Assembly: GCA_949751835.1 (NCBI GenBank)
Contig: CATKHK010000013.1
Location: 62,001-126,000 of the forward strand
Source of the DNA: Blepharisma japonicum
Lineage: Eukaryota; Ciliophora; Heterotrichea; Heterotrichida; Blepharismidae
DNA: 64,000 nt
Reading direction: 5' to 3'
Below, one piece after another: positions 1 through 64,000 of this stretch; the stretch's first letter is position 1; each line of letters starts with the position of its first letter. The notes below the pieces were generated by a model. It did no database searches and was not told where the DNA came from. It saw nothing but the letters and a program-made list of their open reading frames with translations. The position numbers and the translations under genes were made by a program.

Positions 1-88
1 GCTTCCATAGACTCAATTTTCTTAAGACAGCAGCAAGGCCTCCAAACTCTATACAGGTTCAAAGAGGACAGTTCGGTAGCGTAACAAT

Positions 89-2374
89 TTATTTGTGTCT
101 TCACGAAGTAGGGAGTAGGCAATCATGGCAAAGCATAATAGAATTTTCTTTATTGAAACTATATATGCTATTTGGGAAAAAAATGGCCAGCAACTGAGCT
201 ACCAAATTTGCAACCTCTAAGATTTGTTTGTTGATTTTGAAATTTAGTGATAAATGTTTTACTATTGGTCGAGAATGAGTTATCATGTTTGCATCTGAAA
301 ATAATGAATTTAAATTATAAAAATGAAAACCTGTACCATAAATAGCAGATTTAGCTGTGTTACCCGCAAAAAATAATCTTATTTTTGTAATTTTTAAAAT
401 TAAAAGCAAAAAATTATCATTGTAGTCTTGGATATCATCAATGTAGGTAAAATGTATTGGAGATCCATTATAGCCTTCAATATCTATAAGTTTTAAAATA
501 TAATTTATTAAATCTTGAATATCATAAGCATTTTGCTTTTCTTTCCACACCTCATATTGCATAAAAATATCCCATATCATTACTCTTTTAAGCTTATCAA
601 TAATTTGTGACTGGTTTTCGCTTAGGCATAAATAAGCATCTTTTGATATGTGTCCTTCATTGCTTTTATATGCATCTGCACTCCCTTTTATGACTGAACT
701 TATTTCAGCTCATACTGCTATCGCAGAAAATCCTATCAAACTTCTCAGCCTTGGCCAAAAATGATCATTAAAATATTCAAAATCAATATTAAATGAAGAC
801 ATCAGCTTGGGCCCATCAGGAGTCTCAATATATCTCATTTTCATGCCGCTTTTTATCTGGTCATATCCAAAGTATCCTTCAATGTTTTCTTCTCCTTTTG
901 CGAAAAATGGAGAATTCAGTGAAGAATCAACTCTTGTAAGGAAATTGAAAACAGGAATAAAAGCAGGAAAATGATCATTTTTAAAATCTGAAAATGACTT
1001 GGGAAGATTTATGTCCCAATCTTTTCCAATGTTAATAATCGAATCAATAAGCTCATTTTCTTCGATTTTATCATATTTTACATTTTTAACTGAGCATTTA
1101 AAATGCTTATTTAAATTTTGATAGAGATGTTCAGCTTCCCAGGTTAATATTGGGCTAACTGTTATAAAAATTTGATGAATGTCTTCTCTTTTATTAACAT
1201 CTTCTATTGTTAATATATCTGTATCAACAATTCCTGCTCTGTAAGAGGATATTTTCCTCAGTTTTTTGAATGCAATGTCAGTCGCAAACATTTTGAAGAT
1301 CATAGTTGTAGTTTTTCCAGTGTCTGATCCACCAATAATCAAGGCATTATATGTTGTACTTATAATTTCTTTTTCTTCATCACTCAGCTTGAAGAACCCT
1401 TTATAACTTTCTAGCTCCTCCATAACTCTATTAAATTGGGCACAGAATTCTGTACTCAACAGTTTATTCAAAATTATTTGATTTTCATTGTTTTCATAGC
1501 TAAGTGCTTTTGCTATTTGTGGCCATGCCTCTTTTCTTAGTCTTTTCCTCCATCTTTTTATTTCTGGACTATATCGATATTGTGATCTTTCTTCAGGCTT
1601 AAGCTTCTCATTTTTATAACTAGCTGGTGACGTTTTAAAATTCATTGTTCTCATTTCATTAATTAATAGTCTTTCTACATCATTTTTTGCTACTCAAAGC
1701 TCTTGGACATCCTTTATTTCTTGAAGATAGACTCTTGCCGATTTAAGGCTTTTTGCAATATTGTCTGTTAAATCAATGATTTTAAGCAAATGAACATAAT
1801 TAAATTCAGCTAGCAAGTTACTGATAATTATAGGAAAGCAATTTATCTCTAAGGTAAAAAGGATTCATTTTTCTGAGTCTTCAATCTTAATAATTCTAAA
1901 TTCTATTAGCCCTCCATTATTTTGTTCTATAACTTTGCTATCACTGAAATACCCTCCAATTAATTTAATAATGGCTCTTAATATATTTTTTCTTTCATTT
2001 TCAAGTGTTTTTGATGCTAAAAGCCCAAAATTTGGCAAAATCACAGGTTCCCACAATTGATCAACGATACATGAGTTTAAATTTATTGATTTTAACATTA
2101 ATGATTCATCAGATAAAAAATAGAGCTCATCAGAATCTGGCTGTGAATAGGGCATACTTCCTTGCAGTATTAGTTCAAAGTTTTTATAAAATTCAGTTGC
2201 TCATCTAAAGAACATTTTTGAATTTTCATACTTAATGTATTTGCATTGGACTTGGTGTTTTGCTGAGTGCAATTCAAGCTGATATTTAAGCATTTGAATA
2301 TTTTTGGTTATTGCGTTCTCAGTATTCTGAATGAATTCAATATACGGAAAATTTAATTTGGACTTTTTTGACAT
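89..2374 (-). pseudogene. Truncated, decayed copy of the UvrD-like helicase/TPR family
   Basis: This is the leftmost member of the tandem family. It opens at an ATG giving MSKKSKLNF, matching the MPKK(Q/S)KL start of its paralogs, and stays in one frame for 761 codons with several TGA read as Trp. It then stops at TAA, whereas intact paralogs run about 2,100 codons. Walker A is kept in altered form (GGSDTGKT against GRSGTGKT). Motif II reads DDIQD instead of DEVQD, motif III GNTAKSA instead of GDTAQSI, and motif IV FKIN instead of FRSH. Homology ends near position 150, inside the helicase core, so motifs V and VI, the helical repeats and the C-terminal half are missing. I infer a non-functional helicase remnant. 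A shortened expressed protein cannot be excluded, because the frame itself is clean. Confidence 0.8.
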
Positions 2375-2809
2375 AATTATATAATTAAGACTCTCAGAAT
2401 GTAGGAGATTTGAGGGAAGAAAGATGGTGGAAATAGAATTAGTTTGTGATATTAAAAATAAATAGTTAATTTAAAGATTTTGCCTAAGAATATAGCATTC
2501 TATGAAATTTCTCAAAGAAGTGTCTGACTAGCAAAAAATCTAGAGGAAAAGCATTTGCCGAGGAATGTTGCATGATATACTAAACAGAAATAAACTCAAG
2601 CAGATAATACTTTAATGTATAGAGCTAGACATAAAGAAGCTACTATGCATCTAAGTATTTATAAAAAACAAAAATACAAGCTTATCAAATATTGATCAGT
2701 ATAATTTGAATCAGTTAAATTGGCAAATTGTTTAAATAAATTATTTAACACTTATATTTTAATTGAATTAGTGATTAAATAGAAATTAAGAATTGATTAT
2801 TAATTTTAT
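2375..2809. other. Intergenic spacer, 435 bp
   Basis: AT-rich spacer between the decayed copy, whose 5' end is on the left, and the stop codon of the next family member. It contains the conserved upstream motif at 2412-2427. I see no other gene or RNA in it. Confidence 0.6.
2412..2427 (-). promoter_or_regulatory. Family-conserved upstream motif, copy of the truncated gene
   Basis: In gene sense this reads CCATCTTTCTTCCCTC, 38 nt before the ATG at 2374. The same word recurs at nearly fixed distance before the other family members. It may be a promoter or initiator element, or simply inherited leader sequence. Confidence 0.45.
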
Positions 2810-5800
2810 TTAAATATCAATATAGGTATCTTCTTCATCAACTCCTTCATCAAGTTTAATATTCTCCTCATTGAAAGTTGTAGCATCTATTGGATCTAAA
2901 ATAGGCGTCTCTTGAAATTCTTCTTCTGATTCACTTTCTAATTCATTATTTTCTTGATCATCATGATTGAAATTCTGTTTAGATTGAATCGGTTTGGCTT
3001 GAGCTTCCATATCTTGTATTATGCACACTTGTGCTAGTTTATTAATTTCATCCAGAATACTGTCCGAATATGACTCTTCAATAAAAGAATTGCCATACAG
3101 TAAAAGAAAAACATCATCTGTAGCATTTATTATTTTGACAACATTTTGAATAATCATAACATAAGAGATGTCTGGGTTATCTTTTTGGGCCAAAATAGAT
3201 TGGCTTGTATCAATGTTATATATTCACATATATTCTATGAGACTTTTATTTTTGTTGTACTGTTTAAAGCTCCCTTTTGGAAAAGATTCAAATGTATCTT
3301 TTGGGATACTCTCCCTTAATCCATAATTGTAAAACTGTAAAAGGTCGTTTCCTATTTGCATTGCTAATTGCTTATTCCTTAGCATTTCTACAACCGTTCC
3401 ACATTTACTGTCAAGATATTCTATTTTATCGTTAAACACGAGATTTAATCCAGTTAGCTTAAAAAAGTGTTTTTCAGATGAAGGAGAATTTATTATGACT
3501 GTCAGCAATTCATAAAACATGACATTTCTAAATTTTTTATCCAAAAGCCTATATAATCCCCGATTATCTTCTAAAAATAATTTAACTAAGCGATTTATTA
3601 GAGAGGTATTTAATGATTCTGTTCTTAAATCTTGAGGGTTCTTTAAGTATATATGAAGCTTTTTAAAAACATTAATTGGATATAAATAATAGAAATTCTT
3701 TTCAAACATGTAAGGGATATACGAGTAAGTGCAAGTAAGTAATGCATATGCGCAATACATTTTAAATAAGTTTGAAATTTGATGCTTAGGAATAAAGTGT
3801 TTATATTTGTCCAGTAAATCTAAAACACTGTTGCATGTTCTCTCAGAATTTCCTTTCTGAGCATAATTATATAAATTATACAAATATGTGCCTATGCCTA
3901 TAATAATTTTTTTTGATTGAAATTTATTTATAGCTTCAATATATGCAGTTTCTTTCCCAGCCAGCATTAAAAATAGTAGCGCATTTTTCAATATCCTGAA
4001 TGCTTTGTATGCAGACACAATATTATTCAAATTTTTAACTGCCTCTTTTCATAATACTATTTTAGAAGCATTGGTTATATTAATGCATGGAAAAGGTAAA
4101 TTTCCTAAATTGTTTTCTATATTCTTAATGAAAACAGATAATGTCCTATCACCAAATTTTGATGTATAAATCTCTCCACAAGTATTAAATATCCTGATTA
4201 TTTCATTTAACATATAGATTTCTCCTAAAATACAAATTCTGTACTCAAGTTTTTCCATTACTAATTGCCTTTGAGTGGATGATGAAACTCTGAGTTCAAT
4301 TTCTTTTCCTTTATCTTTATAAGTTCTATATTGTGATCGTTCATATATTAACTCACTGAGAGAATGCAAAATAGACTTTGCTATATCTTTAAATATTAGA
4401 TCTTTTGGAATAAGCCAATATTTTCCTTCAACATCAAAGGAGTATATTCTATTATCATCTTTATTCAAAATTATTTGGCTTCGGATGTACATATTACTCA
4501 TCACAACATGTGTCGAAAAAGGTAATAGCCTTGTATATTTATCTGGTGTAATTATAGTTATGCCTAAGGGTAATAAAATATACTCTAAAATAAAGCTTCT
4601 TATTGGTAGAGTAATTACATTCTCTATTCCAAGGAGTAATTTTATAATATTTTCAGCTACAAAAATAAATGCTTCCATTTCAGCTACATTTAAATGTAAT
4701 TTTATTCTAAATAAAGGTACTTCTTTTGACGACATTAATAGCAAAGACAATGCAGCACAAGATTCTATAGCTCTTAAATTTGCAGATGAATCACTTATCT
4801 GTAGGCAATCAAAGATATTATAAGGTCCAAAAAATAAACTTTTAATCCAAAAAATCATTTCATTAATATGACTGGACTCCTCTCCAAGGATAAAATAGTT
4901 AATTTCTTGGATATTTTTGAAGTAACCTTCAACTGAGAAATTTGAGATTGAAGAATTAACTTTTAAAGTAAAATTATTCTGTGAATTCGCAACAATCATA
5001 AGCTGTTCCAGAATTTTAAGAGGCTTCAAACTCCTTAAATATCTAGTTTCCAGGAATCTATCATATTCATTATTGTCCAAAAAATATAACTTTATTAAAT
5101 TTTTGCAGCTATTTTCTGGAATTATTTTTAAGATTTTTCAAAATCCTGATATAGCTAAGCTGTAACCTAAAATCTCTCTTTCATAAAATTCCTCATCTAG
5201 AAACATTAGAGCAGTCAGCACACTTCTGTATCTCATATATGGTCCAACCTTGAAGTTTTTATTAGATATAAAAGGTTTTGATAGTTTAAAAATAAAAGAA
5301 GCTAAATATCAGCATGATAAATCTGCTAGTCTCAATGTATTTGCTATTAGCATACATATTCTTGTATGAAAATCAGTGAATGAGTCAAGTAAAAATGAGA
5401 GAGGGATTAAAAAGTCCAAACCAAATTTATCAGAAAATAAGTCAAAAAAGCTTGGCAGATTGGACTGGGAAGATTTAATGAAACTAATTGTAGTTTCATT
5501 ATACAAAATTTTCCCAGCTCTTTGCTGGATATTTTTTATCATTACAGATGCCTGATTCAGTATTGTAAATAAAGATTTTGAGTCTAAATTATTGTTGGCT
5601 GATAGTCTCCCTTGGAAATTTTTTGATAATTCAACAAACTCATCTAGATTTTTTGATGTTGCTAAATATTTCTCAAATTCTGGATCTGACCCAAAAAAGC
5701 CATAATATAAACTAAAAAATTTAGAATTATCTCTCCTTTTGTCTATAAATGGTTCAGGGAGATACCCAGAAACTGATTCTCTAATAATTGATTGCAGTAA

Positions 5801-8800
5801 TAATTTAGCTTCTTTAAATTGAATTGAAGAAATATTTTTTTGAAAAACCTCCAAAGCTCTTTCACATTGCCCAGAGAAGATGCAGCATTTTATATGCAGA
5901 ACATACTCTGTTGTATGTTGGAATAGCATTTCTGCTTCTTTATAAAGCTTCAGCTTATAAAATGCCATTCCTGCTTCTTTGCACATATCTAATTTAATAT
6001 ATAATTCAGCTGCATCCATATAGTCTTCAGCTGAATAATAGCACTCTGCCGCCTCTTTTATATCTTCAGCTTCTTTAAATAAATCTGCAGCTTTCTCAAA
6101 CTTGATTAAAGTCCCCTGCATTTGCTTTTTATTTTCCTCTTTTTGGATTTTTGTTAGCCTTACTCCTGTTTCTTTTGCCTCTTCTTCTAAAGCAGAAATT
6201 TCAAGTCTAACTTTTTTCCCTTCTTCAGCATAAATTTTAGCACTCGCCAATTTCTCAAAAACCTCATCCCCAGCATTTTCAAAACAAAATTTTGCTATTT
6301 CATAGTTTCCTTGTTTATATAGCTTAATCCCTAGCTTTTTTCATTTATTTGTGTCTTTTGCTTCTTCATCTTGAATTCCTATAATATCTTGTCACGATAT
6401 TGAATGAACGATTCTTACAAGATTTTCTGATATTAAATATCTTTCAAGGGATATTCGACAAGAGTCATCTTCATCAAAGAAAATTAATCTTTTTCTTGCT
6501 CTTGTAATTCCTACATATAAATGTTTTAGCTCTGAGCATAATAAGCTGTTTTTCATGCCTTCTCTGATTTTTTTGATTTCATTTGGGTCATTTTCTGCGA
6601 GTCTTCCCCACTCGTTTTCATCGACTTCGCTGTCAGTAAAAAAATTATATAAAATTACGTCGTTAAATTCTAGTCCTTTCGATTCTAAAATAGTTAAACA
6701 AATTGCTCCTTTTAGGAAGCTTGGGAGATTTTTTCTTGATTCAGAGCTACGAACTAATATAGCTTGGTTCCATCCAAATTCAATATTAGAGCTTCTCTTG
6801 CTATTATTTTTATCAAGGCAGATCTCAATACCTTGCATTGATTTTACAATGATAGGTTTCTCTCCATCTTTATTAATAGAGGTTTCTTTATCAAGACGGT
6901 CTATACTATTTGGGAAAAAAGAAACCATCAGCTGAATTATCAAATTTGCAACATCTAAAATTCGCCCATGGCTTCTGAAATTCACTGATAAATGTTTTAC
7001 TACTGGCTGTGAATGAGCCATGATGTTTGCATCTAAAAATAATGAATTTAAATCACAAAAGCGAAATCCTGCGCCACGAGTGATTGATTGAGCGGTATCA
7101 CCTGCAAAAAATAATCTAAGCCTTGTAACTTTTAAAATTAATAGTAAAAAATTAGTGCTACAGTCTTGGACTTCATCAATAAAGGTAAAATGCATTGGGG
7201 ATCCATTATAGCCTTCATTATCCACACATTTCAATACATAGTTTACCAAATCTTGAAAATCATAGGCATTTTGCTTTGCTTTTCATTCCTCATATTTTAT
7301 AAAAATATCCCATATTTTGACTCTTTTCGAATTATCTATGATTTGTGACTGCTTTTTGCCTAAGCTTAAATATGCATCTTTTGATATGTACCCTTCATCG
7401 CTTTTATATGCATCTGCACTGCCTTTGATGGCTGAGCTTATTTCAGTCCATACTGCTATCGCAGAAAATCCTACCAAACTTCTCATCCTTGGCCAAAAAT
7501 GATCATTAAAATATTTAAAATCAATATTAAATGTAGGCACCAGCTTAGGCCCATCCTTAGTCTCAATATATCTCATTTTCATGCCCCTTTTTTTCTCGTG
7601 ATATCCAAAGTATCCTTCAGTGTTTTCTTCTCCTTGTACAAAAAATGGAGTATCTAGTGAAGCGTCAACTCTTGTAAGGAAGTTGAAAACAGGAATAAAT
7701 GCAGGAAAATGATCATCTGTAATATCTGAAAATGACTTGGGGAGATTTACATCTCAATCTTCTTCAATGTTAATAATCGACTCAATAAGCTCATTTTCTT
7801 CGATTTCTTCATATTCTACCTTTTTAATTGAGCATCTTAAGTGTTGGTATAAATTTTGATATAGCCGCTCTACTTCGCGAGTTAATATTGGGCTAACTGT
7901 TATAAAAATTTGATGAATGTCTTCTCTTTTATTAACATCTTCTATTGTTAGTAAATCTGTGTCAACAATTCCTGCTCTGTATAAAGAGATTTTTCTCAGC
8001 TTTTTAAATACAACGTCTGTAGCAAACATTCTGAAAATAGCTGTTGTCGTTTTGCCAGTACCTGACCTACCAATAATAAGGATATTATATGCAGCGCTTA
8101 TTATTTCTTTTTCTTCATCACTTAACTTTGAGGATTTTTCATAGCTTTTTAGCTTCTCCATAACTCTATTAAACTGAGAACAGAACTCTGCACTTGCCAG
8201 TTTATTCAAAATCTGCTGATTTTCATTTCTTTCACCAGTTCTTGCTTTCGCTATTTGTGATCAGACTTTTTGTTTTTGTCCTTTTCTCCATCTTTTTATT
8301 TCTGGAATGTAATGATATTGCGATCTTTCTTCAGGATTAAGTTTCTCGATTTTATAGTTAGCTGTGGTAGTTTTAAAATTCCTGGTTCTCATTTCATTAA
8401 TTAATAATCCCTCTACATCATTTTTTGAGACCCAAAGCTCTGGGACACCTTTTATTTCTTGAAGATAACTACTTGCAGATTTAAGGCTTTTTGTAATATT
8501 ATCTGTTAAATCAATAAGTTTAAGCAAATGAGCATAATTAAATTCAGTAAGCAAGTTGTTAAAAACAATAGGGATACGATTTATTTCTAAGGTAAAAAGG
8601 ATTCATTTTTCTGAATCATCAACCTTAATAGTCCTAAATTCTATTAGATCTCCTCTTATTTGTTCAATAACTTTGCTATCGCTGAAATACCCTCCAATTA
8701 GTTTAATAATAGTCCTTAAAACATTTTGTCTTTCATTTTCAGGTACTTTTGATGCTAAAAGCCCAAAATTTGGCAAAATCACAGGCTCCCATATTTGATC

Positions 8801-9112
8801 AACTATATATGAGTTTAGATTGAATGACTTTATCATCAATAATTCATCAGACAAAGTATAAAGCTCATCAGGATCTGGCTGCGGATGCGGCATATTCCCT
8901 TGCAGCACTAATTCAAAATTTTCATAAAATTCAGTGGCTCATCTAAAGAACATTTTCGCATTGTCATATTTAATGCATTCGCATTGGACTTGATATTCTG
9001 CAGAGTGCAATTCAAGCTGAGATTTAAGCGTTTGAATATTTTGGATGATCGTATTCTCAGTGTTCTGAATGAATTCAACCAGTGGAGAATTTAATTTGGA
9101 CTTTTTGGGCAT
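2810..9112 (-). CDS. UvrD/Rep-like SF1 helicase with TPR-like repeats (TRANK1-type), copy 1
   Basis: One uninterrupted frame of 2,100 codons, from ATG (MPKKSKL) to TAA, with about a dozen in-frame TGA read as Trp. The SF1A helicase motifs are complete and in order: Walker A GRSGTGKT near residue 348, motif II FIDEVQD near 646, motif III GDTAQSI near 673, motif IV VNFRSH near 711, motif V ESKGLEFNDV near 810 and motif VI YVGITRARKRL near 868. Residues about 1000-1080 form TPR-like helical repeats (AAECYYSAEDY, AAELYIKLDM). A long unrecognised helical region follows, and the tail is strongly acidic (ESESEEEF, then a DPID...FNEEN block). The architecture resembles animal TRANK1 and fungal UvrD/TPR proteins, so an ATP-driven nucleic-acid translocase is the likely activity; the biological role is unknown. 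The start was chosen by agreement with all paralogs, and a TAA lies in frame just upstream. Confidence 0.88.
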
Positions 9113-10129
9113 AATTGGATATAATTAAAACGCTTGCAAATGTAGGAAATTTGAGGGAATAAAGATGGAGGAGCTTAGAATTAATTTGCATTATTAAAGG
9201 AAAATAGTTGATTTTAAGAATTTTGCCCAATTTAACTCAAAGATTCTGATCTTTGATGCGATTTCAATAATAAATATCATAGCAATTTAGACTTAAGAGC
9301 ATACGCTTTAACTGATGATTTCACATTAGGCTAATACATAGTCAAGGCCCTTAAAGGTGAAGGAATAAGTGTTAATCCATGGCACTTAATGCAATCAATA
9401 TTTTAAATTCAATTGTGATAACCATACTAGCTTCTTCCAACACATGAATTAGAATGAGCAATCAAAAATATTTTTTTGTTATCTATAGGTCGAAGAGAGA
9501 AAAGAAAAAAGAAGTTTTTGCTTGCATTGCAAAGACTTTATAGACCTTAATTTTTGTTAGCTGAATAGAGCACTATAATGTGAGAGGAATTCATGCTAGA
9601 AGCAGGATGGTGGTTTTCGCAATGAAGGATATAAGAGTTTAGCTACCTACTTCGCAGGAGTTAGATTCTTATTAGATTAATTTAACCTTAAAAATTATAT
9701 CAACTTTTTCATTAAGCTTATAAATTGTCCAAATATAAATCCATATGGTTGGCCTAAATTATTTGACCATAGGGGATAGTTATAAGCAGACATTAATTGC
9801 TTCTACATAAAATGAAATGATCTTACCAAGTCAAAATTTCTACTGCTCGAGATCTAAAATTACCCCGCAGAAAACTAAAGATTGTGAGCATCTTCAATTC
9901 TTAAAATATTAAAGATTAATATGAGACTTTATTCTTTATTTTCTTCAATATATGCTCTTTGGTTTATTTAACGCAAATTAACTTACAATTCTACTGAAGT
10001 CAGAACCTACCACATGTTACAGATGAATTTGTATTAAATAAAAACTGATATTTGATTATAATTTTAAAATGAAAATTTATTTTAGAAATTATATCAATGA
10101 AAGTGCTTTCTCATAAGTTTAGTATTTTC
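9113..10129. other. Intergenic spacer, 1.0 kb
   Basis: Between copy 1 (5' end at left) and copy 2 (3' end at right). Apart from the upstream motif at 9153-9168 I see no coding frame, family relic or RNA gene. The middle (about 9240-9900) has stops in all frames. Confidence 0.55.
9153..9168 (-). promoter_or_regulatory. Family-conserved upstream motif, copy 1
   Basis: Gene sense CCATCTTTATTCCCTC, 41 nt before the ATG at 9112. Here the reading frame between motif and ATG contains a TAA, so in this gene the motif is not part of the protein. Confidence 0.5.
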
Positions 10130-13100
10130 TTAATTAATAAAGGTGTCTTCTTCATCAATTCCTTCATCAAGCTTAATATTCTCTTCATTAAAGGTCACTT
10201 CATCTATTGGATCTGCAACAGGTGCTTCTTGAGCTGCATCTTCTTCTAGCTCACTCTCTGATGTGCTGGATTCTCCATCATCACGGTTGAAACTCTGATT
10301 ATAATAGATTGGTTTGGCTTGACCTTCTTCATCTTCCAAAAGGCAAACTTGCGCTAATTGGTTGATTCCTTCTGAAGATCAATCACTATATGAGTCTTCT
10401 ACAAAAGATTTTCCATATAGCATATTAAATACACCATCTGCTTCATTTATAATTCTTACAATATTTTTGATAATCGTAGTATCAGGCATTTCTGAATTGT
10501 TCTTTTGGGATAAAATTGATTGAATCTCGTAAAGAGTGTCAGTCCACATTCTTTCTATACTTTTTTTAAATTTATTATATTGATTATAATTTCCTTTGGA
10601 AAAATAATCGAAATTATCAAATGGTGCATTCTCTCTTGATTCAATGTCACAGAATTTCAAAAGATCATTTCCTATTTGACTTGCAAATTTTCAATTTCTT
10701 AGCATTTCGACAACGCTCCCAGTTTCATTATAAAGATATTTTAATTCCTCATCATTAAAAGTTCTATTGTAGAAGATCTCTTCTAGCTTTCCTTCTTCTT
10801 TATATATTGAATCTTTATGCTCCAGATCTAAATTTGTCAAAGCGTAGAAATGCTCTTCAGGTTCGGTAGAATTTATGATTAGAGTTAAACATTCATAAAA
10901 CATGCCTGTTGTAAATTTACTATCCAATCTTTTGCTTAGGCAGTTCTCATCTCCTCTGTATATTTTAATAAAATCTTTTATAAGAGAGATATTTAATGCA
11001 TTTGTTTTTTCATCTTGTGGATTAATTATATAACTGTGAAGTTTTTGAAAAACTTCAATAGGATAGTAATAGTAGAAGTTTTTTTCAATACTAAAAGGAA
11101 TAAACGAATAACTACATGTCAATAATGCATATGCACAATACATTCTAGTCAAGTTCGGTATTTCTTGCTGGGGAATAAACCTCTTATACTTATTTAAAAA
11201 CTCAAAAATTGTCCTGCATGTGCCCTCTGGGTTTCCTTGATAAGCTTCATTATACAAATCATATAAATATCCTCCTATACCTTTAATATATTGCAAATTT
11301 GATTTACTAACGAATTCACTATAAATAGCTACTTCTCCAGATAATCATGAAAACAGTAATGCATTTCTTAATTGTCTGAATGCATTTTTTGAGGGGAAAC
11401 TACTATTCAAAATTTTATTTGCTTCAATTTTAAGCACTTCTTTTGAAGCTTTAGTAATATTAATACAAGGGAAAGGTAAATTTCCTAGATTATTCCCCAC
11501 ATTTATAGTAAAAGCAACTGACGTTCAGCCGCCAAATTTTGACTTATATTTTTCACCACAAGAATTAAATATGTCAATTATCTTATTCAGCATATAGATT
11601 TCTCCTAAAATGCAAACTCTATATTCAATTTTTTCTTCTAATTTTCTCTTTTTAGAAGATGAAACACTAAGTTCGAATTGACGCCCAGATTCATTAAAAG
11701 TTCTATATTGTGATCTTTCATATATTAACTCGCTGAGAGAATGCAAAATAGACTTCGCTATATCTTTAAATATAAGATCTTTTGGAACAAGCCAATAATT
11801 ACCTTCAATATCAAAGGAATAAATTCTTTTGTCATTTTTACTTAAAAGTAAATGACTTCTTATATACATACGGCTCATTACTACATGAGTTGAAAATGGC
11901 AATAGCCTAGTATATTTGTCTGGAGTAATTATAGTTATTCCTAAAGGTAATAAAATAGACTCCAAAATAAAATTTCTTTTTGGAGGACTGATCACATTTT
12001 CTATGCCAAGGAGCAACTTTATGATATTTTCAGCTACAAAAATAAATGCTTCCATTTCAGCTACATTTAAATGTAATTTAATTTCATTTAAAGGTATCTC
12101 TTTTGATGACATTAAGAGTAAAGATAATGCTGCGCAATATTCAATATCTCTTAAATAAAGAGCTAAGTTGTTTATTTTAATTCTATCAAAAACAATCGTA
12201 GGGCCATAAAATAAATCTTTAATCCAGTCAATCATTTTGTTTATATCATATAGCTCATTGCCATTATTAAAGTTGGCAATTTCTCTGATATTTTTAAAGT
12301 ATCCTTCATTTGAAAAATTTGAGCTTTCAAAGTTGACTTTTAAGGTAAAATTATTTTTTAGATTTGCAGAAATAATAAGCTGTTCTAAAATTTTTAAGGG
12401 TTTTAGATCTTTGAAATATTTCATACCGAGAAATTTATTATATTCCTTACTGTCCAAAAAATACAAATTTATTAAATTTTTGCAACTATTTTCAGGTATC
12501 AATTTTAAGACTTTCCAAAACCCTGATATAGCCAAGCCGAACCCTAAAATCTCTCTATCATAAAATTCTTCGTCTAAAAACATTAAAGCAGTCAGCACAC
12601 TTCTATATCTCAAGCATGACCCTTTTTTGAAGGTTTTATTAGATATAAATGGCTTTGATAATTTAAAAACAAAAGAAATCAAATACCAGCATGATAAATC
12701 TGCAAATCTTAACGTATTTGCTAGCAGCATGCATATTCTTGTGTGCGACTCAGAAAATGAATCAAGCAGCAATAAAAGGGGGGCTAAAGGCTCTAAACCA
12801 TATTTAACAGAAAATAAGTCCAAAAAGCTTGGTAGATCAGGCTGACAAGTTCTGATAAAATTCATTGTAGCTTCATTATACAAGTTATTTATTGGGGAAT
12901 TTTGCTGGATACTTTGCATAATTATTGCTGACTGTTTAAGAATAATAAATAAGTTTCTTTCATCTAAAATATAATTAGCTGGCCATTGGAATTCTTGGAA
13001 CATTTTTGATAATTCCACAAGCTCATCTAGGTGCCGAAAACTTTTTAAATAATTTTCAATTTCTAAGTCAGTAGCTTCAAAGCTATCATATAGACTGATA

Positions 13101-16100
13101 AATTTAAAATTATTTTTCCCGCTATCGGAAAATGGTATAGGGAGGCATCCAGATATTCATCCTCTAATTATTGACTGCAATAATAACTTGGCTTGCTTCG
13201 GCTGAATCGAAGTGAAATATTTTTGATAAGATTCTAATGCTTGCTCATAGTGCCCAGAAAGGATGGAGCACTTTATATATAAAACATACTCTTGTGTATG
13301 CTTTAAACACATTTCTGCTGCCTCATAAGACTTATTCTTATAAAATGCCAATCCTGCTTCTCGACTCATGCCAAGCCTAATATACAATTCAGCAGCTTTC
13401 ACATAATCTTCAGCTGAAGAGTAGCATTCAGCAGCTTCTTTTATGTCTCCAGCTGTATTAAACAAATCTGCAGCTTTCTTAAATTTTGCCAAAGTTTCTT
13501 GAATTCTTATTTTATTACTTTCTTTTTGAGCCTTTGTAAGTCTGACTCCTTTTTCTTTTGCTTCTTCTTCAATAGAAGCTATCATAAGTCTGACTTTTTT
13601 TGCATCTTCTGCATATATTTTAGCAGTTGATTGCAGGACAAGAGTTTCGTTTCCAGTTCTTTCGAAGCATAATTTAGCTCTTTCATAATTCCCTTGTGAG
13701 TATAGTTTAAGCCCTTGCTTTTTTCATTGGTTTGTATCTTTAGCTTCATTATCTTGAGTTCCTGCAATATCTGATCATGTCATTGAGTCAACTATTCTTA
13801 CAAGATTTTCAGCTTCTAAACATCTTTCAAAAGACGCTCTGCATGAGTCATCTTCATCATAGAAAATTAATCTTTTTTTAGCTCTTGTAATTCCTACATA
13901 TAAATGTTTTAGTTCTGAGCATAAAAGACTTTTTTTCATGCCATCTCGCATTTTTTTAATTTCATTTGGGTCATTTTCTAAATATTTTTCAAGTCTTCCC
14001 CATTCATTTTCATCGACCTCACTATCAGTAAAAAAATTGTATAAAATAACATCATTAAATTCCAAGCCTTTTGACTCTAATATAGTCAAACAAATTGCTC
14101 CATTTAAGAAGCTAGGGAGCTTTTTTCTTGATTCTGAAGTCCGAACTAAAATAACTTGATTCCACCCAAACTCAATATGTTCATTTCTCTTATTACTGCT
14201 TTTATTAATACATATTTCAATGCCTTTTATTGATTTTACAATGATTGGTTTTTCTCCATCTTTATAAGAAGTTTCTTTATTGAGACGATCTATACTATTG
14301 GGGAAAAAAGAGACCATTAGCTGAATTAGTAAATTGGCTATATCTAATATGCCTCTATGACTTCTAAAATTGACTGATAAATGCTTTATTATAGGCTGCG
14401 AGTGAGTCATTATAGCCGCATCTAAAAATAGTGAATTTAAATCACAAAACCGAAATCCAGCGCCACGGGATATTGATTGAGCTGTATCACCTGCAAAAAA
14501 CAGCCTTATTCCAGTAATTTTTAAAATTAATAGCAAAAAATTAGTACTACAATCTTGGACTTCGTCAATAAAGGTAAAATGCATTGGGGATCCACTATAG
14601 CCTTCTCTATCTATACACCTTAATACATAATTGATTAAATCTTGAAAATCATAAGCATTTTGTTTTTCTTTCCATGCCTCATATTGCATAAAAATATCCC
14701 ATATTTTGGCTCTTTTCGAACTATCTATTATTTGAGACTGTTTTTTGCCCAAGCCTAAATATGCATCTTTAGTTATATGCCCTTCATTATTTTTATATGC
14801 GTCTGCACTACCTTTGATGGCTGAACTTATTTCAGTCCATGTTGTTATTGCAGAAAAATCGCCCAAACTTCTAATTCTTGGCCAAAAATGATCTTTGAAG
14901 TATTTAAAATCAATATTAAATGTAGATACTAACTCAGGCCCATCAGGAGTCTCGATATATCTCATTTTCATGCCTATTTTTTTCTGATGGTATCCAAAGT
15001 ATCCTTCAGTGTTTTCTTTCCCTTGTGCAAAAAATGGGGAATCTAGTGTAGCGTCCACCCTTGTGAGAAAATTAAAAACAGGAATAAATGCAGGAAAATG
15101 ATCATCATTAAAGTCTAAAAATGATTTGGGAAGATTAACGTCTTGGTCTTCATCTATGTTAATAATAGAATCGGCAAGATCGCCTTCTTCGATTTCTTCA
15201 AATTTTACCTTTCTTATTGAGCATCTTAAATGCTGATTTAAATTTTGATAGAGCCGCTCTACTTCACGAGTTAATATTGGACTTAATGTTATGAATATTT
15301 GATGTATGTCTTCCTTTTTATTAACATCTTCTACTGTTAGTAGATCTGAATCAGCTGTCCCTGCTCTGAATGAAGATATTTTCCTTAATTTCTTAAATAC
15401 AACATCAGTAGCAAACATTCTAAGAATAGCTGATGTAGTTTTTCCAGTACCTGACCGACCAATGATAAGGCTATTACATGCAGTGCTTATTATTTCTTTT
15501 TCTTCGTCACTTAACTTTGAGGATTTTTCATAGCTTTTTAGCTTCTCCATAACTCTATTAAACTGAGCACAATATTCAACGCTTGACAATTTATACAAAA
15601 TCTGCTCATTCTCATTGTTTTGGCCACTCTTTGCTCTCGCTATTTGTGACCAAACCTTTTGTTTTTGCCCTTTTCTCCATCTTTTTATTTCTGGAATATA
15701 ATGATATTGTGATCTTTCTTCAGGATTAAGATCAACCATTCGATAGTTGGCTGGTGACGTTTTAAAATTCTTGATTTGCATTGCATTAATTAATAGTCCT
15801 TCTACATCATTTTTTGCGACCCAAAATTCTGGGACACCTTTAATTTCTTGCAGATAAGTACTTGCAGATTTTAGGCTTTTTGTAATATTATCTGTTAAAT
15901 CAATAATTTTTAACAAGTGCACATAATTAAAATGATTGAGCAAGCTATTAAAAGAAACAGGGAAGCAGTTTACTTCCAAAGTAAAAAGGATTCATTTTTC
16001 GGACTCATCGACTTTCAAGGTCCTAAATTCTATTAGATCTCCTTTTATTTGCTCAATAACTTTGCTATCAAAGAAATACCCTCCAATTAATTTAATAATG

Positions 16101-16501
16101 GTCTTTAAAATATTTTGCCTTTCATTTTCGGGTGCTTTTGATGCTAAAAGTACAAAACTTGGTAAAATCACAGGTTCCCACAGTTGATTATTAATAGATG
16201 AGTTTAGATTGAATGATCTTAATATTAATGACTCATCAGAAAGGGAATAAAGTGCATCAGGATTTGGCTTGGGCGGTGGCCTAGTCCCTTGCATTACTAA
16301 TTCAAAATTTTGATAATATTCAGATGCCCAATTAAAGTACATTTTTGCATTTTCATATTTAATGCAGTCACATTGGACTTGATTCTCTGCTGAGTGTAAT
16401 TCAAGCTGAGATCTAAGCGTTTGAATATTCCTGATGATTGCATTCTCAGCATTTTGTATGAATTCAATTAAAGGAGAGTTTAGTTTTTGCTTTTTTGGCA
16501 T
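10130..16501 (-). CDS. UvrD/Rep-like SF1 helicase with TPR-like repeats, copy 2
   Basis: A frame of 2,123 codons, from ATG (MPKKQKLNSPL) to TAA, with at least eight TGA read as Trp. The whole helicase core is readable: GRSGTGKT, FIDEVQD, FFAGDTAQSI, VNFRSH, ESKGLEFNDV and YVGITRAKKRL. A TPR-like segment follows (AAECYSSAEDY, AAELYIRLGM), then a long C-terminal region with a conserved block reading RLLPFSTHVVMS. The acidic tail contains DPIDEVTFNEEN, close to that of copy 1. Copies 1 and 2 are clearly sister genes, with near-identical helicase motifs and tails. No key helicase residue is lost, so the product should be an active ATPase. Cellular location cannot be read from the sequence: no clear signal peptide or membrane segment was seen. 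Confidence 0.88.
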
Positions 16502-17330
16502 AATTAGATAAACAAGAAGCTTATAAATATAGTGAAAAATTGAGGGAATAAAGATGGCAGAGCTTAGATTTAAGAAAGGCTATTTTAATATTAAATGAGG
16601 AATCTGAATTAACCCACACAACATATAGATTGTGATTATTGAATTTGTTCAGACTGATTATTAAAAATAAAATAATAATATTTCATGCTAAATGCCAATT
16701 AAAATATTAAATTGTTTATAATAACTCTGATCAATTTATTCTATTGTCGATTACTGCATCTATTATCTATTCTTGCCTTTCAGCTCTTCTTTATCTATGA
16801 TTGAGAAAATTTTATCTGTTATTTGCTCAATCAAGTACTTTTTCATGTTTACATGAAATTTTTTAGAGATCTAATAGGTTGGCTTTGAAATGACTCATCT
16901 TGCTTAGTATAAAATTGAGAGAGTTCATTGATTTCCTCCAAAATAGAGTCAATATATACTTCTTCTATAAAATAATTTTATAATCTCATTTATTGCTTTA
17001 ATGATATTATGTATTCTCAATATGTCAGATATCCTAATTGATTTCTTTTATCAAAAATCGATTTCACATCAAATCAAATTAGCTATAAAGTTTCAACTTT
17101 ATTTCTATATTTTAAAATATTTTTAAAACTTATGTTTCGCAAAATTTCATATATTTATTCTAGAGAATTTTTTCTAGATCCAAAATAATAAAATGTTAAT
17201 TATCTGATCTTATTGCATTCTCTAAGCTGAATTTATTCTCCAATTGAGCAATTATCCCTTTGAAGTTATAAGGATATTTAATTTCATTGGAATAAAAATT
17301 TCGATTATAAAAAATCATTTAGCTTAGAAT
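16502..17330. repeat. Direct repeat, left copy (5' flank of copy 2 plus a gene 3' end)
   Basis: This stretch aligns by eye with the right copy beginning at 17879. Both start at the ATG of a copy-2-like gene, pass through the GAGGGAATAAAGATGG-type motif and the same AT-rich spacer, and then enter sequence matching the C-terminal coding end of copy 3. The left copy carries many small differences and no longer codes. Confidence 0.7.
16542..16557 (-). promoter_or_regulatory. Family-conserved upstream motif, copy 2
   Basis: Gene sense CCATCTTTATTCCCTC, 41 nt before the ATG at 16501. The frame from motif to ATG is open here, so an N-terminally extended start cannot be excluded on this copy alone. 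Confidence 0.5.
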
Positions 17331-17878
17331 ATTCATAAAAGGTACATTCACAATTTGCTCTATATGTGGGAGAATATAAACTAAGGAGATAGAAAAATAA
17401 TGAGCAGATTATATTGGTGGAGGAGATTGGATAATTACTTATATAAATAGTTGTTTAATAATCGCTGCAATAATGCAAATAAAGCTTTTATGTTTATAAT
17501 GAGATTTTCTAAGAAGCTTGCATAAAAAAATCAATTAAAGAGGCGAGCTTTGCTACCAAAGAAGTACCCTCCAATTAATTTAATATTGGTCTTTAAAATA
17601 TTTGCCTTTCATCTTCAGGTACTATTGATGCTAAAAGCCCAAAACTTGGCAAAATAACAGGTTTCCCACAGTTGATTATTAATAGATCAGTTTAGATTGA
17701 ATGAACTTACTATTAATGACTCATCAGAAAGTGTATAAAGCGCATCAGGAACTGGCTTGTGTGGTGGGCTATACCCTTATAATAATAATTCAAAATTTGG
17801 TAAAATTCAGATGCCTAATTAAAGTACATTTTTGCAAATTCAATTAAAAGGAGAGTTTAGTTTTTGCTTTTTTGGCAT
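16740..17878 (-). pseudogene. Mosaic relic of the helicase family (3' end joined to 5' end)
   Basis: Two decayed pieces of the family lie in the same orientation with the middle of the gene missing. About 16740-17330 matches the last few hundred bases of copy 3 (acidic-tail region and the helices before it), with frame breaks. About 17540-17878 matches the first about 110 codons of copy 2, starting at an ATG at 17878, also broken. A short piece near 17335-17385 instead resembles the N-terminal coding region of copy 3 (around 24749-24795). The relic therefore combines at least three source segments. I infer unequal exchange between tandem genes followed by decay. Confidence 0.75.
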
Positions 17879-18800
17879 AATTAGATAAGCAAGAAGCTTA
17901 TAAATATAGCGAAAATTTGAGAGAATAAAGATGGTGGAGCTTATAATTAAGATAAACAGTTTACTATTAAATTAGGAAGCTGAATTAATCCAGATAATGT
18001 AGATATTGTGATTATTGAATTTGACTACATTTATTGCTATAAAAAAATTTTCATGCTAAAGGCTAATTAAAATATTAAAATTATTTATAATAATTCTGAT
18101 TAATTTATTTTATTGTCAATTGCTATATCTACCATCCATCCTTGCCTTCATCTTTCAGCTCTGCTTTATTTCTAATTGAGAAAAATTTATCTTGAGCTTC
18201 AGCTTCTTCATCAATTTTAGCATTCTCTTCGATAAATTCCACTTTATCAATAGGATCTTCAACAAGCCGCTTTATTTTTACAGTTTCTTCTTCATCTTCA
18301 CTATCTGACTCATTGATTTCTTGGTAATCAATATTGAAATTTTGTAGAGATCTAATAGGCTGACTTTGAAGTGACTCTTCTTGCTGCATATAAAATTGAG
18401 AAAGTTCATTGATTTCCTCCAAAATAGGGTCAATATATGGTTCTTCTATAAAATAATGCTCATATAATTTTTTGAAAATACTGTTAGCCCCGTTAATTGT
18501 TTTAATAATGTTCTGCATAGTCAGTATGTCAGATATTTCTGATTGATTTCTATTATCAAAAATTAATTTGATATCAAATTCAATATTAGGCCATAAAGTT
18601 TCAACTTCATCTCTATATTTTAAAAATTTTTTAAAACTTGCGTTTGGTAAACTTTCATATAGTAATAATTCTGGCATTTTTTCTCTAGAGCCAAAATAAT
18701 AAAATTTCAATTTATCTGTCCCTATTGCATTATCAAAGCCGCATTTATTCTCTAATTGAGCAATTCTCCCTTGGTAGTTATAAAGATATTTAAGTTCATT
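17879..18800. repeat. Direct repeat, right copy (5' flank of relic plus 3' end of copy 3)
   Basis: Counterpart of the repeat starting at 16502. The flank after the relic ATG, the spacer and the 3' coding end of copy 3 follow in the same order. This right copy still codes for the intact C terminus of copy 3 from 18129 onward. Repeat boundaries are approximate. Confidence 0.7.
17919..17934 (-). promoter_or_regulatory. Family-conserved upstream motif, relic copy
   Basis: Gene sense CCATCTTTATTCTCTC, 41 nt before the relic ATG at 17878. One base differs from the intact copies. Confidence 0.4.
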
Positions 18801-21800
18801 GGAATAAAAATTTCTGTTATAGAAAATCTCATTTAGCTTTGTTTCTTCATATAACGATTTTTTATGCTTAGGATCTAAATCTGTAAGTTTCGCAAAATAT
18901 TCCCCAGATTTTGAGGAATTTATTATAACAGTTAGAGATTGACAATACATTTTTGAAATACTTTCTCTATCTCTGAATGGGTATTTACTTAAGCATTTGT
19001 TACTCTTACGAAACATTTTTATTAAATCATCCATAATCACGCTATTTTGGTTTACCACTCTTGGAGGCTGAGGGTCTCTTATATACCCCCCAATATTGTT
19101 GCAAACTGTTGCTTGATAGTAATAATAGTAAGGTTTTTCGTACATTGAAGGGATAAATGAATACGTGCACGTTAATAAAGCATATGCACAATACATTTGA
19201 AATAAATTTGCAATTTCTTTTTCATGAATATATTCTTTATATTTTCCCAGAAATGTAAATATATTCTTGCATGTGCTTTCTGGGTCTCCTTGTTGAGCTT
19301 TGATTATTAAATCTTTCAATTCGTCCGCCATGCTAATAATTAAATCTTTAGGATCTGTGACTTCTTTATACCATTTTAGCTTATTTTTTGATTTATATTT
19401 TGGTTTTTTTTCTAAGTAATATTGATAACGTTCATATATTCCTAAAAATGGATTGTTTCTTATTTTATTAAGTGTTTGTCTTGCTATCGTTATAAGGTTT
19501 AAGCTATTTTTTTTGGTAGATATTGTTATTTGTTGAAGCATATCGTGGTAAATTAATTTTGAAAGGCAGTGATTAATTACATTGTCTATACATTCATCAA
19601 TAGTTTTACTGACGAAGTCATTTACTATTAGATTTGGTATTTGATAAGTTAATTGCCACTTCTCTACATACTTAAAATATATATCTTCTTTCTCTGCCAT
19701 AATTAAAAATAGTAGAGCTTTCCTAAGCTGTCTAAACTCATTTTCCCCACTGAAGATCACTTCATCTAAGGTGTCTACAGCAATTTCTGTTAGTGCTTCT
19801 TTTGATGCTGCAGATATATTGATACAAGGAAAAGGCAAATTTCCTAAATAGCATTCTATGTTGTAAGTAAAAGAGGATAATGTTATACTCCCAAATTTTG
19901 ATTCATATTTTTCTCCACAAGTATTAAATATATCTATAATTTTTTTTAGCATATGGATTTCGCCTAAAATGCAGACTCTGTACTCAATTCTTTTTGCTAA
20001 TTGCCTTTCTGTAGATATCGAGAGATTGGGTTCTACCTTTGTTCCATCCTCATTTGTAATCATGGATTGAGATCGTTCATGTACTAATTCATTGAGACCA
20101 TATAAAAGTAATTTTGCTATATCTTTAAATATAAGATCCTTGGGAACAAGTCAATATTCTCCTTCTATATCAAACGAATAAATTCTGTTATCATTTTTAG
20201 CTAGAATCAAATCATATCTTATATAGTACTTACTCATTACAACATGGGTTGAAAAAGGCAGTAACCTAGTATATTTTCCAGGAGTAATAAAGCTAATTCC
20301 AAATGGTACCAGGAAAAACTCCAAAATTAAAGCTCGTTTAGAAATGTCTATAGCATTTTCCTGACCTAAAAGAAGCTTTATAACATTTTCGACTGTAATT
20401 ATGTAAGCCTCCATCTCTGCTATATCAAATTGTTTTTTAATTTCACTCAGAGGTATCTCTTTAGAGGCCATCATAAATAATGATAATCCAGTACAGCACT
20501 CAATAGCTTCGAGGCTAAATGTTTCTTGATTTTGCGAAAATCCATTGAAAATATTGCTTCCACTAAAAATCAAATCCTTAATTCAGCTTATCACCTTACT
20601 AAAATTATAATTTTGGCCATAAAGATTTATATACTGATACATAAATTGAATTTTCTTAAAGTATCCTTGAGGATCTACGTTTAAGTTTTCAAAATTTCCT
20701 TTTAATGAAAAATTTTTCTTAGAATTCATATAAAACATGAGTTGCTCTAGAATTTTAATTGGTTTCAAGTCTTTAAAATAATTATCATCTAAGAATTTGT
20801 TATATTCTTTGCTATCTAAATAATAAAGCCTCATTAAATTTTTGCAATCCTTTTCAGGAAATAGTCTCAATATCTTTCAAAATCCTGCTACTGCTATGCC
20901 ATATCCTAAAATTTCCCTTTCATAAAAGCATTCATCTAAAAACATCAAAGCTGTTAAAACGCTTCTATACCTTAAATATGGCCCAACCTTAAACTCATTA
21001 ATTGACACATAAGGCCTAGACAATTTGAAAATAAAAGAAATCAAATATCAGCAGGATAAATCAGCTAATCTCAATGAATTGGCTATCAGCATGCATATTC
21101 TTGTATGGAGATCATTAAATGCGTCAAGCAAAAGTGACAGGGGGACTAAAGGGTCTAGATCAAACTTTTCAGAAAAAAGATCAAAGAACTTTGGAAGCTC
21201 ACTTTGGCAAGTTCGAATAAAATCAATTGTTCCTTGGTTATAAAATACAGTTCTTCCAGTCCTCTCCTTGAGGTTATGCAAAATCGTTGCAACATGCTTA
21301 AGTATCATAAATAGAGTTTTAGAATCTAAATTATTGTTGGCTGATAAATTTCTTTTTTCATAAAATTCTTTTGATAGTTGTACAAATTCGTCTAAGCTTT
21401 TTGAATTCTCTAAATATTTATTAAAATCAGAGTCAGGAGCTTGAAAGCTGTCATAGAGCTTAAGGAATTTTAAATTGTCTTTATTTTTATTCAGAAATGG
21501 CTCTGGAAAATATTTGGAGACTGATCCTCTGACCATTGATTGAAGTAGTGATCTTACTTCTTTTGCTTCTATTTTTGAAACATTCTTTTGAATTGCATCT
21601 AATGCTTTTTCATGCTGCTCTGAAAGCACACAGCATTTAATATGCATGGCATAGTCATTAGTATGCTGATAAAAAAATTCTGCTTCTTTATATCTTTTAA
21701 GCTTATAAAATGAAAGTGCTGCTTCTAGGCTCATTTTAAGCTTCGCAAATAGCTTAGCCGCATTTAAATAATCCTCGGCCGAAGAATAGCACAAAGCAGC

Positions 21801-24800
21801 TTCTTTAATATCTTCAATTTCTTCAAAAGCAATTGCTGCATTCTTAAAAGTAATCAATGTTTCTTGGAACCTTTTTTTGTTTGCTTCTTTTTGAAGTTTT
21901 GTAAGCTTTATACCTGTTTCTTTTGCTTCTTCTACAAGTGAAGAAATTTCTAAGCGAATTCTTTTAGCCCCTTCTGCATTTATAATGGCTTCTGTTCTCT
22001 TGGCAAATATTTCATCTCCTGCCGTTTCGAAACATTTTTTTGCTTGATCATAATTTCTACGGTTAAGAAGTTTTATTCCTTGCTTTCTCCAATAATGAAA
22101 ATTATCGAGATTTGCTCTTTCATTATTATATTCGGCAATTTCAGTCAGAGGCATTAAGTCATAATCAAATATTTCAATTAAATTTTCAGATTCCCAAAGT
22201 TTTTGTATAGATTGTCTGCAAGTATCGTTTTCATCAAAAATCATTAAATTATTCCTTGTTCTTGTAAGAGCTACATATAAATGCTTTAATTCGGAGCACA
22301 ATAAACTATTTCTCATACCTTCTCTAGCTTTTTTTATTTCACTTGGATCATTTGTGGAAAATTTTGACAGCCTTGCTCATTCATTTTCCTCTACTTCGCT
22401 ATCATTGAAAAAATTAAATAAGATAACATCATCAAATTCGAGTCCTTTAGACTCTAAAACAGTCAAACAAATTACCCTTTTTAAGCATTCTGGAAGGCTT
22501 TCTTTTGATTCAGGTGTTCGGACAATAATAACTTGGTTCCAGCCAAATTCGCAATTTGAGCTTCTTTTTGAAATTTTTTGTATGCATAGCCTAAGCTGTT
22601 CAATTGATCTCGATTTTATAATAACTGGCTTTGGCCCATGCAAAGGAGAGGTCTCTTTATCTAAGCGGTCAACATAGTCAGGGAAAAAAGCTAGCATTAG
22701 CTGTATGATCAAATGCGCTACCTCCAATATTTCTGTATGGCTTCTAAAATTCACTGAAAGATTCTTTATCACTGGCTGTGCATGATTCATAACTGATGTC
22801 TCCAAGAATAAAGAATTTAAATCGCAGAACCGAAATCCTGCACCTCTTGTTATTGATTGAGCTGTATCTCCTGCAAAAAACAGCCTCAACTCTGTGATTT
22901 TTATAATCAGCAATAAAAAACTATTGCTACAATCTTGAACTTCATCAATAAAAGTAAAATGAATTGGAGACCCTCTATATCCTTCATATTCTATGCATTT
23001 TAATACATAATTCACTAAATCTTGGAAATCATAAGCATTTTGCCTTTTTTTTCAAGATTCATACTGTAAAAAAATATCCCATGCTTTAGCTCTTTTTGTA
23101 CTTTCTATTTGGGACTGTTTTTTTCCTAAATTTAAGTATACTTCTCTGCTTATGTGCCCTTCTTCCTTTTTATAGGCATCTGAGCTTCCTTTGATTACTG
23201 AACTAATTTCAGTCCACATGGTTATAGAAGAAACCCCTAGCAAGTTTTTTACTCTTGGCCAAAAATTAAGGTCAAAAGACTCAAAATCGATTTCATATGT
23301 TGATTTTAACTCAATCCCAGTAGCAGTCTCGAAATATTTCATTTTCATCCCTTTTTTCTGCAAATCATATGCGAAGTTTCTTTCAATATTTTCCTCTCCT
23401 TGAGCAAAAAATGGGCACTCTAAGGTTGCATCAATTCTGAACATCAAATTGGAAACAGAAATAAAGATAGGAAAATATTTGTCTTCAAATTCTGATAGAG
23501 ATTTTGGGAGATCAATTTCAAATTCTTCGTTTGGGTTAAAAAACCGATCTTCGAGATCATCTTCTTGAGTGCTTTTGTATTCTATCTTTTTGAGGGCGCA
23601 GTTTAGCTGTTTATGTAAGGTGTCATAAAGACGATTTACTTCAAAAGTTAAAACTGGGCTGACCGTGATAAAAATTTGGTGGAGACCTACCTTTTTGGCA
23701 ATATCATCTTCAGTTAAGCTATTCGTACTTAGCAGCCCAGTCTGATGCAAATGCATTTTTGTTCTCTTTTTAAACACGACTTCTGTAGCAAACATCCTGA
23801 GGATTGCAGACGTAGTTTTTCCTGTTCCAGATCTGCCAATAGTCAATGAATTAGATGGTTCGCTTATTATTGTCCTTTCTTCTTCGCTTAATCTAAATTT
23901 AAAGCCTTTAAGCATTTCCATAACTTTAATAAATTGAGCACAACTTGCTGGACTAGCAATTTGGCTTAGAATTTGCTGATTGGCTTGAGAAATAGCATTG
24001 GTAACCTTAGGAATTTCTGATTTGTCTTTTTGCTTCTGGACTTTTCTCCATCTATTGATATTTGTAAGATATTTATATAATGATCTTTCTTCTGGCTTAA
24101 GCTTTTCAACATCATAGTATGCAGCTTTTGTTCTAGAATCTTCAATATAAGTATTGTTTATTAGAAGTCTTTCTATATCATTCTTTAAAACCCATAGCTC
24201 TGGGACATCCTTTATTTGCTGCAAATATGAACTTGCTAATTTGATGCTTTTTGCATTATTTTCAGATATATCTATAATTTTTAGTAATTGGATATAATTG
24301 AATCCATCTATGAGCCCATCCAAAATCATTGGAAGACGATTAATTTCTAAGCTAAAAAGAATTCATTTTTCGGGGCTCGATACTCTTTCAACTTTAATTG
24401 TTCGAAATTCAACTGAACCCCCTTCGATTTGCTCAATCACTCTACTTTCGTTAAAATATCCTCCAATTAATTTAATAACAGTTCTTAAAATATTTTGTCT
24501 GTTATTTTCAGACTCTTTTATTGCAGAAGACCCAAAACTTGGCAGAAATACTGGCTCCCATACTTGATTTTCTATATATGAATTTAGATTGATCGATTTT
24601 AATATTAATGATCAATCTGAAAGCAGATAAAGCTCTTCAGGATCTGGCTGATCAAATGGCTTATTACCTTGGAGCATTAGTTCGAAATTCTCATAATATT
24701 CTATTGCCCATTTAAAGAATAGCTTTGAGCATTCATATGAGGCACATTCACAACTGGCCCTATATGTAGAAGAATATAAACTAAGCTGACTTTTGAGAGC

Positions 24801-24881
24801 TTGAGTATTTTCAGTGATGGTATTCTCTGTATCTTGTATAAACTTTGCAAGGGGTGAGATTAACTTCTGCTTTTTTGGCAT
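18129..24881 (-). CDS. UvrD/Rep-like SF1 helicase with TPR-like repeats, copy 3
   Basis: A frame of 2,250 codons, from ATG (MPKKQKLISPL) to TAG, with TGA read as Trp at, for example, 24612-24614 and 20151-20153. The helicase motifs are complete: GRSGTGKT, FIDEVQDCS, FFAGDTAQSI, VNFRSH, ESKGLEFDDV and a slightly different motif VI (YVALTRTRNNL). TPR-like repeats (AALCYSSAEDY, AAKLFAKLKM) and the long C-terminal region follow. The tail keeps a DPID.V.F.EEN block but is extended to end KDEGKDGW. Copy 4 is its closest relative: both share the IFFPS leader and ISLTFFIM before MPKK. An in-frame ATG 93 nt upstream (24974) is possible, but MPKK is chosen because every family member has it. Confidence 0.87.
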
Positions 24882-24921
24882 AATAAAGAAAGTGAGGGAA
24901 ATGTAAATGTAGCATGCATAT

Positions 24922-24937
24922 GAGGGAAAAAAGATGG
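24922..24937 (-). promoter_or_regulatory. Family-conserved upstream motif, copy 3
   Basis: Gene sense CCATCTTTTTTCCCTC, 41 nt before the ATG at 24881. A second CCCTCA core lies closer to the ATG, near 24893, as also before copy 4. Confidence 0.5.
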
Positions 24938-25329
24938 CTGACAATTTTTTGTATGCATATGCAGGTGTATGCAATTAAAGAAAAGTATTAAAGAATTACT
25001 TTAAGCTTGTTTTTGCTTAAATTAAATTGAAAGGAAATAACTATCCTCAAATAAAAGGTTATCATATTTTTAATATTTTATTTTTAGTTATTGAACTTTA
25101 TCTTCTATTATAGCTAAGAATTCATAATGATTCATGCATCAAAATGTATTTTAAAAAATAAATTAATAATTAAAAGCATTGACTCTTAAAAATTATAAAG
25201 CCTCGATTTTATATAAAGCTATTGCATTGTGAATAGAATTAAAATGATAATGCTATTTAAATTAATTGAATTTCAAAATAATAGGTTTTAAAACCTATAT
25301 TTAAGGTAGACTAAAAATGCAAAGTATAA

Positions 25330-26015
25330 TTAAAGCTAATTCCTTCTTTTTCTATATAGAAAAATTCAAAGCCATCCTCAATTTCTTCACGAGACAATAA
25401 TTTTTTTTCTTTGAATTTCACTTGATCAAGTTGGTCTTCTAAATTCATCTTATTTCTTCATTTCTATTTCTCATCTTTAGATTCAGTTTGGTAATTTTCA
25501 TCTTTATTTTATTCTTTTATAAAGGATCAGCCTATTTTCAATATTTTCATCTGACAAAATTCAATAATCACTTAGTCTTTTATGTACCCAAAATTATATC
25601 ATCGTATTCTTCTTCCTAAGTGAATGTCCATCAATTCTATTAAATGTTTTAGAGTCATTGCTCATTAATATATTAATAGCTTCACAATGTCGACATCAGG
25701 AAGTTCTCTTTGCTTTCTGTTTTTTAACAATGATAAATATACAGAAGATATATACAAATTGCCCGAGGATGGCGCAAATAGCACCATCCTCGGGCAGTTA
25801 GTATATTTTATAAACATCCTCAATTGCTTTGCTGAATTCTAGAAATTGGCTGAAATCGGCTCTAGGCAAAGTCTCAAACACTGAATAATTAATATTGCTT
25901 ATAGCTTTTATATCATACGTTTCCAAAAGATCTTCTCCAATATTCCCCATAAAATAATTATCTGTTAAAATATTGGAAATTCTTTTATTTTCTTTTTCAT
26001 ATTTGTAAGTATGTT
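25330..26015 (-). pseudogene. Relic of the 3' end of a copy-5-like helicase gene
   Basis: About 690 bp that align by eye with the last about 220 codons of copy 5 (33455-34110). The block around AAAAATTCAAAGCC...CCTCAATTT, the region around GACAAAATTCAAT and the block around CTGAATTCTAGAAATT appear in the same order. Frame breaks and small deletions prevent coding. The alignment is interrupted by the 55-bp palindrome at 25751-25805. Its position, 5' of copy 3 and 3' of copy 4, mirrors the true copy 5 end lying 5' of copy 4, which suggests it was carried along in a duplication that produced copies 3 and 4. Confidence 0.75.
25751..25805. mobile_element. 55-bp TA-bounded palindromic insertion (MITE-like or IES-like)
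   Basis: Two 22-bp arms face each other around an 11-nt centre, differing at two positions. The inner 13 bp are perfect (TGCCCGAGGATGG and its complement) and both outer ends begin TATAC. The arms are strikingly GC-rich in an AT-rich region. Compared with the intact copy 5 sequence at about 33875-33895 the segment is an insertion between matching flanks (GAAGATA on one side, TTTTATA/CATCCTC on the other), with TA at both edges. There is no coding capacity. It may be a minimal Tc1/mariner-style non-autonomous element or a retained TA-bounded internal eliminated sequence. Confidence 0.6.
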
Positions 26016-26019
26016 TGCT

Positions 26020-26067
26020 AATCCCTTAGTACACTCAATATGAGTTGTAGAATCAACTGAGGGGATT
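26020..26067. repeat. Imperfect inverted repeat at the edge of the relic
   Basis: AATCCCTTAGT and ACTGAGGGGATT face each other across about 25 nt, with a few mismatches. It lies just where similarity to copy 5 ends. No function can be assigned. Confidence 0.35.
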
Positions 26068-26305
26068 GACCAGGAAAAAAGCCATCCCAGACCGTTGTGA
26101 TATTGTGCCTAGCCTATAAGTGCTTCTTTGAAACATTTTTTAGAAGATCAAGTAAGTGAATTTCCTTGTTCCTTATTGAGCAATACAGTTTAATCTTGTA
26201 TGGGGTAATTTCCTTGAAAAATATACCTTGTCTTTTAAGAAGCACTATGTGTATTTCAATATTTATAATAAAGAAGGTTTAGACTAAATAATCTATCTAA
26301 TTTAT

Positions 26306-29300
26306 TTACCAATCTTCGTTTCCTTCGTTTTTTAATTCTTCAGGGTCTCTAATTGATACAAATTTATCTTGTGCTTCAGCTCCTTCATCAAGATTAACAT
26401 TCTCTTCATCAAATTTCACTTTGTCTATAGGGTCTTCAATTGGTCTTTTTATTCTTACAGCTTCTGTTTCTTCTTCACTATCCGATTCTTTCTTTTCTTG
26501 GTCGTCGCGATTTAAATTTTGGGAAGACCTAATAGGCTGATTCTGAAGTGACTCATCTTGTTGCATATAAGATTGAGATAATTCATTAATTTCCTCCAGA
26601 ATTGAATCGGTATATTTTTCTTCTGCAAAATCATTATGATATAATTTTTTAAAAATATACTCAGCATTTTTTATTGTTTTAATGAGATTTTGTATGGTTA
26701 TAATATCAGACACTCTTTCTCGCTTTCTCATATCTAGTATTTGCTGGCTCGCTGTGACAATATCAGACCACAGATCCTCTACTGCATCTCTATGTTTTAT
26801 GAATTTGCTAAAGTCTGCATTTGGAAAGCCTTCATAAACTTTTTCTGATATGTTTTTTCGATCATCAAAATTACAGAATTTCAATAGATCTGACCCTATT
26901 GGATACACAAAGCCGAAGTTATTTACTAATCGAACAATTCTTGTTGGGTAGTTATAAAGATATTGAAGTTTCTTATAGTCAAAGCATCGATTATAATCTA
27001 TTTCTTTGATTGCTTCCTTAACTTTTTCTTGGTCATCATATATTTTAGATTTATGCATTGGATCCAAATCTGTTAACTTTTTAAAATATTCTCTGGGTTT
27101 AGTGGAGTTTATGATTACAGTAAGAGACTCACAGTACATATTTGAATTAGCTTCTTTGTCTAATAAGTTGCTTAAACAATTTTTATGCCCCCGGAACATA
27201 AATATTAAATTCTGCATTATTTTAATGCTTAGATTTACTGTTCTTATATCTTGAGTCTCTTTTATTAATTTTTGAATGTTATTACAAACCGTTATTGGAT
27301 AGAAATAGTAATAAGGCTTTTCATATATCGAAGGGATATATGAATGTGTGCATGTTAATAAAGCATATGCGCAGTAAATTTTAAATAGATTTGAAATTTC
27401 ATACTGAGGAATATATTGCTTATACTTTCCTAAGAGCAAGTATATATCTTTACAGACACTTTCAGTTATTCCTTTACGAGCTTCAGTCATTAAATGTTTC
27501 AATCCAAGTGCCATATCGATAATTATGCTTTTAGAATCGATTTTTTCTTCGCATTTAACAAATTTGCTTATCTTAGGCTTTTTTTCTAAATAATGATATC
27601 TCTCAAACATCCCATAATATGGATTTTTTTGGATTTCGTCGATTGCTTTCCTGGCTATGAAATTTATAAGAGGATTTTTTCTAGTTAATAATAATTCATC
27701 AAGAATATCATGATAAATAGATTTTAAAATACAGAGATTGGTTTCGTTTTCAATACTTTCAGTAACAGCATCATTAATAATATCACTAGCAATTCATTTT
27801 GGTAATTGGTGTGATAACTGCAATGCTTTTATGTGCTCAAAATAAATATTTTCTTTACCCGCTAACATTAAAAATAATAAAGCTTTTCTCAGTTTCCGAA
27901 ATGAGTAGTATTCAGAATAAATTTCATCATTCAGTGTTCTAACAGCTTCTTGGATTAATACTTCTTTTGATGCCGTCGTTATATTTATTAATGGGAAAGG
28001 TAAATTTCCTAAATTGCGTTCTATGCTTAATATAAACAAAGACAAAGTTCTGTCACCAAATTTTTCTTTATAAATTTCTCCAGATGTATTAAACATTTCT
28101 ATGATATTTTTTAGCATATGAATTTCCCCTAATATGCATACTTTATATTCAATCTTTTTTGCTAGTTGTCTTTCATTAGATGATGAAACGATAGGCTCCA
28201 TGCGGTTACCTTCTTCATCAATAAAAACCCATCGCGATCTTTCATATATTAACTCACTAAGACAGTGTAAAATGGTTTTAGCGATATCTTGAAATATAAG
28301 GTCTTTAGGAAAAAGTCAATAACTTTCGCCAATATCAAAAGGATAGATTCTATTGTCATCTTTTGCTAAGAGATATTCGCTTCTTATATAATATTTACTC
28401 ATTACCACATGTGTGGAAAATGGCAATAGCCTTGTGTATTTTCCAGGAACGATAAGACTTATCCCGAGTGAGAGCAGCAAATATTCTAAAATAAAACTTC
28501 GAACTGATAACTCTATTGTATTTTCTTTGCCCAAGAGCAGTTTTATGACATTTTCAATTGCTAAAATAAAAGCATTCATTTCTTTGATATCAAAATGCTT
28601 TTTAATTTCATATATAGGTACATCTTTGGAGGACATCATTAACAAAGAAAATGCAGCACAGCACTCAATTGCTTTAAGGCTAGAACTTTCTTTATTTTGT
28701 AAAAATCCATTGAAAATATTGCTTTCCCCAACTATGAAATCCCTTATCCAATTAATTAATTTAGAAAAATCATAATCTTGCCCATAAAACATCATCAGCT
28801 GAATATTTTGAAAAAATCCCTGAGCATTAAAATTCATATTTTCAAAATTTCCTTTCAATGTAAAATTTTTTTTTGAATTCATAGCAATCATAAGCTGCTC
28901 AAGAATCTTTATATGCTTTAGCTCAGCAAAATAATCATCTTCTAAATATTTGTTATATTCATTATTATCCAAAAAATAAAGCCTCATTAAATTTTTGCAA
29001 TCTTTTTCTGGAATCAATTTCAGTGTTTTTCAAAACCCTGCTACTGCCAAGCCATATCCTAAAATTTCTCTTGAATAAAAGCCTTCATCTAAAAACATTA
29101 GAGCGGTTAAAATGCTTCTATACCTCAAGTAAGACCCAGATTTATATTGAGTAATTGGTACAAAAGGTTTGGATAATTTGAAAATAAAAGAAACCATATA
29201 CCAGCAAGATAAATCTGCAAGCCTTAATGAATTGGCTATGAGCATGCATATTCTGGTATGAAGATCATTAAATGCGTCAAGCAGAATTGAGAGAGGGATT

Positions 29301-32300
29301 AGAGGATCGAGGTCAAATTTTTCTGAAAATAAATCAAAGAATTCTGGAAGCTCACTTTGGCACGTCCGAATAAAATCAATAGTTCCTTGGTTGTAAAGAG
29401 TATCTATTTCTGATCTTTGTTTTAAATTATGTAAAATTGTTGCTACATGTTTAAGGATCATAAATAGAGTTTTAGAGTCCAAATTGTTATTAGCTGACAC
29501 ACTTCTTCTGTCATAAAATTCTTTGGATAATTGTACAAATTCATCTAATTTTTTTGAATTCTCCAAATATTTATCAAAATCAGAATCTGGAGCTATAAAG
29601 CTATCATAGAGCTTTAAAAATTTTCAGTTATCTTTATTTTTGTTTAAAAATGGCTCTGGAAAGTATCTGGATACTGATCCTCTGACCATTGATTGCAATA
29701 ATGATCTTGCTTCCTTCTCTTCGATTTTTGAGATATTTTGTTGGATTGCATTTAAAGCTTTATTGTAGTTTTCAGATAGAACGCAGCATTTAATATGCAT
29801 TGCATAGTTGCTAGTATGCTGATAAAATTTTTCTGCTTCGCTATAGCGCTTAAGTTTATAAAAAGATAACCCTGCTTCTGGGCACATGTTAAGTTTAGAA
29901 AATAGCCTAGCAGCATTCACATAATCCTCAGCAGAAGAATAGCAAAGTGCAGCTTCTTTATAATCTCCAATTTCTTCAAAAGTAGTTGCAGCATTCTTAA
30001 AACTAAATATAGTTTCTTGAAATTTTCTCTTGTTTTCTTCTCTTTGAGGTTTTGTGAGTTTAACACCTGTTTCTTTTGCTTCATCTCTAAGTGAAGAAAT
30101 TTCTAAACGAATCCTTTTAGCAGCCTCTGCAATAATAGTTGCATCTATTTTTTTAATAAGATTCAACTCTCCTGCTTTTTCAAAATAAGTTCTTGCTTCT
30201 CCATAATTTTTTCGTCGAAATAGCTTCATTCCTTGTCTTTTCCATAAATTAGAACTTCCAACACTTGTTCTATCATTTTGAATTTCAGCTATTTCATCTG
30301 CCGACATTGAATCATAATCAAATATTTCAATTAAATCCTGAGATTCCCAGCACTTTTGCAGTGATTGCCTGCAAGAATCATCATCGTCAAAAATCATCAG
30401 ATTATTTCTCGTCCTTGTGATGCCTACATATAAATGTTTTAGCTCTGAGCATAGCAAACTGTTTTTCATGCCTTCTCTCGCCTTTTTAATTTCACCTGGA
30501 TCTTTTGTCAAAAATTTTGCAAGCCTTGCCCATTCATTTTCCTCTACTTCGCTGTCCGCGAAAAAATTGTATAAAATGACATTATCAAATTCTAGCCCTT
30601 TTGATTCCAAAATAGTCAGACAAACTACCCCTTTTAGCACTTTTTTAAGTTTTTCCCTCGACTCAGGCGTGCGAACAAGAACGACTTGATCACAGCCAAG
30701 CTCACAATTTGTGCTCCTTTTGGAAATTTTTCGAATACATAAGCTGAGCTGCTCTACTGATTTTGATTTTATAATAACTGGCTGAGGTCCATGATATGGA
30801 GATGTTTCTTTTTCTAATCGATCAACAAAATCAGGGAAAAAAGCGAGCATTAACTGAATTACTATATGAGCAACTTCTAGTATTTCTGTATGGCTTCTAA
30901 AATTCACTGAAAGGTGCTTTATTACTGGCTTTGAGTGGTTCATTACTGAAGTCTCCAAAAATAAAGAATTTAAATCACAAAAACGAAATCCTGCACCTCT
31001 GGTTATAGATTGAGCTGTGTCTCCTGCAAAAAATAATTTGAGCTCAGTTATTTTTATTATCAATAGAAGAAAGCTGTTGCTGCAATCTTGAACTTCATCA
31101 ATAAAAGTAAAGTGAATTGGAGATCCTTTGTATCCTTCATACTCAATGCATTTTAATGCATAATTGACTAGATCTTGGAAATCATAAGCATTTTGCCTCT
31201 TTTTCCAAGCTTCATACTGTACAAAAATATCCCATGCTTTGATTCTTTTAGAGCTCTCTATTTGGCACTGTTTTTTTCCTAAATTCAAGTATATGTCTCT
31301 GTTTATGTGCCCTTCTTCTCTTTTGTAGGCATCTGAGCTGCCTTTAATTACTGAGCTAATTTCTGTTCACATCATTATGGAAGAAACTCCAATCAAACTT
31401 TTTACTCTTGGCCAAAAATTTTGGTCAAAATAATCAAAATCTACCTCAAATGTCGATTTTAGCTCAGTACCAGATGCAGTTTCAAAATATTTCATTTTCA
31501 TCCCTGTCCTCTGTTGGTCATAAGCGATATTTCTTTCATAGTTTTCTTCTCCTTGGGCAAAAAATGGGGAATCCAGAGTTGCGTCTATTCTAGCCATTAA
31601 ATTGGAAACTGAAATAAAGATAGGGAAATGGTCATCTTCAAAATCTAATAGAGATTTGGGTAGTTTAACATCAGATTCTTCATTTTGGTTGAAAAAATGA
31701 TCTTCAAGATCATCATCTTGGCTCTTTTTGTATTCAATTTTTTTAATAGCGCAGTTTAGCTGCTTTTTTAAGTCTTCATAAAGTCGGGTTACTTCGAAAA
31801 TCAAAACTGGGCTTACAGTGATAAAAATTTGATGGAGATTTACCTTTTTGGCAACATCATTTTCAGTTAAACTATTAGTAGTCAACAGTCCAGCCTGATG
31901 TAAATGCATTTTTGATTTTTTTTTAAATACAACTTCTGTAGCAAACATCCTGAGGATCGAAGAAGTAGTTTTCCCTGTTCCAGATCTACCAATAGTCAAT
32001 AAGTTTGATGATTCACTAATTATAGACCTTTCCTCTTCGCTCAGTCTAAATTTGAAGCTTTTAAGCATTTCCATTACCTTAATAAATTGAACGCAGCTTT
32101 CTGGACTTGCAAGCTGGGATAAAATCTGTTGATTTCCTAAAGAAATAGCATTGATAACTTTGAGCGAGTCTGATTTTTCTTTTTGTTTTTGCCCTTTTCT
32201 CCATCTTTTAATGTTTGGAAGATACTTATATAGCGATCTTTCTTCTGGTTTTAGCTTTTCAGTGTCATAGTTAGCTGCCATTGTTTTAGAGTTATATATA

Positions 32301-33034
32301 TAGGCATTATTTATTAGAAGTGGTTCTATATCATTTTTCAAAACCCATAGCTCTGGGACGTCTTTTATTTGCTGTAAATATGAGCTTACCAATTTGATAC
32401 TTTTGGCATTATTTTCAGCTATGTCTATAATTTTTAGCAATTGGACATAATTGAATCCATCAATTAGCCCATCTAAAACTATGGGAAAGCGATTTATTTC
32501 TAGATCAAAAAGAATTCATTTTTCAGGATTTGATATTCCTTCAACTTTAATTGTCCGAAATTCAACTGAATCCCCTTCAATTTGTTCAATTACTCTACTT
32601 TCGTTTAAGTATCCTCCAATTAATTTAATAATAGTCCTTAAAATATTTTGTCTATTATTTTCAGACTCTTTCATAGCAGCAGACCCAAAACTTGGCAAAA
32701 TTACTGGCTCCCATACTTGATCTTCTATTCATGAATTTAGATTGAATGATTTTAATATTAATGATCAATCTGAAAGCAAATAAAGCTCGTCAGAATTTGG
32801 CTGATCAAATGGCCTGTTCCCTTGGAGCATTAGCTCGAAATTCTCGTAAAATTCTATTGCTCATTTGAAGAATAGCCGAGAGTACTCATATGAGGCACAT
32901 TCGCAATTTGCATAATATGTTGAAGAAAATATATTCAGCTGGCTTTTGAGGGTTTGAGTGTTTTCAATAATGGTATTCTCTGTATCTTGTATGAATTTTG
33001 CAAGAGGAGAGATTAGCTTTTGCTTTTTCGGCAT
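26306..33034 (-). CDS. UvrD/Rep-like SF1 helicase with TPR-like repeats, copy 4
   Basis: A frame of 2,242 codons, from ATG (MPKKQKLISPL) to TAA, with numerous TGA read as Trp. Walker A GRSGTGKT lies near residue 349, FIDEVQDCS near 646, then FFAGDTAQSI, VNFRSH, ESKGLEFDNV and YVGITRTRNNL. TPR-like repeats (AALCYSSAEDY, AARLFSKLNM) follow the helicase core. The C-terminal half carries LLPFSTHVVMS and an acidic, charged tail with DPIDKVKFDEEN ending NEDW. One Trp of the WTEISS block is TGA here (31367-31369) but TGG in copies 1-3, direct evidence that the two codons are interchangeable. Copy 3 is the closest relative. An in-frame ATG lies further upstream at 33121. Confidence 0.88.
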
Positions 33035-33427
33035 AATAAAAAAAGTGAGGGAAATGCAAATGTAGCATGCTTTTGAGGGAAAAAAGATGGTGTATATTTT
33101 TGTATGCAGGCATATGCTCATGCATGCAATTAAAGAAGAGTATTATAAAGGACAAGTGTAAAGCTTAAATTGAAAGAAAGTACCGCCTTAGTTAATAAAA
33201 ACATTTGCTCTTAAAAATATATTTTATATAAAGCCATTGCTTTTTAAATTTTAAATACAAATAATAATTCTGCTTAAATTGAAATTCATAGGTGCTTAAA
33301 AGCCTAATAATGAAAAATTTGTAAATAATTACTTAAAAATTATAAAAAAATTTATTGCGGTCCTTCTGATTTTTTACAAAATAAAAAACTAAATATTTAT
33401 AATATTAAATGAATTAAACACTATCTA
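33035..33427. other. Intergenic spacer, 393 bp
   Basis: AT-rich spacer between copy 4 and copy 5 carrying the upstream motif at 33075-33090. Its sequence partly reappears upstream of copy 3. No gene seen. Confidence 0.55.
33075..33090 (-). promoter_or_regulatory. Family-conserved upstream motif, copy 4
   Basis: Gene sense CCATCTTTTTTCCCTC, 41 nt before the ATG at 33034. Confidence 0.5.
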
Positions 33428-36400
33428 TTACTTAAAATTCATAAAATAAGGATCAATCTCTGTTTCTGTTTCTGTAGAGAAAAATTCAAAGCCTTCCTCA
33501 ATTTTTTCTCGCAATATTAATTTTTTTTCATTGAATTTCACTTCATCAAGCGGGTCTTTTAAATTAACTTTTATTTTTTCATTCTTATTATATAAACTAT
33601 CCTCATCTTCAGATTCAATTTGGTCATTTTCATCTTTATTTTTTATTCTTTTAGAAAGGACCTGCCAATTTTCAATATTTTCATCAGACAAAATTCAATT
33701 AATCACTTGGTCTTTTATGTATCCCAAAATTATATCATTGTATTGTTCTTCTGTCAATGAATACTCATAAATTCTACTAACTGTTTCGGAGCAATTATTC
33801 ATTAATGTAATAATAGCCCTCATAATATCGAGATCAGGAATTTCTCTTTGTCTTCTATTACTCAGCAATAATAAATATCCAGAAGATACATTTTCATAGA
33901 TATCCTCAATTACTTGGCTGAATTCTAGAAATTTGCTGAAATTCGCTCTAGGCAAAGTTTCAAAAACTGAATAATTAATATTATGTATATCTTTTATATC
34001 ATACACTTCCAAAAGATCTTCTCCAATTTTCCCAGTAAAATATCTATCTATTAAAATATTAGAAATTCTGTTATTTTCTTCATCTTCATATTTGTAAATA
34101 TATCTAAGGCTGTTTATGCTGAAGTTCTGGCACTGAAATATTTTATTTAGTCTTTCGCTTTCATAAATGAAATCTTCAGGAATAAAGCCTAAAGATATGA
34201 GCTTCTGGAAATTTTCTTCTGAATTTTTTGAGTTCATGATTACAGTTAGACATTGAATAAACATTTCTTTTAATTTTTCCTTATTCTTATTATTGTCTAA
34301 GCAAAACTTTTCATTTAGCAATCAAATATCTTTAAATAACTCAATCATATTATTTATTAAAGATATATTTGAATCAATTTGATCATAATTTATATAATTT
34401 TGGAGATTATTGTAGATTGATATTGAATAGCAATCATAGTAAGGCTTAACCAATTTAGCAGGTATTAATTTTTTTGGGCATGCTAGTAAAGCATGTGCAC
34501 AATATATCTGAAATAAACTAGAGGCTTCTACAAAATGAATATTTTTTAGATTTTTACTTAAAATTTTTCATATTGAATGGCAGGTGCTTTCAGGATATCC
34601 TTCATTTGCACATGATACAAATTTTAATATATTCTTGGTCATTTTATGGATATATGAAATCTTTTCATCAGAAAATATTTTTTTCAATAAAACTTTATTT
34701 AATAAGTCCATAAATATGTGCTCTTCCCCCACAAGCAATAAAAGTAAATAGGAAACTTTAAGTATCGAAAAAATAGTGTGCATTTTGTAGAGACTTGACA
34801 GTGTTTTAATTGCTTCATCTTTTATAGCTTTTCTGGAAGCAGAAGTTAAATTTATATATGAAAACGGTAGCCAGCATATATAACATTTAATCTTTTTAGC
34901 ATAATCATTGTAAATTTCACCTCATATTCCAGACTTATAATTAATCCCGCATGAGTTGCAGAGTGCTTTAATGTCATTTACCATAGAAATTTCTCCTAAA
35001 ATGCATATTTTATGCTCAAGAACTCGTGCTGATGGTCTTTCAATTGTATTAAAAGGATAATTTTTTAAATTTGCTAATTTAATTCTTTCATAAATAAGCT
35101 CATTTAGAGAATGCAAAATTAATTTTGCAATATCTTTAAAAATTAGAGCTTTAGGAACAAGCCAATAATCTCCTTCTATATCAAAGGAATAGGTACTTTT
35201 ATCACTTTTATTCAAAATTATTTCGCTTCTTATGTAATATTTGCTCATAACAACATGTGTTAAAAATGGCAATCATTTGGTACACTTCCCGGGGATTATT
35301 AATTTTATTCCAAATGCTAACAAAAAATATTCCAAAATTTTGCTTCTTTTCTGGGTTTCTATACCATTCGGCTTTTCCAACAAAAGTTTAATTATATTGT
35401 CTGCGATGACCATTAAAGCTTCCATTTCATCAATTTGTAAAAATAATTTGATTTGATGCAGCATTTGGTTTGAACCTACTAATAAAAAGCATATCCCTGC
35501 CCAATTTTCCATAGAAACTTTTGGGTCTTCATGTATAATATCATTATTAATAACATTGTGATCACCTATCAATAGATTTCTAAACCAAAATCTTAAATCG
35601 TTTAATTCTTCATTATTATGATCATTCAGTCTATGAACTTCTCTCATTCAATAGTAATCGTCATCATTTTCTAAGCGAAAACCATCAAAATTTCCATTTA
35701 TTGTCATATGATTATCTGAATTAGCAAAAGCTATTACCTGTTCGAAGTGTTTTATTTCTTTTAATTCAATAAAATAATTTTTTTCTTGTAGTTTATTATA
35801 TTCTTTTCTTCCTAAAAAATACAAATTTATAAGATCTTTGCACGCATTTTCTGGGATAAATCACAATAGTTTTCAAAACCCAGAAATAGCTAAACCAAAC
35901 GATAAAATCCCGCGGCTATAAAAGCTTGGATCTATAAATATAAATCCCGTGTAAATACTTCTGTATTTAAAATAGGAAAATGCATCTTTTCTATAATTAT
36001 TGCAGGATAAAAATGGTTTTGAGAGTTTAAAAACAGATGAAAGAAAATATCAGCAAGATAAATCAGCCAATCTTAATGAATTTGCTATGAGAATGCATAT
36101 CCTTTTATTATAGTTTATGAAGGAATCAAGAAGAAATGATAGGGGCGCTAAATCATTCAAAGCAAACTCATCAGAAAATTTATTAAAAATATCAGGTATT
36201 TTTTGGCAGTCTTTTATAAAATCTATTGTTTCTGTATTATATAATATCCTGCTACCCCTAGTGTTTTTAACAAATTTTTCTAAAGTTTTAGCAATGTATT
36301 TCAAAATTAGAATAGTATTTTTTGGGTCAAGTTTGTTATTTGCAGATAAATTTCTATTTTTACTAAAAAACTCTTCAGATAACTCTCCAAATTCATCACC

Positions 36401-39400
36401 GCTCCGATATGTTGCTCAATAATTTTTAAATTTTAATCCCGGAAATACAAAAATATCGTCAAAATCTCTATATTCATGACCATCTTTATTATTATCTACA
36501 AACGGCTCAGGAAAATAGCATGATAGCCTACATCTTATTATTGATTGTAATAATAATTTTGCATCATTATCTGGAATACCTAAAATATATTTTTCAAGGG
36601 AAGTTAAAGCTTGATCACAATTATTAGCAAGTACATAACATTTCACGTGCATTACATAATCTTGGCTCCTTTCATAAAGATAAGCAGCTTTTATATAACA
36701 TTTTGCTTTATAATATGCCACTGCTGCTTCATGGATCATATTTGCTTTTAAAAATAATTTAGCTGCATTTTTATAGTCTTCTAAAGAGCTATAGCACATT
36801 GCTGCTTCTTTAAACTCACTTGCACTTTCAAATAATTTTGCAGCGTTTCTAAACTGGCCCATAGCTTTTTTCTTATTTCTGCTAATTTCATCTTTTTCTG
36901 CATTTTTGAGTCTTCTCCCAGTTTCTTTTGCCTCTTCTTTAACTGCAGCTATTTCAGAGAATAATTTTTTCCCTTCTTCAGCAGAAATTGTAGCATCTAT
37001 TTTTTTAATTAAAATTTCATCTCCTGCCTTGTGCCAACAAAACTTTGCTTGCCCATAATTTTTTCTATTAAATAATTGATATCCCAACCTCCTTCAAGTT
37101 TCTTGGTTATTTCAGTCAAAGTTTTCATTTTGTGGCTCAATCATTTCATTTTGAATTTCTATATTAAAATCAAATAGATCAATTAATTGATTAGTCATTC
37201 AGCATTTTTGTAGAGATTCTCTGCAGGTACCATCTTCATCAAATATTATTAATTTTTTCCTTGCTCTTGTAATTCCTACATATAAATGTTTCAACTCAGA
37301 GCATAATAAGCTGTTTTTCATGCCTTCTCGAGCTTTTTTAATTTCATTTATATCGCTATCAATAAATTTTGAAAGCCGCGCCCATTCATTTTCTTCAACT
37401 TGGCTGTCATTAAAAAAGTTATATAAAATTACATCATCAAATTCTAGTCCTTTGGATTCTAATATAGTCAAACAAATAGCTTCCTTTAACATATTAGGAA
37501 GGTTTTTTCTTGCTTTATCAGTCCTTACAAGAACAACTTGATTCCATCCAAATTCAATATCAGTAGTTCTTTGAGAAACCCTTTGGATACAAAGTTTAAG
37601 CATATTTATTGAGTTTGAATTCACAATAATAGGTTTAGCTCCATGAATTGTAGACGTTTCCTTATTAAGCCGATCTATAAAATCAGGGAAAAAAGTCACA
37701 ATTAATTGTACAACTATATGAGCAACTTCTAGTATTTCTGTATGGCTTCTAAAATTCACTGAAAGATGCTTTATAACTGGCTGTGAGTGGTTCATAACTG
37801 AAGCCTCTAAAAACAAAGAATTTAAATCGCAAAAACGAAATCCTACACCTCTAGTTATAGATTGAGCTGTATCTCCTACAAATAATAATTTCTGCTCAGT
37901 TAATTTTAAAATTAAAAGTAAAAAATTGTTACTACAGTCTTGAACTTCATCAATAAAAGTAAAATGAATTGGAGAGCCTTTATAGCCTTCATTATCAATA
38001 GTTTTTAGCACATAATTCACCAAATCTTGAAAATCATACGCATTTTGCCTTTTTTTCCAATCTTCATACTGCACAAAAATATCCCAAATTTTTTTTCTTT
38101 TATCAATATCTATTTGTGACTGTTTTTTCCCTAAATTTATATAAGTCTCCTTTTGGATATGCCCATCTCTGTCTTTATATGCTTCTGGGCTCCCTTTGAT
38201 TACTGAGCATATTTCTGATCATATTGTGATTGGAGAAATCCCTATCAAGCTTCTCAGTTTTGGCCAAAAATGATAAGAAAAATAGTCAAAATCAATTTCA
38301 AAAGTAGGAACTTTTACAAAACCGTTAGGAGTATATAAGTTTCTTACCTTCATGCCTCTTTTTATAAGATGATAAGCTATATTTTCTTCATTATTTTCTA
38401 CTCCTACAGCAAAAAATGGGATCTCAAGACTTGCATCCACTCTGGTCAGAAAATTAAAAATAGGAATAAAAAAAGGAAAATGTTCATCCTCAAAATTAAG
38501 CAAAGAATTAGGGAGATTTATATCTGAGTCTTCATTTGGGTCAAAAAAATGGTCATTAAGTTCCTCTGCAGCTGCATTAAATACTTCTCTTCTTATTGCA
38601 GCTTCAAGCTGCCTATGCAAGTTATCATATAGTCTTTTAACCTCAAATACCAAGACTGGGCTTACAGTTATAAATACTTGATGCAGATTTACCTTTTTTC
38701 TGACATCATCTGTAGTCAAATTGCTGGTTTCTAGCATTCCGGAATTATGCAGATGAATTTTCGATTTTTTTTTGAAAACCATTTCTGCTGCAAACATCCT
38801 AAGAATTAACGAAGTGGTTTTTCCAGTACCAGAGCGGCCAATTGCTAGCTGGTTTGAAGACTCACTTATTATTGCTTTTTCTTCATCACTTAGCCTAAAT
38901 TTAAAACTCGTTATTTTTTCCATCATTTTGATGAATTGTAAGCAGCTTTCTTGGCTGGCCAGCTGGTTTATAATTTGATTATTTTCTTGGATCGTACTGT
39001 TTGCGCCTTTACCTGAAATTGATCAGACTTTTTGTTTTTGCCCTTTTCTCCATCTTTTTATTTCTGGAATATATCTATAACGCGATCTTTCAATAGGGCA
39101 AAGCTTAAAAGCGATAAAGGTAGCTGGTATAGTTTTATATTGTTTGACATAAGAAGCACTCTTTCAAAATCTCATCCATTTAGGAACCCACAATTCTGGG
39201 ACACCTTTTATTTCTTGGAGATACGCACTAGCAATTTTTAAGCTTTTACTATAAGTATCAGCTAAATCAATAATTTTTACCAACTGGATACAAATAAATT
39301 CATCAAGTATTCCCTTTACCAGTACTGGAAAGCGATTTATTTCTATGCTAAAAACAATTCATTTATCAGGGTTTGACAAACCTTTAACTTTTATAGCCCG

Positions 39401-39877
39401 AAAACTGACAGACTCGCATGTAATTTGATCCATAATTTTGCTTTCATTGAAATATCCTCCGTTTAGCTCAATAATGGTCCTTATAATATTTTCTCTATTA
39501 AATTCCGAGTCTTTCATTGCAGATAGTGCAAAATTTGGTAAAATCACAGGCTCCCATAATTGGTTCTCTTTTAGGGAGTTCAGGTTAATTGATTTTAATA
39601 TTAAAGATTCGTCAGACAGCAAATAAAGCTCTTCAGGATTTTTCTGGTCAAACTGCTTATTACCTTGAAGCATTAGCTCGAAATTCTCATAAAATTCTAT
39701 TGCTCATTTGAAAAATAATTTGGAATAGTCATAATTTGCGCATTCACAATTCACTCGGTATGTTAATGAGTACAAATTAAGCTGCGCTTTGAGGATTTCG
39801 GCATTTTTAATGATACTCATTTCGGTGTTTTGAATAAATTCGACTAGAGGAGATTTTAGCTTCGGCTTTTTTGGCAT
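33428..39877 (-). CDS. UvrD/Rep-like SF1 helicase with TPR-like repeats, copy 5 (divergent)
   Basis: A frame of 2,149 codons, from ATG (MPKKPKLKSPL) to TAA, with many TGA read as Trp. The helicase core is intact: GRSGTGKT near residue 347, FIDEVQDCS near 643, LFVGDTAQSI, VNFRSH, ESKGLEFDDV and YVGITRARKKL. TPR-like repeats follow (AAMCYSSLEDY, AAKLFLKANM). The C-terminal half is the most divergent of the array: GKYTRLLPFSTHVVMS becomes GKCTKWLPFLTHVVMS and the tail (DPLDEVKFNEKK, ending DPYFMNFK) is less acidic. The strong helicase conservation beside C-terminal divergence suggests selection on the enzyme with a changing partner-binding part. It may be the oldest or outgroup copy of the right-hand subgroup. 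Confidence 0.87.
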
Positions 39878-40245
39878 AATTATAGCCAAATTTTCGGGAA
39901 TAAATATGGCCAATCCTTATTGACATGCTTTTGCTTGAAACTTTAATATTTAGCCATCAAAGAAAATATTTTAATATTATTTCCAAATTAAAAATATTTG
40001 CAAAATAAACCTAATATCACTATATGTGTTAAATTATATTAATTACAACTAATGTTTAATTAAATTATTTTAAATTAGTAACATAGTTTATTTTTTATGA
40101 TGATATAGGTAAACACCTATAACATATTAGATATTTCTGATGGCTATTTTATAAAAATGATAAAGAATACTGCTAAAAATTTATATGATTTAAACACAAC
40201 TAAATATTATTAAATTAACCTCCAACTGAATTATTTACTTGTGTA
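39878..40245. other. Intergenic spacer, 368 bp
   Basis: Very AT-rich spacer at the right end of the helicase array, between the start of copy 5 and the stop of the globin-like gene. Apart from the motif at 39895-39909 nothing is recognised. Confidence 0.55.
39895..39909 (-). promoter_or_regulatory. Family-conserved upstream motif, copy 5 (shifted)
   Basis: Gene sense CCATATTTATTCCCG, only 18 nt before the ATG at 39877, about 23 nt closer than in the other copies. The frame between is open (MAIFIPENLAII then MPKK). Confidence 0.4.
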
Positions 40246-40551
40246 CTAATGTGTTATCAAAAAGATCACAATAGCAATAAAATTATTTTTCAGCATTCCT
40301 TTAGTCATGTGTGCTGCCCTAATTTTCCTTCTAAAATCTAAATTTACCCTAGTGTTCAAGATCTTGAACATCCCAACTACAATCATTTCGAAGCTTTCTA
40401 GCGTTGAATTTTTAAAGTGCTTATTCAATATCTCGCTCGCCAACACCTTATTATACAACGACACAATAAATTTGTTCCAGAAATCAATCCCTCCATATTG
40501 ATCAATAATATTTTGTTCTTTAATTTTCGCAATTTTTACGTTAAATGCCAT
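40246..40551 (-). CDS. Truncated (2/2) haemoglobin-like protein
   Basis: An ORF of 101 codons from ATG to TAG. It shows the 2/2 globin pattern: DQYGG (the family's Y.(K/R)LGG start), then FIVSLYNKVLASEILNKHF matching the VxxFYxxVLxDxxLxxFF helices, and RRKIRAAHMTKGMLKNNF where the His is the likely haem-ligating proximal residue. Truncated globins bind O2 or NO and are common in ciliates. The C-terminal helix is a little short. The frame stays open for about 150 nt before this ATG without another ATG, so an undetected upstream exon is possible. A TTTTCCCTCA word near 40703 lies upstream. The assignment rests on motif spacing alone. Confidence 0.55.
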   Translation of the reverse strand: MAFNVKIAKIKEQNIIDQYGGIDFWNKFIVSLYNKVLASEILNKHFKNSTLESFEMIVVGMFKILNTRVNLDFRRKIRAAHMTKGMLKNNFIAIVIFLITH

Positions 40552-41168
40552 TTCATCGAAATTATCGACTGCATCAGTGAAAACTTTTCTGGAATAAAGA
40601 AGCCTCTTATCATATTGTATAAGATATCCATTTGTGTATATTATTCAAATTACAGCATTAGTATATTGGTGAAGATTTGGGGTTGAAAATTTTTTTAATT
40701 TTTGAGGGAAAAGAAGAAGGATAATTCGATAAATTAAAAAATTGAGGTAAAAGATATCACAGGAGAAGGGAAAATCATACTAATTTGGATAAATAAATAA
40801 TAAATGAGGATAAAAATGATTATTTTATAATTTGATTTAAATTTTAGCGTGAATGCATATCAGCTTGACTATCTATAGATTAAATGGCTATTTAATTAAA
40901 AATATGTTTGTCTCTTGAAAGCTGATTTTCAGAAGTTTTCGAGTTGATCTGTTGATCTATTGAATTATTTAATTAAATCCTAAAACTGAACTATTTTATA
41001 CTGACAACTTTAGGATAGAATTAGGCTAATCTTTCTTTTTCAAACAATGCACCCAACGATGGTTTTGGCTTTTAAAGTTCACATTGAAAATATCAAAAAT
41101 TTATTTATTCATTTTATATGGATTTATGCCAATATTTAAAAAGCTTAATCAGATTAGAAAGAAATTAA
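40552..41168. other. Intergenic spacer, 617 bp
   Basis: Between the globin-like gene and the first aldo-keto reductase. It contains an open frame continuing upstream of the globin ATG to about 40720 and the TTTTCCCTCA word. The rest is AT-rich with no recognisable gene. Confidence 0.5.
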
Positions 41169-42209
41169 TTATCTCCTTGGAGGATTTGGTGCGAAATTTC
41201 TCCAATTCATAGAAGGGGATGGTCTATTTCCTAAGGCATCTTCTATTCTTACTAAAATTTCTGGTGTCAATTTCTTCGAAACTTCAACACATCCCAAACT
41301 ATCTTCAAGCTGCTTAATAGAACTTGCTCCAACTATCGCAGTGCTCACATCTGGATTTTTAATTACCCAAGCCAGCGCTAGCTGAGCTTGGGTGCAGCCA
41401 ATTTCATCAGCAATAGCTTTTAGACCTTCAAAGGTCTTGACAGCTGCTTCTTTTCTTCCTCCAATAACTTTTTCAAATTTTTCTCTAAGTCTTCCACCAA
41501 ATAAATCAGTATCGTATCTTCCTGGATGCAAATTTCCGTCATTATACTTTCCAGATAATAATCCACCAGCTAAAGGAGACCATACAGTGGTTCCTAGTCC
41601 ATATTGATTAAATATCGGAACTAAACTCCTTTCAATATTTTCTCTTTCAAACATATTATACTCACATTGTTCTACTATAGGTGGAATCCAGCCATGCTTT
41701 TCACAAATTGTAAAACACTCTGAGACTTGCTGAGGAGTGAATACAGAAGTGCCCCAATAAAATGCTTTATCGGCGTCAATAATTTCGTTGAAAATTCTGA
41801 TTGTTTCTTTTAATGGAGTTTCAGGGTCAAAACGGTGCATAAATAATACATCAACATAATCAAGCTGAAGTCGTGATAAGGAATTATCAATCGCTTGTCT
41901 TACTCTTTTTCTTGACAGTCCTTGTATGCCAAATCCATAAGGATTTAGTTTAGTTGACACAATAATATCATCTCTATCCCATCCTCCCTGCTTAAAGTTT
42001 TTGCCTAAAATGGTTTCAGCGACTCCAAGGCCGTAATATTCAGCAGTATCAAAAAAGTTTACCCCAGACCTAATACATTTATCAATACACTCAAAGTTCC
42101 ATCTTTCAGCCTCATCAGACCAGCCACTTGTCATATTCCCAAAACTGAAAACTGACATCTTCAGCCCTGACCTGCCAAGGTATCTATATTCCATTGACTC
42201 GTTCTCCAT
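41169..42209 (-). CDS. Kv-beta-like aldo-keto reductase, tandem copy A
   Basis: A protein of 346 residues with the AKR signature throughout: YRYLGRSGLKMSVFSFGN start, FFDTAEYYG with Asp54 and Tyr59, Lys87 in VSTK, His125 in LFMHRFD, then FYWGTS, EQCEYNMFERE and WSPLAGGLLSGKYNDG. The sequence follows the Kv-beta/AKR6 subgroup, which reduces carbonyls with NADPH; animal members also bind potassium-channel tails. The Asp-Tyr-Lys-His tetrad is complete, so an active oxidoreductase is expected. There is no signal peptide, so it is probably cytosolic. It lies 49 bp downstream of a very similar gene on the same strand, a recent tandem duplicate. Substrate unknown. Confidence 0.9.
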   Translation of the reverse strand: MENESMEYRYLGRSGLKMSVFSFGNMTSGWSDEAERWNFECIDKCIRSGVNFFDTAEYYGLGVAETILGKNFKQGGWDRDDIIVSTKLNPYGFGIQGLSRKRVRQAIDNSLSRLQLDYVDVLFMHRFDPETPLKETIRIFNEIIDADKAFYWGTSVFTPQQVSECFTICEKHGWIPPIVEQCEYNMFERENIERSLVPIFNQYGLGTTVWSPLAGGLLSGKYNDGNLHPGRYDTDLFGGRLREKFEKVIGGRKEAAVKTFEGLKAIADEIGCTQAQLALAWVIKNPDVSTAIVGASSIKQLEDSLGCVEVSKKLTPEILVRIEDALGNRPSPSMNWRNFAPNPPRR

Positions 42210-42258
42210 ATTTTATTGATATTTTTATTGGCTTTCTAAAAAGATTATAAGCTTTTAA

Positions 42259-43302
42259 TTAACGCCTAGGAGGATTTGGAGCAAAATTTCTCCAATTCAT
42301 AGAAGGAGCTGGGCGATTTCCTAGCAAATCTTCTATTCTGGCTAATACTTCTGGGGTCAATTTTTTCATGACTTCAATTGAAGCTAGGCTTCCATCTAAT
42401 TGTGCTGGAGAAGAAGCCCCAAGGATTGCGGTCGTTACATCAGGGTTTTTAATAACCCAGGCTAAGGCAAGCTGGGCTTGTGAGCACCCTAATTCGTCAG
42501 CCAAACTTTTTAAGCCTTGTAATGTTTTTACAGCAGCTTCTTTTCTGTTCCCTATATATGCTTCAAATCTTTGTTTGTAAACTTGAGCAAATGGTCCACT
42601 TTCAAATCTGCCAGGCTGAATATTTCCATCATTATATTTTCCTGTTAAGAGTCCTCCAGCTAAAGGACCCCACACAGTTGTCCCCATTCCATATTCTTTA
42701 TAAATTGGCACATAATCTCTCTCTACTTCTGTTCTTTCAAACATATGGTATTGGACTTGTTCTGCAATAGGAGGAATCCATCCATGTTTTTCACAGATAG
42801 CGTGACATTCTGCCAGTTGCTGTGGGTTGAATTCTGAAGTTCCCCAATAAAAAGCTTTATCATCATCAATTATTTCATTGACAATTCTAATTGTTTCTTC
42901 AAGAGGGACTTCATAATCAAATCTATGAAGATAAAGAACATCTACATAGTCTAACTGTAGCCTCTTAAGTGAGTGATTTATAGCTTGGCGCAGTCTTTTT
43001 CTGCTCAATCCTTGAATTCCTACCGCTTTTGTAGGGATGAATTTAGTGGTAATCACAAGATCGTCTCTATCCCAGCCTCCTTGTTTAATGTTATTTCCAA
43101 GAATGGTCTCAGCAACTCCCATCCCATAGAATTCTGCGGTGTCGAAGAAATTGACACCACCCCTGATGCATTTATCGACGCAGTCAAAGCTCCATTGTTC
43201 AGTTCCTTCTGACCAGCCACTTGTCATGTTGCCAAATCCCAGAACTGAGATTTTCAGCCCAGAATTCCCGAGGTACCTATATTCCATTGCCTCTGACTCC
43301 AT
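42259..43302 (-). CDS. Kv-beta-like aldo-keto reductase, tandem copy B
   Basis: A protein of 347 residues, closely similar to its neighbour: YRYLGNSGLKISVLGFGN, FFDTAEFYG with Asp54 and Tyr59, Lys87 in ITTK, His126 in LYLHRFD, then FYWGTSEF, EQVQYHMFERT and WGPLAGGLLTGKYNDG. The C-terminal block (SMNWRNFAPNPPRR) is identical in both copies. The family uses NADPH to reduce aldehydes and ketones; the channel-associated role is known for animal Kv-beta only. ATG is placed at MESEAMEYRYLG, in register with the neighbour. Divergence is spread along the gene with the tetrad kept, so both copies are likely functional. Confidence 0.9.
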   Translation of the reverse strand: MESEAMEYRYLGNSGLKISVLGFGNMTSGWSEGTEQWSFDCVDKCIRGGVNFFDTAEFYGMGVAETILGNNIKQGGWDRDDLVITTKFIPTKAVGIQGLSRKRLRQAINHSLKRLQLDYVDVLYLHRFDYEVPLEETIRIVNEIIDDDKAFYWGTSEFNPQQLAECHAICEKHGWIPPIAEQVQYHMFERTEVERDYVPIYKEYGMGTTVWGPLAGGLLTGKYNDGNIQPGRFESGPFAQVYKQRFEAYIGNRKEAAVKTLQGLKSLADELGCSQAQLALAWVIKNPDVTTAILGASSPAQLDGSLASIEVMKKLTPEVLARIEDLLGNRPAPSMNWRNFAPNPPRR

Positions 43303-43555
43303 TTCTTATGATTATTTAGGTTGCTTTTATTGTTAAAATGGTTGATTATGATGTTTTTTATCAACACTTGGTAAAATTCATATTAAATTTTATTTAATTT
43401 TCAATTTATGTAACATAAATAGTTATAGATTGCATGAATTTATATAAGAAAAGTAAATAAAATTGCTAAAATTATAATTATAATGATTTTGCTAAAAATG
43501 ATATTTTTAGTAAAAGGTTTATAGGCTTTTAAATTAATAAACGATGTATCTTATT

Positions 43556-44449
43556 TTAATTATCTAATGTGGGATTTATCATAAATCTTTTCTTCAAGCC
43601 TGGTTCAAATTTTAATATTTGAGATTCATATTTAATTCCCATTAACTCAAGATAATGGTAATACTCAGAATCAAAAAAGGCTACCCCAGCAAGTGCAATT
43701 ACATTTAATATAGGAAATTGAAAGATTCAAAATACCCTTGCTTCAAAAGGTTTGTTGATCCACAATTTGCACATATACACCAATGGAAGTGAGCTAATGT
43801 GTATTATTGCTGTCACAAAAATAAATTTTCCCCATAACTTATCACTGAAAGGTATATTTTCTTCTTTATCTTTTTCAATTCACCTATTTAAATTATAAAC
43901 AAAATATTTATAAGCAAGCTTTTTTCTATACTCAGCATCTCCATATCTTATGTCCCATAAGAGGCTATTTATAGGCTCTTTCTCTTCGAATATTTCTTTT
44001 GTTGCTACTTTATCTTGGATTAAAATATTTGATGGTTTTTCAATAGTTTTTTCTTCTGTTTTCTCCTCAATTGTTTTTTCTTTTGTTTCCTCCTCAATTG
44101 TTTTTGGAAAGAAATATATTAATGAAGGATTTACGGATAATATCTCGTCTTTGTAGTACAAAGCCTGCTTTCCTTGGACTTGAAATATTCGGAGATCAGA
44201 TATTATAAATGCTGGGATAATAACAAGTCTTGCTACATTTCCAAACTCAAGATATTTCTGATATTTTGTGAAAATTTTGTTTGGGATTAAAGCCCACGCA
44301 AAAACTAAAAGAGATATCAAATACATGCTCTTCAAGGCTACAGAGCCATATTCTTTGTGGAATTTTTTAGAAAATTCTTTATCTTCTGGTTTAAATTTCC
44401 CAGATAAATAGGAATAGGTAAGCCAAGCCCCTAAGATGAGTTCACTCAT
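43556..44449 (-). CDS. Multipass membrane protein, unknown function
   Basis: A frame of 297 codons from ATG (MSELILGAWL) to TAA; a TGA near 43880 is read as Trp and joins the two halves. Hydrophobic stretches suggest four or five membrane segments: LILGAWLTYSYL, MYLISLLVFAWALI, VARLVIIPAFIISDL, then IFVTAIIHISSLPLVYM and FQFPILNVIALAGVAFF near the C terminus. Between the halves lies a charged repetitive loop (EETKEKTIEEKTEEKTIEK) produced by short tandem repeats. I do not recognise the family. The start of the downstream DDT gene's stop codon region is 40 bp away on the same strand. Confidence 0.7.
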
Positions 44450-44489
44450 TTATAATAAAAATATTAATAGATAATCAACCAGAATTAAT

Positions 44490-46160
44490 TTAGCTAAGAT
44501 AATCTGATTTAAAAAATGGAACACGCCGAAGCTCTCTCTTTTCTTGCGCTTTTAGTGACTTTTTCAACTCTTGGACAGACTTAAGAGGCATCCTCATATG
44601 CTCTAAGTGGACTTTTTCTTCAAATTCCAGCCTGTGTGGCGGCTTGACGGCGTCAAGCACTTCTAGCTCAGCTTCACTGCAGCTGCTTTCATCTGAAGGT
44701 TCAAATTTCAGATAATTTCTGTCAAGCTTTAACTGACCCAAGGTAGTCTCGCCGAGAATTTCTTTTTCGTCAGATTTTTTCCATTCTCCGTATACTTGGA
44801 ACATCCCAAAAACATTTTCTCCGCATCCTTTTACAGATTTATTGTCAAATTTTAGGTCGAGATTTTCCTCGATATTTTTATCATAAAATCTCCAATATCC
44901 TGAATAAAGACCTGATGGGCCTCCTGGCTGTGTTTTTATGTATCTGAATTCTTGTGGAGTTTTGTCTTTTACCTGCCAGAACCCTGAAAAACTATGCACG
45001 GTCTCATTGGCGGTTGACACATATTTTATAACACCTTCAAGCTTTAAGTCATTGCCTGAGGTTTCTGGCATCACTTTTGGTTTTCGCTCAGGAAGAGGAA
45101 TTTTTCTGGGTCTGCCAGGGCCTCGTTTTCTAGGCATGTCGTCTTCAACTGGTGAAAAATCGCTGTCATCGTATTCGTTTTCTGTGTATTTTTTCCTTCC
45201 AGGTGTCGAATGAACTTTTTTGATATTTGCCAGCATTTTCCTCGTCCTTTCTTGCTCATTTCTTGTAAAATCGTCCATCATTGACGTCAGCAATCTGCTG
45301 AACTCATAAGCTCCATTTGCTTGAAGCCTCAAAATCAGCTCTTTTACTTGGTCAATAGTTTTCGCAACCAGTGAAAATTTTTCGTTTTGTTGCTTGTAAA
45401 TTCTGCAATCAGTGTTATTAAAATAAAAATAAGCAGCTCCTGAGTTATCTTTTCCAATAGGCTGAACTCTCTGCTGCTCTATTGGGACATAGTTTAATTC
45501 ATGCAGAAGTTCTTCTTCCGTATCAAGTTTTAACACGCACAAGTAATAAATGACTATTACCCTTTGTTGTTCTGATATTTCTCCAAGGTGCTTATACCTT
45601 TCTTCTTCCTCTTCAAAGTCTGAAGAATTTTCAAAAAATTCATCAGCATATCTAGGCTTTCTGGCTCGCGGCAATGAATTGGTTTGCGACCTTGTTTCCC
45701 TGACTCTTGTAGGGGCAGAGGTAGGAGGAGGAAGCAGCTGCTGAGGCTCTTCGGTTTTTTTAGATGAAGATTTAGGCAGAAGGAAAGGGTTTCCTCCTAA
45801 TTCTTGAAACAGTTTGACCGCAAGTCTATTAGTAGCATTAAATTTATCAAAACTTTGTAATTTTTCCCATTTCTGATAGATGCGGTACCAAATGGTTATT
45901 TGTTTGCATAGCATGTCATGCCATTTATCAAAAGCATAGCCTTCACCATGAGGGAGTTCACGCCTTGTTGTGCTTTTTTTTAAAAGCAGCTTTGTGATGA
46001 GTTCAGCGCACAGAGAACTTTGGTGGGGCGACAGAAGGGCTTGTTCAAGTTCTTCTGGAGTTATTAAGTCCATATTGAGAGATCCGTGGAAAATTTTGAC
46101 AAATTGGCAGATATATGGGACTTGCCACATATCTTGGATCAATCTTAGCGCAGACTCCAT
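44490..46160 (-). CDS. CECR2-like DDT-domain/AT-hook chromatin protein
   Basis: A protein of 556 residues. Its N terminus (MWQVPYICQFVKIF, then ITPEELEQALL and LITKLLLKK) matches the DDT region of animal CECR2. The WHIM-like segment follows around residues 195-265 (ISEQQRVIVIYYLCVL, VQPIGKDNSGAAYFYF, CRIYKQ), corresponding to CECR2 EPLGEDNSGALYWYF. An AT-hook, KRGPGRPRKIP, lies near residue 345. CECR2-type proteins are partners of ISWI remodelling ATPases and act in the nucleus. The bromodomain of animal CECR2 is absent; instead a C-terminal region with several Trp/Tyr-rich strands (FSGFWQVKDK, YSGYWRFYDK) may form a separate module. No TGA-Trp codon is needed in this gene. Confidence 0.75.
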   Translation of the reverse strand: MESALRLIQDMWQVPYICQFVKIFHGSLNMDLITPEELEQALLSPHQSSLCAELITKLLLKKSTTRRELPHGEGYAFDKWHDMLCKQITIWYRIYQKWEKLQSFDKFNATNRLAVKLFQELGGNPFLLPKSSSKKTEEPQQLLPPPTSAPTRVRETRSQTNSLPRARKPRYADEFFENSSDFEEEEERYKHLGEISEQQRVIVIYYLCVLKLDTEEELLHELNYVPIEQQRVQPIGKDNSGAAYFYFNNTDCRIYKQQNEKFSLVAKTIDQVKELILRLQANGAYEFSRLLTSMMDDFTRNEQERTRKMLANIKKVHSTPGRKKYTENEYDDSDFSPVEDDMPRKRGPGRPRKIPLPERKPKVMPETSGNDLKLEGVIKYVSTANETVHSFSGFWQVKDKTPQEFRYIKTQPGGPSGLYSGYWRFYDKNIEENLDLKFDNKSVKGCGENVFGMFQVYGEWKKSDEKEILGETTLGQLKLDRNYLKFEPSDESSCSEAELEVLDAVKPPHRLEFEEKVHLEHMRMPLKSVQELKKSLKAQEKRELRRVPFFKSDYLS

Positions 46161-46336
46161 TTCAATAATTATAAGCCATTTTTAAAAGCTAGTATTCCAA
46201 TTTTTATATTAAAACTTTATATTCTGTAAAGGCAAGGATTAATTAACAAAAATCTCAGAAATATAAAGAAATTATTTCTCAAAATTAAAATGCTTATGCA
46301 AAGAAATAAATAATAAAATAGAAAAAATTTCTAAAA

Positions 46337-49300
46337 ATGGATGAATTTGAGGATGATTTATTAGCAAGTTTTAAACTAAATGAACTAAAAGCAACAATTG
46401 AAGAAGTTCGAAATAAAATATCAAAAAATGATATAGATTTATATGAAGAAACCTTTAAATTTGAAAATTTACCAGAAAAAGATGTAATGGAAGTGAAGCC
46501 GCCAAGTATTTTTGCATTGAGAAACACAGAAAAGACACAATTAATAGAAAAAAATGCGGAAATAAGCACAAGTAGAGAATGAGAAAGAATTAAAGAAAAA
46601 GGAGAAAGCTTAAAGAAAAGGATGGATAAAGCAAAGCATTATGATGATTTTACTAAAATTTTTGAGCTTGAAGAGGATGTAATACCTGAATATGACAAAG
46701 ATATTAGTTTTACAGGCGAAATTGATTTTTCCGATACAGTTAAATTTAAGGAATCTGAAAAAACTATTGATAAGACTATTTTTACTTCAAATTCCCCTGA
46801 AAAGCAGTGCACACCATCTCCAAAAGATGAAATCCCAACGTTTCAGCTGTATCTCTTAATAGAAAGAGCAAGTAAGTTATTAAGAGCTGATGGATCATGC
46901 CCTGATCTTTTTATTAGTTATAAAATTTTTTTGAACAAAGAAAAATTCCAAACCCAAATTTTCTGAAATTACTCAGAAAATACTCCGATTAACTACAAAA
47001 TACTTTTTCCTCTAGTAGTTAATGATGAATCGCTTTCCAAACTATATTCAGGGATTATACCTCTGGAAATTTGAGACAAAGCAGGTTCTCAAGACAGTTT
47101 GCTTGGACTAGTAAAACTTCCACTAAGTTTATTTGGCACAGCTCTGAGTGCAAACTTAGAAACTTTTACAAAGACTGTTTATCCATTTGTTGCAATAGAT
47201 GAATATAAGCCTATAAACAGTCTAAAAACTGGAAAAGATATAGGCTATCTTAAAGTCCTATTAGCAGTTGGGACACCTTCTCAGATAAATAAGCTTGATT
47301 TAACACAGAGTATTGATAAGAATTTTGAGGATTATCCAAGAAAAACTGCTTCTTTTAAAGAGCTAAATTATGAAAATAAAATAGAAAAAATTGAAAAAAT
47401 AGAAAAAGTTGAGAAAATTGAGAAAATCGAGAAAATTGTAATTGATAGCATTGATGATATTGCATTATTTTTAAATCAAAAAAGCTTAAAAAATACAATA
47501 AATGAAAGTAATGATTTGAAAGAATTTAAGATGATAGATGATATAAGTTTTAATGGAGAAAGTGAACAAAAGAAGACTAAATTAATTAACAATTATGAAG
47601 AAAAAGAAAGCCTTGAAAAAGTTGCATTAAAAAATGATGAAATAAGATGAGATGAGCGACAATTTGATAATTTTCAAGAAAAGCCACCTAATAATAGCCA
47701 AGACACCCCAAAATCAAGTAAAATTCAAGAGATGAAAATTTCAAAACAGCCTCAAATCTCTATCAACCTGCAAAAAAAATCAAAAAATGATTTAATTCAA
47801 AATTTAAAAAATGCATTGAAAAGTTCTCATATAAACTTAGAAGAAGAACTAAAAATAGCCGACAAATATAATCTAGGATTTCTCCATACTCTAAGCTTTG
47901 TCAATTTTTTCGAAAAATTACAACTAGAAATACCTCTAGAAGATATCCAAGATTTTCTTGCATTAGTTGTTAAAGAAAATCCTTCAACATCAACCCATAG
48001 ACGAGTTTTATTTACAGACGTTTATAAAATCCTTGATATTGCCCCAGAACCAGTAAAGATACAGAATAGTTTAAATATAAAAATACAGAATACACCCTCT
48101 TGCAAACAATCACGACCGTCCCCTTATAAAAAAGTTTTTGTGAAATATGAAAAAATAATTGAGCCTGATTTAATTGATGAAAATTTGGTAAAAATCAATA
48201 ATTTACCGAGCCAATTAAGTACATTGCCTAATAAACCTATTCTTGAAAAGACTGCTATAGTAGAACCAATTAAAGAAATAAATAAGCAAATCGAGAAAAA
48301 AATTGAAAACAAAATTGAAAACAAAATTGAAGAAAAATCGAAGGAAATTGATGAAAGCCTGGAAGAAGAAGATTTTGACAAAATTTATCAAAAGCATTTG
48401 GAAAATATGAGAACTCTTGAAAGTTTAACTCAAAATTTTGGGTCTTGGAGGCATGAAAAAGGTGATTCTTCACCTGCAAAGCCAGCCCCTGCAGCAAATT
48501 ACAGAGCAAATTCTTTAAAAGACGAGCTTCTGTTTTCTTCAATGCCAACAGAAAATTCTTTAGAAAATTCAAGTTTAAATCAATTTGAAACTCGAAGTCA
48601 TGAGCGTAAAGCTACTGATTATTCTCAGTATTATTTCAGCTCAACCATAAATAACCCTGAAAAGGAAGGAAATAAAAGTTCTTCTCCCTTAAAAACAGCT
48701 ATATGCTCAGCAGATACTTCAAAAGTAAGCCAATATGAAATTCCGACTATACCTGCATCAGTTTATCCCAGCCCAGTTGAAAGAGTTTGTTATGACGAAA
48801 AAGGTTTATTTTCATCTAATCTTGAAATATTAGGAAAAAATTCACCATCAAAACAGACAAAAGTTGAAGAAATTATCCAGAAAAGTCATAGCTTACCTTC
48901 AGAATTTGACAATATTTCACAATCTCTAGATAATCCACTAAATCAAGGCTACGAGAAGCTTAAATTTGAAACTTTTGAGTACCCATCAACTGAGAATGCC
49001 AAAGAAAATCAATTTGAAATTCCGAATTATTTAAATTTCCATCATCCAGCATCAAATAATACATTTGAATACCCCTCAGCAGAAAATTTTCAAGAAAATC
49101 AATTCGAAATTCCAAACTGTTTATCAGCTGACTATGAGGACCAAGCCACAAAGGATGCATATGAATACCTCGCAGCTAAAAATTTCCACGAAAATCAATT
49201 CGGTATTTCATCAGACTATCAATACCCAACAGCCAATATTTCTTATATCGAGACTAATCCAGAAATCGAAAAACTAGGAAATCACCAAAAATCAAGTTCT

Positions 49301-49882
49301 ACTAATTTTGGTATTCCCGAGGACTCAGGACTATATAATCATTACAAATCTCAGTCTTTTGCTGAAGAAAGTTTGCCTGCAAGCACAAATAGCGAGTTTT
49401 TATCTAAATTAAGCTATCAAAAAAGTGAGGAGGAATACAGCCCATCGCGCTTATATAAAAATTATCAAGATTTCAAAAATATAGGCCAAAATTCCTCAGC
49501 TGAAATTAATGAAAAATCAATAAAGTTGCCAGAGTTTATGCCTAATTTTTATAAAAAAAATTCACCTGAAAAAGAAACTTTTGAAGATTGAAAAAGTGAC
49601 TATAAAAATGAGGATTTAAACCAAACTTATAGTGAAGGGATTGGTATAGAAACTGAAGGAGAAAGTAAATTTTACGACTATAAAGATAAGGATAATTCTT
49701 TTACAATGACTCATAATCGGAATATAAGCACTGATGAGAAGAAAGTATATAAAGAGGCAGAGAAGCCAATAAGTCAACAAACTAACAATTCAAAAATTTC
49801 GAAGCCTCCAAGACCAAGAAGCTTGCTTTTGGATCCTGAAATCAGCCGAATCGCTGCAATAATGAAAGGGTCAAAATATTAA
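46337..49882 (+). CDS. C2-domain protein, C2CD3-like (centriole/basal body)
   Basis: One frame of 1,181 codons from ATG to TAA; five TGA are read as Trp, for example at 46580. A single recognisable C2 domain spans about residues 165-320: FQLYLLIERASKLL, then LLGLVKLPLSLF, VYPFVAIDEYKPI and GYLKVLLAVGTPSQI. The last blocks closely follow the human C2CD3 pattern of GLVKLPL, YPVVAVD and LKVLLAMG. C2CD3 acts at centriole distal ends and is needed for cilium assembly, plausible in a heavily ciliated cell. A coiled stretch of EKI repeats follows, then a helical EF-hand-like segment (about 490-560), a low-complexity tail with FEYPS repeats, and a basic end (SKPPRPRSLLLDP). Length is about half that of human C2CD3 and the other C2 domains are missing. 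Confidence 0.65.
47377..47439 (+). repeat. Short tandem repeat coding (E-K-I/V) triplets
   Basis: Seven or so 9-nt units of the form GAAAAAATT/GAGAAAATT encode EKIEKIEKVEKIEKIEKI within the C2CD3-like gene. It probably arose by replication slippage and reads as a charged coiled coil. Confidence 0.7.
48290..48345 (+). repeat. Short tandem repeat coding K-I-E-N units
   Basis: Units of 12 nt (AAAATTGAAAAC) repeated three to four times encode EKKIENKIENKIEEK, a second slippage repeat in the same gene. Confidence 0.65.
48974..49232 (+). repeat. Three degenerate 30-32-residue protein repeats (FEYPS...ENQFEIPN)
   Basis: The C2CD3-like protein contains FEYPSTENAKENQFEIPN, FEYPSAENFQENQFEIPN and YEYLAAKNFHENQFGIS, spaced 30-32 residues apart. 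The linkers differ (NYLNFHHPASNN, CLSADYEDQATKDA). The spacing and gradual divergence suggest an internal duplication older than the slippage repeats. Confidence 0.75.
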
Positions 49883-50133
49883 GCTTAAGCTGGATTAATT
49901 ATTCTAATAATATTTACTTATTAATTTCCTTATAAGTTATAATATATACTACTAATTGCTTATAATTATTAACAAAGTTTATTTTCAACCTTAAGACTAC
50001 CATTAATATTCCTCTCTAATTAATCTTTACCTTTCCCCTATTTAAAATCCATTCTGACACCCAAAAATTTTATTTTCCTCCTAGCTATTTCTTCTCAAAT
50101 TTTCCTACATTTTTTAAATCTGATAATAATTAA

Positions 50134-50799
50134 ATGCGTCTGTTCGGTCACAAGAAGAAGAAAAGAGCAATGGGCCAAGAAGAAGTCCTCAAAACTATAG
50201 AATCCCTCAGGAAAACCCTTGACGATATCACTAAGCGTGGCGTTCTTCTCCAAAACAAAGCCCAGAACGAAATGCAGATGGCCCTTCAGCGTAAAAAACT
50301 CGGCGACCGAAATGGTGCGCTCATCTGTTTGAAAAGGAAAAAAATGTACGAAGGCGAAATAGCAAAATTAGAAGGATCCCGCATGAATTTGGAGCAGCAA
50401 ATGTTTGCTATTGAAGGAGCCAGCATGAATAAAAATATTTTTGACTCCTTAAAATCAGGAAACCAAGCGTTAAAAGATGTCCATGGAGAAATAAAAATTG
50501 ATGATGTAGATAAGCTGAAAGACGATATGGAGGAGCAGCAAGATTTATTGCAAGAAATGAATGAAGCTATATCACAGCCCATTGGGTTTATGGCATCTGT
50601 AGACGAAGATGAGCTATTAAATGAGCTTGATGAGCTAGAAGCTAAAGAATTGGAGTCAGAAATGGTAGGGATGGAAACTGGAAAAACGTTTGAAAAACCA
50701 AGAGAAGTTGTGACAGATGTACAGGCGAAACCAAATGTACAGCAGAACCCACAGCAAAATGATTTAGATGAGCTTTATAATTCAATGCAGATGTCATAG
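50134..50799 (+). CDS. SNF7: ESCRT-III core subunit Snf7/CHMP4
   Basis: A protein of 221 residues, the usual CHMP4 length. The start MRLFGHKKKKRAMG is the short basic, membrane-inserting N terminus. Helix 1 (EEVLKTIESLRKTLDDI) and helix 2 (AQNEMQMALQRKKLGDRNGALICLKRKKMYEGEI) form the Snf7 hairpin. The segment SGNQALKDVHGEIKIDDVDKLKDDMEEQ follows, then an acidic tail with DEDELLNELDELE, the region that carries the Vps4-interacting motif in this family. Snf7 polymerises into membrane-remodelling filaments in multivesicular-body formation, cytokinesis and repair. It ends in TAG and needs no TGA-Trp codon. GC content and codon use look higher than in its neighbours, as expected for a strongly expressed gene. 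Confidence 0.93.
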   Translation: MRLFGHKKKKRAMGQEEVLKTIESLRKTLDDITKRGVLLQNKAQNEMQMALQRKKLGDRNGALICLKRKKMYEGEIAKLEGSRMNLEQQMFAIEGASMNKNIFDSLKSGNQALKDVHGEIKIDDVDKLKDDMEEQQDLLQEMNEAISQPIGFMASVDEDELLNELDELEAKELESEMVGMETGKTFEKPREVVTDVQAKPNVQQNPQQNDLDELYNSMQMS

Positions 50800-50900
50800 T
50801 GGTATGATGTTTTAGGTAAATGTGAATAAATAATATAGGGAATTTAATTGCAAAATTTTTAATGGAAATTAATGCTTTATTATACATAAATTAAGATTAA

Positions 50901-51773
50901 TTAAAGTTTCTTCTTCATTGCATTTGCATTAAAGGTGTTAGATAATCGAGCTTTCGATAGTTTTTCAATCTGAGAAAATAATAAAGATTTTTCCCCAGGA
51001 GTCAAATAAATTAAAATATCATCCATAAATATACTGAACATTTCGTAATCTATACCATCTTCATTTTCGGCCAGATTTGCCCATAATGGCTTCAAAATAT
51101 CAATTAATTCACTGCTTAATAATTCAAAATCAATTTTATCAAGAAATAATAAGCTTGAGTCCTTGTTAGGGTTTAATAATTTATACAATTTTACATATCT
51201 GTCCTTTTTCATCCTGAAAAATATTTTTTCTGAATTTTTTCCTATAATTTTTTCATTTCTCTCACGGCTTTGGGAAGCTGGTCGAATCATTTGTGTTTTG
51301 TTAAGCATAAAACTTGGTGCATAGCTGTTATTGAATTTCGTCAATGAAGAATGCCTTATTGAATGCTTCATTTGATCCTCAATACTTCTCTGAGATCTGT
51401 CAGAACTCGGCTCATTTCTGCCTTTTATTGGACTGTTTTCTTGTTTTTGTCTTAAATTATTAAAATAATTCTGAAATTTATGATGGGAGGCTAAATTTAA
51501 TTCTTTTTTATAAGTTTGGGCAGAAGTTAATTTGCTGGTGTTGAGAATTCTATTACTGCTTTCTTCTTCATCAAGAAGTATATCAATTTGTTTTTCTATT
51601 GCTTTTGATATTAAAGATTGGCATTTGCCAATATTTAACTCATTTTCTAAGCAGAACTTATAAGCTAAATCATCAGGCTCGTCATTTTCATGAACTCTTA
51701 TATAAGAATAATTTTGATTTCCCATATCGATCTTTATGTCTAAGATTTTTCGTCCAGGGTTTATTTTATTCAT
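50901..51773 (-). CDS. Conserved protist-type protein with N-terminal 'dP.LA..FC' domain, unknown role
   Basis: A protein of 290 residues. The N-terminal about 65 residues (ILDIKIDMGNQNYSYIRVHENDEPDDLAYKFCLENELN, then a helix with ISKAIEKQI) resemble a small domain I recall from many ciliate and algal proteins: a beta-hairpin followed by 'GDdP..LA..F...h.L' and a helix. A low-complexity basic middle follows. The C terminus (KDRYVKLYKLLNPNKDSSLLFLDKIDF and EDGIDYEMFSIFMDDI) has EF-hand-like spacing, but the calcium-binding loops are poor. I do not recognise a function. Confidence 0.65.
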   Translation of the reverse strand: MNKINPGRKILDIKIDMGNQNYSYIRVHENDEPDDLAYKFCLENELNIGKCQSLISKAIEKQIDILLDEEESSNRILNTSKLTSAQTYKKELNLASHHKFQNYFNNLRQKQENSPIKGRNEPSSDRSQRSIEDQMKHSIRHSSLTKFNNSYAPSFMLNKTQMIRPASQSRERNEKIIGKNSEKIFFRMKKDRYVKLYKLLNPNKDSSLLFLDKIDFELLSSELIDILKPLWANLAENEDGIDYEMFSIFMDDILIYLTPGEKSLLFSQIEKLSKARLSNTFNANAMKKKL

Positions 51774-51821
51774 TATAAAGAGAAATAAATTTTTTATAAA
51801 AGCTACTTTTGATAGTTTAAT

Positions 51822-52565
51822 TTATTTAATATTTATGTGTAATTTCTTATTTCTGCTCTTGTAGCCAGTATCGCTCTTCTTCTGGCCATCAAATTCAATA
51901 CTATCCAATAGCAGACTCTTATACCCTTTACCATTCTCCCCATCCTCATAATTTCCTGCACTTTCATTCAATACTTTATTTGCAAAATCTCTTACCTTCA
52001 CATCATACTCATCAAAATATTCCCTAGGGCTATCTTCAAAAGCTTGTACCCCTTCATCAACAACCCCAATCTGTTTTAATCTGAGTTTTTTAAACCTCCT
52101 TTCACTCAATTTTTTTGGTGATCCTTTTAATTTTTGTATAGGAGTCTCAGGTTTTGATACTGGAGAGTTTGCCTCAGACAAAAACTCACAAATTTTCTTG
52201 TCTGATTCGATTATTAAAAACCTCATGCTTCTTTCTTTAAGTTTTGGCCTTCTAATACTCATTAATGGGCTATAATGGAATAGACGAGACGATTTTGAAT
52301 ATCGGTTAAGCTCTTTTGAGCCTTCATACATTTCTTTGCTTTCTAGGCCTTTCGGGGTCAAAATATACGATTTTTTTAGGTCTTTTACATTTTTACACTT
52401 TTCGGTCAGAAAATTTCGGTGAAGTTTTATATCGTTGGAGGAGTTTCGAAGCAGAATTTTGGGAAAGGATCTGATTGAGACAGGGTTTGCGGGAGGGAAA
52501 AAAGGGTTTTGGTTTCGATAAAGCCGCAAAGGGCTTAAAGAGCCGACTTTTGATGAAATTTTCAT
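51822..52565 (-). CDS. Hypothetical basic protein
   Basis: A frame of 247 codons from ATG (MKISSKVGSLSPL) to TAA, in the same orientation as both flanking genes and only 40-50 bp from each, which supports a real gene. The product is rich in Lys, Arg and Ser, without membrane segments or a recognisable domain. Motifs such as SPLRLYRNQNPFFPP and KGSPKKLSERRFKKLRLKQIG suggest a disordered, possibly phosphorylated protein. Function unknown. Confidence 0.6.
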   Translation of the reverse strand: MKISSKVGSLSPLRLYRNQNPFFPPANPVSIRSFPKILLRNSSNDIKLHRNFLTEKCKNVKDLKKSYILTPKGLESKEMYEGSKELNRYSKSSRLFHYSPLMSIRRPKLKERSMRFLIIESDKKICEFLSEANSPVSKPETPIQKLKGSPKKLSERRFKKLRLKQIGVVDEGVQAFEDSPREYFDEYDVKVRDFANKVLNESAGNYEDGENGKGYKSLLLDSIEFDGQKKSDTGYKSRNKKLHINIK

Positions 52566-52605
52566 AATTTTCGAGTTTACAGGTTATAGATTATAACACA
52601 TTAAA

Positions 52606-53883
52606 TTAATCTGCTTTTTTTGGCTTCTTTTTCTTGCTTTTTTCTGTAGTTATACAAGTTGCAGGATTTTCTAGCAAACTTTCTCCACCTTTAGGTAAAT
52701 CAGAAGGTTTTACAGGTCCTGCTGAAACAAAGCCAATTAGCCCTTCTTCTAGCTCTTTCATAGGGATTCTAATCCCTCTATGAGCTAGTCTAGACTTGAC
52801 TAAAAACGTCTCATTGACCTGCTCATGGAAATTTCTTACCTGAGGATATGGCTCTTGTATATCAGAAATATTATTGAAATTGATAGTAAGCGAAATATTT
52901 CTTCTTTTTTTAGGCCTATAAGGGACTTCTTCAATGCCAATAAGCTTAGAATATAAATTTCTTAACCTCCCAACTTTATTGAAATTTGAGTAATTCACTG
53001 ATGCTTCTTCATCTGTGCTGCTTTCTTCATCAGATTCTTCTTTTTTAATAGTCGCAAAATTGATATGGGCAGTGTTATATTTTCTTTCTTTTTCATTGTA
53101 TTTTTTGATCCTTTGTTCTCTGTAATTTTCTTCTATCATTTGCATTTTTTTTGAAAATTCTTCGTTTTTTCTACCTTGGTAGCTGCCGAAATCTTTCTGA
53201 ATTTCTATATAAAAATTACTTTCTCTGAATAAGTGGACTTTTCTGCGCTGCCTTTCTCGGGATTTTATTCTTTCAAGCCTTTTTTCTAAGTTAATTTCTG
53301 CTTCAGTTATGGGCCGATTGTTATTATGTGAAGTAAAAGCTGTATATCTTGGTTTTTCATAACTTAACGATCAATTATAAGAATGCAGAGATATAGGTGG
53401 AGGTGATGGAGATCTTGATGATAAATCAGGCAATAATGACAATCCTCTGTGATGGCTTACAATGACAGAATTATCATCAGTTGATAATCTTGATATATAC
53501 CCTCCTGAAGGACTTGAATCTTTTCCAATATCTGGAGTTTCGGGTATTACACGCTTAGTTGATATTTTAGAATAGTACCAATTCGATACCTTCTGAAGCA
53601 AGCTATCCTGCATTTCTTTGTCTTGGGTGAATTTAACTTCATTTAGTAGTGCATATAGTGACGAATGAAATACCGATAGCCATTGCTTCGAGTTATTTTG
53701 ATGATGGTTTGATTGATAAAAAGAAGTTAGCTTGGATTTCAAATCTTGAAATATTGCATTCCCATCCAAATTTGGATGGGAAAGAGCTTCTATTGAAATA
53801 GGCGCTAACATTTGTTTTGGCTTTAAATCAAGAGGTCTAATAGCTGGCTTAATGCATCCTTGGCCTGTAACCTGTAGAGACAT
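52606..53883 (-). CDS. Hypothetical coiled protein
   Basis: A frame of 425 codons from ATG (MSLQVTGQGCIKP) to TAA; one TGA at 53371-53373 is read as Trp and joins two halves that would otherwise look like separate genes. The N-terminal about 100 residues are mostly helical (AIFQDLKSKLTSFYQSN, SLYALLNEVKF). A Ser/Pro-rich segment follows (LSSRSPSPPPISLH), then a highly charged coiled stretch (EAEINLEKRLERIKSRERQRRKV; EENYREQRIKKYNEKERKY) and a Lys-rich end. No known domain recognised. A cytoskeletal or ciliary role would fit the composition but is only a guess. Confidence 0.65.
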
Positions 53884-54307
53884 TTATTAATATAATTAGC
53901 AGATGATGTAATTAGAAGTTATTAATTGTCGCTATTGAGAAATGGAATATTTTTATAGTAAAATAATTAAAGGTGCAATGAAAAAATATTAATTTATCTA
54001 TCAAATTTTTATAATGATATTTTGTGTGAGCTTATTTGTAAATATTTTATATTAAGAAGTTATATTCTTTCGTAATGAAATTTGGTTTAATAAAATATTG
54101 GAAGTAAATTTTCCAGTTAATTGTAATTTCGTCAAATATACATTTTTTGGGCTTCATAAATGTGGCATTCTTAAATATCAAGAGATTAGTTTCCTGATCA
54201 TTCCCATTCTAATCAAAATTCTCTTTCCCTCATAATTTATTACAAAAATGCATCATCATCAATTTAATTTCTAAAATTAATTCCCTGATTTATTTCTTAT
54301 AAATTAA
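53884..54307. promoter_or_regulatory. Divergent intergenic region upstream of PP1
   Basis: 424 bp between the divergently transcribed hypothetical gene and PP1; it must hold both promoters. A pyrimidine-rich word CTCTTTCCCTCATAA lies at 54221-54235, about 75 nt before the PP1 ATG, resembling the TTTCCCTC core seen before the helicase genes. Confidence 0.4.
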
Positions 54308-55297
54308 ATGGTCTCTAATCCTTCCGATTTAAACATTGATAGCATAATTGATAAACTACTAGAAGTTAGAGGCTCTAGACCTGGAAAACAAGTAAATCTA
54401 ACAGAGCAAGAAGTCAGAGGAATTTGCATTAGGTCGAGAGAAGTATTTATGTCTCAGCCGATTCTATTAGAACTTGAAGCACCTCTAAAAGTCTGTGGTG
54501 ATGTGCATGGACAATATTATGATTTACTTAGACTGTTTGAGTATGGTGGGTTTCCACCTGAATCAAATTATCTTTTCCTCGGAGATTATGTTGACAGAGG
54601 CAAACAAAGCTTAGAAACAATTTGCTTACTACTCTCATACAAAATAAAATACCCTGAACACTTCTTTCTTCTTCGTGGAAACCACGAATGCGCCTCTATA
54701 AACAGAATTTATGGTTTTTATGATGAATGCAAAAGAAGATACAATATAAAACTATGAAAAACTTTTACAGACTGCTTTAACTGCATGCCAGTAGCAGCAT
54801 TAATAGACGATAAAATCTTTTGTATGCATGGAGGGTTGTCACCAGATCTTAATAATATGGAACAAGTTAGACGAATTATGAGACCAATTGATGTTCCTGA
54901 CACTGGGCTATTATGTGATTTATTATGAAGTGACCCTGATAAAGAAGTCCAAGGCTGGGGAGAAAATGAAAGAGGAGTTTCTTATACTTTTGGCGCTGAA
55001 ATTGTAGCTGGATTTTTGAGGAGACAAGATTTAGACTTGATATGTAGAGCCCATCAAGTGGTAGAAGATGGGTACGAATTTTTTGCAAAAAGACAGCTAG
55101 TTACATTGTTTTCGGCACCGAATTATTGTGGAGAATTTGATAATGCTGGAGCTATGATGAGTATAGATGAAACCTTGATGTGCAGCTTCCAGATTTTGAA
55201 GCCAGCTGAGAAAAAAATGGGTGCGACGTCAGGAATGGCTGGTGGAAGACCTTTCACTCCTCCAAGAGCAAAAATCCCACAAAAGAGTTTTACTTAA
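54308..55297 (+). CDS. PPP1C: Serine/threonine protein phosphatase 1 catalytic subunit
   Basis: A protein of 329 residues once TGA at codons 150 and 207 is read as Trp. Both fall on invariant PP1 tryptophans ([12 protein letters not shown] and CDLLWSDPD). The metal-binding motifs are GDVHGQ (64-69), GDYVDRG (92-98) and GNHE (124-127). The C-terminal PP1 signatures are [20 protein letters not shown] and [19 protein letters not shown]. The closing TPPRAK resembles the TPPR regulatory phosphosite of animal PP1. PP1 dephosphorylates many targets together with regulatory subunits in the nucleus and cytoplasm. No intron is needed. This is the most certain gene in the window and the main proof of the genetic code. 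Confidence 0.98.
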
Positions 55298-55710
55298 TTT
55301 TAACTTTTATAGAAAATAATTTCGTATTAAAGAGTAAAAATTTATCTGCAAGGCTTACAGTAGTTTCGCATGAAAAATATAGCCAGAAAGTTGCCGAAAT
55401 ATTAAAATTAAATGCATATTTTCACCTTAAAATATTTGGATTAGGGCCCAGTATTTATACTTCTTTTTTAATAAAAATTTTGCATTGATTTGATTAAATT
55501 AATCATGGCGAAATAAATTATTATAAACTGAACCTCAAAAACCCATAATTTTTTTAATTTTTTGAGTAAATGAATAAGTTATCCAAACAAAGCATAAAAA
55601 ATCACTAAATTCTGTATAGCGCTAATATTTCAAAGCCCTTTTGAATATTTTTTGTTTTTTTTAAACAAATATCATAAAAAGCAGCTTTTAATAAAAAGTA
55701 TTATAACTTC
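55298..55710. other. Intergenic spacer, 413 bp
   Basis: Between PP1 and the first hybrid histidine kinase, both on the plus strand. AT-rich with poly-A and poly-T runs (for example near 55550 and 55655). A TAA in frame shortly before 55711 fixes the kinase start. No gene seen. Confidence 0.55.
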
Positions 55711-57819
55711 ATGGATAGAGTTCGAGAGTTGTGATGGAGAGAAGAAATAGATATTTCTTACAAGTCGCTGATTATCAATTCTATAGTAGGAATATTTCCT
55801 ACTGCTTTTAGAGTGATAAAAGAAATTTTTATCCCAGCAAATTTTCACTGAACGGATTTTGTGCCCTTTGCTTTGTCTAATGTCTTTGTTTGAATTTTGT
55901 CAATTCTTGCCTCAAAATTGAACAGTAGCACGAAGCTTTGTATTTTGCTAGTTATGTCAGAGTTTTATAGCATCACTATGAATATTTATTCAAGGAATTA
56001 TATATATTACCCTTTTTTCGAAATGCTTTCATTTTTCCTTAGAGTTCAATTTACATTTTCAGTGATAACAACAAAGCTAGGATTTTGCTGCTCAATTCTT
56101 GCACATATGCTAGTTTGGCACTATTGGCTATATCCAGATTTCAAGAAGTTTGTTTATCATACAATTATTTTTATTTTTTCTTGCGGAGTATATTGACTTC
56201 ATACTTCAAAAGTGTCCTTTGAGCATTTTTCATATAGAAATCAGCTTGAAAGCACCACAAATCGACTGAATACAATAACACAATCCTTATTTGATGGCAT
56301 TATTATTATTTCAGTTTCAGGTGAAATTGATTTTTTTAACGAAAAATCCTTACGATTACTGAATACTAATGAGGAAAATTTGAAGAAAATTATATGTAAA
56401 ATACAATATACAACTAACAAAAAAATATCCGATTTTAACTCATCAAATAGTCTATGAGATGATATTAGCTATTTATTAGCAATTTCTAATAGTCAGGAAT
56501 ATACATTAGGAATAACTACATCAGGCTGTAATAACCTTGAATGAAAAGCACGCAATATAATCTGAGAAGGCCACGCTGCTTTATTTCTATCAATAAGAAA
56601 TGCAAACCATATTATCATGCTGGAAGAAGACATTGCCAAAGAAAACGTCAAAAACCTGATTTTGCGATCTGCCTCTCATGAGCTTAAAACCCCTTTGAAT
56701 TCCATTATTCATTTCACAAATGAGCTTCTTGAAAATTTTCATTTTAATATCGAAAATATAAAGAAGATTTTGACGATTATATCAGTTTCAAGCAAACTTA
56801 TGCTTTCTCTTATAAATGATCTGCTTGATTATTCAAAAATTCTAGCAGGAGAGCTTAAAATAAACAAAACCTATTGTGACATTAGAAGCATTGTTGCTAA
56901 TGTTTGCAATTTAATTCATTTGCAAGCTGAAAGAAAAGGAATTTCTGTAATAAGCAGAATAGACCCTTCTTTGCCTACACAAATTTTTACAGACCAAATG
57001 AGGCTAAGCCAGGTACTTTTGAATTTATTAACTAATGCAGTAAGACATACGCTAAAAGGAAAAATTGAAATTTCTTTAGTAATGACACATAAAAATCGCT
57101 TGAAAATTTATGTTGAGGACTCCGGAATTGGGATGGAAAAATCTGCATTAGAAAATCTTTTATCAAGCTTAAATTCTATTGCCATACACTGAGTAAATTT
57201 ACAAGGAAATGGCTTTGGGCTCTATATTTCTAATTTATTAATTAAACTTTTAGGAGGAAAAGGAATTCAAGCTAAATCTGTTATAGGGAAATGCTCGATA
57301 TTTTATTTTCAAATTAATTTAAATGAGAATGACAGTAAAAGCTATATCGACGTCAAAATGAATCATAAAGATTTTAATGAGGACGTGGTGCCAGAAATGT
57401 CATTATCAATGACAAGCTTTAAAGAGAAGCGAAAGCATGCTGTATTAATAGTAGATGACACAGAATTTAATCTAGAAATTCTGGAATCAATTCTAAAAAA
57501 ATACCAAATTTCTTATGCAGAAGCCCAAAATGGGCAAATTGCAGTTAATAAAGTAATCGAGCAAGATGCTCTAGATATGGGATTTAAAGTGATTATTATG
57601 GACTGTAGTATGCCTGTTATGAATGGATGAGAAGCTTCAAGGCTGATAAATCTTTATTTTAAAGAAAATAAAATCAAAAGCATGCCAAATATCATTGGGT
57701 ATTCTGCGTATAATTCTGATGAAGATAGAAAACTTTGTTTTGAAAGTGGTATGGTAGAGTTTTTGCATAAGCCTTGCCCATCTGAAGAGTTGATAAAAAC
57801 TGTTATAAAGTATTTATAA
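55711..57819 (+). CDS. Membrane-anchored hybrid histidine kinase A
   Basis: One frame of 702 codons from ATG (MDRVRELWWREEID) to TAA, several TGA read as Trp. The N-terminal about 165 residues hold several hydrophobic membrane segments (SIVGIFPTAF, LCILLVMSEFY, TIIFIFSCGVYWL). A PAS-like region follows (LFDGIIIISVSGEIDFFNEKSLRLL). The HisKA domain has phospho-acceptor His323 in SASHELKTPLNS. The HATPase region shows NLLTNAVRH, DSGIGM and GNGFGLYIS. The C-terminal receiver has Asp582/583, phospho-acceptor Asp631 in IIMDCSMPVMNG and Lys687 in LHKPC. All catalytic elements are present, so phosphorelay from a membrane sensor is expected; the signal is unknown. It is paralogous over its whole length to the kinase at 59414. 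Confidence 0.92.
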
Positions 57820-59413
57820 TGATAAAATTAATGTAAATAATTTTTCATTAATTAAGAAAATTATGTTAGGCATCTTTATATTTAAAGCATAGAATATTAA
57901 AAATATGTTTTAGATAGGGACGATTATTATCCAAAATTTATTTGTAAAAAATTCAAAAATTTATATTTAGATCTTGGGTTTATATAAACATTATTCAATT
58001 AAAAATTTTAATAATTATTAAATATCATATTAAAAAATGCTCTTTTCTGTTATGTAAAATACAAATTTTATAAGGATGCTGCTCTAAAAGCTTGTTTTTA
58101 ATCTTTTTATCAGTAATTTCATTACTATAATTCATACTTGATTAATATTATTTATTCCTTATTTGCTACTGATGATAAGATTTTAAGTCAGTAAAAATAG
58201 GCTAGCCATAATTTGATTATCATTTTCATGATTCAATATAGTGTTTTAAGCCGAGAGGAGTCATTAGCCTTGATCGAATATTTAATTATGTAGGCTAGCA
58301 TTTTAATAGCACAAAAATTGGCAGCAATGATATATAAGCAGCTCGTAACATTCAGAGCCTCAATTTAAGGTTTTTTGGCCTTTAGGAGCTAAGTAAGATG
58401 GAATTGTAATGAAAGCCCAAACAATACCTAGGTGCGCAGCTAGGTTTATCAGGCAATTATTCAATTTTTGCTGGCAATCCAAATTTGAATTTGCCTCTTA
58501 AAAATAACTATTCGAAATTGTGATTAATTATATAATAAAATAAGCACTCCAGGCTAGGATTAAATATCCTTCATATTTTAACGCCTTACTTAATATGAGG
58601 TATGAATCATTCAGACACGATCAAATTTCTCTAGGTTCCTCAGCTTTTAATAGAGATAACTCTATGGTTTTAGTATTTTTCTTTATACTGCTTCGGGTCT
58701 TTGAGTAAACAGACAAGGATATGATAATACTCCTTTAAGTCTGAGCTTTAGGTAATTCTTTAAAAGCAAAAACCTTTTTTCTTAAACATAAATGTCTATT
58801 TTCAAGCTCTGCTAGCTCAGTTTAACTTTAAGCTACAAAAGCCCTTCACATGCAGAAGAGGGCAGGCCTTCACCGTTTTATTTTGTGTATAATTATTCCA
58901 GAAATATTATAAAATTTGAAATTGTACATTCTGATTTACAAATATTGAGAAACATGGCACCGCATTTACTGATGCTAGGCAGAAAAAAATAAAGTAAAAG
59001 CACTTAAGAAGACTTTCAGAAAATTATTTATCAAAATTATTTTAACAAAATCAATAACTGACAGAACAGATTTTGCATTGGAACAAAAAAACAAATTCAT
59101 TAATTTATCAAGATATAAAATTATAACAGAATCCTATGCATTCTATTATTTTTTATTAACTGTTAGCTTTCTTATCACTTTTTGGTGAAATACTAGCATT
59201 TATTTAAAGAAATTCGCCATTCCAGCTTACAAAAAATAATTTATGAAATTTCAGCCAGCCCTCTTCCAGCTTTTAATTTAAATTATTTTTCTTGTTGTTT
59301 CTCATAGTTATCATTTTCAAATAAAATAATAACCTGTTTAGTTTTTTTTTCTAAAATATGTTAATAATCCTATTTTATCGCTATTTCTGAAATTTATTGC
59401 CCTTTTAATAAAA
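57820..59413. other. Intergenic region, 1.6 kb, no recognisable gene
   Basis: Between the two hybrid histidine kinases. Stops occur in all frames, and I found no stretch resembling either kinase or another known family. The part around 58240-58900 is less AT-rich than typical spacers here, which may mean a decayed gene or a non-coding RNA; nothing more can be said from sequence alone. Confidence 0.5.
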
Positions 59414-61537
59414 ATGTACTGTAAAAATGAGTTATGACTGAACGAAGAAGTAGAGACAGTATTCAAGCTTTTAAATATGATGGCTATTATATCTGCATTC
59501 TACGGATTCATAAAATTGATATACGAGATACTAAACCCAAGTTCCGTTCACTGGACCTTTTTTATCCCCATTTGTGCTTTCAATATGCTTGCTTTAATAT
59601 TAGTCTTGGTTTTTCGCCGTATAAGTTATAAGCATAAGCTTGCTCTTTTAGTTATTATTGCAGAATATTACAACTTTTTATTTTTGGCAATTTCCAAAAA
59701 TTCACAAGGCGAGACCATATATGAGGTAATGGCTTTTATAATAAAAATCAAATTTGAGTTTTCAACAATAAGCAGCGTATGATTATTTAATGTAGTCTTA
59801 TTATTTCACGAATATATCTGGCACATCCACCCTTGTTTTTTTGACTCAAAATACGAAATTCCGGTCCCTTATTTCGATATTTTTGTTCTTTTTTTATTAT
59901 GCAATTGTGGCAGATATCGGCTTATGAAAACTTCATATGAGCGTTTTCTCTACCAAAAAGAGCTTGAAAGTACCTCAAATCGCTTGAAAATTATTACACA
60001 ATATTTATTCGAAGGAATCATTATTTTTTCACAAGTAGGAAATATAGAGTTTTGCAATCAAAAATCAATGGAATTCATGAATGCAAGCCAGGATCATTTA
60101 AAAGTAAAGCTTATTGGTACACATTATATCCCTGGGAAAAAAATTGCCCATATATCTTCAACTAACGCTTTAATTGACGATATAAATTATTTGCTTCAAA
60201 ATCCCAGTGATGAAGAAGTAACCTTGGGAATTTCCCTATCTGGAAGTCTTGACCTTGAGTGAAAAGCTAAAAATATTATATGAGAAGGAATTCCTTCTAT
60301 ATTTCTGTCAATCAGAAGTGCAAATCAAATTATTGATTTAGAAAAAAATATCGCGAAAGAGAGCATAAAATCTTTGATTTTACATTCAGCTTCTCACGAG
60401 CTTAGAACCCCATTAAATTCCATTATTTATTTCGCTAATGAGATTTTACAAAACCAAAAATTTCTTACAGAGGAGTCCAAAAAATCACTTTCAATTATTT
60501 TAAATTCTGGCAAACTCATGCTGTCCATGATCAGTGACCTTCTTGACTACTCAAAAATCCTTACAGGAAACTTAAAAATGCATAAGCGAAACTGCAATAT
60601 TAGAGAACTCATTAAAAACGCTTTAAACCTCATCCATTTCCAAGCTGAGAAAAAAAGGATTTCTCTTATCTGCAGAGTCGACCCATTGATGCCAAAAGAA
60701 GTCTTTACAGACCGTGACAGATTTAACCAAATTTTATTAGATTTATTAGCAAATGCTATAAGACACACAATTCAAGGAAAAATCGAGCTTATTTGCACGG
60801 TTAATGCAAAAAATAAGCTAAAATGCTGCATTGAAGATTCAGGGATTGAGTTTGAAAAAAGAAAAATTAAAGCTCCATTAGAAGAAGAAAATTCTTCAAC
60901 GATCCCTATTATTGACAATAAAGGAAGTGGCTTAGGGCTGTATATATCTAATCTGCTAGCGAAAAAATTAGGTGGGAAAATAATTAAAGGAAAATCAGCA
61001 CCAGGAAAAGGCTCAGCGTTTTATTTTACAATAGATTTATTGAATCAAGCTCAAAAATATAAGACTGATTTGTCAATTAATAAAAGAGAGTATGATGAAG
61101 ACGCGTGTCCAGAAACTTCACTATCATTTAGAGAATTTATGGATAGCCAAAACCAATCAGTGCTGATTGTAGATGATATGGAGTTTAATTTAGAAATTGT
61201 AGGCAGAATTTTAAAGACTAGTGGGATATCATACTCAAAGGCACAAAATGGGAAGATTGCAGTTGACAAAGTGATTTTCCAAGACGTGAAAAATCAGCCA
61301 TATCGGCTAATTTTTATGGATTCCAGTATGCCAGAAATGGACGGGTGGGAAGCTACAACTCTGATTACCCAGCTTTATAAAGAAGGAAAACTCAATCACT
61401 TACCCATTATAGTTGGATATTCTGCCTATAACTCAGAGGATGACATAAAACTTTGTTATGATAGTGGAATGATTGATTTCCTACCGAAGCCTTGTTCTTC
61501 TGAAGAAATAATCAGAATTGCAGCTAAGTATTTATAA
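59414..61537 (+). CDS. Membrane-anchored hybrid histidine kinase B
   Basis: A frame of 707 codons. ATG at 59414 is chosen because MYCKNELWLNEEVETVF lines up with MDRVRELWWREEIDISY of kinase A. Membrane segments (MMAIISAFYGFIKLI, ICAFNMLALILVLVF, IFVLFLLCNC) precede a PAS-like region (LFEGIIIFSQVGNIEFCNQKS). HisKA carries His328 in SASHELRTPLNS, and the receiver has Asp587/588, Asp636 in IFMDSSMPEMDG and Lys692 in LPKPC. The ATPase part keeps DLLANAIRH and GSGLGLYIS, but the G1 box reads DSGIEF instead of DSGIGM, losing its second Gly. That may weaken ATP binding, so kinase B may act mainly as a phosphatase or relay. TGA-Trp codons occur, for example in SSVW and LEW. Confidence 0.92.
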
Positions 61538-61617
61538 CAGATACTTAAGATATACATAGTAATAGCTTATACTTTGTATAATACAAATAGGTGTCTAGAA
61601 AAAAATGCTTATGCTAA

Positions 61618-63834
61618 CTAATCACCAATTAAAAATACTAAATTCTGGCTTTCTCTGCTTTTTGTTCTTTTTGCAGCCCAATTTATTTCTTGATTAATCT
61701 TACAGAACTCTTCAGCCGATTTATCTCTATTTCCAAAATCCCCGATTTGATGGAATCCTCTTGCTTGCATATATAAAACTTCTCTAATTTCGTAATAGCT
61801 ATTTATTTCCTTAAAATGATCCAGTGCTTTGAGACAATGGTCAATCCCGCTTTTCATTAAATTCATTGACAAATTTGAATTCAAGCTCATCCCAAGGGCA
61901 AATAAGCATTTTGCTTTAACTGAATGATATTTCCCACATATCAGAGGAAAATTCACCCTATCCAGAATTTTATCTAAAGGAGTCAGTATTTGTAACGACG
62001 GGATAGAATTAGGAGCAATATCAAGATAAATTTCAGCGAGTCTAGTTTTAGTTATGATTTCTAATATTGAAAAATCATCGATATACGGAAGTGTTTTATT
62101 TACCTCTGAAAGAGCTTTATAATGCTGGTTTGACATAGAATATATATAAGATAGTAAAATCCTTGTTTCCACGATACGGATTTTATTACCACGGTCATGC
62201 GATGTAGAAATCAACTCATTTGCTAGCTCATAAGCTTCTCTTAGCTGATAATGGTGAATAAGTCTACGAAGTTTATTTAATTTTATATCAAGGAAAAGAT
62301 CAACGTCATTTGTTTCGTTTAAAGTTTCAATTGCTTTTTCTTCGAAGTAAAGAGCTTCTAATAGTTCTCCTTTATTAATGCTTCATATGTGTCCAATATA
62401 ATAAATAGAAAAATCCCATTTTATGCAGGTTTTAATGGGGCAATAAGAATCAACGTATTTTAAGATATCCATAACTGTATCTTTCTGATACTGTGCCAAA
62501 AATCGAGCAATCTGCAAATAAAAATCAGCATCAATCGCAGATTTCAGAGGATTTTCCTTAATGGCATTAAGAAAGCTATGAGAAATTCAGTAGCATCCTT
62601 GATTCATCCAATTCAAAACATTCATTCTCATTTGGTTGCTTCTCAAATCTGCATGCTCATGCTTGACTAATCCTTCGATAAAAGCATAATCAGCTAAATT
62701 TACCCATGTTTTCACATTTGTATCAACATTTAGATATCTTGGCACAATCATAGGAATTTTCTTTTTAGTATCAATTTTTGGCTTTATTTCTGTTAATATA
62801 TTGGATGATTCACATTTTGAATATAGCAAATCAGCTTGTGAAAAAAATAATGATGACTTTATCAGTGCAATTAAATTCCCCAGCTTAATTGATTGTAAAA
62901 CAGCTCTTTCTGCAATTCTTTTTTCTTTTTTATAGTTTCCCATCAACCCAGCAATTTTCATAAATAATAGTGTAGATTCTAAAATAACTGGATTATCATT
63001 TTCGCTTAGTGCTCGCTTTATGGTTTCTACTAATAAATGCAATGCAGGCTCTAAATGACCTAGCTGAAGCTCAATTTTTACTCTATGCAAAGAAGCATAA
63101 TGCGTTGATGATTGAACGACTACTAGCCCTTTTTCACGAGTCGTTTTTGTAGGCATTTTCGAGTCCAAAATCATATCAAAATACCTATGAATGTTGTCAA
63201 TTGCTTGATTGTTTTTATAATAAGTATCTAAATGGCCTTGGCAAATGAAGTTAGTTGGTGGGTTTATTTTGGTTATTTCTTCAGAAAGCTCTTGATAGGT
63301 TTTCTTTAGCACTAAATTGTCTAGATTTGTGGCGACTGAAACTGCGTGCTGGGCATCAGATTTTTCTTGAATTTTGCCGCTTTTGTATTCTTGAAGCTTT
63401 TTATCAAGCTTTGTGATGTCTTCAAATCCCATCCTCGCAAAAACCAAAAAGCATTTACGCAAAAACAAATATAAAGTGCCTCCTTGCTCCAAATACCCCA
63501 TGCTCATTTCGCCTTCATTTTTAAGTTCATTCAATTTTGCGATGAAAAAGGTAAGAATATCGCTGAAATGCTGCAAAGAGTTGATAGCGTTTAAAAAATG
63601 GGTTTTTATTGGCTGAATAGAATTGATTCCTTCTTCAAGGGTTTGCAGATAATTTACTAAATCTTGAAAGCTCATTTCTTCAGATCCTTCATCTTTGATT
63701 TTACTTACAAGAAAGCTTAGGGTTTTTTGACGCTGCTGAGGTAATAATTTTGGGTTCATAAATGATTCGTGGAGAAGGATGCAAAGCGAGATGCGATAAG
63801 GCGAGAGTTCTTGATGCTGCTCTAAAATGTCCAT
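61618..63834 (-). CDS. APC5: Anaphase-promoting complex subunit 5 (APC5)
   Basis: A frame of 738 codons from ATG (MDILEQHQELSPYRISL) to TAG; two TGA read as Trp, at 62587-62589 and near 62385, join the halves. The N terminus (SPYRISLCILLHESF, MSFQDLVNYLQTLE) fits the APC5 N-terminal domain. The diagnostic block HLDTYYKNNQAIDNIHRYFDMIL, then YASLHRVKIELQLGHLEPALHLLVETIKRALSENDN, matches the APC5 TPR core (YAALNLAALHCRFGHYQQAE in human). The remainder is TPR-like helices (LLSYIYSMSNQHYKALSEVN; IDHCLKALDHFKEINSYYEI). APC5 is a scaffold of the cell-cycle ubiquitin ligase APC/C. Length matches the family. Confidence 0.87.
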
Positions 63835-64000
63835 TCCCGCTTATTATTTAAGATAATATTTAAATGTCAAACCACTATAAAGAGAATTAAAATTAATTTT
63901 TAATAGCAAAGACAAATATACGCTTATCAAATTTCTAACTATCTAAGAAGATAGCCTATCAATTTGATTTAATATTAAAATTATCAGATTTGCATAGTTT
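63835..64000. other. 5' flank of APC5
   Basis: AT-rich upstream flank running into the window edge. No telomere-like repeat and no further gene. Confidence 0.5.

Follow-up and report, generated by a model that had tools for sequence, protein, structure and literature searches.

Why do several giant helicase genes lie in a row at this locus, what keeps them there and what might their products do? In the window, by which we mean the whole stretch of 64,000 nucleotides that was analysed, exactly five frames exceed 2,000 codons if only TAA and TAG are taken as stops, and all five are located on the minus strand. They are g1 (2810..9112, 2100 aa with TGA read as Trp), g2 (10130..16501, 2123 aa), g3 (18129..24881, 2250 aa), g4 (26306..33034, 2242 aa) and g5 (33428..39877, 2149 aa), the last being the most divergent by its identities. 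Each is an open frame with an MPKK start and helicase motifs I-VI. The original prediction of five intact head-to-tail minus-strand genes at 2810-39877 is thus borne out by the frame scan and the MPKK starts, whereby the single-exon structure is read from the open frames alone. The array may extend beyond the left edge of the window.

TGA codes for Trp in the array genes. Their six frames (stop to stop) contain 59 TGA codons, and the residues aligned to these in other copies are 152 W, 26 L and 4 C among 253 non-gap positions. A ciliate code with TAA and TAG as Gln was ruled out, because TGA = Trp opens the five frames of more than 2,000 codons while no frame exceeds 1,095 codons with TGA as sole stop. 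UGA is described as a Trp codon in Blepharisma stoltei (PMC9942806), and a ciliate origin of the array is consistent with the code described there. The pairwise identity among the intact copies is only 47.5-71.7%. Hence a single gene duplicated in assembly does not account for them, and the assembly artefact that had been considered beforehand can be set aside.

The array also contains at least three decayed copies (n0, R1 and R2), which were absent from the earlier count. The first, n0, is a frame of 761 codons (89..2374, minus strand) whose similarity to the family ends near residue 746. Its motifs I-IV are altered, motifs V and VI were not found, and its nearest copy is g1 (73.6% identical). 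Since n0 alters 56 of 341 positions that are invariant in g2-g5, compared to 15 of 341 in g1, it is most likely a pseudogene. The dN/dS up to residue 740 is 0.27 for n0/g1 and 0.16 for g1/g2. R1 is a relic in several frames between g2 and g3 (16855..17878, minus strand, found by tblastn) that has lost its middle. Its N-terminal piece is nearest to g2 (E down to 2.8e-24) and its C-terminal piece nearest to g3 (6.4e-36); between both lies a short second N-terminal-like match which is g5-like (E 3.2e-4). R2, a relic between g3 and g4, preserves a C-terminus like that of g5, split between two frames (25314..26016, minus strand, tblastn E 1.1e-30). Nearest relatives adjoin each other (g1/n0 73.6%, g1/g2 71.2% and g3/g4 71.7% identical), and identity between groups is 47.5-57.9% for the intact copies. 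The history of the array, as read from these sequences, is one of tandem birth and death by duplication and deletion.

The remaining part of the window holds other genes. Two adjacent, similar-looking aldo/keto reductase frames are found beside the array on the minus strand (41169-42212 and 42259-43305); the one of the pair that was scanned, 42259-43305, matches Pfam Aldo_ket_red. The plus strand carries a pair of neighbouring histidine kinase frames (55711-57816 and 59414-61534) with the domains HisKA, HATPase_c and Response_reg, so tandem duplication may be common in the region. The frame at 44493-46160 (minus strand) encodes a protein of 556 aa with a KIAA2026-type helical domain and, judged by eye, an AT-hook-like stretch; it is possibly chromatin-related. 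Further Pfam matches are Snf7 at 50134-50796, a serine/threonine phosphatase (Metallophos, STPPase_N) at 54308-55294 and ANAPC5 at 61621-63834.

The helicase region was delimited by the helicase alignment and the motifs. It is located at 6422..8122 in g1, 13805..15511 in g2, 22182..23891 in g3, 30335..32044 in g4 and 37187..38893 in g5 (all minus strand), for g3 additionally with the PDB profile matches of that alignment. Complete superfamily-1A (SF1A) motifs had been predicted for all five copies, and expressions written from the sequences indeed recover six motifs in order in 5/5. We take these to be motifs I (GRSGTGKT), II (DEVQD), III (GDTAQS), IV (NFRSH), V (ESKGLEF) and VI (LYVxxTR). Among the three copies scanned (g1, g3 and g5), Pfam UvrD-helicase (PF00580) is above its curated cut-off in all three and UvrD_C (PF13361) in two. 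A profile of the helicase region matches AddA, UvrD, PcrA and Rep in the PDB (E 9e-7 to 5.6e-4). The Gln of the Q-motif is common but not universal in SF1A UvrD-type helicases. Here it is replaced by Glu (Glu334 of g3), which is invariant across the five copies and aligns with Gln15 of AddA in an ungapped, weak match (0.5 bit). With Glu at this site, the enzymes would be predicted to be less strict in their choice of adenine.

The helicase is followed by a TPR-like helical stretch, for which the support is weak. In g3 it comprises residues about 928-1110 (21552..22100, minus strand), as delimited by AlphaFold2 block means and weak TPR matches. AlphaFold2 gave two models of low quality (mean pLDDT 34.8 and 38.6), owing to alignments of five sequences each. 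The sole extended confident part, with pLDDT above 50 and block means of 60-84, is found at about residues 927-1049. The TPR-like repeats of the original prediction are hence retained as a helical TPR-like stretch at this position, but not as confirmed repeats: Pfam TPR_2 stays below its cut-off in g3 and g5 and is absent from the g1 list, and the chains listed by Foldseek, mostly TPR or TPR-like by name, have low TM-scores with none at E <= 0.001.

For the C-terminal half beyond this stretch there is no Pfam match above cut-off in g1, g3 and g5, the copies scanned, nor does the PDB give any match up to E 1. The C-terminal model consists of helices without strands, which means little at such low confidence. 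This half had been called fast-changing. That holds for alignment columns 1700-2200, where identity is 21-59% in the six intact pairs tabulated (46-59% in the two close pairs) and where g3/g4 are longer by about 100 residues, but the change is patchy, as columns 1500-1600 keep 64-85% in the same six pairs. A charged acidic tail was correctly foreseen in all five copies. It ends in a conserved D-P-x-D-x(3)-F-x-E motif (in g3 18132..18341 for tail and motif, minus strand, from invariant alignment columns), whose D, P, D, F and E are invariant in 5/5 intact copies. The conserved motif suggests one docking partner common to all copies.

All parts of the gene are under purifying selection, as dN/dS stays below 1 for each pair and region that was computed. 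Whole-gene values for the four pairs computed are dS 0.87-1.62 and dN/dS 0.16-0.25. By region, the close pairs g1/g2 and g3/g4 give a dN/dS of 0.13-0.22 for the N-terminal extension, 0.09-0.12 for the helicase, 0.19-0.26 for the TPR-like part, 0.13-0.21 for the middle, 0.20-0.24 for the C-variable part and 0.21-0.29 for the tail. The maximum over all regions is 0.29, so that the repeated adaptation once proposed for the C terminus is not borne out. The bootstrap intervals of the helicase slightly overlap those of the C-variable part (0.09-0.15 versus 0.14-0.35, and 0.07-0.13 versus 0.11-0.30). In distant pairs, where synonymous rates are saturated, C-variable part and tail reach 0.30-0.59, the peaks being 0.47 (g3/g5, C-variable part), 0.49 (g1/g3, tail) and 0.59 (g3/g5, tail), all below 1.

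Maximum likelihood over the five copies yields 0.157 for the N-terminal extension, 0.092 for the helicase, 0.085 for the TPR-like part, 0.097 for the middle, 0.139 for the C-variable part and 0.054 for the tail, whereby the rates are near saturation and the tree of the tail (53 codons) was unusable. The disagreement with the pairwise values on TPR-like region and tail is a sign of saturation. The C-variable part is somewhat less constrained than the helicase, yet not less than the N-terminal extension. Hence the separate comparison of both parts that had been proposed does place the C-variable part (0.20-0.24) above the helicase (0.09-0.12), but the N-terminal extension is likewise raised. Of the predicted conserved enzyme with a divergent C terminus, the more divergent C-terminal part stands, while the half as such does not stand out in maximum likelihood dN/dS. 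Positive selection may act at a few codons.

Synonymous sites add to this picture. At shared residues g1/g2 use the same codon in 526 of 716 cases within residues 1-900 and in 483 of 751 thereafter; the higher synonymous identity in residues 1-900 gives p 0.00016, 0.00063 and 0.024 with three filters. The same comparison is mixed for g3/g4 (p 0.071, 0.017 and 0.18). As synonymous identity falls along the gene, part of the divergence gradient is not due to selection on the protein. Gene conversion or synonymous constraint could explain the higher values at the 5' side. A clustering test for exchange between copies was not convincing. Sites that join g1 with g4 are concentrated around g3 residues 1634-1718, but 85 of 2000 shuffles reach the same degree of clustering; with two other window sizes the figures are 80 and 1291 of 2000. 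Windows of unusually high codon identity were matched by 5 of 500 shuffles for g3/g4, 8 for g1/g5, 14 for g4/g5 and 36 for g3/g5, uncorrected for 11 pairs. Nine windows contain a between-group pair that exceeds a within-group pair or differs from it by no more than 0.01.

The copies share more than their coding regions. An alignment of the regions upstream of the array starts contains one conserved block, from which a 16-base element with the consensus CCATCTTTWTTCCCTC was first read. At <=3 mismatches CCATCTTTWTTCCCTC is found nine times in the window, whereas 100 shuffles give 1.68 matches on average and never more than 5; two of the matches lie inside array coding sequence (3 mismatches) and seven upstream of array starts, i.e. 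at 7/7 (five intact copies, n0 and R1). The 5' end is located exactly at -56 in 5/7, namely in g1 (9153..9168), g2 (16542..16557), g3 (24922..24937) and g4 (33075..33090) with no mismatch and in R1 (17919..17934) with one. In n0 it is found at -53 (2412..2427, 1 mismatch) and in g5 at -32 (39894..39909, 3 mismatches), all on the minus strand.

Since the pattern was read from those same copies, it is partly by construction that every array start carries it, and shared ancestry could also play a part. Two points are independent of this. The element is absent upstream of the 11 other genes tested (0/11, best match >=5 mismatches, with the first or a chosen Met of each frame as start), and it is conserved against diverged flanks, with a mean pairwise identity of 0.89 versus 0.39-0.69 in non-overlapping upstream windows. 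A coding extension was ruled out: in g1 an in-frame stop separates the element from the start, and the g5 frame offers no upstream start codon. In viral contigs CCATCTTTWTTCCCTC matched 54 stretches, taken as chance. The most plausible reading is that of a promoter or leader element shared across the array, through which the genes are probably co-regulated.

Judging from sequence features, the array proteins are most likely ATP-driven nucleic-acid translocases on a helical scaffold. Our leading explanation is tentative and, taken as a whole, somewhat short of an even chance. According to it, a tandem family of giant SF1A (UvrD-type) helicases, in what is probably a ciliate, grows and shrinks by duplication and deletion. 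Purifying selection maintains the intact copies, and the shared upstream element probably turns them on jointly. Each protein would move as an ATP-driven translocase on single-stranded DNA or RNA, its TPR-like part and helical C-terminal half would form a scaffold that binds partners, and the motif after the acidic stretch would dock a partner common to all copies. The copy turnover would reflect a use in surveillance of nucleic acids or in defence, as vertebrate TRANK1 and bacterial GajB suggest by analogy. Some UvrD-type helicases serve in defence. Together with the copy turnover and the response of vertebrate TRANK1, this indirectly makes surveillance the leading guess. Speaking against it, the array shows no positive selection and is in this respect unlike many arms-race genes. 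Repair, developmental genome editing and plain dosage are close rivals to surveillance.

The first of these rivals, somewhat unlikely in our view, is that the family does housekeeping or developmental DNA work, i.e. repair, replication or programmed DNA elimination, with copies specialised by life stage. In line with such work, the relatives of solved structure are helicases of bacterial repair and replication, but a tandem array in which copies decay would be unusual for a core repair helicase. In Blepharisma, many genes for DNA repair and chromatin reportedly go up while the new macronucleus develops, which fits as well, yet the words 'helicase' and 'UvrD' are absent from the main text of that report (PMC9942806).

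Alternatively, the copies might be ordinary tandem duplicates without special function, present for dosage or by drift, with several of them decaying. At least three decayed copies, two other adjacent duplicate-looking pairs in the window (aldo/keto reductases and histidine kinases) and a low dN/dS with no strong C-terminal signal would agree with that. However, five frames that exceed 2,000 codons and are still intact at dS 0.87-1.62 and dN/dS 0.16-0.25 speak of long-term constraint, and we hold this explanation to be unlikely. Very unlikely, finally, is a diversifying recognition family whose C-terminal half is repeatedly reshaped for changing targets: columns 1700-2200 are indeed just 46-59% identical in the two close pairs, g3/g4 do carry their extra stretch of about 100 residues there and the C-variable dN/dS exceeds that of the helicase, but dN/dS is <1 everywhere computed, N-terminal extension (g1/g2, 0.22) and TPR-like part (g3/g4, 0.26) match the C-variable part, synonymous divergence rises in parallel and the test for exchange was not convincing.

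How does the array compare with known systems? With the SF1A helicases UvrD, Rep, PcrA and AddA its proteins share motifs I-VI in order as well as the Pfam and PDB profile matches. They differ by about 330 more residues before the helicase and about 1,200-1,350 after it and by Glu in place of the Q-motif Gln; moreover, the similarity is weak (PDB profile E 9e-7 to 5.6e-4). In viral contigs, four protein scans (g3 residues 1-1383 and three alignments, one of them of the helicase) returned no relative; these scans used two to six short peptide patterns each, by which distant relatives can be missed. One scan of prokaryotic genome contigs led from 93 pattern matches to a single locus, a distant bacterial helicase with 26% identity. 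Its frame of 532 codons is located near a contig start, is perhaps incomplete and has no long C-terminal extension.

Among defence systems, the Gabija protein GajB is the one to compare. In 3/3 copies scanned, PADLOC models of GajB hit parts of the helicase core, weakly and at best with E 3.5e-9, as may be expected of a UvrD helicase. The matched models are 471-589 long, whereas the array proteins exceed 2,000 residues, and a GajA-type partner was not found among the nine neighbouring frames scanned.

Giant eukaryotic UvrD-type helicases are, to our knowledge, little studied. In the open-access literature no paper was found on TRANK1 and UvrD together, nothing on an array of such helicases, and no UvrD among the matches listed for ciliates (Tetrahymena, Paramecium, Stentor, Blepharisma). 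TRANK1 itself appears in a table of interferon-stimulated genes (PMC6880163), is described as regulated by IRF7 under a double-stranded RNA analogue (PMC4505898) and is given as upregulated in virus-positive cells (PMC10269786). If the array responds to foreign nucleic acid, it would bear on this unexplained response of TRANK1 to virus and interferon. With its intact, decaying and deleted copies and the shared element, the array would provide a system for testing function, induction and turnover, and its host, probably a ciliate, is of a kind that may be culturable. One could go further and regard the array as a fast-turnover, co-regulated TRANK1-like cluster for innate nucleic-acid sensing, vertebrate TRANK1 being what is left of an ancient family of antiviral helicases in eukaryotes; we consider this very unlikely.

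TRANK1 (TPR and ankyrin repeat containing 1) and TRANK1-like proteins are giant eukaryotic proteins that combine a UvrD-type helicase with TPR repeats. The motif wording of the array helicases presumably resembles that of TRANK1-like eukaryotic helicases, and the array proteins may be akin to these in their size, UvrD-type helicase and TPR-like stretch. Unlike TRANK1, the array copies show no ankyrin repeat among the Pfam matches up to E 1 in 3/3 scanned (of five intact copies), and five intact copies stand here in a tandem array.
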